Assembly (NCBI GenBank): GCA_017441605.1
Contig: JAFRXD010000015.1
Coordinates: forward strand, 1-64,000
Direction of reading: 5' to 3'
DNA: 64,000 nt
From: Thermoguttaceae bacterium
GTDB taxonomy: Bacteria > Planctomycetota > Planctomycetia > Pirellulales > Thermoguttaceae
Part shown: piece by piece, positions 1 through 64,000 of the stretch
Layout: every line of letters begins with the position of its first letter
Position numbering within the stretch: position 1 is the first letter of the stretch
The notes under the pieces: model-generated
Databases searched by the model: none
What the model was told of the DNA's origin: nothing
The model's input: only the letters and a program-made list of their open reading frames with translations
Program-made: the position numbers and the translations under genes

Positions 1-145
1 GAGCGGGCGCGGGCTCGGCGGGCTGTTCGGGAGCCGGAGCGGGCGCGGGTTCGGCGGGTTTCTCGGGAGCGGGGGCGGGCGCGGGTTCGGCGGGCTGTTC
101 GGGAGCCGGGGCGGGGGCGGGCTCGGCGGGTTTCTCGGGTTCTTG
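1..145. repeat. 36-bp tandem repeat encoding Pro-Ala-Glu linker
   Basis: About four copies of a 36-bp unit lie in frame with the minus-strand gene. Each encodes 12 residues, alternating EKPAEPAPAPAP and EQPAEPAPAPAP. This is a flexible, extended linker such as those that span the periplasm or peptidoglycan. It may continue beyond the left edge. Recent expansion is suggested by the near-identity of alternate units. Confidence 0.85.
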
Positions 146-2293
146 CGGTTCCGGAAGTCCCTTCGGTTCGACGTCCGCCTCGACGTACGCCTCGGCGTTG
201 ACCACTTGGTCGATTAATTTCGCGATTTGCGCCTGTTGACTGGGCTTCGCCCAAACGGCGAATCGCGTGGGAATGTACCAGTCGGGCAAGATAACGCAGC
301 CGTCCATATCTGGGGTAGAGGCGATTTGGTCGTAGATCTGCATAAATCGCTCGACTTGGCGCGCGGTCATCGCGTAGACTTTGAGCGCGTTTTGTTGATC
401 CGGCGCGTCGACCGAAGCCTCGAACTCCTTCATAATCGCGGCGATCGCTTCTTGTTCCTTAGCGGTCGCGATGACCATAAGCCCGCCGTCGGAGGTCGGG
501 ATCGTTTGCGCCAAGGGCGCGGTCGTTCTCATGGCGATAAAGAGGGTGTTGTCGAATCCTCCGAAGTATCCGGAGGAAGAGGCGGACGTTTTCTTAACGC
601 GATAGATCTTAATGACCGGTTCTTCTTCGGGGTCGATCTTGACGGCGAGCGATTCGAGCGTCGCCGCAATTTTCGCGTGGTCCGCCTCGTTCGCGACCAC
701 GAACAATTTCCGCGTCTCGCCGCTGAGTTCAATTCGCGCGTCGGGCGCGATTTGGGACAGTGAATCAATGACGTAATTGTACAGTTCCTCTCTCGCGTCG
801 GAGGAGAACTGCATCGGAAAGCCTCCGCCAAATCTGCCGCCGCCTCCGCCTTGTTGTCCGCCCAAACGTCGGGCGACGGCCCAGATTTCGGGACCGGTCG
901 TCGGGGTGACGGGATCGAGCGAATAGGTCTTGACGATCGCGTTTTTCGCGGGATCGGCGCCTTCCTTCAATTTTTCGACGAGTCCGTCGATGACGTTGAG
1001 GACGCTCGGAACGGCGAGATAGTGCAGCGTGTCGGATTGCGGATTATAGAGGGGCTTGGCGCTCGGGGCGAAAACCTCGATTTGCTCCTGAAGCGACTGA
1101 TACGAAATCCCCTCGAGCTCGTAGGCGCGCCAAGTGGGCGTCTCCGGCGGAGTCGGGGGATTGTTTTGGCCGGGACCTCGGCGGATTCGCTCGCGCTCTT
1201 CGGGGGTTGGATCGGGATTGTGCACGGACATCGCGGCGGCGTAGATTTCGCGCAGCGCGTTGACCGTGTCGACGACCATTAGGGAATTTCCGCCTTGGGA
1301 GCGAAGGGTGCAGTAGGGTCCCATAAAGGGCGCGATCGTGGTTCGCACCGCCGCCATATTTCGGCGCTCGAGCGGAATCGTTAGCGCGACGTAGTCGAAT
1401 TTATTCTGGTTCGGAAGGTCCTCGGGCGTGATTTTCGGAAGGTATTGGAGCGGAAGCGACCCCGTGTGGAAGTCGTGCAAAATGAGCATGTCGTTGTATC
1501 GGAACAACGTGTAGCCTTTGAACGTCAACGAGCTATTGAGGACGTCGAGAGCGTCCTTCGGGGCGTAGGGGGTTTTATCGGAATACGTGAAGGTTCCTTG
1601 CGGCGGCGCGTTCATAACCAACTGAAGACCGCACTCCCCCGCGATCCAGTTCAAGACGTCCACCCAGCGCTCTTTGCTGAAGTGGAAAACGATCGTCTTT
1701 TCGGTGGTGCCTCGCTTGAAGCGGTCGTTCTGCTCTGGGGTCAGAACCGCTTCCAGGGCTTTTTCCGATTCGAGAGTAATGTTGTTCCACTCTTCTTTGG
1801 TCGCTTTCCCCAATTTCTGCGCGCGCTCCGACATCAATTCGTTGATGCGGCGCTTCTGTTCTTCCGAAAGCCCGACTCTCGTCGCGACCGCCGGATAAAG
1901 CAACCGAGAATAGCTCTTCTTGGGGTCGAAACTGGGAGCGAGCTCGACCGCGACCGAAGGTTCGGGAGCCGGGGGAGTCGGATTCGCGAGCGCGGCGTCC
2001 ATTTTGGCGCTGAACGCGGCGGCGGCCGCGGGATCGTCGACGGGATTCGGAATCTCGGACGCGTTTTCTACGCCGATCCGCTCTAGAGCCGCTTGACGTT
2101 GCTCGTCGGTGGGCGGCGCGGGGGGCTCGGCGGGGGTCTCCGCGGCGGGGGCGGCTTCGGATTCCTGAGGCGCGGCTTCGATGCGCGCTGGGGCGATTCC
2201 CGCGCTCAACGCGAAGGCTAGCGCGAAAGTCGCGAAGACGCCGCGACGGCTCGAGTATCCTCTCTTGTTCCAATAATTCTCGGCAATGGTCAT
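1..2293 (-). CDS. Secretin N-domain-like exported protein, C-terminus beyond window
   Basis: An uninterrupted minus-strand frame runs from ATG at 2293 (upstream GGGAG as possible ribosome site) to the window edge, 764 codons without a stop. The N-terminus is basic, then hydrophobic (TFALAFALSAGIAPA), as in a signal peptide. Next comes a Pro/Ala/Glu linker and a helical stretch with a pattern like LMSERAQKLG. After that come repeated alpha/beta units resembling secretin N0/N1 domains, for example FSKERWVDVLNWIAGECGL and VKTYSLDPVTP. Planctomycetes carry many such secretin-N proteins without a pore domain. No secretin pore domain is seen before the end. The last visible part is a 12-residue Pro/Ala repeat. 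A role in the periplasm or in outer-membrane transport assemblies is inferred, not shown. Confidence 0.8.
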   Translation of the reverse strand, partial: MTIAENYWNKRGYSSRRGVFATFALAFALSAGIAPARIEAAPQESEAAPAAETPAEPPAPPTDEQRQAALERIGVENASEIPNPVDDPAAAAAFSAKMDAALANPTPPAPEPSVAVELAPSFDPKKSYSRLLYPAVATRVGLSEEQKRRINELMSERAQKLGKATKEEWNNITLESEKALEAVLTPEQNDRFKRGTTEKTIVFHFSKERWVDVLNWIAGECGLQLVMNAPPQGTFTYSDKTPYAPKDALDVLNSSLTFKGYTLFRYNDMLILHDFHTGSLPLQYLPKITPEDLPNQNKFDYVALTIPLERRNMAAVRTTIAPFMGPYCTLRSQGGNSLMVVDTVNALREIYAAAMSVHNPDPTPEERERIRRGPGQNNPPTPPETPTWRAYELEGISYQSLQEQIEVFAPSAKPLYNPQSDTLHYLAVPSVLNVIDGLVEKLKEGADPAKNAIVKTYSLDPVTPTTGPEIWAVARRLGGQQGGGGGRFGGGFPMQFSSDAREELYNYVIDSLSQIAPDARIELSGETRKLFVVANEADHAKIAATLESLAVKIDPEEEPVIKIYRVKKTSASSSGYFGGFDNTLFIAMRTTAPLAQTIPTSDGGLMVIATAKEQEAIAAIMKEFEASVDAPDQQNALKVYAMTARQVERFMQIYDQIASTPDMDGCVILPDWYIPTRFAVWAKPSQQAQIAKLIDQVVNAEAYVEADVEPKGLPEPQEPEKPAEPAPAPAPEQPAEPAPAPAPEKPAEPAPAPAPEQPAEPAPA

Positions 2294-2656
2294 AACGAAC
2301 GCTCCCGGCGCCGCGAGCTCGATCTTCTTGGGGAGAGAAGAATCGCGCGACGTTTGTGTAAGGCGTTTTATGCAAGTTCGCTCGACGCGCGGTCGAACGA
2401 AGCGGTTCCTTTAACGGCGCGTAACCGTTAAAATCGGACTCTGCGAAAACGATTTTGTCGTCTCGCTATTTTGACGCAATCAGTTAATTGTATCGTACAA
2501 TTTAGCCTGTCGGTCGTCGGTAGTAAAGGAATTTTTTATCAAATCAATTCCATTTTATGTATTTTAACAAAGATTATAGCGAAACGGTCGGTTTTGTCAA
2601 TTAAAAGAATTTTTATCGCGATTCAAGAGAGTCGCGGTTTAAGGGACGAAGGCGGG
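2294..2656. other. Gene-free AT-rich leader region
   Basis: There is no coding frame of credible composition here. The interval is clearly more AT-rich than its flanks. It holds a good minus-strand promoter at 2573-2600 and a roughly 270-base leader for the secretin-like gene that starts at 2293. Confidence 0.6.
2573..2600 (-). promoter_or_regulatory. Sigma-70-type promoter of the secretin-like gene
   Basis: On the minus strand, TTGACA (2600-2595) and TATAAT (2578-2573) match both consensus boxes perfectly, with a 16-base spacer. Transcription would start near 2566, leaving a leader of about 270 bases before ATG 2293. Confidence 0.8.
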
Positions 2657-3202
2657 CTATTCAAAATCTCTTCGGGATCGTTCTTTTTTCTTGTTGGAGA
2701 GTCTTTTTTTCGCGTCCAATCGACGAAGAATCGAGCCTCTCGTCGGTTTGGTCGGGATTCTTTTCTTGGGTTTGAAGGCGGCTTTAATTAAGGCGAGTCG
2801 AAGTTTCTCAAGGCAAGCGGCGCGATTCTTTGGGGCGTCGCGAGAGATTTGGCTCGCGATCACCACGTCTCCCGATTCCGCGACCCAAGAGGGGAAGAGG
2901 GTCTTGAAGCGCTCGATCGTCTCCTCGGGAAGCCCGCTTTCGACCAAGTTCCATCGAAGGCGGGCCTTACTCGAGACCTTATTGACGTTTTGCCCGCCCG
3001 GCCCGGAACTCCGCGCGTAGGAGATCTCGATCGCCTCCATGGGGATCGCGATCACGCCCGGGACGACGAGCGAGGTCGCCGACTTCGGGGTAGAAGGGGC
3101 GTTTTCCTTTTGGGAAGACGGGTCGTTGGCGGGATTCGAGAGCATAAGGCAATCCGAGGTCGTTTCTCCGAGGAACCGCGAAAGGGGGTTTTTGAAAATC
3201 AT
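2657..3202 (-). CDS. arfB: ArfB-type peptidyl-tRNA hydrolase (ribosome rescue)
   Basis: The 181-residue product has the class I release-factor GGQ loop in the context SYARSSGPGGQNVNKV (about residues 60-76). It is followed by the KARLRWNL strand and a Lys/Arg-rich tail (KKRLSNKKKERSRR). This is the layout of ArfB/YaeJ, which enters ribosomes stalled without a stop codon, places the basic tail in the empty mRNA channel and hydrolyses peptidyl-tRNA. The family is about 140 residues. The extra 45 at the N-terminus are Ser/Pro-rich, so translation could start later, but the next in-frame Met (residue 19) has no better ribosome site. It stands alone on the minus strand, divergent from the DUF3467 gene. 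Confidence 0.9.
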   Translation of the reverse strand: MIFKNPLSRFLGETTSDCLMLSNPANDPSSQKENAPSTPKSATSLVVPGVIAIPMEAIEISYARSSGPGGQNVNKVSSKARLRWNLVESGLPEETIERFKTLFPSWVAESGDVVIASQISRDAPKNRAACLEKLRLALIKAAFKPKKRIPTKPTRGSILRRLDAKKRLSNKKKERSRRDFE

Positions 3203-3369
3203 CTCTTGCGCGAAACCGCGCGAATCGTCATACTTCGTTAGACGTTTTTCGTCGCCGGTTCTTCGAACGATTCTACCGATTTTTTTTCAAAAGGCAAGCG
3301 TTTCGAAGAACGACGCGCTCCTCGGCGAGAAGCCGAGCGCATTATTAGTTACGAGAAAGGAGCATTCGC

Positions 3370-3687
3370 GTGCCGGAAGAACAACAAGTTCGTCGCCAAA
3401 GTCAATTTCAACTCGACGATACCCACACCGTCGCCACCTACGCCAATTTGTGCCGCGTAACGGGCACCCCCGAGGAGGTTTTTCTCGATTTTGGGATTAA
3501 CTCTCAGCCGGCGGGAGCGCCGACGGGCCTAATTCCGATGGGGCAGCGGATCGTTCTGAATTTCTATACCGCCAAGCGCCTCTACCACGCGTTGGGAATG
3601 ACGATTCAGCGCCACGAAAAAGCGTTTGGAATCTTGGAGATCGACGTCAATAAACGCATTGTCCAACAAGAAAGCCAAGGCAACTGA
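3370..3687 (+). CDS. DUF3467 family protein, 105 aa
   Basis: A small cytoplasmic protein starting at GTG 3370, 7 bases after GAAAGGAG (3355-3362), a strong ribosome site. The core YANLCRVTGTPEEVFLDFG followed by a short strand (GQRIVLNFYTAKRLYHAL) is the pattern of DUF3467, a small alpha/beta family of unknown function found in bacteria and archaea. The product is full length for the family. The next gene follows at 83 bases and may be co-transcribed. Function is not known. Confidence 0.85.
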   Translation: MPEEQQVRRQSQFQLDDTHTVATYANLCRVTGTPEEVFLDFGINSQPAGAPTGLIPMGQRIVLNFYTAKRLYHALGMTIQRHEKAFGILEIDVNKRIVQQESQGN

Positions 3688-3770
3688 GCCAAAGGCGTCG
3701 GAACGCGGCGAATCTTCCGCGAATCGCCGCGTCTCCGCGGATCTCGTCTCTAATCCACCGTCTTATTCTT

Positions 3771-4571
3771 ATGATCGTCTGTCCATTGCTCAGCGGTAGT
3801 TCCGGCAACGCGACCTATGTGGAGAGCGGGTCGAGTCGGGTCCTGATCGACGCGGGGGCTTCCGGCGCCGCATTGGAGAAGAATCTGCGGAAAATAGGGG
3901 TCGATCCCGTCTCGCTGACGCACATTCTCGTAACGCACGCGCACGACGATCATATTCGCGGGGTCGGGGTCGCGTCGCGCCGCTACGACTTGCCGGTTTA
4001 CGCCAGCGAAGGGGTGTGGAACGAGTTCGCGAATCGCTCTTGCGTCGGGCGCATAATGACGCGAAATATGAAAGTCTTTCACAGCTCCGGCTCCGGAGCG
4101 CTTCAGCTGGGGGATTTGACGGCGTCCTACTTTTCCACGCCTCACGACGCGTACGACTCCGTCGGATACGTTTTGTCCGACGGCGCGGTCAAATTTGGCT
4201 TGGCGACCGATTTTGGACGAGTAACGCCCTCGATACGCCAGCATTTGCTGGGCTGCGACGTCGTTCTCTTGGAATCGAATTACGATTACGATATGCTGAT
4301 GAACGGTCCGTATCCCTACGACCTGAAGAGACGCATTAGGGGTCCCGAGGGGCATCTTTCCAACGAGGAGGCGGGCTCGTTCGCGGTCGAATTGGCGCGC
4401 GCGGGGGCCAAGCACATCTATCTCGGACATCTCAGCGAAAACAATAACAATCCCCGACTCGCCCATAAAGTCGTCAAGACGATTCTCGAAGACGCCGGAG
4501 TCGATCTGACCAGAGATTGCGCGCTCCATATGACGAAGCGATACGAGCCGAGTCTCAAATTGATTCTGTGA
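3771..4571 (+). CDS. MBL-fold metallohydrolase, WalJ/YycJ-like
   Basis: The 266-residue protein begins with CPLLSGSSGNATYVESG, the SGSSGN start typical of WalJ/YycJ-type beta-lactamase-fold enzymes. It then has the metal-binding motif THAHDDHI (HxHxDH, about residues 48-55), a later Asp in GLATDFG and the late His in IYLGHLSENNN. YycJ homologues act as 5'-3' exonucleases or in cell-wall-linked signalling. No walR/walK genes are here, so the substrate is left open. The stop is 6 bases before waaA, suggesting one transcript. Confidence 0.85.
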   Translation: MIVCPLLSGSSGNATYVESGSSRVLIDAGASGAALEKNLRKIGVDPVSLTHILVTHAHDDHIRGVGVASRRYDLPVYASEGVWNEFANRSCVGRIMTRNMKVFHSSGSGALQLGDLTASYFSTPHDAYDSVGYVLSDGAVKFGLATDFGRVTPSIRQHLLGCDVVLLESNYDYDMLMNGPYPYDLKRRIRGPEGHLSNEEAGSFAVELARAGAKHIYLGHLSENNNNPRLAHKVVKTILEDAGVDLTRDCALHMTKRYEPSLKLIL

Positions 4572-4577
4572 ACGCCG

Positions 4578-5867
4578 ATGCTCGATCTAGTCTATCTATT
4601 GACGCTTCTCGTCGCTCTTCCATTTCTTTTGTGGCGCTCGATACGGACGGGAAAATATCGCGACGGTTGGGGGCAAAAATTGTTCGGGGCCGTTCCCAAA
4701 CTGCCTCCGGTTTCCGCGGGAAAAAAACGACTCTGGTTTCACGCGGTGAGCGTCGGGGAGGTCAATCTGCTCAATCCGATCGTCTCGAAAATCGAGCGCG
4801 ATTATCCCGATTGGGAATTCGTCGTTTCCTCGACGTCCAAGACGGGTTTGGAACTGGCGCGCAAGCTATTCTCCGAAAAGACGCTCGTTTTCTATTGCCC
4901 CCTCGATTTCTCCTGGGCGACCCGTCGCGCGATCCGAAGAATCGGGCCGAGCGCGCTCGTTCTCGTCGAACTTGAGCTCTGGCCGAATCTGATTCGCGCC
5001 GCGAAAAAGTCGGGGGCCAAAGTCGTTATTATTAACGGGAGAATCGGAGACGGCTCTTTTCGCCCGTATCGCCGAATTCGAAAAGCGCTCGCGCCGACGT
5101 TTCGTCGAATCGATCGGATCGTCGCGCAGGACGAGGTCGCCGCGAATTATTTTCGGGAGCTGACGCCGAATCCGGAGCGGGTCGTCGCGACGGGATCGAT
5201 CAAATTCGACGGGGCGAAAACGGATCGGGACGCGCCCGAGATCCGCGCGCTGGCGGAACTCGCGGGAATTCGCGCGACGGACGCGCTCTATTTGTGCGGC
5301 AGTACCCAATCCCCGGAGGAATCCGGAGCGATCGAGACGTATCGCCGACTTTATCGCGAATTTCCCGAGTTAAAGCTAATGATAGTTCCTCGCCACAAGG
5401 AGCGCTTCGAGGAAGTCGCCGCATTGCTCGACGCGTCGGAATTCCAATGGACGCGCCGCTCGACGCTCGTCGAACCGGTCGACCCGAGCGCGGAAGCCTC
5501 GAGAATTATACTCGTCGACGCGCTCGGGGAACTGGGCCGTTGGTGGGGAACCGCGAAAATCGCTTTCGTCGGGGGAAGTTGGGGAAATCGCGGCGGTCAA
5601 AATATGCTGGAGCCGGCGGGATACGGAGTCGCCGTCTCTTTTGGTCCGAACACGCGCAATTTCCGAACGATCGTGGAGACGTTGCTTCGGGCGGACGCGG
5701 CGAAAGTGGTCGCAAACGTCGACGAGGCGACGGAATTCGTTCGGACGTGTCTTCTCGATCCGGAATATCGTCGTCGTCTCGGCGACTCGGCGCGCGTTGT
5801 CGTCTCGCAAGGGGCGGGGGCGACGGATCGCGCTTTGACCGAGTTGGCGCGCGCCCTAGAAAACTAG
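4578..5867 (+). CDS. waaA: 3-deoxy-D-manno-octulosonic acid (Kdo) transferase
   Basis: The 429-residue GT30 glycosyltransferase transfers Kdo from CMP-Kdo to lipid A precursor at the inner membrane. A hydrophobic N-terminal helix (LVYLLTLLVALPFLLW) anchors it. Family signatures are WFHAVSVGEVN (the Glu of the SVGE motif is the likely base), LVLVELELWPNLI, CGSTQSPEE, and the C-terminal nucleotide-binding stretch FVGGSWGNRGGQNMLEPAGYG. Length is usual for the family. It implies an LPS-type outer membrane, consistent with planctomycetes. A small palindrome (CCTAGAAAACTAGG) overlaps the stop codon. Confidence 0.95.
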   Translation: MLDLVYLLTLLVALPFLLWRSIRTGKYRDGWGQKLFGAVPKLPPVSAGKKRLWFHAVSVGEVNLLNPIVSKIERDYPDWEFVVSSTSKTGLELARKLFSEKTLVFYCPLDFSWATRRAIRRIGPSALVLVELELWPNLIRAAKKSGAKVVIINGRIGDGSFRPYRRIRKALAPTFRRIDRIVAQDEVAANYFRELTPNPERVVATGSIKFDGAKTDRDAPEIRALAELAGIRATDALYLCGSTQSPEESGAIETYRRLYREFPELKLMIVPRHKERFEEVAALLDASEFQWTRRSTLVEPVDPSAEASRIILVDALGELGRWWGTAKIAFVGGSWGNRGGQNMLEPAGYGVAVSFGPNTRNFRTIVETLLRADAAKVVANVDEATEFVRTCLLDPEYRRRLGDSARVVVSQGAGATDRALTELARALEN

Positions 5868-5911
5868 GAATCATAAAAAAGTTAGTCGAACAAAAATTTT
5901 TTTGGGGATTA

Positions 5912-5940
5912 TTGAAAGAGAGGGAACCGGGGATTATAAT
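5912..5940 (+). promoter_or_regulatory. Promoter of the Nramp-like gene
   Basis: TTGAAA at 5912-5917 and TATAAT at 5935-5940, 17-base spacer, 75 bases before ATG 6015. It separates the transporter from the waaA unit. Confidence 0.75.
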
Positions 5941-6014
5941 AAACGAACGCCCTTTTTTAGACCGCCCCGCGCGCGTCGGAAAGAAACAATCGCGAATCTG
6001 GAAGAGGAAACGTT

Positions 6015-7658
6015 ATGTCGACGGAAATGAAAAAAGACGCCCCCTCGCAAACCGGCGCCGGACTGCCGATGAGCCCGAAGTGGGATCCCGAAAAGCTCGC
6101 CGCCGAGAAAGAGGAGCTTAGAGCCTTAGAATCGCTTCCGCTCGGCAAACGGTCGATCGGCTATATAAAGCGGACGGGACCGGGGCTTTTGCAAAGCGCG
6201 ATGACGCTCGGAGCGGGTAGCGCGACGGCGTCGGTCGTGGCGGGCGCTTCGTTCGGGTACAAGCTGCTTTGGGTTCAGCCTCTCGCGATGTTCTTCGGCG
6301 TGATGATGCTCGCGGCTCTCTCGAACGTCGTTCTCACGCGCGGGGAGCGCCCCTACAAATCTTTCGCCAAGCAAATTGGGCTTCCTCTCGTCTTTCTCTG
6401 GGCTCTTGGCACGATTCTCTCTTCGGTCATCTGGCACTTTCCCCAATACGCGCTGATCGCGGGAGCGGGGCGCGACTTAGTTACCGAATTTGGTCTCAAT
6501 TTGACGGTGCCGGAAGGGGGAGAAGTTCCCGGTTGGATTCAAGGTCTTTCCAACGCCCTTACGCCGTTGGGATTTAAAGTCAACACCTCGATCAACGCGC
6601 TCGGGTATCTCGTTAGTTTCGGGTTTGGCGCCTTCATTTTGGCGATGAACATTATCGTCGTCTTCAATTACGGAAAAGGGGCGAAAGGCGTTAAGATCTA
6701 CGAGCGATTCTTGAGACTTATGATCGCCTTGGTCATCGTTTTCTTCGCGATCGTTTGCGTTATGAACATTGGGCGAATTCAATGGCTCGAAGTTCTCAAG
6801 GGTTTGTGCGGGTACTACGGGTTCCCGAAAAACGCCGACGGAGTGGTCGAATCGAACACCATCATGCAGGTGTTGGGCATGCTCGGCGCGGCGGTCGGCA
6901 TCAATATGACGTTCCTATATCCCTATTCTCTCCTAGCCAAAGGCTGGGGCGAAGAGCATAAGAAGCTCGCGAAGTGGGATCTCGGAATGACGATGTTCCT
7001 TCCGTTCTCCATCGTCACTTCGCTCATCATCGTGGCGATGACGGTTACCGGCGTTTATACTGGAGCCGATTCGGTCAACACGACGATCACGCCCCTTGGC
7101 GCGGCCGCGGCGTTCCAAGGATTGCCCTACGGCAACGTCATTTTCTGTCTCGGTTTGATCGGAATGTGCGGGGGCGCGGTTTCCGTTCATATGGTCGCCT
7201 GCGGGTTTACGATGTGCGAAATGTTGGGACTCGATATGACGCAAAAGCGCTTTCGGCTTTTCGCGTTGACCCCGTGCATTGGGTTCTTGGGAGTCGTCAT
7301 TTCGTTGCCGATGTGGTTCCCGGTCGTGGCGTCCGCCGTTTGCTTCACGATGCTGCCGATCGCGTACGTCATCTTCCTCGCCTTGAACAATAAGCGCTCG
7401 TACATTGGCGACGCGGTCGGCAAGGGATGGAAGCGCGGCGTATTTAACGCGATTCTCGTCGCCGCTTTGGTTTTCGCTTGCATTGGTTCTTATAAGTCGT
7501 TGAAAACGAACGTTTGGGACAAACTGACCAAGAAACCCGCCGCGCCCGTTCCGGCGGCGACGGCGACTCCCGACGAAGCGGCGCTCGAATCCGAAGTTCC
7601 GCCCGTCGCTCCTTCCGACGACGCCGACGTTCCCGAAACCGCTCCGGACGCGAACTGA
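6015..7658 (+). CDS. Nramp-like multi-pass transporter
   Basis: The 547-residue membrane protein has about 11-12 hydrophobic segments, a 45-residue soluble N-terminus and an Ala/Pro/Glu-rich C-terminal tail. The first membrane segment reads GPGLLQSAMTLGAGSATA, then ASFGYKLLWVQPLAM, which resembles Nramp TM1-TM2. The Nramp metal-binding DPGN of TM1 is replaced by LGAGS, and the MPHN-like motif of TM6 by GINMT in a segment ending FLYPYSLLAKGWGEEH. Classical Mn/Fe transport is therefore doubtful. It could belong to a divergent Nramp branch with another substrate. Its own promoter lies at 5912-5940. The stop is 20 bases before the next start. Confidence 0.65.
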   Translation: MSTEMKKDAPSQTGAGLPMSPKWDPEKLAAEKEELRALESLPLGKRSIGYIKRTGPGLLQSAMTLGAGSATASVVAGASFGYKLLWVQPLAMFFGVMMLAALSNVVLTRGERPYKSFAKQIGLPLVFLWALGTILSSVIWHFPQYALIAGAGRDLVTEFGLNLTVPEGGEVPGWIQGLSNALTPLGFKVNTSINALGYLVSFGFGAFILAMNIIVVFNYGKGAKGVKIYERFLRLMIALVIVFFAIVCVMNIGRIQWLEVLKGLCGYYGFPKNADGVVESNTIMQVLGMLGAAVGINMTFLYPYSLLAKGWGEEHKKLAKWDLGMTMFLPFSIVTSLIIVAMTVTGVYTGADSVNTTITPLGAAAAFQGLPYGNVIFCLGLIGMCGGAVSVHMVACGFTMCEMLGLDMTQKRFRLFALTPCIGFLGVVISLPMWFPVVASAVCFTMLPIAYVIFLALNNKRSYIGDAVGKGWKRGVFNAILVAALVFACIGSYKSLKTNVWDKLTKKPAAPVPAATATPDEAALESEVPPVAPSDDADVPETAPDAN

Positions 7659-7678
7659 TTCGGGAGTTCCAAGGCCAT

Positions 7679-8359
7679 ATGACAGCGTTCTATTTCGTCG
7701 TCGCCACGTTTCCGATCGCGATTTACGCGCTCGCGCTCGCGCGATTGCGGGGTCGCTCTTCGCCGACCGCGGTGAGCGGGCGACGCGACTTTCTCGCCCT
7801 TTGCGCGGCGCTTTCCGGGGTATTTTTCATAGGCCCCGGCCAGCTTCTCGTTTCGTGGGGGGCGGCCGACATATACGGGGGCAAGGGGGCGTGGGGCCTT
7901 GCCGGCGCGCTTTGCGTTTTGGTCGCGACGTTGATCGCGCTGAACTTGCGATCGCGAATCGTCGTGTACAACGTTGGTCGAGAAGACTTGAAAAAGGTTC
8001 TGACGACGACGGCGGCGGGTCTCGACGACGAGGCGCGCTGGAGCGGAGCGTCGCTCAATTTGCCGGGTCTCGAGGCGCAGTTCTATCTCGAGTATTCGGG
8101 ATTTGGACGGGTGGCGACGATCGTCCGGATCGGTGACTCTAGTTCGACGACGGGTTGGAACCGATTCGCCAAAGCGTTTGTCGACGCGCTCAAGAACTCT
8201 CCCAAAGTCGCTTTAAGCAAAGCGGAGAAGGTCAAGGGCGGATTGGTCTGCGCGGGTTTCGCGCTGTTCGGTCTCGCGCTTCTCGCGGCCGACGCTTACT
8301 GTTTTTTGCGCCATCGCGAAGCCCTGCGCGAGGCGCTCGAGTTTTATATGTCCGTGTGA
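7679..8359 (+). CDS. Membrane protein of unknown function, 226 aa
   Basis: I chose ATG 7679, 20 bases after the transporter stop and preceded by GGGAG. An upstream extension would read through the transporter's tail in another frame. Two hydrophobic segments at the N-terminus (FYFVVATFPIAIYALALA and LCALSGVFFIGPGQLLVS region) and a third (GLAGALCVLVATLIALNL) precede a soluble domain with the repeated-strand pattern FYLEYSGFGRVATIV. A last membrane segment (LVCAGFALFGLALLAADAYCF) follows. I do not recognise the family. Position between the transporter and the PP2C gene suggests co-expression. Confidence 0.75.
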   Translation: MTAFYFVVATFPIAIYALALARLRGRSSPTAVSGRRDFLALCAALSGVFFIGPGQLLVSWGAADIYGGKGAWGLAGALCVLVATLIALNLRSRIVVYNVGREDLKKVLTTTAAGLDDEARWSGASLNLPGLEAQFYLEYSGFGRVATIVRIGDSSSTTGWNRFAKAFVDALKNSPKVALSKAEKVKGGLVCAGFALFGLALLAADAYCFLRHREALREALEFYMSV

Positions 8360-8404
8360 GTCGCGCTAGGTTGGCGCGACAATGGTTGCAAAGGTAATCG
8401 CAAG

Positions 8405-9796
8405 ATGAGCGAACATTGGTGGGACGAATCGCTATCCTACTCCGCTAGAACCGACGTCGGAATGAGGCGGTCCAATAATCAGGACTCTCATTGCGCCGCC
8501 CCCGCCTCTTCGATGCGGATATGGAGCGCTCGAGGACACCTCTTTATCGTCGCGGACGGCATGGGGGCGCACGCGGCGGGAGAAAAGGCGAGTCGCATGG
8601 CGGTCGACACGGTCGAGCAATCGTACCTTAAGAGATTGAGCGAGTCTCCCGCCGACGCTTTGCGATCCTCCATTTTGGAAGCGCACGACGCGATCAAACG
8701 CAAAGGGGACAGCGATCCCTCGTTTCGGGACATGGGAACGACGTGCGACGCGCTGGCGATTTTACCGGGCAAGGCCTACGTCGGGCACGTTGGCGATTCC
8801 AGGGTTTATCGGATACGCGACCGCGCGATCGAGCAGCTTACTTTCGATCACAGTCTCGTGTGGGAAGTGAAATACTTGCCCTCGGTTCGGGACGCCTATC
8901 GCAACGCGGAGAACGTGCCGAAGAACGTCATCACGCGCTCCCTTGGACCGACGGAAAATCTAGAAGTGGACGTCGAGGGCCCGTTCGAGACTCGTCCGGG
9001 CGACGCGTTCCTCATGTGCAGCGACGGACTCTCCGGACAGCTCGACGATTCGGAAATAGGGCAGATCGTTGAGATCTTCAAGCCCGAGGAGGCGACCGAA
9101 TCGCTCATCAATCTCGCGAATTTGAGAGGAGGCCCCGACAACTCCACGGTGATCGTGGCGCGAGTTCTCTCCGATCCTTCTCCCGAGGAAATCGAGCGCG
9201 AGATCAAGAGCAAGTCGAAAAAGTACGAAAAGCGCGAACCGCTAAGCCCAATGGCGATCGTCGCGCTGATCGCCGCGATCGCGCTGCTGGCGCTGGGGGC
9301 GATTTTATGTTGCGCCTCCGGTTCCACCGCCAAACCCGCCGCCCCCACCGAAGCCGCCGAATCGGCGCCCGCCTCCGCGGCTAGATCCAACGATAACGTC
9401 GCGCTTCCCTTGGGAATCGGTTCCCTCGTTCTCGCGGCGGTATGCGGGGGGCTTTTCTGTTTTCTGGGCAGAAGAACCCTATTCGGAGTCGACGCGAAAA
9501 GAGCCGAGGATCTCAATCCGAGAGGGAAAGCGCCGTACGTTCGGGCTTCCGCCGCGCCGACGGCCGAGTTTGGGAACAAGATCGCGTCGATGTGCGACGA
9601 GCTTTGCGTCGCGCTCAAGGACAAGGGCGAGCGATTCGCTCCGGATTGGAAAGGGGTCGACAAGGCGCGCGCTCAAGCGAAGGAGGCGGCGCATCGCGGA
9701 GATTTCGCGGCGGCGACGCGCGCGAATATGAGCGTGATCAATTATATGATGGGCGAGTTGCGAAAGTACGCGGAAAAACAGAAGAAGCAGGGTTGA
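8405..9796 (+). CDS. PP2C-type Ser/Thr protein phosphatase with membrane anchors
   Basis: The 463-residue protein has an N-terminal PP2C (PPM) domain, about residues 10-260. Its metal-binding acidic motifs are present: RTDVGMRRSNNQDS, VADGMGAH, GHVGDSRVY, CSDGLSG and GGPDNSTV. It should therefore be an active Mn/Mg-dependent phosphatase acting on phospho-Ser/Thr, partner to Hanks-type kinases, none of which is in this window. Two membrane segments follow (AIVALIAAIALLALGAILCC and LGIGSLVLAAVCGGLFCFLG), separated by an Ala/Pro linker. A helical cytoplasmic tail ends in KKQ. The membrane part is not typical of the small Stp enzymes and suggests localisation to a membrane complex. Confidence 0.92.
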   Translation: MSEHWWDESLSYSARTDVGMRRSNNQDSHCAAPASSMRIWSARGHLFIVADGMGAHAAGEKASRMAVDTVEQSYLKRLSESPADALRSSILEAHDAIKRKGDSDPSFRDMGTTCDALAILPGKAYVGHVGDSRVYRIRDRAIEQLTFDHSLVWEVKYLPSVRDAYRNAENVPKNVITRSLGPTENLEVDVEGPFETRPGDAFLMCSDGLSGQLDDSEIGQIVEIFKPEEATESLINLANLRGGPDNSTVIVARVLSDPSPEEIEREIKSKSKKYEKREPLSPMAIVALIAAIALLALGAILCCASGSTAKPAAPTEAAESAPASAARSNDNVALPLGIGSLVLAAVCGGLFCFLGRRTLFGVDAKRAEDLNPRGKAPYVRASAAPTAEFGNKIASMCDELCVALKDKGERFAPDWKGVDKARAQAKEAAHRGDFAAATRANMSVINYMMGELRKYAEKQKKQG

Positions 9797-9828
9797 GGGA
9801 GCCGTCGTCGCCGGGAGTCAAAACGCGG

Positions 9829-9856
9829 TTGACGTTTTCGTATTTTTTTTTAAAAT
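9829..9856 (+). promoter_or_regulatory. Promoter upstream of hisF
   Basis: TTGACG at 9829-9834 and TAAAAT at 9851-9856 with a 16-base spacer made mostly of T. It lies about 85 bases before ATG 9941 and could serve the hisF-pilT run. Confidence 0.65.
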
Positions 9857-9940
9857 AACGGGAGCGCGTCGCGCCGGTTTTTCGAGAGGCTCGGGGCGCG
9901 AGAGACAAGACGGCGCCGTTAGCGGAGAGATAGAGCGACA

Positions 9941-10708
9941 ATGTTGGCGAAAAGGGTGATACCCTGTTTGGACGTTTGCGGAGGGCGCGTCGTTAAAGGC
10001 GTGAATTTCCTCAATTTGCAAGACGCCGGCGACCCGGTGGAGGTCGCGAGGCGGTACGAGCGAGAGGGCGCCGACGAGCTCGTCTTTTTGGACATCACCG
10101 CGAGCCACGAGGAGCGCGATATTATCGTGGACGTCGTTCGCCGCACGGCGGACGTCGTTTTTATGCCGCTAACGGTGGGGGGCGGAATCAGAACCGTCGA
10201 CGATTTCCGCAAAATACTCAACGCGGGGGCCGACAAAGCCTCGATTAATTCGTCCGCCGTTAAGACGCCCGACCTGATAGACGCGGCGGCGGCTCGATTT
10301 GGCAGCCAGTGCGTGGTCGTCAATATTGACCCGAAGCGCGTATTGCGCGACGGGAAAGAGTTTTGGGAGGTTTTTATCAACGGGGGTCGGGTACCGACCG
10401 GTTTGGAGGCGGTGGCTTGGGCGAAGGAAGTCGAGTCGAGAGGGGCCGGCGAAATCGTCCTGACGTCGATGGACGGCGACGGCACGAAAAACGGGTACGA
10501 TATTCCGATTTTGAAAGCGGTCGCCGAGGCGGTTCGGATCCCCGTGGTCGCCAGTGGAGGAGCCGGGAAACCGGAGCACTTCGTCGAGGCGATCGTCGAG
10601 GCGGGCGCGTCGGCGGTTTTGGCCGCCAGCGTTTTTCACTACGGCATGTACTCGATCGCCGAGGTCAAAGAGGCGATGCGAGCCGCCGGAGTTCCAGTTA
10701 GAATTTAA
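9941..10708 (+). CDS. hisF: Imidazole glycerol phosphate synthase subunit HisF
   Basis: The 255-residue (beta/alpha)8 barrel is the cyclase half of the HisH-HisF complex. It closes the imidazole ring in histidine synthesis using ammonia delivered by HisH. Catalytic aspartates sit in [17 protein letters not shown] and VVVNIDPKR. Phosphate-binding loops are VGGGIRT and [13 protein letters not shown]. Length is exactly that of the family. hisH is not in the window. It stands at the head of the pilT region but has no evident functional link to it. Confidence 0.97.
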
Positions 10709-10758
10709 TTTCGCGCGCGGAGTTTTCGCGCGCCGTTTTTGCCATAGGAGATAGCGCA

Positions 10759-11901
10759 TTGTCGTCGTCCGATTTGCCCGATCGTGTATTTAGGAAGAAG
10801 AAGGATCTAGAAATCGATCCTCTTTTTCGCGCTTTGGTCAAATTGTCCGGTTCCGACCTTCACCTGAAGGTCGACCGTCCCCCTTACGTCCGCGTCAAGG
10901 GGGCGTTACGGACGCTGAATCGCGGACCGATCGACGACGAGGAAATGAATCGTCTCATCTTCCCAATGATGGACGAGCGCAACCGGAAGATCTATAACGA
11001 CACGGGCGGGGCGGACTTCGCGCACACGTGCGTCGTGGACGGGGTAACTTGGCGATTCCGCGTGAACGTTTTGACGCAAATGGGGCACGTCGGACTCGTC
11101 GCGCGCCGCATTAACAACTTCATTCCCGAGCTCGAGAAATTGCACATCCCGTCGGTTTTGTACGAGTTGTGCAAATACAGCCAAGGAATGGTCTTGCTCG
11201 CGGGGGTAACGGGCTCTGGAAAATCAACGACGATCGCGTCGATGCTCAACTGGATCAACAAGAACTACAACAAGCATATTCTAACGCTCGAAGACCCGAT
11301 CGAGTTTATGTTCACCGAGGAGAAATGCCTGATTAATCAGCGCGAAATCGGTCAGGACGTAATCGACTTCGAGGTCGGAATGAAGCACGCCGTCCGCGAG
11401 GACCCGGACGTGATGCTCGTGGGCGAGATGCGCGACCGAGAAACGTTCGAGACGGCGATTCACGCGGCGGAAACGGGGCACTTGGTGTTCGGAACGATCC
11501 ACGCGTCCACGGCTCCGTCGACGATCGGGCGTATTCTCGACTTGTTTCCGGCGAACATGCACAAGGCGATTCGGTCCGCGATCGCGATGAATATGAAGGG
11601 GATCGTGGCGCAGAAGTTGTTGCCCTCGATTCTTCCCGGCGTTCAACGCGTTCCGACTTGCGAGATTATGATCGTCAACAACGTTATTCGCAAACTGATC
11701 CTCGAGGGCGAGGACGAGAAACTTGGAGACGCGATTCGCATCCAAGCTCAAGAGGGCATGCAAGACTTTACGATGTCGCTCAAATCGCTCGTCCAAATGA
11801 AGAAGATCGATCGCGCGACGGCGTTCGAGGTCGCGCCGAACATCGAGTCTTTGAAGATGGCCCTTAAGGGCATCGAAGTCAAAGACTCCGCGATGATTTA
11901 G
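10759..11901 (+). CDS. pilT: PilT-type retraction/secretion ATPase
   Basis: The 380-residue cytoplasmic hexameric ATPase starts at TTG 10759, 8 bases after AGGAG (10746-10750). A PAS-like N-domain (about 20-130) precedes the RecA-like domain. Motifs are complete: Walker A GVTGSGKSTT, Asp box LTLEDPIEF, Walker B VMLVGEMRDRET and His box HLVFGTIHASTAPSTIGR. In type IV pili PilT drives pilus retraction. No pilin or PilC gene is visible here. Downstream come a degenerate GspE-like protein and two small membrane proteins on the same strand, so PilT may power that assembly instead. The 380-residue length is usual. Confidence 0.93.
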   Translation: MSSSDLPDRVFRKKKDLEIDPLFRALVKLSGSDLHLKVDRPPYVRVKGALRTLNRGPIDDEEMNRLIFPMMDERNRKIYNDTGGADFAHTCVVDGVTWRFRVNVLTQMGHVGLVARRINNFIPELEKLHIPSVLYELCKYSQGMVLLAGVTGSGKSTTIASMLNWINKNYNKHILTLEDPIEFMFTEEKCLINQREIGQDVIDFEVGMKHAVREDPDVMLVGEMRDRETFETAIHAAETGHLVFGTIHASTAPSTIGRILDLFPANMHKAIRSAIAMNMKGIVAQKLLPSILPGVQRVPTCEIMIVNNVIRKLILEGEDEKLGDAIRIQAQEGMQDFTMSLKSLVQMKKIDRATAFEVAPNIESLKMALKGIEVKDSAMI

Positions 11902-12002
11902 GCGGAACAACGCCGCGTTCATCGAGAGCGGCGCGACCAACGCGTCGCTTTCGATCTCTTTGTTCGCTTTTTATAGGCGCCATCGTTAAAGCGGTTGGAA
12001 AT

Positions 12003-13856
12003 ATGAAGATGAAACACTGGTTGAAGTATTCGCGCCCCCTAGCGCTCGCGACGTTGGCGTCTCTCGCCTTTTTATCTTTAGGCGACTTAGCGCTCGCCGC
12101 CGGTCAATACGATTCCTTGGCAAAAGAGGCGACGGAAAACGGTTGGCGCGGCGATTACGGCATGACCCTCTGCCCTATCAAATTGGCGATACTGCTCGTC
12201 TTCTATCTCGCGTGGGTGGCGACGACCGAATGGGTCAACAACGATTCGGAGCGACTCGGCGATCCCGACCAATCGAAGTGGAACGGAACGGGGCTTATCG
12301 CCTTTATCGTCGCTTTCCTCGCGGCGCTCTTCATACCGATTTTTTGGGCGGGTTTGCCCGTCGTGGCTCTCGCGTGGCTTATTCCCTTGTTCCGGTATAT
12401 CCACGTTCGCAACAAGCCGATGCTCGACGCCGACAAGGTAATGACTCCGAGCCATCTTTCCTTCTGGTTTAGAACGCGCGTCTTGAAGCAGAAGGTCAAG
12501 CCGAAGAAGATGCCCTACCAGACGGGCTCGCCGATCCAGCTCGAGGCGACCGGGCTCAATCTCGACGAAAAGATCAAGATATCTCGCACGGTTCAGTCGC
12601 GCAACCACAACGGCAGTTTCGGTTACAACTTCTTCCGCGAGTTGCTTTATCACGCGCTTCATTCTCGCGCGGCCGAAGTCCTGATCGAATTTGGCGCGGA
12701 GGAGACCAACTTCCAGTATCAAATCGACGGCGTTTTGCATCCGATTACGGACGCGACGCCGAAGCCTTGGACGCGCGAAGAAGCGGATCAAGTCGCTCAA
12801 GCGGCGAAAATCCTAGTCGGGGCGAATCCCGAGGATCGTCGTTCTCGTCAGGGCGGGCTTTTCCGGATTTTGTACGACCGCAATCGCAAGGGCAAGCCTC
12901 TCGCGTGCGACGCGACGATCGAAACGATCGGAGTACCGAGCGGAGAATTGGCGAAGGTCGTCTTCAAATTCAAGACGGCGCCGTTCAAAAACGTCGCCGA
13001 GATTTGCGACGATCCGGCTCGGCAAGACAAGTTGCGATCCGTTATTAACAGCGACAAGGGGCTCGTCGTTCTCAGTTCCGCTCCGCACCAAGGGTTAAAG
13101 ACTCTCACCACCGTTATGTTCAACACCGCCGACCGCTTCACGCGCGACTTCGTCGGGGTCGAGGACGTTCAGAATCCCTACGAGTTTATCGAGAACATAA
13201 CGACGACCACCTACGACTCCGCCAAAGGCGAGACTCCAATGACCGTCCTGCCCGACGTTTACTTCAAGGAGCCGAAGGTCGTCTTAATTCGCGATATGGT
13301 AACGCTCGACGCGTGGAAACTCGCGTGCGAGGAAGTAAAGAACGACCGACTGATCATTTCGACGTTCCGCGCTCCCGACGCCGTTTCGACGATCATTGGA
13401 TTGTTGCAATTCGGGGTCGAACCGAACGAATTGGCCCAAGCGCTGACGGCGGTCGTGTCGCAAAAGCTCGTCCGTAAGCTCTGCAACACGTGCAAGGAAG
13501 ATATAGAGCCCGATCCTCGCGTCGCGCAACAACTTGGACTTGATCCTGAGAAAAAGATCTATCGCAAGCGCGTTCACGAGCCCGTCGAACCGGGGCAACG
13601 AGACTACTATATTCCCTGCGACGACTGCCGCGACATCGGCTACTTCGGTCGCGTCGCCGTGTTCGACACGCTTGAAATCAACGACGATATGCGGGGGGTT
13701 ATCGCGGCGAACGCGGATCTCGCGAAAAAAGATCAAGCGCTCCGTCAGCTCGCGTTCAAGAGCGGTCAGCGGGGGTTCCTCGAGGACGGGGCTCGACTCG
13801 TTCAAAACGGGGTAACCGACTACAACGAGCTCGTTCGTTGCCTAACGAGCAAATAA
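12003..13856 (+). CDS. Membrane-anchored GspE/PilB-like protein with degenerate ATPase motifs
   Basis: The 617-residue product begins with a signal-like helix (LALATLASLAFLSLGDLALA) and two or three further membrane segments (about residues 55-140). A GspE/PilB-like domain follows. The N-terminal substrate domain is recognisable (FRELLYHALHSRAAEVLIEF), as is the late tetracysteine zinc site, CNTC and later CDDC. The Walker A position reads SAPHQGLKT instead of GPTGSGKT. Walker B reads VVLIRDMV, with Ile where the catalytic Glu of GE(I/M)RD belongs. ATP hydrolysis is therefore unlikely. It lies about 100 bases after pilT, so a structural or regulatory partner of the active ATPase is a reasonable inference. 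Confidence 0.85.
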   Translation: MKMKHWLKYSRPLALATLASLAFLSLGDLALAAGQYDSLAKEATENGWRGDYGMTLCPIKLAILLVFYLAWVATTEWVNNDSERLGDPDQSKWNGTGLIAFIVAFLAALFIPIFWAGLPVVALAWLIPLFRYIHVRNKPMLDADKVMTPSHLSFWFRTRVLKQKVKPKKMPYQTGSPIQLEATGLNLDEKIKISRTVQSRNHNGSFGYNFFRELLYHALHSRAAEVLIEFGAEETNFQYQIDGVLHPITDATPKPWTREEADQVAQAAKILVGANPEDRRSRQGGLFRILYDRNRKGKPLACDATIETIGVPSGELAKVVFKFKTAPFKNVAEICDDPARQDKLRSVINSDKGLVVLSSAPHQGLKTLTTVMFNTADRFTRDFVGVEDVQNPYEFIENITTTTYDSAKGETPMTVLPDVYFKEPKVVLIRDMVTLDAWKLACEEVKNDRLIISTFRAPDAVSTIIGLLQFGVEPNELAQALTAVVSQKLVRKLCNTCKEDIEPDPRVAQQLGLDPEKKIYRKRVHEPVEPGQRDYYIPCDDCRDIGYFGRVAVFDTLEINDDMRGVIAANADLAKKDQALRQLAFKSGQRGFLEDGARLVQNGVTDYNELVRCLTSK

Positions 13857-13905
13857 TTCGGCGCGTTCGCCTTAGAAAATAAATATTTAGCGCATAGGTG
13901 ATGCA

Positions 13906-14499
13906 ATGGGTATGGTGTATTGGGTTTTAACCGCGCTGATGGCGGTCGGGGCGCTCGCGTTCTGGCACAAAATGAAGTTGTGGAGCGTCGTAATCGTCGG
14001 TTTCAACGTCTTGTTCGCGTCTCTTTTCTCGATCGGGTTGTTCGAGATGGTCGCGAATCTATTGGACGGATTTTTGTCCGTAACGATGTTCTACAACGAC
14101 CTCATCGCGTTCTTCGTTATTTTTGTTTTTGTCTTGGCGCTCTTGATGGTCATAACGAGCAAGATTTCTAAGATCGACTTGTTTTTCCAGCCAAACACCG
14201 ACAAAATCGGGAAGTGGATTTGCGTTTTGCTCGTGGTCGTCGGATTTGCCGGCGTCCCGACGTTCGTTTTCTACGAAATCATGCCGGAGAAGCCGAAGAA
14301 CGACGCCAAAGTTCCCACGATGGCGACGATCGACCTAATGTCCAAGGGTTCCCTTTCTCCGCTTGTCGGGGGCGCCCAATGGGACACGAGCAAGTTCGTT
14401 CAAGAGCAGAAGAAACGAGACGCGGCCGTTTACACGCAGACGGTCGACCAAGGCATGTCCGGTTGGAAATTCGACGGGGATTCCCCGAACGCCAAGTAG
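13906..14499 (+). CDS. Membrane protein of unknown function in the pilT cluster, 197 aa
   Basis: Four hydrophobic segments are visible (about residues 2-18, 22-45, 60-85 and 103-125, for example WICVLLVVVGFAGVPTFVFY). A soluble C-terminal tail follows that ends KFDGDSPNAK. An AGGTG just before ATG 13906 is a weak ribosome site. The gap to the preceding gene is 49 bases, so it is likely co-transcribed with the degenerate ATPase. I recognise no family. It could be the membrane platform of the same assembly, but nothing in the sequence proves it. Confidence 0.8.
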   Translation: MGMVYWVLTALMAVGALAFWHKMKLWSVVIVGFNVLFASLFSIGLFEMVANLLDGFLSVTMFYNDLIAFFVIFVFVLALLMVITSKISKIDLFFQPNTDKIGKWICVLLVVVGFAGVPTFVFYEIMPEKPKNDAKVPTMATIDLMSKGSLSPLVGGAQWDTSKFVQEQKKRDAAVYTQTVDQGMSGWKFDGDSPNAK

Positions 14500-14574
14500 C
14501 GAGAGCTTCGTTTGGCGCGACTCGAACGATAGATAGAACACGATTAACGCAATAGGCGAAAGCGACGGCGCGAT

Positions 14575-15414
14575 ATGGCTAATAAAACTTTGGAAAAAAC
14601 GAGCGGCTCGATTTTCGACGCCCCCGCCTTTCAAACGACGCAAAGCAACGACGTCATCGAGTCCAAAGGGATTACGGTTTGGGCGGTGGCGGCGCTAGTC
14701 GTGGCGGCGCTCTCGCTTTTGGCGTTCGTTCATCTCGCGTTTCTCGCGCTTTCGGTAATCGCGATTCTTTTCTCGCTCGTCGCGTTCCTAACGATTTGGA
14801 AGGGGGGCGGGGAGGTCGCCGGAAAGCGGCTTGCGATCGTCGCGCTCGCGCTGGCGACACTGACCGCGATCGGCGGGCCGGTTCGCCGGGTCGTTTATCG
14901 AATCGCGTTCGAGCGCCAAGCGGCGGAATTTTGCGAGGTCTGGTTCGACGCGGCGAAGCGAGGGGACGTCTGCCAAATACGTCAAATGACGCAACCCCAC
15001 TGGCGTCGCGCCACGATCGCGACGCACAAAGACGAGGTCGATTACTTCGTTCGCGACAAAATGGGGGACGAAGAGCCCCACTATAAGACGCACGCGTTCC
15101 TCGCGAACTCGACGCTGCTCACGCTCGCGAAATTGGGGGATCGAGCGAAGCATTCTTTCTATTGCGCCCCCTCCACTTGGCTCACGTCCAGCATCGAGAC
15201 GACGGAGCGGATTTACGCGGTAACGGTCGAACCGGATCCGGCAAAGCCGGACGATAAAAAACAAACGTTCTTCTTGAGCATCGTTTGCACTCGCGATTAT
15301 GGGAAGACCGAAGAGGGAGAGCGCCTCGTCGGCTGGAAGACGAACGACGCGGATCTCGAGCCGCTGAAGCTGGACAAGACCGGGGCTCCGATTTACCGCC
15401 AAGAGGATATGTGA
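14575..15414 (+). CDS. Membrane protein of unknown function in the pilT cluster, 279 aa
   Basis: A 30-residue polar N-terminus leads into two closely spaced membrane segments with Ala/Leu/Val runs (AVAALVVAALSLLAFVHLAF and LALSVIAILFSLVAFLTIW). A third hydrophobic stretch (AIVALALATLTAI) follows, then a soluble alpha/beta domain of about 170 residues rich in charged residues. The two-helix head resembles DUF4190-type anchors. The soluble part (FCEVWFDAAKRGDVCQIRQM) looks like a small ligand-binding or stability domain. It ends the pilT-linked run. dinG starts 40 bases later. Confidence 0.8.
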   Translation: MANKTLEKTSGSIFDAPAFQTTQSNDVIESKGITVWAVAALVVAALSLLAFVHLAFLALSVIAILFSLVAFLTIWKGGGEVAGKRLAIVALALATLTAIGGPVRRVVYRIAFERQAAEFCEVWFDAAKRGDVCQIRQMTQPHWRRATIATHKDEVDYFVRDKMGDEEPHYKTHAFLANSTLLTLAKLGDRAKHSFYCAPSTWLTSSIETTERIYAVTVEPDPAKPDDKKQTFFLSIVCTRDYGKTEEGERLVGWKTNDADLEPLKLDKTGAPIYRQEDM

Positions 15415-15454
15415 CGGGTCGCCTTTCAAGGCGCGACGACCCGGCGAGCGCTCA

Positions 15455-17710
15455 ATGTTCTCTTTTCGCGACGTATTGGAATCGGACGGCTTAATAGCGC
15501 GCCGTCGCCCGGGTTACGAGCGCCGCGCGGCGCAGTTGGCGATGGCGGCGGAAGTCGAGTCCGCGATTCGCGATCGTCGCTCGCTCGTGGTCGAGGCCGG
15601 GACGGGCGTCGGCAAGAGCTTCGCGTATCTCGTTCCGGCGATTCTTTACGCGGTCGAAGACCAGGTTCGCGCCTATTCCCGAGATCGGGAAGGCGTTCGC
15701 GAGGCTCCGGACGACGCGAGCGCCGATTCGGAGCGCGAGCCGATTTCGAGATCTCTTTCTTCGCTTTTTGAAAACGACGAGGGCTCTCCGTTCGAATTGC
15801 GTCGCGTCGTCGTTTCGACCCACACGATCGGTTTGCAGGAACAACTTTTCGAGAAGGACGTTCCCGCGCTCCAAACGATTCTTCCGTTCGAATTTACCGC
15901 CGCGATCGCCAAAGGGCGCGCCAATTACGTTTGTCTTCGTCGCTTTAAGCGAGCGAAAAAGAGCGCCGCGGTCGGATCGCTGTTCGTCGACGAGCTTCAA
16001 AAAGAGTTCAAAACACTCGAAAAGTGGTTGGGAAACTCGGTCGACGGCTCTCGTTCCGACGCTCCTTTCGTTCCGAATCGCGACTTGTGGGAAGAGATCT
16101 GCTGCGAGCCTGGCAATTGCCTCGGGCGCAAGTGCAAATATTACGACGACTGCTTTTACTATCGCGCGCGAAGGCGCTTGGACAACGCGCAAGTCGTGAT
16201 CGTCAATCACGCGCTGCTCTTTAGCGACGTGGCGCTACGGCGGGAGGGAGGCTCGGTTCTTCCGAACTACGACGTTCTCATATTCGACGAGGCGCACACG
16301 ATGGAGCAGGTCGCCGCCGAGCACATCGGATTCGAGATCGGGTTTTCCGGGGTCGATCGCGTTCTGTCCCGCTTTTACAACGAACGGTCCGGCAAGGGGT
16401 TATTGCTCGACGAATACGAGAGCGCCAAACGCGACCCCCTTTTGTTAAACGCGCTGACGGCCGCTCTCGAGTTGGTGGGCGACTGCAAGGAGCGCGCGCG
16501 GGAGTTTTTCGGGGATTTGCTCGACTGGAAAAACGCGCGTCCCAACTCGAACGGGCGCGTTCTCGACGCCGATATTGCCAAAAACGGTCTAAGCGAAGGA
16601 CTTGGCGCGCTCGCGGCGCAGTTGCGCCGCGTTTCCGACCTTATGGAGGACGAGGGTCGACAGAAAGAGTTGCAAGCGGCGAAAGGGAGGGTCGAGGACA
16701 TAGCGGTTTCCGTCGAAGACTGGCTTGGACAGCGTTGCGACGGTTTCGCTTATTGGCTCGAATCGTCGACGAGTCGCGCCGGCGCGCCGCGGGTCTCGAT
16801 GTGTTGCGCCCCGATCGACGTCGCTCCGATTTTGCGCGCGCATCTCTTCAACGTCGTTCCGACGGTGGTCGCCGCGAGCGCGACTCTGACCGTTTCCGCG
16901 CGCGGGAGCGCCAAATCGGTCTCCGTCGACGACGATTCCGTCGAGGCGACCGCGAGGGAACCGGACGACGAAACGGAGGAGACGCGGCGAGCGTTCGCGT
17001 TTTTCCGCGGGCGAGTCGGTCTGACCGGGGCTCGCGCTCGCGCGCTCGGCAGTCCGTTTAATTATCGGGAGCAGATGACGCTGGTTCTCGCGAAAGGTTT
17101 GGAACTAGCGGAATCGGAGGGTCGACGGCGCGGGCTGTCGAAAGAGTCGCTCAAAGAGTTGAACGAGCGGCGCTTTCTCGAGGCGTTAAAGGAGTACGTC
17201 GAGGAGACGAACGGCGGGGTTTTCGCGCTCTTTACCAACGCCGCGCAAATGAAAAGAACGACCGAGGCGCTAAGCGCGTGGTTTGGGGAGAAAAACTATC
17301 CCTTTTTCTCCCAGTCGGAAGGGACTCCGCGCCAAAAGATGGTTCGTATGTTCAAGGAGAGCTCCAATTCCGTTTTGTTCGGAGTCGATAGTTTTTGGCA
17401 GGGCGTCGACGTGCCCGGAAACGCGTTGAGAAACGTGATTATCGTCAAATTACCCTTTCCCTCCCCGGGGCAACCGCTCGTGGAGGCGCGAGAGGAGCGA
17501 ATAAAGGAGCTCGGCGGCAACCCGTTTCTCGACTACGCGCTTCCGACGGCGGCGCTGAAATTCAAGCAGGGAGCGGGCCGTCTCATACGGACCGCGACGG
17601 ACGTCGGTCAAGTGGTGGTTCTCGACGAGCGAATCCACCAGAAATCGTACGGCCGCGATTTTTTGCGGTCGCTTCCCGATTGCAAATTGCGGGTCGATCA
17701 GTTCGAGTAA
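15455..17710 (+). CDS. dinG: DinG-family Fe-S DNA helicase
   Basis: The 751-residue superfamily 2, XPD-like 5'-3' helicase acts on structured or damaged DNA and R-loops. It contains Walker A EAGTGVGKSFAYLVP (about 45-60) and a four-cysteine cluster-binding region, ICCEPGNCLGRKCKYYDDC (about 210-230). Walker B is FDEAHTMEQ, and the C-terminal helicase motifs are FGVDSFWQGVDVPG and QGAGRLIRTATDVG. No exonuclease domain is fused. The length fits the family, with an acidic, Ser-rich insertion near residues 70-110 and another near 480-510. It sits between the pilT cluster and miaB on the same strand. Confidence 0.93.
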   Translation: MFSFRDVLESDGLIARRRPGYERRAAQLAMAAEVESAIRDRRSLVVEAGTGVGKSFAYLVPAILYAVEDQVRAYSRDREGVREAPDDASADSEREPISRSLSSLFENDEGSPFELRRVVVSTHTIGLQEQLFEKDVPALQTILPFEFTAAIAKGRANYVCLRRFKRAKKSAAVGSLFVDELQKEFKTLEKWLGNSVDGSRSDAPFVPNRDLWEEICCEPGNCLGRKCKYYDDCFYYRARRRLDNAQVVIVNHALLFSDVALRREGGSVLPNYDVLIFDEAHTMEQVAAEHIGFEIGFSGVDRVLSRFYNERSGKGLLLDEYESAKRDPLLLNALTAALELVGDCKERAREFFGDLLDWKNARPNSNGRVLDADIAKNGLSEGLGALAAQLRRVSDLMEDEGRQKELQAAKGRVEDIAVSVEDWLGQRCDGFAYWLESSTSRAGAPRVSMCCAPIDVAPILRAHLFNVVPTVVAASATLTVSARGSAKSVSVDDDSVEATAREPDDETEETRRAFAFFRGRVGLTGARARALGSPFNYREQMTLVLAKGLELAESEGRRRGLSKESLKELNERRFLEALKEYVEETNGGVFALFTNAAQMKRTTEALSAWFGEKNYPFFSQSEGTPRQKMVRMFKESSNSVLFGVDSFWQGVDVPGNALRNVIIVKLPFPSPGQPLVEAREERIKELGGNPFLDYALPTAALKFKQGAGRLIRTATDVGQVVVLDERIHQKSYGRDFLRSLPDCKLRVDQFE

Positions 17711-17758
17711 AGTTAATATTTTCTAGGTTTGAGTCCAACGCCAAGACGAGACAGCGCG

Positions 17759-19249
17759 ATGAAATTCTATATAGAAACGGTCGGATGCCAGATGAACGTC
17801 CTCGATTCGGAACTCGCTTCGGCGGAGTTGATCTCCGCGGGATGGGAGCGCGCGGAGTCGAGAAAAGACGCGACGCTCGTCGTCTTCAACACGTGCAGCG
17901 TGCGAGAACACGCCGAGGAAAAGATTTACAGCGCGCTCGGCAGACTCAAGCATTGGAAGGCGCAAAAGCCGGGCTCGCTAATCGCGGTGATGGGCTGCAT
18001 GGCGCAAAAGGATCAATCGCGGATTTTCAAGCGCGCGCCGAACGTCGACGTGGTGTGCGGCCCCGGTCAAATCGACCAATTAACGACGCTGGTCGCGCGC
18101 GCGGCCGCGACGGGGGAGCCGCAAATCGCGACGAGCGTCGACCGCTTCGTTCATAAAAACGACCCGAAGGCGGTTCGGGAGTCTTTTCGGCTTTACGATC
18201 CCAAGCGGCTAAAAGAGACGCGACCGCGCGCGTTCCAAGCGATGGTTCGCATCATGTTCGGATGCAATAAGTTCTGTTCTTATTGCATCGTTCCGAGCGT
18301 TCGCGGTCCGGAGCAGTCGCGCCCTCCCAAAGATATTCTCAACGAAATCGGGATTCTCGCGGATCAAGGGGTGGTCGAGATCGTTCTTTTGGGCCAGACG
18401 GTGAACAGTTACCGTTACGTCGAGGGGGACAAGACGACTCGGCTTTCCGACCTTCTCGCGGAAATCGACAAGATCCCCGGGATTCGTCGCGTTCGATTCG
18501 TTAGCTCCTATCCGACCGATATGACGGACGACCTTCTTCAAGCGGTTCGCGACCTTCCGAGCTCGACGCCCTATTTGCACGTTCCCGCGCAGCACGGGGC
18601 GGACTCGATGTTGGAACGAATGCGTCGAAGATACGCGGTCGGGCAGTACAAAGAGATGGTGGATCGGATCTACGAGACGGTTCCCGAGGCCGCGATCACG
18701 AGCGATTTTATCGTCGGTTTTTGCGGGGAGACGGAGGAGGAGTTTCAACAAACGGTCGATTTGGTTCGCTACGCGCGATTCAAAAACAGCTTTATCTTCA
18801 AGTATTCGGAACGCCCGGGCAACGAGGCGGCGAGAACGATGGCCGACGACGTTCCCGAGGACGTCAAAAAGCGCCGCAACAACGAGCTTCTCGCGGTTCA
18901 GAACGAAATTAGCCTGGCGCAAAGCGAGACGTTCGTCGGAAAAACGGTCGAGATTTTGGTCGAGGGACCGAGCAAGAAAGAAACGAAAAGTTTGTCCGAC
19001 GCCTTAATCGAAGAGTCCGACGCGCCGAGCGACAAGGAGACGGATCTTACGAGCGTCGACCAACTCTTGGCGTCCTCGCGCGCGAGCGTTTTCGGGGAAC
19101 GTGGCGATCGCGCTCAGATGACCGGTCGAACCAAATGCGATCGCATCGTCGTTTTCGACGGTTCGCGATCGTTGGCCGGGGAGTTTCGCAAGATTAAGAT
19201 AACCTCGGCGACTCCGTTCACGCTCTGCGGGAAACTGGTCGAGGATTAG
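17759..19249 (+). CDS. miaB: tRNA-2-methylthio-N6-isopentenyladenosine synthase MiaB
   Basis: I chose ATG 17759, which begins with the conserved MKFYIETVGCQMN. The frame extends 10 codons upstream to a TTG, but without family similarity. This radical-SAM methylthiotransferase converts i6A37 to ms2i6A37. Auxiliary cluster cysteines lie in GCQMN, FNTCSVRE and MGCMAQ. The radical SAM site is GCNKFCSYCIVP (CxxxCxxC). The C-terminal TRAM domain is split. After VEGPSKK (about residue 410) an acidic, Ser-rich insert of about 45 residues precedes MTGRTKCDRIVVF. The insert makes the protein 496 residues, slightly longer than usual. Confidence 0.95.
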   Translation: MKFYIETVGCQMNVLDSELASAELISAGWERAESRKDATLVVFNTCSVREHAEEKIYSALGRLKHWKAQKPGSLIAVMGCMAQKDQSRIFKRAPNVDVVCGPGQIDQLTTLVARAAATGEPQIATSVDRFVHKNDPKAVRESFRLYDPKRLKETRPRAFQAMVRIMFGCNKFCSYCIVPSVRGPEQSRPPKDILNEIGILADQGVVEIVLLGQTVNSYRYVEGDKTTRLSDLLAEIDKIPGIRRVRFVSSYPTDMTDDLLQAVRDLPSSTPYLHVPAQHGADSMLERMRRRYAVGQYKEMVDRIYETVPEAAITSDFIVGFCGETEEEFQQTVDLVRYARFKNSFIFKYSERPGNEAARTMADDVPEDVKKRRNNELLAVQNEISLAQSETFVGKTVEILVEGPSKKETKSLSDALIEESDAPSDKETDLTSVDQLLASSRASVFGERGDRAQMTGRTKCDRIVVFDGSRSLAGEFRKIKITSATPFTLCGKLVED

Positions 19250-19285
19250 CGGATCGGCCCCGCTAGAAATCGTTTTTTGTTCGAA

Positions 19286-19315
19286 AAGGCGAGGGAACCC
19301 GCGTTCTCTCGCCTT
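19286..19315 (-). terminator. Intrinsic terminator hairpin, also usable for miaB
   Basis: AAGGCGAG and CTCGCCTT arms pair, with the inner GGGAAC/GTTCTC arms extending the stem. T-rich runs flank the hairpin on both strands, so it may end miaB transcription on the plus strand as well as the tRNA-Ile transcript. Confidence 0.55.
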
Positions 19316-19404
19316 CTTTGTCGACTTATTGGCGGCGCGCATTGGTTCGAACCGCAGATCCGCGCTTATAAGGGCGCGACCCGGTCGAAACGCGAAGAAA
19401 AAGG

Positions 19405-19438
19405 AAAAGGCGAAAGAACCGAAGCTCTTCCGCCTTTT
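19405..19438 (-). terminator. Intrinsic terminator hairpin, second unit
   Basis: Arms AAAAGGCG (19405-19412) and CGCCTTTT (19431-19438), extended by AAGA/TCTT pairs. A T-rich run follows on the minus strand. Nearly identical to the hairpin at 19527. Confidence 0.6.
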
Positions 19439-19526
19439 TCTAGGAAACGATATATGGGCGCGCATTGGTTCGGACCATGGACCCATGCTTATTAGGACGG
19501 GACTGGTTCGAGCCGCGAAGAAAAAG

Positions 19527-19560
19527 AAAAGGCGAAAGAACCGAAGCTCTTCCGCCTTTT
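19527..19560 (-). terminator. Intrinsic terminator of tRNA-Ile
   Basis: A GC-rich stem with AAAAGGCG/CGCCTTTT arms lies about 17 bases beyond the tRNA 3' end, followed by CTTTTCTTTTTCTT on the minus strand. Confidence 0.7.
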
Positions 19561-19576
19561 CCCAGGAAACGATATA

Positions 19577-19651
19577 TGGGCGCACATGGATTCGGACCAT
19601 GGACCTCAGCCTTATCAGGGCTGCGCTCTAACCAAACTGAGCTACGCGCCC
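19577..19651 (-). tRNA. tRNA-Ile (anticodon GAU)
   Basis: The minus-strand transcript begins GGGCGCGTAGCTCAG and ends TGCGCCCA. Acceptor arms pair over 7 bases. The anticodon stem-loop CCCTGATAAGG places GAT at positions 34-36, and the T-loop is TTCGAATC-like (GGTCCGAATCC). CCA is not encoded. Promoter boxes lie directly upstream. Confidence 0.93.
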
Positions 19652-19684
19652 CCCGCGCGGCGCTCCGCGCGAACGAACGGTCGT

Positions 19685-19712
19685 ATTCTAACGCGCCTTT
19701 CGAAAAACGCAA
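19685..19712 (-). promoter_or_regulatory. Promoter of tRNA-Ile
   Basis: Minus-strand TTGCGT (19712-19707) and TAGAAT (19690-19685) with a 16-base spacer, 34 bases before the tRNA. Confidence 0.65.
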
Positions 19713-19784
19713 GGGGCGCTGGGAAAAAATTTTCCATTTTTCCGCGCCCCTCGACGCAAGGCGGTTAAATCGCTCGCGCGGCGA

Positions 19785-21146
19785 CTACTTCCAAGCTTCC
19801 AAGTAGCGGGCGAGTTGGTGCATGTCGCTTCCGACCTTGATCGGGCGCGGATAAGCTCGGAGTTTGTCCATATTGATGAGCTCCTCGAACGCGGGGAACG
19901 AGAGTCCCATCGGGTCGGATCCGCTATTGACCGAGATCATAACGCCGTTAAGACCCTTTTCGCAAAGGGCGCGATAGCAACCGACGCCGATTTGGCTTCC
20001 GACGCAGACGTCGTAAGCGGTTGGGATATTGCAACGGACTTCGTAGCCGAATTGCAGCCCGTTGAACTTTTGGCTCTTGCCGGTTCGGCGCTTGTACTCT
20101 TCCGCCATAAGGCGCCCGAGACGGGAGGAGTATTTGAGTTGCGAGACGGGGAAATGCCCGAAGGTGTCGGGCTTGAGGGAGAGATACTCGTCGTGGGAGA
20201 CGCACTTTTCGATCTCGGAGAGGGGCAGGAATTCGGCGACGCCCTCGGAGATAACGGCGACGAACCCCTTCTTGCCCTCTTTTTGTCGGGCTTCGAAGAC
20301 GTCGACGAGATGGTTCACGATGTGCGACATATCGACGATCGTTCGCATCACCGGCTTGCCGTTGGCGTCGAGAACCTCTTTTCCGGTCTCGGGGTCAATG
20401 GTAACTTCGGTGGTTTTCCAGCTTTCGTCGATATCCTCGAGCCCGACGACCGCGCTGGCCTCTCCGGCGACGGCGGCGCCGTACGCCAACCACGCGGCGG
20501 CGCGACCCATAAGTTGGCAAACGAATCCGGCGCCGGCGGCTTGACTGTCGGCCAAGAGGTTGCGGAGCTGTTTCGCGAGCAATTCGACGGCGCTGAAATA
20601 CCCGAACGTGAAGGGAATGCCCTCGTAGTCGTTGTCGATCGTTTTCGGGAGATGGACGACTTTAATCCGCTTTTCGCCGGCGGGCTTGCGATCCATATAG
20701 AGCTTGAATTTCGCGGCGGTGGTGAGGGTGTCGTCGCCTCCGATGGAGACCAGAGCGTCGATACCGAGCGAGCAAAGCGCCTTGTAGACCGTCTCGAGAG
20801 GAGCGGTTTTTTCCGGATCTTCTAGGTCGGCGGGGGTCTTCAGGGCCTTGCCCGGATTCGCGCGAGCGGTTCCGATGCAGATTCCTTGTTGCGTGCGGAG
20901 CCCGTCGAAGACGATCTTGTCCAAACGAACGTAGGCTTCCCCTTCTTTCAGCTCGTTTCCGTCCTTGTAATCGACCAGGCGAGAATAACCGTTCAGCATA
21001 CCGTAAACCTCGACTCCGGCGCGAGCGAAGCACAGAGCGGCGCCTCCGATGACGGCGTTCGCCGCGGGGGCGGGACCGCCGGAGAAGAGAACGGCGACTT
21101 TCTTGACGTCCGAGTTGGGGCGCGAAGGACTGGTTAACGACGACAT
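19785..21146 (-). CDS. pfp: Pyrophosphate-dependent 6-phosphofructokinase
   Basis: The 453-residue enzyme phosphorylates fructose 6-phosphate using PPi, reversibly, in glycolysis and gluconeogenesis. The nucleotide/PPi site opens with VAVLFSGGPAPAANAVIGG. The discriminating motif is IGGDDTLTTAAKF. A second Asp instead of the GDGS of ATP-dependent enzymes marks PPi use. The catalytic PKTIDNDYEG motif and the MGRAAAWLAYGAA substrate loop follow. Length fits the PPi-dependent long clade. It is monocistronic with its own promoter at 21253-21280. A GC-rich hairpin (19713-19749) lies downstream. Confidence 0.93.
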   Translation of the reverse strand: MSSLTSPSRPNSDVKKVAVLFSGGPAPAANAVIGGAALCFARAGVEVYGMLNGYSRLVDYKDGNELKEGEAYVRLDKIVFDGLRTQQGICIGTARANPGKALKTPADLEDPEKTAPLETVYKALCSLGIDALVSIGGDDTLTTAAKFKLYMDRKPAGEKRIKVVHLPKTIDNDYEGIPFTFGYFSAVELLAKQLRNLLADSQAAGAGFVCQLMGRAAAWLAYGAAVAGEASAVVGLEDIDESWKTTEVTIDPETGKEVLDANGKPVMRTIVDMSHIVNHLVDVFEARQKEGKKGFVAVISEGVAEFLPLSEIEKCVSHDEYLSLKPDTFGHFPVSQLKYSSRLGRLMAEEYKRRTGKSQKFNGLQFGYEVRCNIPTAYDVCVGSQIGVGCYRALCEKGLNGVMISVNSGSDPMGLSFPAFEELINMDKLRAYPRPIKVGSDMHQLARYLEAWK

Positions 21147-21252
21147 TTCAAACCCTTTGTATCTCGTTTTTCGATGGAGCGCGACGCGGGAAACCGCGAA
21201 CCGCGCGGGTCGGCGTCCGTCGAACCGACGACGGAGCGAACCGAGCGCCTCT

Positions 21253-21280
21253 ATTGTAGCGTTTTCGCGAATAATTTCAA
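21253..21280 (-). promoter_or_regulatory. Promoter of pfp
   Basis: Minus-strand TTGAAA (21280-21275) and TACAAT (21258-21253), 16-base spacer, about 105 bases before ATG 21146. Confidence 0.75.
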
Positions 21281-22017
21281 TCGGGGCGCCTCGATAAAGC
21301 GCGAAGGGAATTATCGGCGAAAAATCGCGGTCGCGGTCGCCGTCTCGCGCGTAACGATTTTGTCAAAAAAAGGGGCGGCTCTCGTTTCCAAGGGAACAAA
21401 TCGCGCTTCCCGCGCGTCGAAACCTAACGCGGCTTTGCGCCCCTAGCGCGAGCCCCGAGACGACCCTTTTGACCGCGAACGACGCGTTTAACCGCTATTC
21501 GTCGCGCGATCGCGGAAGTTTGCTTGTTTGGCAAGGTTTGCTTTGTCCGAGACGAGAATGAAAACCCCGCTTTTTGCCTCGTCCGTATAATTGTAACATT
21601 CTTGTCAACTAACAGACGAAAGGGAGTCGTCTTTAAAAAATTCAAAAAAAATGTGGTATTTTCGGGAGAAACGTATTAAACTAGATGAAAATACGTCTCA
21701 ATAGGCGAAATCCGCGCCCTGTCGGTCGTTCGACCGCGCGGGGTTTCCGGGTTCGTCGCTCCAATTCGTCGTTGGCCGCGTCGAATTGGAACGCCGCGAA
21801 TTGCGTCTTCTCGCGAGTATGGCGAACGACGCGTTCGAGAAGGGCGCTCGGCGCTCTTTCGTTCGGCGTCGGCAACCAAGCGCTCGTCGGTTAAGTCCGA
21901 GCGAGCGAGAGACTCGCGGTAGCGTTGTCCGCGTCGCGACGGTCGAGCGACCTAAAAGTTGGATCCGCTTTTGCTCGACGCTCGCGCTCGGTGAAGATAA
22001 ACGAAGGAATGAAAACT
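21281..22017. other. Gene-free upstream region of the giant surface-protein gene
   Basis: No convincing gene. Short frames on both strands around 21424-21900 lack ribosome sites or recognisable composition. The stretch 21570-21690 is AT-rich with TATAAT (about 21585) and TATTAAACT (about 21675) but no well-spaced -35 box. A long leader for the 22018 gene is likely, with its start somewhere between 21590 and 21690. Confidence 0.5.
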
Positions 22018-25000
22018 ATGTCGCAAACAGGTAAGCGTTTTCTGTCCGGTCTTGTGAATCGCGTATTAAGCGCAAAAGAAGCGCGCTCCGATAAGCGCCG
22101 CGAGCGCTCCCTCGCCTCGCGCCGTTTGGGTATGGAACCGTTGGAAGACCGGCAGTTGCTCGCCGTAGATCCGACGCTGCTAAGCTCCGTTTCGCAGGCG
22201 GAAATTAGTCAAGCGGAGAGCCAAGCTCCGGCGCCAGTCGATCTTACCGCGATACAAGACGCCGTCGCGACGACCGGTTCCGGGGTCGTCATTACCGTCG
22301 ACGACACGACCTTCTCGAACGCGGCTTCGGACGACACGACTGGGACGCACCGAATCGTCGCGGACCTGACCGCGAACCTGATCGACCGTCCGGTGAGCGC
22401 GAGCCGCATGACTTGGGCCGCGACGCTGGCGAACATGCTGACCTACACCGGTTGGAGCGTTTCCTCGAGCGACGTGGTCGACAAGTCGTCGACGGAGTCG
22501 GCGGAATCGCAGACGCTCAACTACATTCTTTCTTCGTTCACCAACGACCTCTCTAATCTCGCGCAAGTTTACGCTTGGTTCATGGGCGGCTCCGGGGCTT
22601 ACGAGCTGCAAGGGAACGATATTTGGGCTCAAATTCTTCCGAACTCGACGAACGGCGGCTTGTATCCGGCCACCGGCGTTTACGCCGATTCGACCGCCTA
22701 TTGCTCCGAGTTCCTCGCGGCGGAAATCGCCTCCCCGCTTTACGGGATTTGCTCCGATTACCTCGACGCGAATTACGGCGTCGGTATGGAAATCCACTAC
22801 ATGGGCTCGACCGGGGACGACGTCGCGTACTATTCCGGTCAGTCCTACGCGACGTGGCTGACGCTCTGGGGCTACGACTACGATACTTCGTACGAACCCC
22901 AAGACAAAGAGTACTACACGGCGGTCTACGTTTCGGATCCGTACTCCGACAAGATCGAGCGCTACACGATCGAGTGGAACGATAACCTCAAGTCCTACGT
23001 TTTCACGAATTACCAGAGCAATGTCGCCGGCCGCACGCCGTACATTTACTCGTTCACGACGATTCAGCGCATGCCGGGATACGGCGTTCTGACGCCCGAC
23101 CAATACGAGCCGAACAACACGCCCGAGGTCTTCCCGCTCGACGAAGCCGGCTCGGCCGCGTTCGCGTCCGATCTTGGCAAGATCGACGTAACCGTTCCCA
23201 GCGGCTCGACCGGCGCCGCGACCAACGGAAACGTCAAGACGCTCTCGAATCTGACGCTCTACGCCGAGGGGTCCGAGGACGCCGACGGGAACATTGTTTC
23301 CGACCCCGTCGACCTCTATAAATTCGAACTGACGCAAAACGCCTCCTACTCCGACAAGATCGTCGTCTCCTACGGCGACGGTTACCTCAGCGCCCCGCTC
23401 AAGGCGACGCTTTACGAGTGCGGAGTCGACGGCGAAATGTACCCGGTCGACGCCAACAACTACGGGCAATCGAACGGGTTCTACGACGGCGTCACCAAGA
23501 GAAACGTCTCCTACTACACCGGGGCGGACGGCAAGACCTACGAAAAGGTTTCTTACGACGTTACGGTCAAGATGGCGGGATTGACCGCGGGCAAGTACTA
23601 CCTCCGCGTCGAGTTCGCCGACGGAGTGGTCGGCGGAGTCAACACGAACTACTCCGTCAAGTTCTACGCGGGGTTCGACGACCTTTACGAGTCGAACAAC
23701 TCGTTCGAGGAAGTGAACGCGCTTCCGGTCGACTCCACGTCGAAGCACACCGCGAACTTTGGCGTTCTCTACGGTCGGAAGTTCGTCGAGGATCTGGTTC
23801 TCAAACAATACGACTACAACGTGAGCGAAACGGACTGGTTCCGCTTCGAAATGACGGCTCCTGGCGCCGCGGACTCGGCGGTCAACGTTTACTACAAATC
23901 GACCTCGACCGATATTAACGACGCGGACCTCGACTTCGTCCTCTATCGCGAGAATCCGGACGACGAGTACGGGCGCGGGTACACGATGGTCGACCGCAGT
24001 TGGGAAATTATGACCGACGTCGAGACGGTCTCGCTCGAAGGATTGCCTCCCGGGGTCTATTACGTCAAGGTGGTCGGCAACTTGGCGGCGGAAGACGGCG
24101 TGTTCGTCAACGTCGAGTACAAGTTGGAAATCAATCCGGGCGTCGATCCGTCTCTGCCTCCCGACTTGCGCGCCGAGGTGCTTCCGGGTAACAACTGGGA
24201 GTCTCCGCTCGTGGTCGCGGTCGAGCGCTACGAGCCTAGCGACACGGAAGTCTTCTCGAACCAGACCAATATTGGCCCGGACGGGAACGTCTACCTGAAC
24301 TACTCGTTCTCGCTCTACGGGGCCAGAACGAAGGACGCCGCCGCGAAATACGAGAACGTCCAGCTCGGCATGTTCATCAACGGGGTTCGCGTTTCCGCCG
24401 AGGACATGCGCGCGGCGATCAACGCGGGCGGTCTTGTCGACACGGTTCGCGACGACATGCTCCTTTACTTCTGCGACGGAGGCAAGACGCTGGAGGCCGC
24501 CGATCCGGAAGAGAATCTCGGCAACACGAAGTTCGAATTCCTCAACTTCAACATTGGCAAGATCAACGACCCGAGCGGCGTTTCTCTCGCCTCGAAGTAT
24601 TTCGACAGCTCCACTTTCGCCGCCAATTCGATCGTCATTGTCATTAATCCCGATAATTACGAGTATTTCGACGGTTTCGGCGAGGTTGTCGACAATCCGG
24701 TCGTCTCGACCACTTCGCTCACTTACTACAACCTTCAATTCTACGACGGTTCGACTCCGGTTTCGATTTCCGAAGGACAGACGATCAACGTATATCGCAA
24801 TGGTCGGCTCATTTCGACGTTCGTTTACGGCAACGCCCCGTCCGGGTTCGCGTTCAAGAACGGCGACGTCGTAATGATCGAGACGGTTCGCCACAACTAC
24901 GGCGTCAACGTTCTCTACAAAGAGACTGTCGACGGAGTCGACAACGGTGGCGTCTACGTCGCCAAAGAAGGCGTCGAGGGAACGCTCGAATACACGGTTA

Positions 25001-28000
25001 CGAACAACGTCGCGGCGTCCTACTTTATCCTCGACAATTTGAGCGAGGACGTCTTCTCGCCGAACGGAAGCGTGACCGAAGTGATGAACAACGAGAACGA
25101 GGATCGCGAGAATCCCGATCTCGGCGTCGTCAATATCGAGTACCTGAACAACACGTACCAAGGAGCCGACGGCGAGGCCCACGTCGGTCTGCGCATCGAC
25201 AACCTCGTGATCACGGGCGAGAAGGATTCCACCGGCGCGTACATCGCCGACTGGTTCAAGTTCCAACTGATCACCGGCGCGGAAGATCGAGCGAACGGAG
25301 TGAACAACTACTCCGACGCCTATATCAAGATCGCGATGGACGAGGCGGTCTCCGCCGTTAACGATCCGAGCTCCGGCGGCGACCTCGATCTGTATCTGTA
25401 CAAAGTCGAAATTATTCAGCCCGAAGACGAGCCGGCGCTCAGCTTTGACGAGGCGTTCGAGCGAGGGCTCTACCGGCTCAAGCTGGTCGCGTTCAGCAAA
25501 GACGTTAAGGCGACGGAAACGATTAAGTTCGCGAATTACGCCGACGATATCGACGACGGAACTTACTTCGTTCGCGTCGCGGGGTTCAACGGGGCGGCGA
25601 ACCGCTACTCCCTCGAAATTGGCGATTTCACGAGCGCCGGGGTTATTCTGCCGACCGATCCGAGCGAGTACTTCACCGACGACAACGTTTCGATTCTCAA
25701 CTCGATCGCGACGGTTAATTGGCGCGTGCCCGCGACCGACTACGTCTCTCGCGTTACGATTTCGTACCGCGAGGCGGGTTCCGACCAATGGATCGAGTTC
25801 GGCCAGTACAAGCCGTCCGTAACCTCCTGCAAGATCCCGGGTTTGGCGCCCGACACGGAATACGAGTTCAAACTCTCCGTGACCAACTATTTTATTGAGA
25901 ACGACGATATCGACGAGCTCTCCGCGATCGCGAAGAAGCGAACGGAGCCTTATCTCAACGAGGTCGTCTATCGCGCCGTGATCGTCGGGGTGTCGGATTA
26001 TCCGGGGACGTCCGGCGACTTGGTCGCGGCGGTCAACGACGCCAAAGCGTTCAAAGACGCGCTATTGCAGGATCCTCAATGGGCGGAGAGCAATATCACG
26101 CTGCTTCTCGACGACGACGCGACGAAGTCGAACGTGATCACCGCTTTGGAAACGATCGCGGGCTACTCCGACGACAACGACGTTCTCGTGTTCTACTTCG
26201 CCGGTTCCGGAACCTACGCGGTGACGGGCGGCTCGCCGGTCGGGTTCCTCAAGACCTACGGCAATACGCGAACCGCGTATCTTTCCAATAGCGAACTGGC
26301 GACCGCGCTTTCCAAAGTCGCGGCCGGTTCGAAGCAGGTCATTCTGGACGCCGGTCAAGTCCCGAGCGGCATCGAAGAGACCTCGATTAACTACGACGCG
26401 TTTATCAACTCCCTGACCAATATGACGCGCAACGGCGTCGGCGATTTCGCTTCCGATCGCCCCGCGCAAGTCGCCGTTTTGACGTCCGGTCAAAACTCCG
26501 CGATTTCCCCGGTCGGGGAGCGCAGCCGAACCGTCTTCAACACGGTTCTTTGCGACGCGATCACCTATTACGACGGCAAGGGCCGAACCGCCGAGGAAGC
26601 CGCGCTTCTCAACGAAGCGATCGATCCGACCTCGGAGAAGATCTCTCGCGTCGTCGACGCCGACGGAGTCGCTACGCCGCGCCTCTTCGTCGAGTCCGAC
26701 GGTCGCGTCGCGATCGACGAGCTCGCGAGCTACCTCAACTCCGATTTGAGACTGTATCAAGAGGGGATGAAGTCGCTCTATAAGTCGACGACCGAAGAGC
26801 AAGCGATCATTATGAACGGCGAGTGGCGCGAGACCGACGTTTACGACGATATTTGGCTCGAGAAGGGCGCGATTATCGTTACGACGACGGTCGACACGGT
26901 CGACGCGCACGACGGGAAGACCTCGTTGCGCGAAGCCGCCGCGACCGTCGGCAAGGTACTGGATCGCGAGACCGTTCTCGAGAACGGAGCCGACTTTACG
27001 CTCGGCGCCGGATCGGTCGTAACGCTCGGCGCCTACACTGGAACGCTGTTGGAAGACGTCGACGTCACCTACTCCAAGGGCTCCTTCAAGACGACCGAAG
27101 CGTGCTCGCTGCAAGTCGGCTCTCGAACGGTCGAGTTCGCGAAGCCGGGCGTCGCCGTTTCTTGGACTTCCGAGGATTGGCAAGCCGGAGACGTTTCTTT
27201 GGTCGACGAGACCGGGCTCGACGTCGCCGAATTGACGTACAATCTGCGCGCGGTCATCGGGTCGACGATCGTCGATAAAGAAGAGTACGCCAGCATTATT
27301 GATCTGAAAGATGGCGACGTTCTTTACACCGGAGTTCTCGACGGTCAGGAAGCCGTTGTGACGAAGGTCGGGCAAAGCTATCGCGTTCTCGTCGACGGCG
27401 TTCCCTACAACAGAACGACCGGGCTCTTCTACAAGTCGATTAACGAAGACGGCGAGGTCGTTTACGATCCGGTTACGCTGTCCAACTACGTTTCGATCGC
27501 GCAAAAAGTTACGATCAACACCATTATCTTCGACGACTCGCTCGCCGGGCAGGCGATCACGGTCGACACGGTTAAGGGACCGGTCGTTTTCAACTCCAAC
27601 GCGGTTATCAACGCGACGAGCCTCGAGGGCGAACTTACGTTCGACGGACGCGGAGAAAACTCGCTCCTCAAGATCGAGGGAACCGAGCTTGTCTCCTTGA
27701 TCGGCGTTAAAATCACCGACGCCTCCGGCGCCGCGATCATTATCGACGAAGGCGCGGACTTCGAGCTCGCCAACTCCGTTGTCTACGGGAACCAATGCGG
27801 TTCCGCCGGGCTCTTCGCCAACGACGGTAATCTGACCCTCGCGAGCTGCACGATCGCCAATAACGAAGGCTCCGGCGACTTGGTCTCCGGAACCGGAACC
27901 GCCTCGATCGTCAATACGATCGTCGCGCTCAACGATCTCGCGCCGAACGGATTTACTTACGACGACACCTCGTTCGTCGGCTCCGACGACCCCGGTTTCG

Positions 28001-31000
28001 TCGACCCCGCGAGCGACGACTACTCGCTCCTCAAGACTTCCGACGCGATCGATATCGGCGACAACACTGCGGTCGAGCTTCGCTGCGGCGTCGTTCTAGA
28101 CTACGACTTCGCGGGCGACTTGCGCTACGCGCTCGGCGGCACGATCGACGCGGGCGCTTACGAGTACTCGGTTCCGATGGAAGATCGCGAAACGCCTTCG
28201 ACCGTCGTTACGATTCTCGACGACGTCGTCGATCCCACCGACGACGAGATCTCCTTGCGCGAGGCGATCGCCTACGCCGGAACGACTTACACGCTCGTTT
28301 CCGATCTGCAAGAGGGCGACGTCGTCACCGACGAAAACGGCGTCCAGTACGAGGTCAAGAACGGCCGCCTCGTCTCCTTCGACGGGGTTTCCGCGATTCA
28401 GTACGGCAACTACTACGTCGTTCCGGGCGCGTTTATCGTCGACGCCTACGGCGAGTCGACGCAACTCGCGGAGGGCGAAGTCGTTACGCTTCCCAACGGA
28501 ACGCGCGCGACGGTCGTCGGAACTCAATTGGTCTACGCGTCGGGCATTCCGGTCAACAACGGCTCGACGATTACCCTCGCCGACGGCACGGTCGGCACGT
28601 TCTCCAACGGCGCTGTCGTCGATTTCTATCGCAACGATAGGATCGCCGTCGCGTTGACTCAAGGGGTTATCGATCCGTCGACCCCGGTCGCCGCGTTCGA
28701 TACCGGAGTTTACATTCTGACCTATCAGGGCAATGGGTACTTCAACGCGACGCTCCAATACACCGAGACCGATCAGCAGAACAACACGACGACCACCACG
28801 TTCGACGCGACGTTCAAACTGGTCGCCAACACGCCGTTCGAGTTCGTCGACGAGGACGGTTTCGTCACGATGGCGGCGAAGATCGCGACCCAGAAGTCGG
28901 TCAATCTCGAGGACGGTCGATACGTTCTCATTAACCCGCTGACCGAAACGATCAACGGACGAACCGTGACGATTTACGCCGCGGGCGCTCAACTGACGCT
29001 GACTCGAGGCGTCTTCACCGACAACGACGGGTTCGTCGTCACTATTCCGAAGGGGACGCTGCTCTCCGCTCCTTCCGGGGCGACCGTCGCCTACCAAGCC
29101 TCGAACTTCACGGCGGCGACGCTGGAAGAGGGAACCGAGCTCACCGACGCCGAGGGGCAAGTCCGCCACTACAAGTCCGGGCTGTCGCTCTACGACGAAG
29201 TCCAAGTCGGCAAGACGATTACCTTCGCCAAGGGGCGAGGGCTCGAGGGCGGAACGATTACCCTCGACCGCGGCGCGATCACCGTCGAGCGCGGCGTTAC
29301 TCTCGACGCGACCCTCAACTCCGGTTTGACGATCGACGCCGACAACGCGAGCCGCGTCTTTACGGTCAACACGTATCGCGAGCCGGGCGCTCTCGTTACG
29401 ATGAACGGACTAACGCTCGTCAACGGTAAGGCGGAAGAGGGCGGTTTGATTTACGTCGCGCCGACCTCGAATCTCAAGCTGACCGACTCCGCGCTTTCCT
29501 CCGCGGAGGCGACCTACGGCGGCGCGATTTACAACGCGGGTCGACTTTCCTTCGAAGCCGCGACGAAAGCCCCGACGATCTCCGGGACGACCGCCGTCAA
29601 CGGCGGAGCCGTCTACAACGCCGGAACCGCCGCTCTCACCGGCGCCAATATTTCGGGCGTCCAGGCGAAGCGAGGCGGCGCGGTCTACAACGAGGGCTCT
29701 TTGAGCGTCGCGGGCGGCTCGATCGTCTCGGCCGAGGCCGAATACGGCGGCGCGGTCTACAACGAGGGAACCGCCACGATTTCCAAGAGCGCGGCGATTA
29801 CCGACTCCAAGGCGCTTTACTTCGGCGGCGGCGTCTACAACTCCAATACGCTCAACGTTGTGAACGCCCTGTTCCAACGCGACTCCGCCTCCAACGGCGG
29901 CGCGATTTACAACGCGACCGGTAAAGCTTCGGCGACGAACGTTAAATTCTTCGACAACTCCGCCTCTTACGGCGGCGCGGTCTACGACGCCGGTCGCTTC
30001 CTCGCGTCTCGCGTCAATTTCGCCGGGAACGCGGCCTTGATCCAAGGCGCGGCGGTTTGGTCGAAGGGCGACGCGACGATCGTCAGCTCGCTCGCGGAAG
30101 CGAACGGGCTCGACACGCCCGACACGAGCGTTACCATGATGCGCGTCGCCGAAGACGGCAAGATGACGCTCGTCAACGACACGATCGCCGGAAACGGTTA
30201 CTCCGCGGTCTTCTCCGACGCGGCGAACCTGATCGTTTACAACTCGATCATCGGCGACAACAACGGGTTCGACCTTGGCGCCAACGGCGGAACGCTCGCC
30301 GTCGAGTACAGTATGATCGAGAACTCGACCCTCGGCGTCTCCGAGACCAATCCGGTCTACGCGCCGAACTTCAAGAGCTTCGACAAAGCCGGCGACTGGA
30401 CGACTTGGAATCTGATGCCCGGCTCCGGCTCGGAAGCGATCGACGCCGGTTCGGTGGATCTCGCGTTCTACTACAACTTGAACGGCGCTCGAACCGCGCT
30501 GACGGTCGACTACCTCGGGAACGCGCGCGTCTCCGAAGGCGGAATCACGATCGGCGCCTACGAGTCTCGCGACGTTTCCGAGACGGTTTCGACGGTCGTT
30601 ACCACGTTCGAGGATATCGTCGACCCGACCGACGGCTTGGTCTCCCTGCGCGAGGCGATTCGCTACGCGTCGACGGGCAAGACGGTCGCCGACCGCACCG
30701 TTACGTTCTCGCCCGACCTCTTCCCGGTCGACAACGTCGGGACAGTTTACCTCAGTCCCGATCTCCAGACGATTACGATCGATTGCCCGGTCATCGTCAC
30801 TTCCGAGTACACCGACGAGTTCGGCGAGACGGCGTATCGCGACATAACGGTCGACGGCTCACAGTCGAACGCGCCTCTCTTCCTCGTCCTTGACGGAGCG
30901 GAAGCGGAGATGCGCGGTCTGACGTTCGCGAACGGTCGTGCGAGCGGCGAAAACCCGAGCGGCGGCGCGTTCATCGTTCGCGACGGCGAACTGAGCGTCG

Positions 31001-34000
31001 TCGACTCGAAGTTCGTCGGCAACACAGCGGATCGCAACGGCGGCGCGATCTATCAAGAGGGCGGCTCGATCTTTATCGTCAACGCCTTGATGACCGACAA
31101 CGCGGCGAACAAGTTGCGCGGCTACGGCGGCGCGATTTGCCAGACGGGCGGTCGTGCGTTCGTGTACAACACGACGATCGCGGCGAACGACGCGGCGGTT
31201 TACGGCGGCGTTTTCGCGAGCGACGGTCTCTTCGTGATGGCGAACTCGATCGTCGCGGGGAACGGCGGCGCGCAAAGCGTCGACGTCTACGCGACCAACC
31301 CCGAGCTGACCAACAACTTCATCGGCGCGATGGACGCTTGGAAGCAACAGAACGGGTTCAACGGCAATATCATCGGCACGCCGCTCAACGTGATGGATCC
31401 GCAATTCGTCGACGCGGCGGGCGGCGACTTCCACCTCGAAAACGGCTCGCTCGCGATTAACTCCGGCTCGAACGCGTACGCGTACGGTCCGGACGGAGTG
31501 CGCCTCAAGTTCGACCTCGACGCGAACGAGCGCGTCGTCGGCGGGGTCGTCGATATGGGTTGCTACGAGTCGGTTATGGCGGACGTTCCGTCCACGGTCG
31601 TAACCTCGCTCGCCGACAACATCGACCAAGAGGACGGCTCGATCACGCTTCGCGAGGCGATTCAGTACGCGCAGCAGTACGGCACCCCGATCACGTTCGA
31701 TTTGGGCGAAGACTTCGAGGGCGACGCCGAGATCTATCTCGAAAACGGCGCGATCGACGTTATCAGCGATCTCGTGATCGACGCGTCGATGGTTCCGGGC
31801 GGACTTAAGATCGTCGGCTCCGACGACCGCATCTTCTGGGTGCACAAGAGCGGCTCGACGTTGGAGGACGGTTCGACGACCGGCGAAAACGGCAACTTGA
31901 CGCTCAAGAACGTCGTTCTGACCGGCGGTTCGACGACCGGCAACGGCGGCGCGGTTTATATGGACGGCGGCGAGATCAACTTCACCAACGTCTTGATTTA
32001 CGGCAACAACGCCGAGAAGGCGGGCGGCGCGATCTACGCGACGGGCGGCAAGGCGACCTTGCTCAACTGCACGATCGCCGCCAACGAGGCGTCCGATTAT
32101 CCGGGCGCGTACTTTGGCGGAACGACCTCGCTGCAAAACACGATCGTCGCGACGAACGCCGTCGAGGACTCCCCGAGCGACCACAACTACGATCTGGAAG
32201 TCGTCGGCAAACTGACTTCGATCGCGAGCATTGTCGGCGCCGCCAGCGCGACGCTTTCGGGGGCGCAGAACGGCTTCAACGGCAACATGTTCGGAACGAC
32301 CGAGAACATAATCGATCCGGGTTTCGCGGAACCGGGTTCCGACGACTACTCGTTGGCTCAGAATTCGATCGCGTTGAACGCCGGTTCGAACCGCCTCGTC
32401 GGTCAGCCCGGCTACTACGCTTCGATTTTGCAAACGTCCGCGAATTCGATCGTCGTTCGCACCGACTTGGCGGGCGGCGAGCGCATCGTCGGCGGCACGG
32501 TCGATATCGGCGCTTACGAATTCCAGCTCAAAACCGAGAATCCCTCGGTCGTCGTTACCACGCTTCTCGACGTCGTCGATCCTTACGACGGATTGATCTC
32601 GTTGCGCGAGGCGGTCGACTACGCGGGATCCGCGATCTACAACGACGGCGTCGTTACGCGCGTCGGACGCAAGATCACGTTCGATCCGTCGCTGACCAAC
32701 GGCGTCATCGCGCTGCAAAGCCCGCTCGAAATCACGAAGTGCGTTACGATCGACGCGGCGTCCATGGCCGGCTCGATCACGCTCGACGCGGGCCAAACCG
32801 ACGAAGAGTTCAACGCGCTAATCCTCGCGGGCAAGCCGGATTCCGTCGCGGACGAAATCTGGATCGCCGGAATTACGATCACGGGCGGCAAAGCGGACTA
32901 CGGCGCGGGCGTCTACCACACGACCGGCAAAGCGACGCTCGTCAACTGCCTGATCTACGGGAACCAAGCGACGTACGGCGCGGGAATCGCGTCGGTCGCG
33001 CCGAAGCTTTTGGGCGAGAGCGACGCGAACGAGCTTAAGCTCGTCAACGTTACGGTCGCCAACAACGACTCCGCCGGGGCTTACGGCGGCGTTTGGAGCA
33101 TCGGCGGGCCCATCTCTATGAACAATACGATCGTCGCCAAGAACACGGTCAACGGCGAGCCTGGAATCGACATTTCGATCAGCAACGTCTCGAACTTGGC
33201 GTCCTCGTTGATCGGGGCGGCGAGCGACAACTTCGCCCGCGCTTGGAACGGCGGGTCCAATATGGTCGGAACGTCCAATACGCCTTTCGATCCGGTGTTC
33301 AACGACGTCGAGAACGACGATTACTCGCTCGTGAGAAGCGCGTCGGGTTCGATGTCCCCCTGCATTAACGCGGGCGACAATACCTTGATGAGCCTTTGGG
33401 ACGGATCGGTCGCTTTGATGGACGCGCAAAATAATCTGCGCGTTATCGGCGGGGTCGTCGATATGGGCGCGCTCGAGTCCCAGATGGGGCCCACCGAGCT
33501 TCCGAGCACGCTCGTTACGACGCTGGAAGATATTGTCGATCCGTTCGACGGATTGATCTCGTTGCGCGAGGCGGTCGCTTACGCGAACAACTATGGTCAA
33601 GGCAACATCGTTACTTTCGCGCCTCGTCTCTCCGAGGGCACGATCTACCTGAAAGAGACGCTGATCCTCAACAGTAGCTTGACGATCGACGGGCTCGACA
33701 ACAACGCGCATAGCATCGTTCTCACGACCGCGGACGACGTCGAGGATCAACGGGTTCTTTACGTCAACAGCGGGGACGCGATTATCAACGGACTCACGAT
33801 CAACAATCGCTATTCCGAGCGTCTCCAGAACGGTCGAACTCTCGATATTGACCAAGGGGGCGGCGTCTATATCAGAACCGGCTCCTTGACGATGTTCAAC
33901 TCTTTGATCACCGACTGCGCCGCGACCTCCGGCTCGGCGATTTACGTCAACGAGAAGAGCGAGGGAATCGACGTCAAGTTGATTAACTGCACCGTCGTCG

Positions 34001-37000
34001 CGAACGTTGGACTGACGAGCGACGCGAACGAGGGGGCGGCTGTCCGTAGCGATAAAGGAACGCTCGAGCTTTGGAACACGATCGTCGCCGCCAACACGCT
34101 CCAATACGGCGAGCAGGCGCAGGACGTTTACAAAGTCGCGTCCGGATCGGGTTCGGGAACGAGCTTGTCCGTCCTCAACTCCTATATCGGCTTCTCCGAT
34201 TCAGTCGCGACCTACGCGGGGACGGCCGAGAAAGTCGGCTCGTTGATCGGTTCCTCGACGAACGATCTTTCTCTCGAAACGCAGAGTATGTTCGTCGATC
34301 TCGATAATCGCGACTACAACTTGGTCGACACGGCTCTAGCCACGAACGCCGGAAATTGGGACTACCTCAACGAAAGCACGATTCGCGGCACGTTTACGTC
34401 GCGCGATATCGAGGGCAAGGCGCGCGTCTACTACAAGTTGATCGAAATGGGCGCCTTCGAGAACCAGACCGCGAAAGACTCCGCGATCACGGGCATCGAG
34501 GGAACGGCGGTCTCCTTGTCCGTTACGACGGGACGCGATACTGTCGATCCTAGCGACGGCGAGACTTCGATGCGCGAAGCGCTCGCGCTCGCGGATCAGC
34601 TAATGTCGAGAGGCTACTCCGACGTCGTGATCAACGTCGACACGACCTACGCTTTGGAGCCTCAGACGATTCGCGTCGACTCTTCGCTGGGCGCGCTGAC
34701 GATCAACAACCCGGTTACGATTAACGGAAACGGATGCACGATCGACTGCGGCAACGCGGCGTCCGGATTCGTCGTTCAAGCGGACGGCGACGTGGTCATT
34801 TCTCGCGTCGTCATAGCGGACGGCGTCGCGATCTACGGCGGCGGAATCAAGTTAGTCCAAGGTAATCTGACCCTCGACAATAGCGTAATTTACGACTCCA
34901 GCGCCACGCTGAAGGGCGGCGGGGTTTACGTCGCCTCCGGCGCGACCTTCAAGTCGTACTACTCGACGATCGCGAAGAACGTTTCGGTCGAGGGCGGCGG
35001 GATTTACAGCGAGCCCGGTTCGACGGTCGAACTGTACAACTCCATTGTCGCTCGCAATCGTTCCTCGGTCATTGCCGCCAACGAGACGGACGTAATCCTC
35101 AACGGCGATTATTCGATTAACTACTCGATTATCGGCAACGCGGGCGAGACCGCGGCGGACGCCGCGAAGTTGCTCGCAAAGTCGACCGAGTCCCAGATCG
35201 GTTACGGCTACGACTACGCCGTCAATCCGGTCTTCGTGAACGAGACGGGCGGAGACTTCCACCTCAACGTGGCGAGCGATCCCGCCAGTCCCGCGATCGG
35301 GGTCGGATCGACCGAAGAGGGCATGTACTACGGTCTGGTCGACGTTACCGGAACGAGGATAGGAGGTTACTCCACCTCCATTGGCGCTTATCAGATAGGT
35401 CGCGAGACTCCTTCCACGATCGTTACCACGGCTTTGGACGTCGTCGATCCTTACGACGGGTTGATCTCCTTGCGCGAGGCTGTCACTTCGTATTCCTACG
35501 ACAATATTCCCAACGCTTACGGAGCAGCCGGATGCCAAAGACCGTACAATAGTTCCTACGGCGCGGAAAACGCGATGAACAATCCGCGCGTCTACAAGAC
35601 GATTTACTACTCGCCGGTTACCTTTGATCCTAGCTTGGCGGGTCAGACGATTCGTCTCGATCCTTCGTTGGGTCCGCTCACGTTTGATTTCCGCTCGACC
35701 AACGGAGCCGTCTACGACTACTTGATCGACGGTTCGTCGTTGAGCGCGTACGGAAGCGGCGGCATTACGATCGATATTTCCGATCTTATGACGTCCAATT
35801 TGAGCGGCGCGTTCACCATCGAGGGTTGGGCCGCGCCTAGCACCCCCGACTATCGACCCGTTCACCTAGACATTCGCAACGTTACGATCAAAGGGGATAG
35901 CGATTCCGTCGCGTTCAGCGTCAATCAGTGGGGCATCCTCTCGATGCACAACTGCTTGGTCGATTGCTACGACGGGGTCGGCGGCGGTAGCACGTTAGGA
36001 TCGATCGGCTTGTGCATTTACATTGACGACAACGACAGCGACCAGGCCGGAATTGCTCACATCCACGATTCCACGTTGATTGGAAGCACCAATATCGGCG
36101 GCGCACTGTATTTGTACAACACGATCCTCGCAGGTTATTCAAACGTTCAGATTAAACAGAATAATCCGTCGTATCGTCACGTTTACGTCGACAATTCGTT
36201 GATCTATAGAACGGCGGGACTCGGCGGACGCCATAGCGGCAACTGGGCGCCGACCAGTCCTTGGATTTCGTGGCAGGCTCTTACCGACGGATTCGTCGAC
36301 TTTGCCAACCACAATTACCACCTCAAGGCGGGCTCGATCTGCATCAATTCCGGCGATCCGCAGTACGTCCAGACCTTATGGCCGGAACACGCTTCGCAAG
36401 AATTGTCTTTGGACGGTATTCAGCGATCCATTGGCGTTACCGATATGGGATGCTACGAATCGATTACCGTTATGGACGTTCCGTCTTCGGTCGTTACCAC
36501 CGATCTCGACGTCGTGGACTATGCCGACGGCGAGGTGTCGTTGCGCGAGGCTATTTTCTACGCTCAACAAATGATGGGCTCTTACGGCGGTCGGGACTTG
36601 GGCGGTTACTGCGTCCACTTCGATCCGTCAATGGCCGGCAAGACGATTCATTTGGACTCCACGATCGATATTGACAAGTTGGTCGGAATCGACGGAGGCG
36701 ACTCCAGTGGCAATAATCTCGGCATTACCCTCGACGCGGGCGGCAACGGCTCGGTCTTCAACGTCGATTTTGAGGCCGACGACATCGAGCTCATCTACAC
36801 CGACGATCAAGGTTACGCTCGCGTCAAGCGGTTCGACTTGTTCCACTTGACGCTAACGGGCGGCAACACGACCGGCAACGGCGGCGCGATCAACATCGGA
36901 TTCTGCCCGACCGTCTACCTCGTCGACCTCGATATTTACGGGAACAACGCGACGAAGTACGGCGGCGCGATTTACTCGTACGACACCGATCTGACGATTC

Positions 37001-37380
37001 TCAACAGCCGCATCGGCGCGAACAACGCGACGTACTACGGCGGCGTCGTCAACGAGTTCGGGCGTACCGTCCTCACCAACAGCTACGTCGCCGAGAACAC
37101 GTCCGTGATTCCGGACGCGGGGGCGGATCTGTGGGGCGTCGCGGCGGTCAACTACCGCAACAGTAAGAATAACGTCGTCGGTTACGTCGCCGACAATATT
37201 CAGCTGTACGACGGCGTCGACGGGAACCGCGTCGGAACCGCCGAGAATCCGATCCGCTGCTTCGTCAACGCGCCGGCGGGCAATCTCAATCCGTTGCCCG
37301 ATTACGCGAACGCGGTTCTCGACGAAGCGTTCGCGGAACTGGGCGACGACCTTGACGTCGATCTCGACGTCGACCTCTAA
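22018..37380 (+). CDS. Giant exported CSLREA/beta-helix protein with two degenerate peptidase-like domains
   Basis: I chose ATG 22018 because GAAGGA (22003-22008) is correctly spaced. ATG 22009 in the same frame is possible. The product is 5,120 residues. The planctomycete export motif MEPLEDRQLLAVDP lies at about 39-52. A papain/IdeS-like region (about 115-350) holds WAATLANMLTYTGW and LTLWGYDYD. Pre-peptidase-C-like repeats with YEPNNT and DLYESNNSF follow (about 360-1200), then a fibronectin III-like domain (about 1220-1300). A caspase-like domain (about 1318-1600) contains AVIVGVSDYPG and YFAGSGTY. Nine modules from about 1618 to the end start with VVTxxxDxVDPxDGxxSLREA and mostly close with (D/T)xGAYE. 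Between them lie GGAIY-rich beta-helix rungs. The tail is LDEAFAELGDDLDVDL. A huge surface adhesin or scaffold is inferred. Confidence 0.93.
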   Translation: MSQTGKRFLSGLVNRVLSAKEARSDKRRERSLASRRLGMEPLEDRQLLAVDPTLLSSVSQAEISQAESQAPAPVDLTAIQDAVATTGSGVVITVDDTTFSNAASDDTTGTHRIVADLTANLIDRPVSASRMTWAATLANMLTYTGWSVSSSDVVDKSSTESAESQTLNYILSSFTNDLSNLAQVYAWFMGGSGAYELQGNDIWAQILPNSTNGGLYPATGVYADSTAYCSEFLAAEIASPLYGICSDYLDANYGVGMEIHYMGSTGDDVAYYSGQSYATWLTLWGYDYDTSYEPQDKEYYTAVYVSDPYSDKIERYTIEWNDNLKSYVFTNYQSNVAGRTPYIYSFTTIQRMPGYGVLTPDQYEPNNTPEVFPLDEAGSAAFASDLGKIDVTVPSGSTGAATNGNVKTLSNLTLYAEGSEDADGNIVSDPVDLYKFELTQNASYSDKIVVSYGDGYLSAPLKATLYECGVDGEMYPVDANNYGQSNGFYDGVTKRNVSYYTGADGKTYEKVSYDVTVKMAGLTAGKYYLRVEFADGVVGGVNTNYSVKFYAGFDDLYESNNSFEEVNALPVDSTSKHTANFGVLYGRKFVEDLVLKQYDYNVSETDWFRFEMTAPGAADSAVNVYYKSTSTDINDADLDFVLYRENPDDEYGRGYTMVDRSWEIMTDVETVSLEGLPPGVYYVKVVGNLAAEDGVFVNVEYKLEINPGVDPSLPPDLRAEVLPGNNWESPLVVAVERYEPSDTEVFSNQTNIGPDGNVYLNYSFSLYGARTKDAAAKYENVQLGMFINGVRVSAEDMRAAINAGGLVDTVRDDMLLYFCDGGKTLEAADPEENLGNTKFEFLNFNIGKINDPSGVSLASKYFDSSTFAANSIVIVINPDNYEYFDGFGEVVDNPVVSTTSLTYYNLQFYDGSTPVSISEGQTINVYRNGRLISTFVYGNAPSGFAFKNGDVVMIETVRHNYGVNVLYKETVDGVDNGGVYVAKEGVEGTLEYTVTNNVAASYFILDNLSEDVFSPNGSVTEVMNNENEDRENPDLGVVNIEYLNNTYQGADGEAHVGLRIDNLVITGEKDSTGAYIADWFKFQLITGAEDRANGVNNYSDAYIKIAMDEAVSAVNDPSSGGDLDLYLYKVEIIQPEDEPALSFDEAFERGLYRLKLVAFSKDVKATETIKFANYADDIDDGTYFVRVAGFNGAANRYSLEIGDFTSAGVILPTDPSEYFTDDNVSILNSIATVNWRVPATDYVSRVTISYREAGSDQWIEFGQYKPSVTSCKIPGLAPDTEYEFKLSVTNYFIENDDIDELSAIAKKRTEPYLNEVVYRAVIVGVSDYPGTSGDLVAAVNDAKAFKDALLQDPQWAESNITLLLDDDATKSNVITALETIAGYSDDNDVLVFYFAGSGTYAVTGGSPVGFLKTYGNTRTAYLSNSELATALSKVAAGSKQVILDAGQVPSGIEETSINYDAFINSLTNMTRNGVGDFASDRPAQVAVLTSGQNSAISPVGERSRTVFNTVLCDAITYYDGKGRTAEEAALLNEAIDPTSEKISRVVDADGVATPRLFVESDGRVAIDELASYLNSDLRLYQEGMKSLYKSTTEEQAIIMNGEWRETDVYDDIWLEKGAIIVTTTVDTVDAHDGKTSLREAAATVGKVLDRETVLENGADFTLGAGSVVTLGAYTGTLLEDVDVTYSKGSFKTTEACSLQVGSRTVEFAKPGVAVSWTSEDWQAGDVSLVDETGLDVAELTYNLRAVIGSTIVDKEEYASIIDLKDGDVLYTGVLDGQEAVVTKVGQSYRVLVDGVPYNRTTGLFYKSINEDGEVVYDPVTLSNYVSIAQKVTINTIIFDDSLAGQAITVDTVKGPVVFNSNAVINATSLEGELTFDGRGENSLLKIEGTELVSLIGVKITDASGAAIIIDEGADFELANSVVYGNQCGSAGLFANDGNLTLASCTIANNEGSGDLVSGTGTASIVNTIVALNDLAPNGFTYDDTSFVGSDDPGFVDPASDDYSLLKTSDAIDIGDNTAVELRCGVVLDYDFAGDLRYALGGTIDAGAYEYSVPMEDRETPSTVVTILDDVVDPTDDEISLREAIAYAGTTYTLVSDLQEGDVVTDENGVQYEVKNGRLVSFDGVSAIQYGNYYVVPGAFIVDAYGESTQLAEGEVVTLPNGTRATVVGTQLVYASGIPVNNGSTITLADGTVGTFSNGAVVDFYRNDRIAVALTQGVIDPSTPVAAFDTGVYILTYQGNGYFNATLQYTETDQQNNTTTTTFDATFKLVANTPFEFVDEDGFVTMAAKIATQKSVNLEDGRYVLINPLTETINGRTVTIYAAGAQLTLTRGVFTDNDGFVVTIPKGTLLSAPSGATVAYQASNFTAATLEEGTELTDAEGQVRHYKSGLSLYDEVQVGKTITFAKGRGLEGGTITLDRGAITVERGVTLDATLNSGLTIDADNASRVFTVNTYREPGALVTMNGLTLVNGKAEEGGLIYVAPTSNLKLTDSALSSAEATYGGAIYNAGRLSFEAATKAPTISGTTAVNGGAVYNAGTAALTGANISGVQAKRGGAVYNEGSLSVAGGSIVSAEAEYGGAVYNEGTATISKSAAITDSKALYFGGGVYNSNTLNVVNALFQRDSASNGGAIYNATGKASATNVKFFDNSASYGGAVYDAGRFLASRVNFAGNAALIQGAAVWSKGDATIVSSLAEANGLDTPDTSVTMMRVAEDGKMTLVNDTIAGNGYSAVFSDAANLIVYNSIIGDNNGFDLGANGGTLAVEYSMIENSTLGVSETNPVYAPNFKSFDKAGDWTTWNLMPGSGSEAIDAGSVDLAFYYNLNGARTALTVDYLGNARVSEGGITIGAYESRDVSETVSTVVTTFEDIVDPTDGLVSLREAIRYASTGKTVADRTVTFSPDLFPVDNVGTVYLSPDLQTITIDCPVIVTSEYTDEFGETAYRDITVDGSQSNAPLFLVLDGAEAEMRGLTFANGRASGENPSGGAFIVRDGELSVVDSKFVGNTADRNGGAIYQEGGSIFIVNALMTDNAANKLRGYGGAICQTGGRAFVYNTTIAANDAAVYGGVFASDGLFVMANSIVAGNGGAQSVDVYATNPELTNNFIGAMDAWKQQNGFNGNIIGTPLNVMDPQFVDAAGGDFHLENGSLAINSGSNAYAYGPDGVRLKFDLDANERVVGGVVDMGCYESVMADVPSTVVTSLADNIDQEDGSITLREAIQYAQQYGTPITFDLGEDFEGDAEIYLENGAIDVISDLVIDASMVPGGLKIVGSDDRIFWVHKSGSTLEDGSTTGENGNLTLKNVVLTGGSTTGNGGAVYMDGGEINFTNVLIYGNNAEKAGGAIYATGGKATLLNCTIAANEASDYPGAYFGGTTSLQNTIVATNAVEDSPSDHNYDLEVVGKLTSIASIVGAASATLSGAQNGFNGNMFGTTENIIDPGFAEPGSDDYSLAQNSIALNAGSNRLVGQPGYYASILQTSANSIVVRTDLAGGERIVGGTVDIGAYEFQLKTENPSVVVTTLLDVVDPYDGLISLREAVDYAGSAIYNDGVVTRVGRKITFDPSLTNGVIALQSPLEITKCVTIDAASMAGSITLDAGQTDEEFNALILAGKPDSVADEIWIAGITITGGKADYGAGVYHTTGKATLVNCLIYGNQATYGAGIASVAPKLLGESDANELKLVNVTVANNDSAGAYGGVWSIGGPISMNNTIVAKNTVNGEPGIDISISNVSNLASSLIGAASDNFARAWNGGSNMVGTSNTPFDPVFNDVENDDYSLVRSASGSMSPCINAGDNTLMSLWDGSVALMDAQNNLRVIGGVVDMGALESQMGPTELPSTLVTTLEDIVDPFDGLISLREAVAYANNYGQGNIVTFAPRLSEGTIYLKETLILNSSLTIDGLDNNAHSIVLTTADDVEDQRVLYVNSGDAIINGLTINNRYSERLQNGRTLDIDQGGGVYIRTGSLTMFNSLITDCAATSGSAIYVNEKSEGIDVKLINCTVVANVGLTSDANEGAAVRSDKGTLELWNTIVAANTLQYGEQAQDVYKVASGSGSGTSLSVLNSYIGFSDSVATYAGTAEKVGSLIGSSTNDLSLETQSMFVDLDNRDYNLVDTALATNAGNWDYLNESTIRGTFTSRDIEGKARVYYKLIEMGAFENQTAKDSAITGIEGTAVSLSVTTGRDTVDPSDGETSMREALALADQLMSRGYSDVVINVDTTYALEPQTIRVDSSLGALTINNPVTINGNGCTIDCGNAASGFVVQADGDVVISRVVIADGVAIYGGGIKLVQGNLTLDNSVIYDSSATLKGGGVYVASGATFKSYYSTIAKNVSVEGGGIYSEPGSTVELYNSIVARNRSSVIAANETDVILNGDYSINYSIIGNAGETAADAAKLLAKSTESQIGYGYDYAVNPVFVNETGGDFHLNVASDPASPAIGVGSTEEGMYYGLVDVTGTRIGGYSTSIGAYQIGRETPSTIVTTALDVVDPYDGLISLREAVTSYSYDNIPNAYGAAGCQRPYNSSYGAENAMNNPRVYKTIYYSPVTFDPSLAGQTIRLDPSLGPLTFDFRSTNGAVYDYLIDGSSLSAYGSGGITIDISDLMTSNLSGAFTIEGWAAPSTPDYRPVHLDIRNVTIKGDSDSVAFSVNQWGILSMHNCLVDCYDGVGGGSTLGSIGLCIYIDDNDSDQAGIAHIHDSTLIGSTNIGGALYLYNTILAGYSNVQIKQNNPSYRHVYVDNSLIYRTAGLGGRHSGNWAPTSPWISWQALTDGFVDFANHNYHLKAGSICINSGDPQYVQTLWPEHASQELSLDGIQRSIGVTDMGCYESITVMDVPSSVVTTDLDVVDYADGEVSLREAIFYAQQMMGSYGGRDLGGYCVHFDPSMAGKTIHLDSTIDIDKLVGIDGGDSSGNNLGITLDAGGNGSVFNVDFEADDIELIYTDDQGYARVKRFDLFHLTLTGGNTTGNGGAINIGFCPTVYLVDLDIYGNNATKYGGAIYSYDTDLTILNSRIGANNATYYGGVVNEFGRTVLTNSYVAENTSVIPDAGADLWGVAAVNYRNSKNNVVGYVADNIQLYDGVDGNRVGTAENPIRCFVNAPAGNLNPLPDYANAVLDEAFAELGDDLDVDLDVDL
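26870..36560 (+). repeat. Nine CSLREA-type modules in the giant protein
   Basis: Module starts lie near 26870, 28192, 30586, 31582, 32540, 33500, 34507, 35407 and 36475. Each encodes VVT-x-L-x-D-x-VDP-x-DG-x-x-SLREAI or a close variant. The five central modules are about 950 bases apart, giving a regular protein period of about 320 residues. Such modules are typical of secreted right-handed beta-helix proteins. Confidence 0.8.
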
Positions 37381-37450
37381 TAGGCGCGAGTCCTCCGGCG
37401 AAAGTCGGGGGATTCCGCTTCCGGATTCCTTTTCTAGTTGAATCGGGTTG

Positions 37451-37489
37451 AATTCCCGGAACGTCGCGAGACGCTCCGGGAATTTTTTT
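37451..37489 (+). terminator. Intrinsic terminator of the giant gene
   Basis: AATTCCCGGA (37451-37460) pairs with TCCGGGAATT (37475-37484), with further GTC/GAC pairing inside. A run of seven T follows. It lies about 70 bases after the stop. Confidence 0.85.
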
Positions 37490-37853
37490 ATCTCTTCGCT
37501 ATCTAATCAAGACAACATTAATTGCCCATTTTGCCCAGTCTTTCGACCGGAGCGACCGGAGCGTTGAATAGATTTCGTCAAAAAAGTAAAAAAAACGGAA
37601 CGAGACTAAAGGGCATAATCGGACTAGACGATATACACAATACAAGAGAGAAATAACGAACGCCGCTCAAAGCGAGGCGTTCGGACGAGCGAAAAGGAGT
37701 TCCGAGTCTTTCTTCTCTTACAGTCGGAAAGGATTCCGGCGAAACGCTTTGGATATAAGCGCGTAGGGTCGAGCTTAGGAATGGAGTCCGAGCGAGTCCC
37801 AACGCGAACGGAAGCGCGGCTTCCCATTAACCGCACGTTCCCAGGGGGGGAAT
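37490..37853 (+). other. Gene-free region with several hairpins, candidate structured RNA
   Basis: No protein gene is seen. Hairpins are visible at 37658-37682 (GAACGCC/GGCGTTC), 37700-37729 (TTCCGA/TCGGAA) and 37810-37824 (GGAAGC/GCTTCC). A plus-strand intrinsic terminator at 37854-37893 follows them although no plus-strand protein gene precedes it. This suggests a non-coding RNA of about 200-250 bases, but I could not match it to 6S RNA, tmRNA, SRP RNA or RNase P RNA by conserved core sequences. A CATAAT at 37614 lacks a -35 partner. Confidence 0.35.
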
Positions 37854-37893
37854 AGCCCGGCGATTCGAGTTATTCGGTCGTCGGGCTTTTTTT
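37854..37893 (+). terminator. Plus-strand intrinsic terminator overlapping the queG stop
   Basis: AGCCCGGCGA (37854-37863) pairs with TCGTCGGGCT (37878-37887), followed by TTTTTTT on the plus strand only. It overlaps the last codons of minus-strand queG, so it faces against queG. Confidence 0.7.
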
Positions 37894-39033
37894 ACGCTCT
37901 CGCTCTTTCTCGATCGCTCGCGCGGAGCGCTTTAGGCCGTCGACGGTCGCGCGAAAAACGGGGGTTTTTTTAAAGAGTCGTCGGAAGGTCGCGTCGTCTA
38001 GGCGCTCGACGGCGTCCAGCGGGAGCTCGCGCGGAGGCGCCGCCTCGATCTTTGCGTTGCGCGGGCAGACGGTTCGGCAAATATCGCACCCAAAGAGCCT
38101 CCCCTCGAGTTTCTCGGCGATATCCGGGGGGATTTCGTCTCGATTCTCGATCGTCCAAAAATTTAGACACCGCCTCGCGTCGAGGGTTCGATCGCCGGGC
38201 AGGGCGGTCGTCGGGCAAGCGTCGACGCAGCGGCGGCACGAAAGGCAAGCTAGCTCCGCCGCGTCGGGGTCGAATCGAAGGGACTCTCGCCGCGCCGCCA
38301 AGTATTCTTCGGTCGTCGCGAACCCGGTCAGCGTTTCGAACGGGATCGAGACGAGCAATTCCCCCAAAAAGAAACGGGAGCCGAGTTTCGGGGAGGTCAG
38401 AAGCGAGTTTAGCCCGACGAATCCGATCCCCGCCGCGCGCCCCCAGTCCTTTTCCAAGATGGGCGCCGTGTCGACCGTTCCGCGCGTCGAGGCGCCGGGG
38501 AACCGCTCCTTAACGAAGGAGGCGAGTCGCTTGAGTTTTTGGCGCAGAACGTCGTGGTAGTCGAGCGCGGTCGCGTAGCCGACGATCGTTCCCCCGACCT
38601 CGCTCGATTCCGAGCGCAACTCCGGAGCGTCGAACGGGTTGGCGCGCAGCTCGTTCGTTTCCGCGACTAGGCGCGCCTCCGAAAGCGCGACGACGATCAG
38701 GGTTTTGGCGTCGCTCATCGCGGAGCGCGGATTGCGGCGCTTTTCCGGGTTTTCCGTTAGATACGAGAGGTTTCCGCATTGCCCGGCGCGAACGCGCTCG
38801 AGAAAGAGCTCGTAAGTTCGCGCGTCTCCGACGGGGGCCGCGCCGAGATCGGACAGTCCCAGTTCGAGCGCGAATTTCCGGAGTTCGCGATGAATCGGGG
38901 CGAAGCGATCGAGGTCGAGGGGATCGACTGGATAAAAAAGAGCGCCGCCTCCGAGCTCTTTCGAGCCGGAGGCGGCGTCGTTCGTCGAATTGACGGAGGA
39001 TTCGTAGGCGTCGAAATTAACGACCGAACTCAT
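37870..39033 (-). CDS. queG: Epoxyqueuosine reductase QueG
   Basis: This cobalamin-dependent enzyme with two [4Fe-4S] clusters catalyses the last step of tRNA queuosine synthesis. Family features are LGLSDLGAAPVGDA near the N-terminus and GIVGYATALDYHD-like cobalamin-domain sequence. Two ferredoxin-type cysteine groups follow, CLSCRRCVDACP and FGCDICRTVCP. I prefer ATG 39033 (MSSVVNFD). The frame extends to ATG 39069, but both lie inside the 3' end of the upstream gene's repeat and neither has a clear ribosome site, so translational coupling is likely. The N-terminal 40 residues before RELRKFALELG are non-conserved. queD lies 2.5 kb away on the other strand. Confidence 0.9.
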   Translation of the reverse strand: MSSVVNFDAYESSVNSTNDAASGSKELGGGALFYPVDPLDLDRFAPIHRELRKFALELGLSDLGAAPVGDARTYELFLERVRAGQCGNLSYLTENPEKRRNPRSAMSDAKTLIVVALSEARLVAETNELRANPFDAPELRSESSEVGGTIVGYATALDYHDVLRQKLKRLASFVKERFPGASTRGTVDTAPILEKDWGRAAGIGFVGLNSLLTSPKLGSRFFLGELLVSIPFETLTGFATTEEYLAARRESLRFDPDAAELACLSCRRCVDACPTTALPGDRTLDARRCLNFWTIENRDEIPPDIAEKLEGRLFGCDICRTVCPRNAKIEAAPPRELPLDAVERLDDATFRRLFKKTPVFRATVDGLKRSARAIEKERERKKSPTTE

Positions 39034-39696
39034 TTCCGACCAGGGGGACGACCGGGGTCGCCGCATCAATAACTCTGTCGGTGTAGGTCGCGCCGTTGGG
39101 CCGCGTAAAGGAGTCCATCGGGATCGAGGGGATCGACACGTATTTCCCTCCCCTTGCTCTTCCGCTCGTTTTGGGCGAGGCTTCTTTTTCCAATCGTTCT
39201 TCGCCGAACTCAGTTCCGACTAGGGGGACGACCGGAGTCGGCGCGTCGATAACTCTGTCGGTATAGGTCGCGCCGTTGGGCCGCGTAAAGGAGTCCATCG
39301 GGATCGAGGGGATCGACACGTATTTCCCTCCCCTCGCTCTTCCGCTCGCTTTGGGCGAGGCTTCTTTTTCCAATCGTTCTTCGTCGAAGGCGCGCGACAG
39401 CACGGCGACGGTCGGTTTCGAGTCGACGGCGGGGACGAGATCCCCAACTTTGCTAAGACTCAACTCCGCGCGCTCTTGCTCGCAAACCAAGGGGGTCGAC
39501 TCCGGCGTTTCCAAAGAGGTCGCGTCGGTGGTTCCGATTTCTTTAGCGGGGGCCGGAACGACGTCGGCCGCCGACTCCGGGCTGGAGCCGCGGGACAAAT
39601 CGCCGGTCGAACCGCGTCCGGATAGGAAAAGACGCTCAACCAAAGGCAAAGAACGACAAGGATCGCCGACAAGATAAAACCTGAAAACTTAGCCAT
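39017..39696 (-). pseudogene. Frameshifted membrane-anchored repeat protein upstream of queG
   Basis: ATG 39696 starts MAKFSGFILSAILVVLCLW, a clean hydrophobic anchor. That frame then degenerates. The frame one base over (open 39649-39017) continues with Ser/Pro/Glu-rich sequence of normal codon use. A shift within TCTTTGCCTTTGG (about 39640-39652) would join them into one protein of about 225 residues. It ends with two nearly identical 60-residue repeats (SGRARGGKYVSIP, then MDSFTRPNGATYTDRVID). A +1 programmed frameshift, a sequencing error or a broken gene are all possible. I do not recognise a family. Confidence 0.5.
39026..39385. repeat. 180-bp direct tandem repeat
   Basis: Units at 39026-39205 and 39206-39385 differ at only a few positions. 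The period is a multiple of three and stays in frame for the repeat protein. The queG start codon lies within the first unit. Confidence 0.85.
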
Positions 39697-40072
39697 TTTC
39701 TCATCTCGCTCTTGCGCATACTTTCGCTCTTGCAACGCGAACCCTGGACGACCGAGTGGGTCGGCGCTCGTTTCGCGCTTGGTACGGGTCTCGGTAACTG
39801 GGAAAAACAAACGTTTTAGACTCGAGGGAGGTCGCCGAGATTTCGCGGCGACCGTTTTAAAGAAAAAACTTTCTTTAAAACTCCAAGAGTCCTTATTTTT
39901 TCTATTTCGACCATTTTAACATAAAGGGACTCAAGGTCAACGCGTTTTTCCCTATTTATTTGATAAAATTCTAAGAATGGGAGATATAAAAGGAATGTAA
40001 CGATTGTTCTTGATAAGAAACGCGGCGGGAAGAAGTTGGGCGCGCTTAGGCGCCGTCAAAATCCGCAAGACG
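39697..40072. other. AT-rich gene-free region with inverted repeats
   Basis: No gene is seen. A GC-rich hairpin (GGTCGCCG...CGGCGACC, about 39828-39853) is followed by a perfect AT-rich inverted repeat, TTTTAAAGAAA/TTTCTTTAAAA (about 39855-39880). The part 39890-40010 is strongly AT-rich with several TATA-like boxes. It may hold the promoter of the minus-strand repeat protein and leader structure. Confidence 0.5.
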
Positions 40073-40102
40073 TAAAAAAAAGAGCGCTCGCTGCGCTCTT
40101 AA
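40073..40102 (-). terminator. Intrinsic terminator of tRNA-Gln(CUG)
   Basis: AAGAGCGC/GCGCTCTT stem with a 5-base loop and a run of eight T on the minus strand, a few bases beyond the tRNA 3' end. Confidence 0.85.
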
Positions 40103-40105
40103 AAG

Positions 40106-40177
40106 CTGGGGTACAGGGATTCGAACCCCGACTAACTGGTTCAGAGCCAGTCGCGCTAACCATTACGCTATACCCCA
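40106..40177 (-). tRNA. tRNA-Gln (anticodon CUG)
   Basis: A 72-base minus-strand cloverleaf with acceptor TGGGGTA/TACCCCA and discriminator G. Anticodon stem ACTGG/CCAGT has loop CTCTGAA, giving CTG. The T-arm is GGGGTTCGAATCCC. CCA is not encoded. Confidence 0.95.
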
Positions 40178-40192
40178 ATCGGGAACGCGGTT

Positions 40193-40220
40193 ATTATAGC
40201 GCGGGTTTTCGCGGCGTCAA
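40193..40220 (-). promoter_or_regulatory. Promoter of tRNA-Gln(CUG)
   Basis: Minus-strand TTGACG (40220-40215) and TATAAT (40198-40193), 16-base spacer, 16 bases before the tRNA 5' end. Confidence 0.85.
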
Positions 40221-40262
40221 GCGTCGAGCCGAGAAAAACGATTCGACAGTTGCGTTTTGCAT

Positions 40263-40288
40263 AAAAAAAGCTTTGGGGAAACCAAAGC
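40263..40288 (-). terminator. Intrinsic terminator of the 20-codon mini-gene
   Basis: GCTTTGG/CCAAAGC stem with a short loop and seven T on the minus strand, 39 bases after the mini-gene stop. Confidence 0.8.
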
Positions 40289-40326
40289 CGGAAGAAACGA
40301 AATCGGAGGGTAAGGGCGAAACCGAA

Positions 40327-40389
40327 CTAGGCGGCCGACGCCAAGATGCTGTCTCTCCACCAGGGGCGACGTTTAGCGCGAGTCGACAT
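40327..40389 (-). CDS. Putative 20-residue peptide with its own transcription unit
   Basis: ATG 40389 follows AAGGAG at a standard distance, one of the best ribosome sites in the window. The peptide reads MSTRAKRRPWWRDS and ends ILASAA before TAG. It is basic with a Trp pair and a short hydrophobic tail. A promoter (40464-40491) and an intrinsic terminator (40263-40288) frame it into a transcript of roughly 190 bases. It is too short for homology by eye. It could be a bioactive peptide, a leader peptide or a small RNA with a chance frame. The combination of signals argues for translation. Confidence 0.5.
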   Translation of the reverse strand: MSTRAKRRPWWRDSILASAA

Positions 40390-40463
40390 AACGGATCTCC
40401 TTTTCGAGGCGGGGGGTGGGATTCGCGTTTGGGAATAACCGGCGCATTCCTCAAACCGCCCCC

Positions 40464-40491
40464 AATATAGCCCAAAAAAACATTTCGGCAA
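40464..40491 (-). promoter_or_regulatory. Promoter of the mini-gene
   Basis: Minus-strand TTGCCG (40491-40486) and TATATT (40469-40464), 16-base spacer. The spacing matches that of the tRNA promoters in this window. Confidence 0.65.
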
Positions 40492-40574
40492 GGGGAACTT
40501 CTCACAATTCTTGCAAAAATTTTTTACTGTGAGACGTTCGAGTCGAGCCCTAAGAGGAGGCGCTTCGACGGCGC

Positions 40575-40613
40575 AAAAAAACGCGGCTCGCCGAACGGAT
40601 CGACGAGCGCGCG
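40575..40613 (-). terminator. Terminator of the small secreted protein gene
   Basis: CGCG-GCTCG arms pair around a short loop, and a run of seven T follows on the minus strand about 40 bases after the stop at 40651. T-rich sequence also follows on the plus strand. Confidence 0.75.
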
Positions 40614-40650
40614 TTTTTGTTTTGGAAAGGAGCTTATCGCTCGACTCGAC

Positions 40651-41151
40651 TTAGAAAACGTCGAGATTGAAGTGATGCCCGGTATGGTAGCGACGAGCCG
40701 CCGGATAGTAGTTTTGCCACGCGGGATTGTAGCCGGGGATGCGCATATCGGCGGGGGCGAAGTTGTGCTCGTAGTATCCGTAAGGATAGTTGCGGAAGCG
40801 AACCCAGTCTTGGGCTTCCCCGGAGGGATTCGCGAAAGGCGAGGCCTGAACGATCTGGCGGATACGACCGACCTCTTCTCTGCGATCCGCTTGCCAACCG
40901 GCGATACGACCGCCAAACCCGAAGCCGAAGCCGGGTCGACCGATTCCGATTCCGCCGTATCCGACGTCGGCGCATTCGTCGCACTCGCCGGTGGGGCGAA
41001 CCACGGTTTGGGAAGCGTCGACGGCGGGAGCGATCGCGGCGGTCGCGCCCTGGGTGGAAACGCTGGCGGAAACGGCGGCGTCTTGGGCTTGAACGTTCGA
41101 AACGACGAATCCGAGCGCCGCGATTAAACTAACGACTAAAAAAGATCTCAT
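40651..41151 (-). CDS. Small secreted protein of unknown function, 166 aa
   Basis: The N-terminus is a standard signal peptide (MRSFLVVSLIAALGFVVSNVQA, likely cut after AQA). The mature part has an Ala/Val/Thr-rich stretch, a CDECAD cysteine pair, and a Gly/Phe-rich section (GIGIGRPGFGFGFGGR). It ends with an aromatic-rich tail containing many Tyr, Asn and His (YPYGYYEHNF, RRYHTGHHFN). No family is recognised. The Gly/Phe and Tyr content suggests an envelope or extracellular structural role, but this is inference. AGGAGGAC lies just before the ATG, a strong ribosome site. Confidence 0.8.
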   Translation of the reverse strand: MRSFLVVSLIAALGFVVSNVQAQDAAVSASVSTQGATAAIAPAVDASQTVVRPTGECDECADVGYGGIGIGRPGFGFGFGGRIAGWQADRREEVGRIRQIVQASPFANPSGEAQDWVRFRNYPYGYYEHNFAPADMRIPGYNPAWQNYYPAARRYHTGHHFNLDVF

Positions 41152-41502
41152 TGTGTCCTCCTAAGGAAAAATCGCCGCGTAAAGCGACGTCGAACGCGTC
41201 GATAAAACATGCGCCGCCTAATCGGTCGCGCGGCGAATATGCGTTTCCGTCGAACGCGCGAGCGGCTCGCGCGCGAACCGGGGCGGAAGGCGCTCCTCCT
41301 CGGTCGATAGATTCGCCGCGCGATTTATCTAGCTTGTCTATCTTATCTCTCTTATCGGCGCCGTACAGAAAAAATTTGGAAATTTTTGACTCTCGCCCCA
41401 TCGAAAATGACGTCGCGCTTCCAAAAATCGAAAAAGGCGTTATAATGCAAACCTTGGCGGTCGCGTTCGGCCCCTTTTTGCTCGAATCGGAGGTTTTGGG
41501 CG

Positions 41503-41916
41503 ATGTTCGTCGTCTCGAGAGATTTTTCGTTTTCTTACGGTCACCGTCTCTATCGGTACGACGGGAAGTGTTCGCGTTTGCACGGGCACAACGCGGAGGT
41601 TCGGGTCGAGATCGCGGTCGAGGAACTCGACTCGAACGGGATGGCGCTCGATTTCGTTCGTCTCAAAGAAATCGTCGGGAATTGGATCGACGAATCTCTG
41701 GACCACCGAGTTTTTTTGTCTTCGGAGGATCCGCTCGCGCAAGTATTGCGGGACGCGGGGGAACCCGTTGTCGTCGTCCCGGGGAACCCGACCGCCGAAC
41801 TGCTCGCGAAGACGATTCACGACCGCGTCGAGAGCGCGGGTCTGAACGTTCGTCGGGTAGATTTTTGGGAAACAAAGAACTGCCGCGCGAGCTACTCGCG
41901 CGACAATTTCCGTTAA
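41503..41916 (+). CDS. queD: 6-carboxytetrahydropterin synthase QueD-like
   Basis: The 137-residue PTPS-fold enzyme converts 7,8-dihydroneopterin triphosphate towards 6-carboxytetrahydropterin in queuosine synthesis. The zinc ligands are FSYGHRL and LHGHNAEV (H-x(n)-HGH). A conserved late stretch, DFVRLKEIVGNWIDESLDH, contains the catalytic His. GNPTAELLAKTIHD also follows the family pattern. A TATAAT lies at 41441-41446. queG nearby supports the queuosine reading, though a pterin role cannot be excluded. Confidence 0.85.
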   Translation: MFVVSRDFSFSYGHRLYRYDGKCSRLHGHNAEVRVEIAVEELDSNGMALDFVRLKEIVGNWIDESLDHRVFLSSEDPLAQVLRDAGEPVVVVPGNPTAELLAKTIHDRVESAGLNVRRVDFWETKNCRASYSRDNFR

Positions 41917-41937
41917 ATTCGCAATAAAGCCGAAAAG

Positions 41938-42297
41938 ATGAGCTCGCGTAAAATTACTTGCATCGTGTGCCCGAGAGGGTGCGCGCTCGAAGTCGACGTC
42001 GAAGCCGGAACGGTAACCGGCAACACCTGCAAACGCGGGGCGGAGTACGGGATCGCCGAAGCGACCAACCCCGTCCGAACCCTGACTTCCACCGTTCGCG
42101 TCGTCGACGCCGACGGGGCGTTCGTCGATATGCTCCCGGTTCGAACCGCGGCGCCGATTCCGAAAGGGCTCCTCTTCGACGCGATGAGGCAAGTTGACGC
42201 GGTTCGCGCTCAAAAGCCGCTCCGTCGCGGGGACGTATTGGTTCCGAATATCGCGGGAGCGGGAGTCGATTTAATCGCGACTCGCGATTTGATTTGA
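41938..42297 (+). CDS. DUF1667 family cysteine-rich protein
   Basis: This 119-residue protein has the N-terminal cluster CIVCPRGC, then GNTCKRGAEYGIAEATNPVRT, the signature of DUF1667. Members often accompany FAD-dependent glycerol-3-phosphate or related dehydrogenases and are thought to bind a metal or cluster. No such dehydrogenase is next to it here. It starts 21 bases after queD and 42 bases before apgM, so the three are probably co-transcribed. Confidence 0.85.
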   Translation: MSSRKITCIVCPRGCALEVDVEAGTVTGNTCKRGAEYGIAEATNPVRTLTSTVRVVDADGAFVDMLPVRTAAPIPKGLLFDAMRQVDAVRAQKPLRRGDVLVPNIAGAGVDLIATRDLI

Positions 42298-42339
42298 GTC
42301 GCTCGAGTTATTGGCCTCGGGCTCTAAGGAAGTATTTTA

Positions 42340-43593
42340 ATGACGGAACGAAAACGCGTTGTCGTAATACCGGACGGTTTCGCCGACGATAGTCTCGCCG
42401 CGCTCGGGGGTAGAACTCCGATGCAAGCCGCCTCGACTCCGACCCTCGACAGCTGGGCGCCTCGCGCCGCCCAAGGGCGCTCGCACAACGTGCCGGACGC
42501 GCTATCGCCCGGTTCGGACGTGGCGACGCTCTCGCTCTTAGGTTACGATCCGCTCGAATGTTACACCGGTCGCGCGCCGTTGGAAGCGGCCGCGCAATCG
42601 ATCGAGTTGGGACCTGACGACTGGGCTTGGCGTTGCAATCTGGTCGACGTCGAGAACGACGTCATGAAGTCGTTCACCGCCGGGCATATCTCGACCGAAG
42701 ACGCGACCGAACTGCTCGCCGATATCCAGCGCGAGGTTGGGGCTCGGTGGATCGAGTTCGCGCCCGAATTGGGCGGGTCGGTCGAATTCGTTCCGAGCGT
42801 GAGCTACCGCAATTTGGCGATCTTTCGCCCCGATTCCGGGCGTCCGTTTCCTTTTAACGGCGAAACGAAGACCGTCCCACCCCACGACTATACCGATCGC
42901 TCGATCGCCGAGGTTCGCCCCCAAGGTCCCGGTTCCGACGCGATCCGCGTTCTCGCGAGCGCTTGCGCCGACTATATGAAGACCGCGAAAACGAACGTTC
43001 GCCGTCTTTCCGAAGGCAAGCTGCCGGCGACCGAGTGCTGGCTTTGGGGACAGGGCAAGCGCCCGACGATCGAGGGGTTCGCGGAGAAGTATCGCTGGGG
43101 CAAAGGGGCGATGATCACGGCGGTGGACTTGCTTCGCGGAATCGCGCGATACCTCGGCTGGGAAACGCTCGACGTCGATGGGGCGACGGGCTACGTCGAC
43201 ACGAATTTCGCGGGCAAAGGGGAGCGCGCGGCCGAAGCGCTCGACGAATACGATATCGTGGTCGTTCACGTGGAAGCCCCGGACGAATCGGGCCACGAGG
43301 GGAGCTTCGAGAAGAAAATTCGCTCGCTCGAGCGGATCGACCAAGAGACGCTGCCCCCCATTATCGAGAAACTGCGAACGTTTTCCGACTGGCGGCTCCT
43401 GATTTCCCCCGACCACCCGACGCCCGTCGCGACGAAGACCCACTCTCGCGGTCTGGTTCCGTGGGCGATTATCGGTTCGGACGTCTCCGGGGACGGGTTC
43501 TCGACCTACGACGAGACGACGGGGAATCGCGCCTCGCGCTTTTATCCCCAAGGCTGGCGCCTCATGGAAACGTTCCTTCGCGGAACACTTTGA
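42340..43593 (+). CDS. apgM: Cofactor-independent phosphoglycerate mutase, archaeal type
   Basis: The 417-residue alkaline-phosphatase-superfamily enzyme interconverts 2- and 3-phosphoglycerate. Metal and phosphate-site motifs are VVIPDGFADD, LGGRTPMQAASTPTLD and SPGSDVATLSLLGYDP (the Ser nucleophile segment). Later come VVHVEAPDESGHEGS and ISPDHPTPVATKTHS. It starts after AAGGAAG at a good distance. The pair apgM and PPi-phosphofructokinase in one region fits an unusual set of glycolytic enzymes, as is common in planctomycetes. Confidence 0.93.
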   Translation: MTERKRVVVIPDGFADDSLAALGGRTPMQAASTPTLDSWAPRAAQGRSHNVPDALSPGSDVATLSLLGYDPLECYTGRAPLEAAAQSIELGPDDWAWRCNLVDVENDVMKSFTAGHISTEDATELLADIQREVGARWIEFAPELGGSVEFVPSVSYRNLAIFRPDSGRPFPFNGETKTVPPHDYTDRSIAEVRPQGPGSDAIRVLASACADYMKTAKTNVRRLSEGKLPATECWLWGQGKRPTIEGFAEKYRWGKGAMITAVDLLRGIARYLGWETLDVDGATGYVDTNFAGKGERAAEALDEYDIVVVHVEAPDESGHEGSFEKKIRSLERIDQETLPPIIEKLRTFSDWRLLISPDHPTPVATKTHSRGLVPWAIIGSDVSGDGFSTYDETTGNRASRFYPQGWRLMETFLRGTL

Positions 43594-43612
43594 CACGTTT
43601 GGAGATCCGATT

Positions 43613-44374
43613 ATGAAACGAACGACGTCTCTTTTGGCGCTCGCCGTCGTCTGTCTTTTCGCTCAATTCCAAGTCGACGCAAAAGAGGACAAGAAAGACG
43701 AGCCGGTCTTCGACGCGATCGCCGCGTCGCAAGCGGACGACGATAAATACCCGTGGATTAACCTGTTCGACGGAAAAACGCTGAAGAACTGGGTCGACAA
43801 TAAGGACGGCGGCGACGAGGCGGTGAGAGTCAAAGACGGCGTCCTCGTTCTCGGAATGGGCCCGACGACGACCTCGATCCATTTTGACGAAGAGGCCGCC
43901 GGAATGGAGATTCCGACCGAAAACTACGAGATCGAGTACGTCTCGCGTCGCGCGACCGGTACCGATTTCTTCTCGGCGCTAACGTTCCCGATCGGAGAGA
44001 AACGCGTTACGTTCGTCAACGGCGGTTGGGGCGGCATGGTCGCGGGGATTTCCAGCATCGACGGCATGGACGCGTCGGAGAACTCTTCCTCGTCGTTCTT
44101 TAATTTCAAGACGGGCCAATGGTACCGTTTTCGCGTCCAGGTTACGTTGCGAACGGTTCGCGTTTGGGTCAACGACGAGCTAATAGTCGACTACGTCGTC
44201 GAGGGGCACACTCTTAGCACGCGTTTCGAGGTCTCCCGCTGCGAGCCGCTCGGGTTCGCGAGCTGGGTCAGCGACGGCGAAATCAAGGTCGTTCGGATGC
44301 GCGGTTTGAGCGACGACGAAATCGTGGAGATGAACAAGCGCGCCGCGGAAGCCGCTAAATTCTACGTTCCGTAG
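43613..44374 (+). CDS. Exported DUF1080 (3-keto-disaccharide hydrolase-like) protein
   Basis: A signal peptide (MKRTTSLLALAVVCLFAQFQVDA) precedes a concanavalin-like jelly-roll domain of about 210 residues. WINLFDGKTLKNWVD and later GTDFFSALTFPIGEKRVTFV follow the DUF1080 pattern. Planctomycetes have many such proteins, some of which act on 3-keto-glycosides. It starts 19 bases after apgM with GGAG as ribosome site. The substrate is unknown. Confidence 0.88.
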   Translation: MKRTTSLLALAVVCLFAQFQVDAKEDKKDEPVFDAIAASQADDDKYPWINLFDGKTLKNWVDNKDGGDEAVRVKDGVLVLGMGPTTTSIHFDEEAAGMEIPTENYEIEYVSRRATGTDFFSALTFPIGEKRVTFVNGGWGGMVAGISSIDGMDASENSSSSFFNFKTGQWYRFRVQVTLRTVRVWVNDELIVDYVVEGHTLSTRFEVSRCEPLGFASWVSDGEIKVVRMRGLSDDEIVEMNKRAAEAAKFYVP

Positions 44375-44375
44375 T

Positions 44376-44783
44376 CTATTCTTCTTCGAAAAACAACGCG
44401 ATTTCCCGCTCCGCCGACTCCGGCGAGTCGGACGCGTGAATCAAGTTTTCCGTACAATCGAGTCCGAGGTCGCCCCGAATCGTTCCCGGGGCGGCTTTGA
44501 CCGGATCGGTCGCTCCGACCAGGGCGCGAACGACCGCGACCGCCTCGCGCCCCTCCCAGATCGAGGCCAAGACGGGCCCGCGCGTTACGTAATCGATAAG
44601 CTCCGAAAAGAACGATTTGCCCGCCAGACGCTCGTAATGCCGCGCCGCCAGCTCCGGGGACAAAACTCGCCAAAGAAATCGCGTCGGTCGCAGTCCTTTG
44701 CGCTCCAAGCGCCCGACGATCTCTCCGATAAGCCCGCGCTCCAACGCGTCCGGCTTCAACATAACAAAAGTGCGTTCCGACAT
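44376..44783 (-). CDS. ndk: Nucleoside diphosphate kinase
   Basis: I chose ATG 44783 (MSERTFVMLKPDAL) preceded by GAAAGGAA. The open frame extends upstream, but without family similarity. The 135-residue enzyme transfers the gamma-phosphate between NTPs and NDPs through a phospho-His in LIHASDSPESAEREI. Other signatures are VMLKPDALERGLIGEI, the HYERLAGKSFFSELIDY segment and GPVLASIWEG. Length is normal. It faces the DUF1080 gene tail to tail, with one base between stops. Confidence 0.95.
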   Translation of the reverse strand: MSERTFVMLKPDALERGLIGEIVGRLERKGLRPTRFLWRVLSPELAARHYERLAGKSFFSELIDYVTRGPVLASIWEGREAVAVVRALVGATDPVKAAPGTIRGDLGLDCTENLIHASDSPESAEREIALFFEEE

Positions 44784-44825
44784 TGACGGATTCCTTTCTC
44801 GCGGCGCGCTTCGCCGCTTCGGGAC

Positions 44826-44852
44826 ATTATAGCGCGCTTTCGTTTTTCTCAA
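44826..44852 (-). promoter_or_regulatory. Promoter of ndk
   Basis: Minus-strand TTGAGA (44852-44847) and TATAAT (44831-44826) with a 15-base spacer, about 40 bases upstream of ATG 44783. Confidence 0.6.
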
Positions 44853-44859
44853 ATCGCTC

Positions 44860-44888
44860 TTGACGCGCTCGTTCTTTTTTCGTTATTC
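44860..44888 (+). promoter_or_regulatory. Promoter of the foldase gene
   Basis: TTGACG at 44860-44865 and TTATTC at 44883-44888, 17-base spacer. It diverges from the ndk promoter and shares about 10 bases of spacing with it. A TATAAT just before ATG 44964 has no -35 box. Confidence 0.5.
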
Positions 44889-44963
44889 TCCAGGTCGGCG
44901 CTCGCCCCGGGCCGGGCGCTCGGCGTTTCATTGCAACGCGATAAGAACGAAAGACGATATAAT

Positions 44964-46883
44964 ATGAACGGTTTGAACAAAACGATCATCGGCGCGCTCG
45001 CGATCCTCGCGGTTTGCGCCGCGAACGCCAAGACCTTCGGTATCGAGAAGGTCTCTTTGCGACAATCGGCGAATCGCGCGGTTCGCGACGTCGCCTCGGA
45101 GAACCCGATTCGGCAAGACGCCAAACGACCTTATCCCGAGATCGTGGCGGAAGTGAACGGGGAGAAAATCACGCTCGCGCAGTTGCAAGAGGAATCTCTG
45201 AAACAACACGGAGAGGACGTTCTCTCGCGCATTCTGAATCGGGCGCTGGTTCTCGCGGAGTGCAAGCGGAAGGGAGTGGCGATCACGCGCTCCGACGTGG
45301 ACGCGGAGATCGAGCGTCTCGCCAAATCGTTCCGCCTCACGAAAACGCAATACCTAGAAGTCGTTCAAAAAGACTCCTCGATGAGCTACCAAGAGTACGC
45401 TGAGGAGGTCGTTTGGCCTCGTCTTGCGCTCGAAGCGCTGGTGGCGGATCAAATTAAACCGACGGAAGAAGAGCTCGAAGCGGCTTATCTGAAGTCGTAC
45501 GGACCTTCGGTCGCGCTTCAAATGATCGTCTGCGAAACGAAAGAAAAAGCGGACGCGCTTCGATCGCGCATCGTCGACGGCGGAGAGGATTTCGGAACGG
45601 TCGCGAAAGACGAGTCGCTCGACGTCGCCACGGCGTCCAATAAAGGGCGGATGCAGCCGATCTTCCACGGAACCCTCGCCGACAAAAATATGGAGGACGT
45701 TCTTTTCGCGCTCGACGTCGACCAAGTTTCCCCGGTCATCGGGCCTTACGGTCCCCAAAACCAATTCGTTCTTTTCCGTTGCGAGAACAAATACGATCCG
45801 GTCGTTCCTCAAGAGCAGATCGACGCGGTTAAGGATCGAATTCGAGTCCAAGCGAGCGCGGCGAAGCTAAAGGCCGCCGCCAACGATCTTTTCGCGAAGC
45901 TCGGAAAAGAGGCGAAAGTCCAGAACATTATCGCGGATCCGAATCTGCGCGCCCAATATCCCGACGTCGCGGCGCTGATCGACGGTCAGCCGATCTATCT
46001 GGAAGCGGTCGTCGACATGTGCCTCAAACTCTACGCCGAGAAAGACCTTAACTCGATGATCTCTCTCGCGCTCATTCGTCAAGAGTGCAAGAAAGTCGGG
46101 ATCAACGTAACCGACCAGGACGTCGCGACCGACGTTTGGATTCGCGCCGCGGAGACGACCTTCCCGCTGCAAGACGGCTCTCCCAATATTAAGGAGTATC
46201 TGCGCGGCGAGTTGGAGCGCTACCACACCACCGAAGAGAACTACAAGCGAACGATCGTTTGGCCGAGCGTCGCGTTGCGAAAGCTGTCCGAAGGGATGGT
46301 TAAAGTGACCGACGAGGACGTCCAGAAGAGCTTCGAGGCGAATTACGGCGAAAGCGTTCAATGCTTGGGAATCGTGCTCGGGGACGAGCGCCGCGCGCGC
46401 GACGTGTGGCAGAAAGCCAGAACCATGCCCGCCAAAGAGAACCGAACCTTAGAGGACGTCTTTGGCGAGCTCGCGTCCAGCTACTCGATCGAGCCGGACG
46501 GCAAGCAGATGCGCGGGCGCATTCCTCCGATCGTCCACAACGGCGGATATCCCGAGCTCGAGGAAGAGGCGTTTTCCCTTAAGCCGGGCGAAATGTCGCA
46601 AGTGATTCAAGTCGACGCCTCGACTTACGTCATTCTCTACTGCCAAGAGCGGATTCCCGCGCGCGAAGTGACGCTCGACGACGTTAGAGAGCAGATCGTC
46701 TCGCAAATCCACAAGATGCGCGAAGTTACCGCCGCGGGCGAGTTCTACGCCGCCGCCGTTAAGCGCTCGACGATCGTCGACAATCTGACTCGGCAGTCGT
46801 TGGTTCCCTCGTCGACCGCCGAGGCTCGCAAGAGTCGCGACGCCAGAGTCGCGTCTCCGCAAAGCGACTCCGTTCGTCGCTAA
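44964..46883 (+). CDS. Periplasmic foldase with two parvulin/SurA-like halves
   Basis: I chose ATG 44964 (MNGLNKTIIGALAILAVCAANA), which gives a signal peptide. The 639-residue product contains two similar halves. Each has a SurA-N-like helical part (VAEVNGEKITLAQLQEESLK and VAALIDGQPIYLEAVVDM), then a parvulin-like domain (GEDFGTVAKDESLD and FGELASSYSIEPDGKQMRG). PpiC/SurA proteins help fold outer-membrane proteins. The duplicated architecture resembles SurA's two parvulin domains but places each after its own chaperone part, so an internal duplication is likely. Whether either half is an active prolyl isomerase is uncertain. Confidence 0.8.
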   Translation: MNGLNKTIIGALAILAVCAANAKTFGIEKVSLRQSANRAVRDVASENPIRQDAKRPYPEIVAEVNGEKITLAQLQEESLKQHGEDVLSRILNRALVLAECKRKGVAITRSDVDAEIERLAKSFRLTKTQYLEVVQKDSSMSYQEYAEEVVWPRLALEALVADQIKPTEEELEAAYLKSYGPSVALQMIVCETKEKADALRSRIVDGGEDFGTVAKDESLDVATASNKGRMQPIFHGTLADKNMEDVLFALDVDQVSPVIGPYGPQNQFVLFRCENKYDPVVPQEQIDAVKDRIRVQASAAKLKAAANDLFAKLGKEAKVQNIIADPNLRAQYPDVAALIDGQPIYLEAVVDMCLKLYAEKDLNSMISLALIRQECKKVGINVTDQDVATDVWIRAAETTFPLQDGSPNIKEYLRGELERYHTTEENYKRTIVWPSVALRKLSEGMVKVTDEDVQKSFEANYGESVQCLGIVLGDERRARDVWQKARTMPAKENRTLEDVFGELASSYSIEPDGKQMRGRIPPIVHNGGYPELEEEAFSLKPGEMSQVIQVDASTYVILYCQERIPAREVTLDDVREQIVSQIHKMREVTAAGEFYAAAVKRSTIVDNLTRQSLVPSSTAEARKSRDARVASPQSDSVRR

Positions 46884-46889
46884 TTTCGT

Positions 46890-46918
46890 AAAAAAAGCGC
46901 GTCCTCGACGAGACGCGC
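46890..46918 (-). terminator. Terminator of the transglutaminase-like gene
   Basis: GCGCGTC/GACGCGC stem followed by seven T on the minus strand. Confidence 0.75.
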
Positions 46919-46934
46919 GCCGTCTTTCGTTCGG

Positions 46935-46971
46935 CCCGAATCGAGCCTCGCTCGGTTCGGGTTCGTTTTTT
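46935..46971 (+). terminator. Terminator of the foldase gene
   Basis: CCCGAA-x-GAGC/GCTC-x-TTCGGG stem, followed by six T on the plus strand. It lies between the convergent genes. Confidence 0.75.
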
Positions 46972-46983
46972 GATCGAACTCGC

Positions 46984-48246
46984 TTAGTTCGGATCGGTCT
47001 CTTGAATAAATTGATGCTCGGGGTCTCCGCCTCCGTCTTTGACGTTTCCCATAAAGAGCTCCTTCACGTAGAGCGACTCTTCTTTCGGGGTCTCCGGGAG
47101 GTGGAAACTATCGCCCTTCTGCAAGATAACGCGCGCGTCTTGAAGGGATCCGAGCGGTTCGGTTCCGGCGACTTGCGCGGGGAACCAGTACCCGTTCTTT
47201 TCGTCGTCGACTAGGTAAAATTCCGCCCAGCAGTGCCCGGGAACTCTAACGAGTCGCGCGGGAATATCGCTCGCGCGGCACATCGCGATAAAGAGGGCGC
47301 ATTGGTCCTCGCAGTCGCCCTCGCGGGCTTTGATCGCCGCCAAGGCGCCGCGCATCGGCTTTTCCACCAGAATTTCTTTGTACTGCACGTTTTCGCGAAC
47401 GTATTTGAAAATCGCGTCGACTTTCTCCCACGCGCCGTCGGCGTCCGCGAGCGCTTGCTTCGCCAAGGATCGAACCGCTTTGGAACCCGATTCGATATAG
47501 GGACCCGCTTTGAGGTACCTTCGAATCTCGTTCGGAACTTTCTTGGGGATTTCGTAGATTTCCGGTTCGGTCGGCGGCGACATCGGGTAGCGAACGACCT
47601 CGTAGAGCGCTGTCGCTTGAACGCCTTGCCCCGCCTTTAACTCGCGCATTTTAAAGACGAGTTGTCGCGCGCCCCCCTCTTTGACGTCGCGATAGTCGAC
47701 TTTCGCTTGTCGCGGGAACTCCTCTTCGAGGGTTCGGACTTTCTGCTCGGGGAAGTCCATCGGCACGGGAGCGGTTCCGACCACGTTCGCGCAAGCCCCG
47801 TTCGCGGCGGCGCGGAAAATCATACCGGCTCGGTACTTGTGGGTAATCGCTTTTCCGAAAACCGGGCCGCGTTTTCCGTTCGCGGGGGCGGCGTTTTCGG
47901 CGTTTCCCTCCTCGGATTTGGCGTTTCGAGTCGTCGTCTTACGGGTTCTTTTCCCGGGAGCGGGGAGGGGTTCGTCGCCGTCCTCGCTTTGGTTCGCTAT
48001 TTCGCTCTCTCGGTTCGCGCTCGCGGCGGGCTTCGTCTTTGTCGTCGCGCGCTCGTTCGGGTCGACCTCGAACGCCTCGTCTTCCTCGTCCTCAGTTTTC
48101 GGGGCTTCCGCCCTCTTTTCCGAGGCGTCTCGCATTTTGCCGAAGCTGATTTGCGCCGAACCGGTCGACGCGAAAGCGGTTAAAAACGCCGCGGCGACGA
48201 CCGCCAACGCGAGCGCTCGCAAGCCTTGTCTTCTTCGGAGACTCAT
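46984..48246 (-). CDS. Exported transglutaminase-like domain protein
   Basis: The 420-residue protein starts with a signal peptide (LALAVVAAAFLTAFASTGSA). A 110-residue acidic/basic low-complexity linker follows, then an immunoglobulin-like region and a transglutaminase-like (papain-fold) domain at about 290-380. The Cys-His-Asp triad is visible in REGDCEDQCALF (Cys), PGHCWAEFYL (His) and a following Asp (VDDEKNGYWFP). Bacterial members are peptidases or cross-linking enzymes. Unlike the peptidase-like domains of the 22018 gene, this one keeps its catalytic residues. The target is not evident from neighbours. Confidence 0.88.
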   Translation of the reverse strand: MSLRRRQGLRALALAVVAAAFLTAFASTGSAQISFGKMRDASEKRAEAPKTEDEEDEAFEVDPNERATTKTKPAASANRESEIANQSEDGDEPLPAPGKRTRKTTTRNAKSEEGNAENAAPANGKRGPVFGKAITHKYRAGMIFRAAANGACANVVGTAPVPMDFPEQKVRTLEEEFPRQAKVDYRDVKEGGARQLVFKMRELKAGQGVQATALYEVVRYPMSPPTEPEIYEIPKKVPNEIRRYLKAGPYIESGSKAVRSLAKQALADADGAWEKVDAIFKYVRENVQYKEILVEKPMRGALAAIKAREGDCEDQCALFIAMCRASDIPARLVRVPGHCWAEFYLVDDEKNGYWFPAQVAGTEPLGSLQDARVILQKGDSFHLPETPKEESLYVKELFMGNVKDGGGDPEHQFIQETDPN

Positions 48247-48528
48247 CGATACTTTCTCCCCAAACGTTGTCCGAGGCGCGCGACTCGCGTCGACGCCGTT
48301 CCGTCTTGACGCCTCGCGCCGGTTTCGTTATGATTCGAGCCCTTCGACTCCGCTTGATATTTTACGCCTTTCGAGGTCCCTTGCGGGCGAAAACGTCGAA
48401 TTTTTTATCAAAATAGGGAATTTTTTTCGCGCGTTTTCGGTATAATAGGAGCGCGCGGCTCGAACGGTTCGCCAATATCCCTCCGACGAGCGCTCCCGCG
48501 CCTTGTAGAACCCCGTTGGAATTCAGCA

Positions 48529-49365
48529 ATGAAAAAATTTTTAGTCGACGACACGACTTACTGCGCGACGACCAAAGGCTCCGGCCCCGTTCTTCTCTTC
48601 GCGCACGGTTTTCCTTTTGACGGACGGCTTTTTCAGCCGGTCGTCGACCGTTTGGCGACAAGGTTCTTCTGCGTCGCGCTCGATTTGCGAGGTTTTGGGG
48701 GCACTCCGCTCGGGTCCAACGGGCACAACTCCCTAGGCGCGCCTCGGGTCAAAATGGGTCGATTCGCGGACGATTTGGCGATTCTCGGATCCGAATTGGA
48801 CTGCGAGCTCGGTCGTAAAAACGCGAAGATCTTCGTGTGCGGGCTTTCGATGGGGGGATATATTTTGCTCGAATTCCTTCGTCGCCGCCCCCAAATGTTG
48901 GCCGGCGCGATTTTTTGCGATTCCAACGCGAAGGCGGACTCGGAGGAAAAAGCAAAATCTCGTCTTTATCTCGCGGAAACGATCGATTCTTTTGGAGTGC
49001 GCAATCTGGCGGAAAACACGATTCCGACGTTGATTTCGCCCAAGACGGCGAAGAACAAGCCCGAGGTCGTGGAGACGCTTCGCGAAATGATCTCCTCGCA
49101 GTCGGCGCTCGGGATAGCCGCCGCCTCGCGCGGGATGGCGGTTCGCCGCGATCTTACGGACCTGCTTCCGACGATCGAGGTTCCGACGCTCGTGCTCGGC
49201 GGCGAGGACGACTCGCTTTCGCCGCCGGAATCTCTCGACGAAATCGCGAGCGCGATTCCGAGCGCCTCCCGCGCGACGATACCGAACGCTGGGCACGTCC
49301 CGCCCCTTGAAAATCCCGACGCCTTCGCCAACGCGATTCTCGAATGGCACGAGCGAATCGCCTAG
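48529..49365 (+). CDS. Alpha/beta hydrolase
   Basis: The 278-residue serine hydrolase has an oxyanion segment LLFAHGFPFDGRLF and the nucleophile elbow CGLSMGGYI (Ser about 108). The acid is in LVLGGEDDSLSP and the catalytic His in IPNAGHVPPLENP. All triad members are present, in family order. Its likely substrates are small esters or similar. No close functional assignment is possible. Possible -10 TATAAT lies at 48441-48446. It overlaps the 5' end of top6B by 22 bases if that gene starts at 49344. Confidence 0.9.
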   Translation: MKKFLVDDTTYCATTKGSGPVLLFAHGFPFDGRLFQPVVDRLATRFFCVALDLRGFGGTPLGSNGHNSLGAPRVKMGRFADDLAILGSELDCELGRKNAKIFVCGLSMGGYILLEFLRRRPQMLAGAIFCDSNAKADSEEKAKSRLYLAETIDSFGVRNLAENTIPTLISPKTAKNKPEVVETLREMISSQSALGIAAASRGMAVRRDLTDLLPTIEVPTLVLGGEDDSLSPPESLDEIASAIPSASRATIPNAGHVPPLENPDAFANAILEWHERIA

Positions 49366-51593
49366 CGCGATTCTCTAAGAACGGAAGAGAGTTTCCCTTG
49401 AATTTATTTGACGCGATTCCCGACGCACTAAAAGAAGAAGAACCCCAAGAGCGAGCGCTCGAGCAAATTTCGCTCGAGCCCGGGAGTCTCGCTCCGAGCG
49501 AGGAATCGAGCCCCGCGTCGGAATCGCCCGCGTCGGAAGAAACGCGCGCGACGTCCAAGCCCTCCCCGAGGCGCAAGCGCGCGGACGCCGCGTCGATGGC
49601 GAAGGCGCAGAAGGAAATCTCGGTCGGCGAATTCTTTGCGAAAAACCGGCATTTGCTCGGGTTCGACAACCCTCGCAAAGCGCTCTTAACGACCGTCAAA
49701 GAGGCGGTCGACAACTCGCTCGACGCCTGCGAAGAAGCGGGGATTCTTCCGGAAATCTGGGTTCGGATCGAGCGGGTCGACGAAAATCGCTATCGTGTTT
49801 CCGTTCAAGACTGCGGTCCGGGGATCGAGTCGAAGCAAATCCCTCTCATCTACGGCAAACTTCTCTACGGCTCCAAGTTCCATCGTTTGCGCATGAGTCG
49901 CGGTCAGCAGGGGATCGGGATTAGCGCGGCGGGCATGTACGGGTTGCTCACCACGGGCAAGCCGCTCGAAGTTCTTTCCAAGACGTCGATTCGCCGCCCG
50001 GTTATGTATTTCGTCGTTCGAATCGACGCGAAGACGAACGCGCCGAACGTTCTCAGCGGCAACGGAAAAGGGGAGGCGATTCCCGCGAACGACGAGGGTC
50101 GAAAGCGGCTTTCGGAACTCGACTGCGATTGGAAAGAGGTAACGAGCGGCACGCTGGTCGCGATCGAGCTCGAGGCGAAATATCAACGCGGTCGCGGGAG
50201 CGTCGACGAATATCTCGAGCAAACGGCGCTGGCGAATCCGCACGCGACGTTTCACTACGCCGACCCGGACGGGGGCGTTTTCGACTACGAGGCGTCGGTC
50301 TCCCAACTTCCTCCGGAGCCGGTCGAAATCCTTCCGCACCCCTACGGGGTCGAGATGGGCAAGCTACTCGAAATGGCGCGCGACACGAATTGCGCCACGA
50401 TGAACAAGTTCTTGCGGGAGTCGTTCTGCCGAGTTTCCGCGTCGGTCGCGACGGCGATATGCGAAAAGGCGGGAATTGGCAAGCGAACCGACCCGAGAAC
50501 CCTGACGCGCGAGGAGGTCGGGAGGCTTTACGATGCGATCGCGGCGACGAAAATCCCGGCGCCTCCCAGCGATTGCGTCGTTCCGATCGGGGAACAAAAC
50601 ATTCTCGCGGGCTTGCGCAAGATCGCGCCCGGGGAGTTCTTTACCGCCGCGACGAGACCCCCCGCGGTCTATCGGGGCAATCCGTTTCAAATCGAGGTCG
50701 GCCTGGCTTACGGGGGAGGTCCCTCGTCCCAAAAAGTAACGCGGGAATCGCTTCGCGAGGCGCTTTCGGAGAGCGATTCGCGCACGGTTCGGCAGTTCCT
50801 GACCGCGTCGTTCGACGGGATCGGGGCCGACAACGCCGACAAGCTCATTAAAGCGGCGAACGTTCGACCGAGAGTCTCCCCCGCCAAGTTGACTCCGCGA
50901 GAATTCGAGAATCTCCTCAAAGCGCTGCAGACGATCAACCTGTCGGAAGGGCAGACCGCGACGGTCTATCGATACGCCAATCGCGTTCCGCTCCAATTCC
51001 AAGCGGGGGCTTGCGCGATCACGCAGACGATTATGCAGACGAACTGGCGCTCCTACGGGCTTCAGCAGACCCGGGGGCAAGCGCCGAAGGGGCCGATCAC
51101 CATTATGGCGCACTTCGCGAGCGTTTGGGCGCCTTACACGAGCGAGTCGAAAGAGGCGCTCGCCGCGTATCCCGAGATCCAGAAGGAACTGCGACTCGCG
51201 CTGCAGACGGTCGGTCGCAAGCTCGGGCTTTTCCTGAAGCGCCGCGAGCGAGTCAAGCGAGAGGGCTCGCGCCGCGCGGTTTTCGTTCGGTACCTTCCGG
51301 AAATCGCCGAGGCGATCGCCGAGATCAATTCCGGAGCGTTCGCCGAGGAGCTCCTAAAGGCGCGAATCGCCAAAGCGGGGGCCGACTCCGGCGCGCCGCT
51401 TTCCGAGGAAGACCTCGCCGTCGCGACTAAGAGAAGTCAAGATAAGAACGAAATTTACGTCAAATTGCTAGCCGCCGCCAACAAGCGCACCGCCCTGGCC
51501 GACGCGCGCTACGACGACTCCGGCGCTCGCATAGACCAAGACGAAACCGACGAGCTCGACTCCGATTCCTCCGTCGTTATCGTGAAACAATAA
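49344..51593 (+). CDS. top6B: DNA topoisomerase VI subunit B
   Basis: The 749-residue GHKL ATPase subunit of the type IIB topoisomerase. ATP-binding motifs are KEAVDNSLDACEEAG (N box), VQDCGPGIESKQ (G1) and RGQQGIGISAAGMYG (G2). An H2TH-like region follows (LTREEVGRLYDAI), then the transducer with ITIMAHFASVWAPYTSESKEAL. A 95-residue acidic, Ser-rich N-terminal extension and a C-terminal extension of about 60 residues make it longer than archaeal forms. TTG 49398, after GGAAGAGAG, is a second possible start. The catalytic subunit A is not found within the window. Confidence 0.93.
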   Translation: MARANRLARFSKNGREFPLNLFDAIPDALKEEEPQERALEQISLEPGSLAPSEESSPASESPASEETRATSKPSPRRKRADAASMAKAQKEISVGEFFAKNRHLLGFDNPRKALLTTVKEAVDNSLDACEEAGILPEIWVRIERVDENRYRVSVQDCGPGIESKQIPLIYGKLLYGSKFHRLRMSRGQQGIGISAAGMYGLLTTGKPLEVLSKTSIRRPVMYFVVRIDAKTNAPNVLSGNGKGEAIPANDEGRKRLSELDCDWKEVTSGTLVAIELEAKYQRGRGSVDEYLEQTALANPHATFHYADPDGGVFDYEASVSQLPPEPVEILPHPYGVEMGKLLEMARDTNCATMNKFLRESFCRVSASVATAICEKAGIGKRTDPRTLTREEVGRLYDAIAATKIPAPPSDCVVPIGEQNILAGLRKIAPGEFFTAATRPPAVYRGNPFQIEVGLAYGGGPSSQKVTRESLREALSESDSRTVRQFLTASFDGIGADNADKLIKAANVRPRVSPAKLTPREFENLLKALQTINLSEGQTATVYRYANRVPLQFQAGACAITQTIMQTNWRSYGLQQTRGQAPKGPITIMAHFASVWAPYTSESKEALAAYPEIQKELRLALQTVGRKLGLFLKRRERVKREGSRRAVFVRYLPEIAEAIAEINSGAFAEELLKARIAKAGADSGAPLSEEDLAVATKRSQDKNEIYVKLLAAANKRTALADARYDDSGARIDQDETDELDSDSSVVIVKQ

Positions 51594-51619
51594 AAGGCGC
51601 TTTTTTTGGAAATTGCCCC

Positions 51620-51647
51620 TTGCGCGAACGGGATTATTCGTTATACT
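51620..51647 (+). promoter_or_regulatory. Promoter of tRNA-Gln(UUG)
   Basis: TTGCGC at 51620-51625 and TATACT at 51642-51647, 16-base spacer, 12 bases before the tRNA. Confidence 0.75.
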
Positions 51648-51659
51648 AGCCTCCGCGTT

Positions 51660-51730
51660 AACCCGATAGTGTAATGGTAACACTAGGGATTTTGGTTCCC
51701 TCATTCAAGGTTCGAGTCCTTGTCGGGTTG
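51660..51730 (+). tRNA. tRNA-Gln (anticodon UUG)
   Basis: A 71-base cloverleaf with acceptor AACCCGA/TCGGGTT and discriminator G. Anticodon stem AGGGA/TCCCT has loop TTTTGGT, giving TTG. T-arm CAAGGTTCGAGTCCTTG. With tRNA-Gln(CUG) at 40106, both Gln isoacceptors are in this window. Confidence 0.95.
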
Positions 51731-51739
51731 TTCACGAGG

Positions 51740-51777
51740 GTCGCCGGCTATGTCGGCGACTCTTTTTCTTTTTTTGT
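51740..51777 (+). terminator. Terminator of tRNA-Gln(UUG)
   Basis: GTCGCCG (51740-51746) pairs with CGGCGAC (51754-51760), followed by TCTTTTTCTTTTTTT. It ends 30 bases before the convergent DUF4405-like gene's stop. Confidence 0.8.
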
Positions 51778-51806
51778 CTAGCGTTTTGGCTCGCCGAACT
51801 CCTCTT

Positions 51807-52553
51807 CTACGCCCCCGCTTCGCTCTTCGTTTTCTTTGGACAGCGAACCATCAATTTGAAATGCGCGACGAGGTGAAGAACGAACGCTACGATCATCGCC
51901 ATCGAGACCCAGCTGTGAATCTGATTCCAGCCGCGCTTGTTCATGCCGAGCAAAATTCGCGTCGATCTCGGGGGAACTTGATTTACGCCGACGCCCGTTT
52001 CCTCCTTTTTCGGGCGCTCCGCTTTCGCGGCGGTCGGGTTGGAATATTCGTCGGGATTGTTCTTAATTTCGTCGCGAGTCGTAATATAAAGACTACCGTT
52101 GAGGACGACGAAGTCGAGGTCGTGGGGGCGAAGAACGATCTTCAGGGCGTTTTCTAGGGCAATGTCGGTTAGATCCTCTTGGATATTGAGGGAGCTTGGC
52201 GGGGCGGCGGCTTCTTCGACTCGGGGCGCGTCGAAGACAAAGTTGACGTCGAGTCCGTCCTCGCGGAGAGTCGACTTTACTTCGTCGATCCAGTCGGCTA
52301 GGGTGAGATCGGCGTCTTCGCCGCCATGGACGTCGACCTTTTGACCGAGCGCTCGAGCGACGCGCTCCTCGTCGGTTTCCTCGCGGGCTTCTCGCCGCGC
52401 CTCGCTTTGAGCCGGTACGGCGCTCGGGGCTCCGGGGCGGCCGCCCGCCGGACGGGGCCAAGTCCAGATGACGAAACCGGTAACGATTACGACGAGCAGG
52501 GTCGCCAGAAAGATCCAGTCGACGAACAGATTGTATTTAACGCGCGGGGGCAT
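51807..52553 (-). CDS. DUF4405-like membrane protein with inserted STN/secretin-like domain
   Basis: The 248-residue protein has two membrane segments about 180 residues apart. The first is WIFLATLLVVIVTGFVIW after a short NLFVD lead. The second, IHSWVSMAMIVAFVLHLVAHFK, carries the two His expected of the DUF4405 (cytochrome-b-like) family. Between them lies a soluble domain, about residues 95-160, with the pattern NIQEDLTDIALENALKIVL and FVVLNGSLYITT. That is typical of secretin/TonB short N (STN) domains. DUF4405 proteins normally have only a short loop there. Which side of the membrane the insert faces, and any haem binding, are not known. Confidence 0.75.
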   Translation of the reverse strand: MPPRVKYNLFVDWIFLATLLVVIVTGFVIWTWPRPAGGRPGAPSAVPAQSEARREAREETDEERVARALGQKVDVHGGEDADLTLADWIDEVKSTLREDGLDVNFVFDAPRVEEAAAPPSSLNIQEDLTDIALENALKIVLRPHDLDFVVLNGSLYITTRDEIKNNPDEYSNPTAAKAERPKKEETGVGVNQVPPRSTRILLGMNKRGWNQIHSWVSMAMIVAFVLHLVAHFKLMVRCPKKTKSEAGA

Positions 52554-53499
52554 GGCCGCTCCTTTCTCTTTTTTGAAAGATTGACGTTCGGCGCGCGAAT
52601 CGCGCCGGGTTCGACTATAACTTAACGACGGAGAAAAATCAAATCCTTTTTATTAGCGCCGGTCTCTATCGGCTTGACGTCAAGGGGACAAGAGGGCGCG
52701 CCGGAGGCGTCGGCGCTCGTTCGCGCGAGCGTTGAAAGACGGTCAATCCAAACGCGCCAATTCGGTTATTGCCATAAGCGGGAACGAATTCGGCAAAAGT
52801 AATCGGGCCGTTCAAACAGGCTCTTCGAAAAAGCGAGCCACGGTTCCCAACGATTGAGCGTTTTTGCTTTTTTAACGGTTCCGCGGATCTTTTGGACAAG
52901 ATCTTTTTGAAATTGAGGTATATTTGCGGCAATAACGAGAGGATCCCGACGCGGACGTCAAAATAAGCGCTCGCGCGTTCAATATCGAATACGGTCATAA
53001 TCCCAAACTAATGGAAGCCCGCGAAGGCGGCGGACGCGCTTGGTTCGCGGAGCGAGCTCGGCGTTGGCGATCAGGTTCGACAACGTCCAAAAAGGGGCGA
53101 GCGTCGCGAACGACGAAAAGCCGACCGCCCCCGCCTCGGGCTTGAAGGTCGCTCAAAGCAAAGTTCTCGACCAACGGGGATAGGCGGGCCGTCCGGCTCG
53201 AGCCGAAGCCTAACATTGTCTAGCCCATAAATCAATGGATTGAGATACGTTATTGCCATTGCGCGTTTAACTCTCGGCATAAAGCGCGCAGTTCGGCGTT
53301 TCCTCCGCGTCCGGAGCCGTTTGAGCCGCGTTCGTCCGCGCGTTTTTTGAGGATCGGAGTTCCAAATCGACCGACAAAATCGCGACGTCCGTCCCCGTCG
53401 GAGCCGCGAATTCTCGCGAGCGAGCGCCGACCGGGACTTTACTTCCCTTTATTCCGGGAGTTTTATTGAGAAAAAGCGCCCAAACTATATCCAAATCCC
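52554..53499. other. Poorly coding region, possible gene remnants
   Basis: Almost 950 bases without a convincing gene. Minus-strand frames at 52666-52998, 52995-53216, 53071-53280 and 53267-53506 overlap and follow one another in different frames, as expected of a decayed gene. I could not recognise a family, and codon use does not settle it. It may equally be non-coding sequence upstream of the surface-protein cluster. Confidence 0.4.
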
Positions 53500-53526
53500 T
53501 TGACACGCTCCTCCGGCGATTATAAT
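53500..53526 (+). promoter_or_regulatory. Promoter with perfect boxes upstream of the first tandem surface-protein gene
   Basis: TTGACA at 53500-53505 and TATAAT at 53521-53526, but with a 15-base spacer, shorter than the 16-17 seen elsewhere in this window. It leaves a leader of about 350 bases before ATG 53887, with no credible gene in it. Confidence 0.6.
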
Positions 53527-53886
53527 GGGGGGGTCGGTCGGGTTGTCGGGTCGGGCTACTTTGGGCTGGCGTTGGCGAGCAATTTTTAAAAGATTGCGCG
53601 TTTTTTGGAATTTAGCGCGCGGTTCGCGCGTCGAACGTTCGACGCGGAGCGAGCCGTTCCGGTTTTGGCGCTCGTCGCGCCGGGGTCGGGGGATCCGTCG
53701 AGAGAACTCGGCGACGTTTGAACGAACTATTCGGCGGGTCGCTTTTTTCGTCGTTATCTCGCGCTGGAGCGCGAGGGTTTGCGGGGGTTGCGCCTCGCTT
53801 GTTTTTAAGGTTTTAATTCGCGTTTAGTCATAACGGTCGAGTCGGTTCGTCGCGATACGAGCCGCTCGGGATTTGAAGGGGACAAA

Positions 53887-56800
53887 ATGAAACTGTTCGA
53901 ACGTCGCAACGATCGGAAATCTCGAAACGACTCTCGCAAACTGCGCCTTGAGCGCTTGGAACATCGCGAGTTGCTCAGCGCCGACGGGCTCGGCGCGATA
54001 CCGGCGGTCGCCGACGCCGATCCGGAAGCTTTTGTCGTCGACGCGGTCGTCGACGATCCTGACGACGGTCTTACCTCGCTTCGCGAAGCGATCGCGCAAG
54101 TTGGGTCCGCGGGCGCGGTCATTACTTTCGATCAATCGGTCGCCGGGCAGACCTATACCCTGACCGACAACATCGCGTTCGAGTACGCGGTTAAGATCGA
54201 CGCGAGTTCCATCGACGGCTTCACGATCGACGGCGACGGGAAATATGGGTTCCGAACCACCGGCGCCGCGAGCCGGACTTACGAGTACGTCGACGTCACT
54301 TTCTCGAACTGCCTCCAAGCGATCCAGCTCAAAAACGGGACGCTCAACGTTACCGACTGCGCTTTCGTCGACTGCGTTACCGGCACGACCTCCAACGACG
54401 TCACCTACAACGGCGCGGCGATCGGGTTGGGTCATAGCAACAGCTCGAATAGAGCCTCAGTCAACGCCACGATTACGAACTCGAGCTTCGACAATTGCGT
54501 TAGCTCCAAATCGAACGGCGGCGCGATCTACTACAACGCGAGCAATTCGTCCTCGACGACTCCCGAGACCGCTAAGCGCCTCGTTATTTCCGGTTCGACG
54601 TTTAACGATTGCACCTCGTCCTCCAGCGGGGGCGCGATTTACGTTCAATCGTATCAATACAAATACGTCGGACCGGTCGTGACCATTTCCGACGGATCCT
54701 CCTTTACGAATTGCGGCTCCACTTGCGCCAAATACGGCGGCGCGGTCTACGTTGTGGACGGAACCCTCAATATTTCCGACGCGACATTCGATGGCAACGG
54801 CAACGTTAGGCTCGAGGGAGGCGCCGTTTGCGTCAGCTCGACCCTGAACTCCAATGGCGGCCGCGGTTCTTATTCCTGCTCGATTAGCGGAAACACGACC
54901 TTTAAGGACAACGTCGCCAATATTGGCGGCGCGGTCTTCTCTTATGGAAAAGACGGAACGATTACGATCGACGGCGGCGAGAACTCGACCATTCTGTTCC
55001 AAGGCAATTCCTGCCAAATGCGCGGCGGCGCGATTTCCGTTTACGAGCCTTCCTACTCGAACACGCTTCAAGCGAACGTCGTTAACGTGACGGTCGACGT
55101 CGACGGCGTCAAGTTTATTGGAAACAACGCCGGTCAATACGGCGGCGCGATCTATTTCCAAAACGGCGATATTTCCAATTGCGAATTTACCGAAAATACG
55201 TCGGGCTATTCCGGCGGCGCGGTCGTCGCGATGGGCTTGCTCCCCAAGAACGCCCCGGAAGGGACTCCTTCGAACGTTACGATTACCGACTGCTCCTTCG
55301 ACGGGAACGTCGCCGATCATACCGGCGGGGCTCTTCTGGTCGGTTATGCGCACGACGAGATGGTTTACAACACGACGGTGACGCTGAAGGGAACCGTTTC
55401 GTTCACCGACAACGAAGCGACCGGTAGCCGAGGCGGCGCGATCTGCGTTCGCGGCGGGACGCTCGTTACCGACGAAGCCGCGGCCGTTACGATCGAAGGC
55501 AATACCGCCAAAAACGGCGGCGCGATCGCCGCTTACAGCCACCGAACCAACGGCGAGACGGCGGGCGCGATCGATTTCACCCTTGGAACCGTCGCGATTA
55601 CCGATAACGTCGCCACTCAAGACGGCGGCGCGATCGCCATCGACGATATCGCCACTATTACGTTGGGCGAAAACGTTACCGTCAAGGACAATACGGCGGC
55701 GGGGAACGGCGGAGCCGCGCGAATCAACGCGGGCGGCGAGCTGGTTTTGACCGGCAACGACCTGACCGGGAACGTCGCGACGGTCAACGGCGGCGCGATC
55801 TACTGCGCGGGCAAGGTTTCCGGCGAGGGTAGCTTCACGAACAACACGGCGGAGAACGGCGGCGGCGTCTACTTCGCCGAGGGCGGCGAATTCGCGGCGG
55901 TCGCGAGTTTCGCCGACAACGCGGCGACGGCGAACGGCGGCGGGGCTTACGTTCCCGAGGGCGTTACGGTCGAGCTGTCGGAACTGACGCTCTCCGGCAA
56001 TACCGCGACGAACGGCGGCGCGTTCTACAACCTCGGAACCCTTTCGCTGACCGACATGACGATTGGCGGCGAGGGCGAGTCGGGCAATAGCGCGACGAAG
56101 TACGGCGGCGCGATCTACAACCAAGGCTCCGTAACGATTTCGGGCGGCTTGGGCGTTTGCAACCAAGCGGGTCTCGGCGGGTTCTACTACGGCGCGGGTA
56201 GCGTCGAGGTCGACGGGACGACGTTCTCCGGGAACGCCGCGACGGCGAACAATTCGGGCAAATACGGCTCGGGCGGCGCGTTCTACGTTACGACCAAGGC
56301 GAGCGCCGGGCTGACCGGCTCGGCGACGATCGCGAATGCGACGTTCGAGGACAACTTCGCGACGAAGTACGGCGGCGCGATCGCGAACTACGGCGAGATC
56401 TCCGTTTCCGGCTCGACGTTCACCGGGAACCAAGGGGGTAACGGCGGCGCGATTCAAACCGCCGGAACGGCGACGATCATCGACAGCGAGTTCGAAGAGA
56501 ACTCCGCGATTCGAGCGGAGGTCGCGATTTCCGGCGACGACTACGGCGGGAACGGCGGCGCGATCTTCGCGTCGAACAACGGCTCGTCCGGAGCGGCTTC
56601 GACCCTGACGCTCGACGGTGACAACGAGTTCAACGACAACGCCGCCGAAAACGCGGGTGGCGCGATCGATCTTTTGAGCGGAACCCTCGTGTTCGGCGAC
56701 GCCGAGACGATCTTCCGTCGCAATCACGCCGACGCGGTCGGCGGCGCGCTGGTCATCGGCGGCGACGTCGATTTTGGTAGCGACAATCCGGGCTTTATGT

Positions 56801-57534
56801 TCCGCGCCAACACGTCCGATCTCTACGCCGCGACGGTCGCCGCCAACTGCGCTCCGAACGACGTCAAGGCGATCGAGTACAAGCAGAACTTCAGCCTCTC
56901 CGACTCTTACGACGAGTTCGACTCGTTTATTCGCACCGGCTCGGTCGCGGGGGGCTCGCTGTCCTTCGATTATCTGCGCCAAGTGGCGAACGTCGATTCC
57001 GCGTCGACGGTTTCCTACAAGATCTGGGGAACCGAGGGCGACTATACGACGATCGACTCGACCGGGTCGATCGCGCTGGACGGGGACGGGACTTACACGA
57101 TCGTCTTCTACGTCGACGACCGAACGGACGTCGAGCTGAAACTGACGGTAACGGTCGGAACGGACGGAACGGTTCTCGCGCGCAAGATCGACATGAGCGA
57201 TCGCGAGCCGCTCGGACAAGTCGGATTCGCGTTCGTTTCCTACGGGAAGCCGGTTAGCAAGTGGGTCGTCACTTGGGGCGACGACGGGTCGAGCCAAGAG
57301 TACTCCGGGCTCGGGTACTCTCGCAACGCGTACAAGATCTGCGAGGTTCCCGGATCGTACAAGGTCTCGCTGAGCGTTACCTACGCGGACGGCTCGACGT
57401 GCGACTTCGGGGAAGTTGGCAACTACACGGTCGAGGCGGTCGAATCGGGCGACGACGGCGAAAGCGGCGATAGCGGCGCCCTGCTCGACGCAGCGTTCGC
57501 CGACGACGAGCTGCTGATCGATCTCGACTTCTAG
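53887..57534 (+). CDS. Exported beta-helix surface protein, tandem paralogue 1
   Basis: The 1,215-residue protein starts at ATG 53887 after AAGGGGA. The N-terminus carries LERLEHRELLSADGLG (about 20-36), followed by a CSLREA segment, VVDDPDDGLTSLREAIAQ. About 850 residues of right-handed beta-helix follow, with recurrent GGAIY, GGAVY, NGGA and FxxNxA turns. After these come the conserved block FGDAETIFRRN to GGDVDFGSDNP and a PKD-like domain with WVVTWGDDGSSQ (about 1105-1190). The last residues are LLDAAFADDELLIDLDF. An adhesin or S-layer-like role is inferred from the fold. The neighbouring two genes share the whole C-terminal third. Confidence 0.9.
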   Translation: MKLFERRNDRKSRNDSRKLRLERLEHRELLSADGLGAIPAVADADPEAFVVDAVVDDPDDGLTSLREAIAQVGSAGAVITFDQSVAGQTYTLTDNIAFEYAVKIDASSIDGFTIDGDGKYGFRTTGAASRTYEYVDVTFSNCLQAIQLKNGTLNVTDCAFVDCVTGTTSNDVTYNGAAIGLGHSNSSNRASVNATITNSSFDNCVSSKSNGGAIYYNASNSSSTTPETAKRLVISGSTFNDCTSSSSGGAIYVQSYQYKYVGPVVTISDGSSFTNCGSTCAKYGGAVYVVDGTLNISDATFDGNGNVRLEGGAVCVSSTLNSNGGRGSYSCSISGNTTFKDNVANIGGAVFSYGKDGTITIDGGENSTILFQGNSCQMRGGAISVYEPSYSNTLQANVVNVTVDVDGVKFIGNNAGQYGGAIYFQNGDISNCEFTENTSGYSGGAVVAMGLLPKNAPEGTPSNVTITDCSFDGNVADHTGGALLVGYAHDEMVYNTTVTLKGTVSFTDNEATGSRGGAICVRGGTLVTDEAAAVTIEGNTAKNGGAIAAYSHRTNGETAGAIDFTLGTVAITDNVATQDGGAIAIDDIATITLGENVTVKDNTAAGNGGAARINAGGELVLTGNDLTGNVATVNGGAIYCAGKVSGEGSFTNNTAENGGGVYFAEGGEFAAVASFADNAATANGGGAYVPEGVTVELSELTLSGNTATNGGAFYNLGTLSLTDMTIGGEGESGNSATKYGGAIYNQGSVTISGGLGVCNQAGLGGFYYGAGSVEVDGTTFSGNAATANNSGKYGSGGAFYVTTKASAGLTGSATIANATFEDNFATKYGGAIANYGEISVSGSTFTGNQGGNGGAIQTAGTATIIDSEFEENSAIRAEVAISGDDYGGNGGAIFASNNGSSGAASTLTLDGDNEFNDNAAENAGGAIDLLSGTLVFGDAETIFRRNHADAVGGALVIGGDVDFGSDNPGFMFRANTSDLYAATVAANCAPNDVKAIEYKQNFSLSDSYDEFDSFIRTGSVAGGSLSFDYLRQVANVDSASTVSYKIWGTEGDYTTIDSTGSIALDGDGTYTIVFYVDDRTDVELKLTVTVGTDGTVLARKIDMSDREPLGQVGFAFVSYGKPVSKWVVTWGDDGSSQEYSGLGYSRNAYKICEVPGSYKVSLSVTYADGSTCDFGEVGNYTVEAVESGDDGESGDSGALLDAAFADDELLIDLDF

Positions 57535-57802
57535 TCTCGACCCGCTTAGTATTTACGACTTCGGCGTCCCGGATCTATCCGGGACGCCAATTCCCAACGC
57601 CTTGGTTCGCCGCCGCGAGCCGGGGCGTCGTCGTTTAGGTCAGCGACCGCGACTTTTCTTCCGTATTGGGCGCTTTAGTTATTTTTCTGAAAATGGACGC
57701 GAATTCGCCGATTTGCCGCGGCGATTTTCTTGTTTTAGCGATTTTAACAATAGTATCGTCTTTTATTTTTTCTGAAAATCCAAAATATTCGTTAAGGTCG
57801 GA
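57535..57802. other. Gene-free spacer with perfect hairpin
   Basis: No gene is seen. Right after the stop lies an 11-bp perfect hairpin (57563-57588). The rest is moderately AT-rich and unremarkable up to the promoter at 57803. Confidence 0.6.
57563..57588 (+). terminator. Perfect 11-bp hairpin after paralogue 1
   Basis: GGCGTCCCGGA and TCCGGGACGCC with a TCTA loop, but no following T run. It may act as an mRNA-end stabiliser or a factor-dependent terminator. Confidence 0.5.
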
Positions 57803-57831
57803 TTGTCCGAGCGCCCCGCTCGTTCTAAAAT
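57803..57831 (+). promoter_or_regulatory. Promoter of the decayed paralogue
   Basis: TTGTCC at 57803-57808 and TAAAAT at 57826-57831, 17-base spacer, 80 bases before ATG 57911. Confidence 0.5.
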
Positions 57832-57910
57832 GAGTCGTCGCGGCGACGCTAAACGACCGACGTTTTTATTATTCCCCTTTTGTTCCGACGCCAGCGCAGG
57901 AAGAATTATA

Positions 57911-59116
57911 ATGAAGTATTTTTTCTTTGAGAAAAAAGTCTAACTTGTCGAATCGCAAACTGTTCCTCGAGCCTCTGGAAAACCGCGAACTGTTGAGCGC
58001 GGACGGGCTTCAAGGCTTGCCGTCGGTCGCCGACGCGGAAGACGCGGTCACACCTTTTACGTTCGCGCCGCCGTCGACGATTCCTCCGACGGGCTTATGT
58101 CTCTGAAAGAGGCCGCCGAAGCGACGAACACGCTGGCGATCAACCACTTGCTCAATCCGTCTCAATACCCCTCCGGCGTCCAAGGCGTCTTGACGCTCGA
58201 GGGCGAAAACGAGTTCACCGAGAACGTCGCGGACAACGCTAGGGGCGCGATCGACCTCGTGAGCGGAACCCTCGCGTTCGGCGACGCCGAGACGTTCTTC
58301 CGACGCAATAGCGCCGGCGTCGTGGGCGGCGCGCTCGTTCTCGGCGGCGACGTCGACTTTGGAACCGAATCTCCGGCGTTTATGTTCCGCGCCAACGTCT
58401 CCGGCGTTTACGCGAGCGCCGTCGCGGCGGGAGTCGCCGCCAACGGCGACAAGGCGACCGCCCTCAAGGAAGGGTTTGGACTCTCCGACTCCTACGATCC
58501 GTTCGACTCCTTCGTTCGCACCGGCTCGGTGGCGAACGCGAGCCTGACGTTCGATTACCTGCTGCAAGTGGCGGGCGTCGACTCCGCGTCGACGATCTCC
58601 TATAAGATCTGGGGCGTTCCGGGCGAATATACGACGATCAACTCGACCGACTCGATTCCGCTCGACGGCGAGGGGACTTACACGATCGTCTACTACGTCG
58701 ACGATAGAACGGACGTCGAGTTGAAACTGACGGTTACCGTCGGAACGGACGGGACGATTCTCGCGGGCAAGATCGACACGAGCGAGCGCCAGCCCGGGTT
58801 CGTCGGGTTCGCGTTCGTCTCGTACGACAAGCCGGTGAGCAAGTGGGTCGTCGCTTGGGGCGACGACAATTCGACCCAAGAGTTCAACGGACTCGGCTAT
58901 TCGCAGAACGCGTACAAGCTGTGCGAGGTTCCGGGATCGTACAAAGTCTCGCTGAGCGTTACGTACGCGGACGGATCGACTTGCGACTTCGGCGAAGTCG
59001 GGACCTACTCCGTCGAGGAAACGGAGTCCGAGACCGGCGACGGCGGCGACGATAGCGGCGCCCTGCTCGACGAAGCGTTCGCGGACGAGGATTTCCTCGT
59101 CGGGCTCGACTTCTAA
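57911..59116 (+). pseudogene. Decayed, internally deleted surface-protein paralogue 2
   Basis: ATG 57911 follows AGGAAG. The frame MKYFFFEKK stops at once because of one extra A in a six-A run (57932-57937). Removing one A joins it to NLSNRKLFLEPLENRELLSADGL. A second shift near 58050-58060 (ACACCTTTTAC) is needed to reach VDDSSDGLMSLKEAAEATN. The beta-helix region, about 700-800 residues in the neighbours, is missing. Sequence passes directly to the conserved C-terminal third (LTLEGENEFTENVADNA). The PKD-like domain (WVVAWGDDNSTQ) and tail LLDEAFADEDFLVGLDF are intact. The 3' part is an open frame from about 58097. Confidence 0.8.
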
Positions 59117-59147
59117 TTCGCGCTAGCGCGGTCGATTAAATAGAGAG

Positions 59148-59185
59148 CGCGCCTTCGGCGATCTTTGCCGGGGGCGCGTTTTTTT
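59148..59185 (+). terminator. Terminator of the decayed paralogue
   Basis: CGCGCC (59148-59153) pairs with GGCGCG (59173-59178) plus an inner CGGC/GCCG, followed by seven T. A palindrome CGCGCTAGCGCG lies just after the stop. Confidence 0.8.
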
Positions 59186-59440
59186 GGGGGCGGCGACGCT
59201 CGTTCGCGGGGAGGGGTCGGGAACGGGTTTTTCCGGACGCCGCGATAGGGCGAGCCCAATTTTTTCCCGATAGCGTTTCAGGATTTAGGGTTGCCCCTCG
59301 GTTGACAAAACTTGATTTTCCGTTAATCTTGCCCATAATTTCGCGAGTTCGTCCGACGGGCTCGCAGGGTGGGACAAGTAGAGACGCGTTTGCGACGGCG
59401 CGGACGCGCGCAAATTTTTGAGAAACGGAGAAAGAGAACG
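59186..59440. other. Spacer and leader of paralogue 3
   Basis: No gene. It contains the promoter region 59302-59339 and a leader of about 95 bases. Confidence 0.5.
59302..59339 (+). promoter_or_regulatory. Overlapping promoters of paralogue 3
   Basis: TTGACA at 59302-59307 pairs with TAATCT at 59324-59329 (16 bases). TTGATT at 59312-59317 pairs with CATAAT at 59334-59339 (16 bases). Either could start the mRNA. Confidence 0.5.
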
Positions 59441-62400
59441 ATGTTCCGTTATCGTCAAAACAATCGGGGATCGCGCGCGGTTTCGCGCAAATTGCGGCTT
59501 GAATCGTTGGAAAATCGCGAATTGCTCAGCGCGGACGGGCTTGGAATCGAGCCGGTCGCGGACGGGGCTTCGACGTTGATCGTCAACACGACGGTAGACG
59601 ACTCCCACGACAGTCTGCTTTCGCTCAAAGAGGCTCTCGCCAGCGCCCGTTCGGGCGACACGATCGAATTCGACCAAACGTATTTTAGCGCGAATCCGGT
59701 TTATCAATTGACAGAGCGCTTGAGTATTGGAAACAACGTTACGATCGACGCGAGCTCCGTTCCGGGGTTCAAGATCGCGGCGACCGACGCGTTTAGTTCC
59801 TCCGGCAATATGACGATCCGGGGCGTCGAATTCTACGGGTGCGAGAAGGTTTTGACCCACTCTTCCTCCACGTCGGCGACGTTCGAGAACTGCGTCTTTA
59901 CCGACTGCGTCTCACCGAGCTCGCCGACCGACGCGACCGTTCCGACCGACGCGATTATCTCTTGCGCCGGTCAGTCGCAGAACAAGCACGGGACCCTAAC
60001 GATCAAAGATTCTCGCGTCGAGAACTGCGGCGGGAACGCGTTCGTTCACGGTAGTTTTATGACGATTAACTGCGAGAACTCGACGTTTACCGGCAACGAC
60101 GCGGACTCGATCTTCCTAGTCTCCCAGTGCTACGTTACCGTCGCGGGTTCGACGTTCGGGGGGGAGAACGACGCGGACGGCAACGACGGAATCTGCCTCC
60201 ACTTCATCGACGAAGGGGGCGCGTCGAAGCCTTCGTCGCTCGACGTCGAGAACTCGACTTTCCAGAACAATAACGATTGCTGCGTCGATTTCTCCAATTC
60301 GGGCGCGCTCGAATTGACCTTCGCCAATTCGTCGTTCATAGGGAACGAGACGGAAGGGAACGGAGCCGCGATTTGTATGGACGCGACCCACGCCTACAAC
60401 GGGGCCCAGTCGACGCGCGAGCGAATCGTCCACATAAACAATTGCGAGTTCGCCGACAATAAAGCGGCGCTCGACGGGGGCGCGATCTACTCCGCGAGCC
60501 GATACTCTTCGTCCCACGCCGACGACTCCGCGACCCTCATTTTCGAGGGGACCGTCTCGTTTAGCGGCAACGAGTCGCTCGGAGGCTCCGGGGGCGCGAT
60601 TTACGCGTACCAGATCGAGAACGATTCGGATCGGTTCGTTCGTCTGAAGACCGCCGAGGGCGCGACGCTCTCGTTCGACGACAATAAAGCGAGCGCGAAC
60701 GGAGGCGCGATCGCGCTGGCCGTCCACGCGATCGCCGAACTGACGGGGGCGACCTTTACTGGAAATCGCGCCGAAAACGGCGGCGCGATCGCTAGTTACG
60801 ATCAAGACAATTCCGTTCTCTTAACCGATTGCTCTCTTACGTTGAACTCCGCGAGGGAACTTGGAGGAGGCGTTTATAGCGTCGCCAATTTCTACGCGAC
60901 GGGGAGGAGTTCGAAATTGTCGTCGAACGGCGCGAAAAACGGGGGCGCCATTTACAATACCGGAATCGCGACGGTCGCCGGAGGCATTGTCGCCGGAAAC
61001 GTCGCGACCGAGAACGGCGGTTTCTACAACGGCGAAGGGGTGTTGGGAATCAACGCCGAGTACAATTCCGCCTCGGAAACCTTTACCCCTTTGACGACCG
61101 CGACGACGATCCAGGGCAACGAGGCGGTCAACGGCGGGGCGATCTACTGCGTCGGTCTCGTCGGCGGCTCGGCGACCTTTACGGGCAACGAGGCGGTCAA
61201 CGGCGGGGCGGTTTATCTCGTCTCCAGCGGGACTTTTGCGATGCGATACGCGGGTTTCGTCAACAATAGCGCGACGAACGGGGGCGCGTTCTACGTTCCC
61301 GCCGACGTGAAAGTTGAGCTTACGAACTCGACCGTTTCGATTCTTTCCGGGAACGAGGCGAAAAATGGAGGCGCGTTCTACAACCTCGGAACCCTCGACC
61401 TGACCGACATTATCTTCGCCGACAACGCGGCGAAATACGGTGGCGCCATCTACAATATGGGAACGGTCGCCATTACCGGCGGATCGGCGTCTCGAAACGA
61501 GGGCTCGCTCGGCGGTTTCTACTACGGATCCGGAATCGTCGGGGTCAACGCGACTTACGACGCCGAGACCGGAACGTTCGCCGAAACCGAAACCGCGACG
61601 ACCTTCTCCGAAAATGTCGCGACGTCGAACGACGCCGGCAAATACGGCTCCGGTGGCGCGTTCTATATCACGACCAAGTCGGGCGCGACCGGAAACGCCT
61701 ATCTCAACAACGCGACCTTCGAGTTCAACGAGGCGACCAAGTACGGCGGCGCGGTCGCGAATTACGGGATAGTAACCGTCGTCAACTCGAGCTTTAGTAG
61801 CAACGAGGGCGGGGACGGGAGCGCGATTCAGACGGCGGGAGCGGCGACGATCGTCGATTGCTCGTTCTCGAGCAACGAGGCTCAAAAGCGCTCGAAGGAG
61901 ATCGCGGTCGGCGATTTCGGAGGCAACGGCGGGGCGATCTTCGCCTCCAATAACGGATCCTCCGGCGCGACCTCGACTTTAACGCTCGAAGGCCGCAATC
62001 TGTTCCAAGGCAATACCGCCGATAACGCGGGGGGCGCGATCGATTTGGTTAGCGGAACCCTAGCGTTCGGCGACGGCGCGACGGAGTTTTCCACGAACTA
62101 CGCGGGCGTCGTCGGGGGCGCGCTCGTCGTCGCGGGAGACGTCGACTTTGGTTCCGACAATCCGCATTTTGAGTGGAGTTCCAATACCTCGGGCGCCTAC
62201 GCGGCGACGGTCGCCGTCAATAGCTCGCCGACGGGGTCCAAAGCGGTCGCGCTCCGAGAAGGGTTCGGTCTTGGCGACTCTTACGACGAGTTCGACGCGT
62301 TCGTTCGAACCGGCGCGGTCGTCGACGCGAGCCTTTCGTTCGAATACCTGTTGCAAGTGGCGGGCGTCGACTCGGGATCCGTCGTTAATTACCGAATCTG

Positions 62401-62893
62401 GGGCGCCGGAACCGATTACGAGACGATCGGTCCGAACGAAACGATTCCGCTCGACGGGGAGGGGACTTACACGATCGCGTATTACGTCGACGACGCGTCG
62501 GACGTCGAGCTGAAGCTGACCGTAACGGTCGGGACCGACGGCAATACGATTCTCGCGCGCAAGATCGATATGAGCGAGCGCCAGCCCGGGTTCGTCGGGT
62601 TCGCGCTCGTTTCCTACGGCAAGCCGGTTAGCAAGTGGAGCGTTACTTGGGGCGACGACAATTCGACGGAAACCGTCGAGGCGCTCGGATATTCGCAAAA
62701 CGTCTATAAACTGTGCGAGACGCCGGGCTTCTATAAGATCTCCCTTAGCGCGACTTACGCCGACGGCTCGACCGTCGATTTCGGCGAGATCGGGTCGTAC
62801 AACGTCGAAGCCTCGAGCGATTCCGACGACAGCGGGGCGCTTCTCGACGACGCGTTCGCGGACGAGGATTTCCTTATCGGGCTCGAGTTCTAA
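59441..62893 (+). CDS. Exported beta-helix surface protein, tandem paralogue 3
   Basis: I chose ATG 59441 (MFRYRQNNRGSRAVS) after GGAG. The open frame extends 24 codons upstream without similarity. The 1,150-residue product has LRLESLENRELLSADGLG (about 21-38), a CSLREA-like segment VDDSHDSLLSLKEAL, and a beta-helix with recurrent GGAIY and GGAFYN rungs. The shared block AFGDGATEFSTN and a PKD-like domain with WSVTWGDDNSTE follow. The tail is LLDDAFADEDFLIGLEF. It aligns throughout with the gene at 53887 and, at the C-terminus, with the pseudogene between them. Its first half is less regular than paralogue 1, with longer spacers between rungs. Confidence 0.9.
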   Translation: MFRYRQNNRGSRAVSRKLRLESLENRELLSADGLGIEPVADGASTLIVNTTVDDSHDSLLSLKEALASARSGDTIEFDQTYFSANPVYQLTERLSIGNNVTIDASSVPGFKIAATDAFSSSGNMTIRGVEFYGCEKVLTHSSSTSATFENCVFTDCVSPSSPTDATVPTDAIISCAGQSQNKHGTLTIKDSRVENCGGNAFVHGSFMTINCENSTFTGNDADSIFLVSQCYVTVAGSTFGGENDADGNDGICLHFIDEGGASKPSSLDVENSTFQNNNDCCVDFSNSGALELTFANSSFIGNETEGNGAAICMDATHAYNGAQSTRERIVHINNCEFADNKAALDGGAIYSASRYSSSHADDSATLIFEGTVSFSGNESLGGSGGAIYAYQIENDSDRFVRLKTAEGATLSFDDNKASANGGAIALAVHAIAELTGATFTGNRAENGGAIASYDQDNSVLLTDCSLTLNSARELGGGVYSVANFYATGRSSKLSSNGAKNGGAIYNTGIATVAGGIVAGNVATENGGFYNGEGVLGINAEYNSASETFTPLTTATTIQGNEAVNGGAIYCVGLVGGSATFTGNEAVNGGAVYLVSSGTFAMRYAGFVNNSATNGGAFYVPADVKVELTNSTVSILSGNEAKNGGAFYNLGTLDLTDIIFADNAAKYGGAIYNMGTVAITGGSASRNEGSLGGFYYGSGIVGVNATYDAETGTFAETETATTFSENVATSNDAGKYGSGGAFYITTKSGATGNAYLNNATFEFNEATKYGGAVANYGIVTVVNSSFSSNEGGDGSAIQTAGAATIVDCSFSSNEAQKRSKEIAVGDFGGNGGAIFASNNGSSGATSTLTLEGRNLFQGNTADNAGGAIDLVSGTLAFGDGATEFSTNYAGVVGGALVVAGDVDFGSDNPHFEWSSNTSGAYAATVAVNSSPTGSKAVALREGFGLGDSYDEFDAFVRTGAVVDASLSFEYLLQVAGVDSGSVVNYRIWGAGTDYETIGPNETIPLDGEGTYTIAYYVDDASDVELKLTVTVGTDGNTILARKIDMSERQPGFVGFALVSYGKPVSKWSVTWGDDNSTETVEALGYSQNVYKLCETPGFYKISLSATYADGSTVDFGEIGSYNVEASSDSDDSGALLDDAFADEDFLIGLEF

Positions 62894-62925
62894 TTCGCGC
62901 TAGCGCGGTCGATTAAATAGAGAGC

Positions 62926-62961
62926 GAGTCCTCGGCGCCAATGGCCGGGGACTCTTTTTTT
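62926..62961 (+). terminator. Terminator of paralogue 3
   Basis: GAGTCC (62926-62931) pairs with GGACTC (62949-62954), followed by seven T. The 35 bases after the stop are nearly identical to those after the pseudogene at 59116. Confidence 0.85.
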
Positions 62962-63037
62962 ATTCGGGCGGTTCGTCGTCGGACGGGCAAACAACTCGCG
63001 TCGCGACGAGTCGACGCGCGACGAGCGCTTTTCGGAG

Positions 63038-63480
63038 CTAAAAGGCGCCCGCGAGTTCGGTAACGGAGGCGACGGGAAGTCCGGTCGTTTGCGCGATTTG
63101 GTCGACCGATAACGTTCCGAGCGAAAGGAGGTTTTTTGCGATCGCAATAGAATTTTCTTTCGCGGCGGCGGTTCTCGCTCGCTTTACGCGCTTCGCGTTT
63201 TCCTCGTTAAGTTTCGCAATTTCTCGGCGCGTTCCGCGTTAAGGAGGGTTTGGGTCTCCTTGACGGCGTCGTCGATACGGGCGAGCGCTTCGTATTCGCG
63301 TTTGTAAGATTTTTTCATAACACGCCCGCTTCGGCGCGGCGCTCTTCGAGATACTCGACGAGCGCGCCCGCTTCTACGCAGGTATTGATCGTATTGAGAA
63401 TCGCTTTGGGGATCGGAATCTTTTCCGCCAATTGTTGTAGGTAGACGCGCTCAAAGAACGCAAATTCCAAGTTCGGAACG
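63038..63480 (-). pseudogene. Decayed C-terminal fragment of an Rpn-type (PD-(D/E)XK) protein
   Basis: The minus strand encodes FFERVYLQQLAEKIPIPKAI and later LLSLGTLSVDQIAQTTGLP, matching the neighbouring gene at 63500. However, a one-base loss near 63320 (before the MKKS position) gives a TGA, and another near 63215 shifts the frame again. The N-terminal nuclease part is absent. It is a broken tandem duplicate. Confidence 0.75.
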
Positions 63481-63499
63481 GGCGGTTGCGACAATACAA

Positions 63500-64000
63500 T
63501 TAAAAAGCGCCCGCGAGTTCGGTAACGGAAGCGATGGGAAGTCCGGTTGTTCGCGCGATTTGGTCGACCGATAGCGTTCCGAGTGAAAGGAGGTTTTTTG
63601 CGATCGCAATAGACGTTTCTTCCGCGGCGACGGTTCTCGCTTGCTTTACGCGTTTCGCGCTTTCCCTTTTCAGTTTCGCGTTTTCCTCGTTGAGTTTTGT
63701 AATTTCCTCGGCGTGTTCCGCGTTAAGAACGGTTTCATTCTCCTTGACGGCGTCGGCAATTCTTGCGAGCATTTCGTAATCGCGTTTATAAGACTTTTTC
63801 ATAACAAACTCCACTTCGGCGCGGCGCTCTTCGAGATACTCGACGAGCGCGCCCGCTTCTACGCAGGTATTGATCGTATTGAGAATCGCTTTGGGGATCG
63901 GAATCTTTTCCGCCAACTGCCGTAGGTAGACGCGCTCGAAAAACGCAAATTCGTCGAGAAACGTCTTGGCTTCGGCGTTGGGGTTCCCCGATATGACTTT
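63500..64000 (-). CDS. Rpn/PD-(D/E)XK transposase-family protein, C-terminal part; 5' end beyond window
   Basis: The frame is open from the right edge to TAA at 63500, about 166 residues. It reads FFERVYLRQLAEKIPIPKAI, then a charged coiled-coil (KNL-type heptads about KENETVLNAEHAEEITKLNE). A C-terminal helix pair, SLGTLSVDQIARTTGLPIAS, looks like a small helix-turn-helix. This C-terminal layout is common in Rpn/PD-(D/E)XK nuclease-family proteins, which promote recombination. The nuclease core would be outside the window, so the assignment rests on the tail. Confidence 0.6.
   Translation of the reverse strand, partial: KVISGNPNAEAKTFLDEFAFFERVYLRQLAEKIPIPKAILNTINTCVEAGALVEYLEERRAEVEFVMKKSYKRDYEMLARIADAVKENETVLNAEHAEEITKLNEENAKLKRESAKRVKQARTVAAEETSIAIAKNLLSLGTLSVDQIARTTGLPIASVTELAGAF

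Follow-up and report, generated by a model that had tools for sequence, protein, structure and literature searches.

On how planctomycetes bring giant proteins to their place on the cell surface, the clue described so far is, to our knowledge, the N-terminal LEPR motif. This motif, known as LEPR-XLL or Planc_extracel (PF07595, NF012209), is regarded as an export signal of planctomycetes (Studholme 2004, PMC8567305). Reports of it cover Rhodopirellula baltica as well as 52 genes of Tuwongella immobilis; of the proteins of these 52 genes, 20 were detected, eight of them only in the SDS-soluble fraction (PMC8567305). The open-access literature searched gave no account of a C-terminal counterpart to LEPR.

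Choice-of-anchor domains, as named by NCBI, stand before an anchoring or sorting signal whose kind varies from one bacterium to another, and signals of the PEP-CTERM and type IX kinds are among those that follow them. The type I secretion pattern fits giant proteins that have no evident classical signal peptide and an acidic amphipathic C-terminus. The C-terminal tail of SSB and the C-terminal peptide of FtsZ are short acidic/hydrophobic peptides, joined by a flexible linker, which dock to partner proteins. In the gut-associated planctomycete lineage considered here, the same short acidic tail ends dozens of giant surface proteins that are otherwise unlike one another; judging from sequence, this tail has the look of an address label or docking peptide for the cell surface, of a kind not described before.

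Like other LEPR-XLL/Planc_extracel proteins, the tagged proteins have this motif within the first ~100 residues; however, the motif is N-terminal and already known, whereas the tail is a separate C-terminal feature of one genus only. With the PEP-CTERM/exosortase and type IX domains the tag shares the form of a short conserved C-terminal block on many unrelated surface proteins. The initial annotation of this DNA had set it apart from both types, and rightly: in contrast to PEP-CTERM, the tag has no transmembrane helix or Arg cluster, neither model matches at the C-terminus, and cognate machinery was not found. The tails are acidic, lack a long hydrophobic span, and gave no PEP-CTERM match among the NCBIfam models. 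The type IX model (Por_Secre_tail, TIGR04183) gave none at the C-terminus and one internal match below the cut-off, at residues 666–688 of one protein. Type I C-terminal signals also are acidic amphipathic C-termini of giant adhesin-like proteins, but the tag is far more conserved in sequence, and a HlyD-type adaptor was not found over the cut-off in six genus genomes. The likeness to the SSB and FtsZ tails is in layout only; those proteins are cytoplasmic and unrelated.

Tagged Genes of the Window

The window is a stretch of 64,000 nt from a Thermoguttaceae bacterium (GCA_017441605.1, contig JAFRXD010000015.1, positions 1–64,000, forward strand). The following features of this stretch are considered:

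22018–37380, + strand: 5,120-aa surface protein with LEPR, fn3, caspase-like (Peptidase_C14), beta-helix, choice-of-anchor Q repeats and tag
22117–22173, + strand: N-terminal LEPR/Planc_extracel motif (PF07595) of this giant protein, 30.6 bits, over the cut-off
37306–37377, + strand: C-terminal tag of the 5,120-aa protein, ANAVLDEAFAELGDDLDVDLDVDL, directly before the stop; congener orthologues have like ends
53887–57534, + strand: 1,215-aa polymorphic-membrane-protein-repeat protein with tag
53932–53985, + strand: N-terminal LEPR/Planc_extracel motif of the 53887 gene, 22.1 bits, below the cut-off
57472–57531, + strand: C-terminal tag of the 53887 gene, SGALLDAAFADDELLIDLDF, directly before the stop
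57911–59116, + strand: frameshifted, shortened copy of the polymorphic-membrane-protein-repeat gene type, open part 58097–59116
57954–58004, + strand: N-terminal LEPR motif of the frameshifted 57911 gene, in another frame than the rest, over the cut-off
59054–59113, + strand: C-terminal tag of the frameshifted copy, SGALLDEAFADEDFLVGLDF, directly before the stop
59441–62893, + strand: 1,150-aa polymorphic-membrane-protein-repeat protein with tag
59486–59536, + strand: N-terminal LEPR/Planc_extracel motif of the 59441 gene, 29.6 bits, over the cut-off
62831–62890, + strand: C-terminal tag of the 59441 gene, SGALLDDAFADEDFLIGLEF, directly before the stop

Six-frame translation confirmed the main claim of the initial annotation, namely that all four surface-protein genes share an acidic C-terminal tail. 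LDxAFA occurs exactly four times in the window, every time directly 5' of a stop codon, and all four tails are strictly terminal: NAVLDEAFAELGDDLDVDLDVDL in the 22018 gene (end 37377), GALLDAAFADDELLIDLDF in the 53887 gene (end 57531), GALLDEAFADEDFLVGLDF in the 57911 gene (end 59113), and GALLDDAFADEDFLIGLEF in the 59441 gene (end 62890). All four tails that had been quoted are present; the one of the 22018 gene is four residues longer than given there. All four genes have the tail, but the 57911 gene is frameshifted rather than intact: its ATG frame stops after 10 codons, LEPR is read in another frame, and the rest of the gene is open at 58097–59116. It is a decayed or mis-assembled copy, being read so because of its ~76–80% DNA identity to both neighbouring genes. 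The genes at 53887–62893 form one group of three close paralogues, and the window therefore contains only two independent examples, this group and the 5,120-aa protein.

The shared N-terminal LExLExRxLLS motif, which had also been noted, is present and is identical to the already known Planc_extracel/LEPR-XLL motif. PF07595 scores over the cut-off in three of the four window proteins and below it in the 53887 protein. The window also encodes two T2SS/T4P-type ATPases, a SurA-like PPIase, and a transglutaminase; the annotation of these neighbours gives no specific link to the tag.

The Tag in the Genome

Searching the DNA with a fixed LDxAFA pattern yielded mainly chance matches, and profiles were therefore used instead. 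About 31 proteins of this genome (3.9 Mb, 82% complete) match the tail profile at E < 1e-6. Here and in the congeners, the motif can be written as [SA]x[AS][LIV][LI]DxAFAxx…(D/E-rich)…[LF] and occupies the last 17–37 residues. The translated matches lie 0–6 residues from the stop, with the exception of L073, in which a TAG stop stands where other tails have Trp, and the tail is truncated.

The large LEPR proteins of this genome mostly end in a longer version of the tail, with the consensus SSAxLDxDSxFENYFxDELxxFWDVLAxSxxK. This long variant (FENYFEDELEEFWDVLAKSIAK type) is unlike the short tail of the window; the intermediates SAAILDAAFENYFDEELELGFEL and SSAILDLDAAFEDYFDDELALI bridge the longer tail to LLDDAFADEDFLIGLEF of the window. 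An fn3-like last domain is common to 26 tagged proteins, which form one cluster. Paralogy thus accounts for part of the tag count within this genome, because many long-tail proteins share this domain.

PF07595 gave 62 matches in the genome at E ≤ 10, 13 of them over the cut-off, and besides the window genes the C-ends were read for most of these 62 genes. Among LEPR proteins whose C-end could be read, about one in three has no tail. Tagged proteins are larger (median 2,118 aa vs. 922 aa for untagged LEPR proteins, p = 3e-5, with the two sets assigned by eye). Every inspected tagged ORF with an intact N-terminus has the LEPR/PF07595 motif (L326–L332), and the expected co-occurrence of tail and motif is thereby borne out. 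Strong tail matches on ORFs without LEPR were, among those inspected, contig-edge or frameshifted fragments.

Distribution of the Tag

An HMM built from the tails of congener LEPR proteins only was searched against 59 proteins of this genome (115,134 residues). All 14 of its best 14 matches are C-terminal and include all four window tails, which score 11.9–18.1 bits, while the best reversed or shuffled control reaches 1.5 bits. The likeness of the tails exceeds chance.

With a combined short-tail profile (A3), the tag was found in 18 of 19 congeners, with ~70 matches. The first profile (A2), built from the long tails of this genome, had suggested a species-private tail; this was an effect of sensitivity, and A3 shows that the genus shares the tag. 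The inspected loci of the genus are terminal, apart from chance-level matches such as L280. The initial annotation had named three observations that would speak against a tag, and within the genus the opposite was seen in each case: the tail is not restricted to close full-length paralogues and, chance-level matches aside, it occurs neither internally nor in cytoplasmic proteins.

Within a genome the tails are alike, to near-uniformity, and they differ between genomes. In G017, 22 tail matches were found, e.g., SNALLDEAFADFFEEAFFEL, SSALVDEAFADYFEEYFE, and SKAVLDEAFADFFSEGLFEEF, each followed by the stop. The tail types are AFADFFEEEFFE in G017, AFAELFFEELD in G007, and AFADEDFLIGLEF and FENYFEDELEEFWDVLAKSIAK in the genome studied here.

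In other genomes of the phylum the tag was found in 0 of 391 at E ≤ 0.05. Weak matches in the family and order outside the genus look like chance: at the inspected loci the match is internal or falls by chance on the end of an unrelated protein. The tag thus appears confined to a single genus of Thermoguttaceae, whereas LEPR is spread through the family (39 of 81 genomes at E ≤ 1e-4). Outside the genus just one LEPR protein has a readable C-end at useful length, and diverged tags there might escape detection. In a search with the C-terminal region of the giant protein, the genus was linked to MAGs of Thermoguttaceae and of other planctomycetes, with ruminant gut as the source of many.

Selection and Shared Descent

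The shared tail could be the inherited end of recently duplicated genes, with no function of its own. The three close paralogues of the window and the fn3-like last domain common to most long-tail genes of this genome agree with such an origin. In addition, the argument against common descent that had been drawn from the window is weaker than claimed, with three of the four genes close paralogues and one of these broken. The wider genome and the genus settle the question, and they support the view that the tail sits on proteins with unrelated middles rather than descending with whole genes.

Pairs of G017 proteins were compared, with blastp E > 1 over 120 residues taken as no upstream similarity, the first 13 tail residues as the tail, and the 13 residues immediately before as the flank. 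In the 87 pairs without upstream similarity, tail identity is 63% vs. 6% in the adjacent 13 residues. In pairs with upstream similarity the tail identity is 62%, equal to that of unrelated pairs, and the G017 tails follow at least four kinds of protein end that show no similarity to one another. Where tail residues are shared, the synonymous codon identity amounts to 0.59, against an expectation of 0.46 from codon usage; the tails have therefore largely diverged as DNA but were kept as protein. From the contrast between tail and flank together with this codon divergence, it follows that the conservation is selected and is not mere paralogy. Simple paralogy was ruled out by the boundary and codon tests; the inherited-end explanation is already contradicted, and we give it almost no credence.

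In the alignment of the giant-protein orthologues, the tail core is constant and the preceding linker varies in sequence and length. This supports the earlier description of a strictly terminal block behind a variable linker, in proteins that also have an N-terminal export motif.

Position, Charge, and Shape of the Tail

In four congener proteins, in which the NCBI choice-of-anchor Q model was matched to its last profile position, this domain ends exactly 20 residues from the C-terminus, and the tag fills the gap. The tails have a mean net charge of -6, and their hydrophobic moment peaks at 85–95 degrees (0.39 vs. 0.19 shuffled), as would be the case for an amphipathic helix. In AlphaFold2 models of the three window paralogues, a beta-rich domain of moderate confidence comes first; the tail after it is unpacked and of low confidence (pLDDT about 30), and its only helix is a short one at ALLDDAF.

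Proposed Role of the Tag

The tail is strictly terminal, conserved on unrelated proteins, and in the position of an anchor, as C-terminal sorting or anchoring tags in general are. It is also under protein-level selection, portable, LEPR-linked, near-uniform per genome, drifting between species, and genus-restricted. We consider it probable that the tail, acidic and amphipathic, is a C-terminal docking tag by which proteins are sorted to the surface or anchored there. The LEPR motif at the N-terminus would drive the export of the large surface proteins; during or after this export, the hydrophobic face of the tail would dock into one species-specific putative receptor, which would sort or anchor the tagged fibres on a common surface structure. 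This would be the role that the PEP-CTERM, LPXTG, and T9SS tails have elsewhere. The sorting-tag interpretation of the initial annotation is accordingly sustained in part: terminality, linker, portability, and the link to LEPR support it, while sorting itself is a prediction from sequence, and no receptor or co-distributed peptidase or translocase was identified. The tag is unlikely to be a general export signal and more likely serves a post-export step, because there are LEPR proteins without it inside and outside the genus. Similarity within a genome and drift between species are what one shared receptor would impose. A broader suggestion, made tentatively and with slightly more doubt than confidence, is that gut planctomycetes may have an undescribed surface sorting system, in which the tag would act downstream of LEPR on a single rapidly co-evolving receptor and all tags of a genome would change together.

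The main rival, although an unlikely one, is secretion by a type I-like exporter (ABC/membrane-fusion/outer-membrane), for which the tail would be the C-terminal signal and would stay uncleaved, as it does in giant RTX adhesins, with LEPR as a retention or second signal. The tagged proteins are indeed giant, without an evident classical signal peptide, and acidic and amphipathic at the C-terminus, and congeners have in common with this genome a conserved trio of membrane-fusion genes, one of which carries an M50 peptidase as a fusion partner. However, this M50-HlyD trio does not adjoin the tagged genes, LEPR proteins occur family-wide without the tag, and the type I HlyD adaptor model (TIGR01843) gave no match over the cut-off in the six genus genomes searched (0/6), which speaks against type I substrates with a cognate HlyD-type adaptor.

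Alternatively, the tail might be an assembly element that binds another copy or another surface protein (e.g., the basic LEPR-proximal segment) and knits the fibres together with no separate receptor. An acidic amphipathic tail and a basic N-terminal segment on the same proteins, the uniformity of the tail within a genome, and its presence on the large proteins would suit this, but conservation of the basic LEPR segment reaches well outside the genus, where no matching tail goes with it, and we regard such knitting as rather improbable. The preference of the tail for very large proteins might also point to a shield for long cytoplasmic precursors before export, through chaperone binding or protection from degradation; we know of no precedent for a protective tail so genus-restricted and genome-uniform, and this function seems very improbable.

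As a docking tag, the portable, genome-uniform tail would provide a second handle on the placement of planctomycete surface proteins. It allows a prediction of the proteins that form one set at the surface and can be a bait in the search for the receptor, its species-specific variants form a natural series for testing co-evolution, and it could serve as a surface-display tool in this group. The conserved membrane-fusion trio of the genus with the M50 fusion, which has no link to the tagged genes, is a candidate of interest.

C-Terminal Tails of the LEPR Proteins

Three proteins of the genome under study that carry the N-terminal LEPR/Planc_extracel motif (PF07595/NF012209), L080 (C16), L086 (C36), and L120 (C29), share an aromatic, Trp-rich tail unlike the acidic C-terminal tag; they end in EDTDRDQRDWWSWWW, RNERGRSWDWWF, and EDVERGANGYDWGFWRW, respectively. 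This tail is perhaps a second class of tag. A further group of orthologous LEPR proteins, L202, L203, and L204 from other genomes (G016, G011, and G018, respectively), is rich in Arg at the C-terminus, where the sequence is conserved (VFETLNEIVDGDDPDERRKRRSFR or close variants of it).

Alterations of the acidic tail can be noted at the 3' ends of two genes of the same genome. The L073 tail (C93:72240-76655), which is of the longer version, lacks its second half owing to a TAG stop codon in place of the conserved Trp, and the 5,583-aa protein encoded by L094 (C47:17558-35107) apparently contains tandem copies of the tail, the first being SSAVLDEEQEFFEES and the second GADFENYFEDDLEEFWDLLAKS.

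Other Features

The tagged 5,120-aa surface protein of the window (22018-37380) contains a caspase-like domain (Peptidase_C14, EACC1-type), and its orthologues, about 5,200-5,450 aa in length, are found in many congeners.

The following features were also identified:

L313:5281-11077, with equivalents in L314-L316: conserved gene trio with membrane-fusion proteins
63039-63952, end of the window: two tandem copies of a segment of about 450 bp, with 86% identity between them

Two genes of the trio encode membrane-fusion proteins, the first of them combined with GAF, and the third encodes an M50 peptidase fused to a membrane-fusion protein. The trio at L313-L316 possibly represents parts of an unusual exporter.
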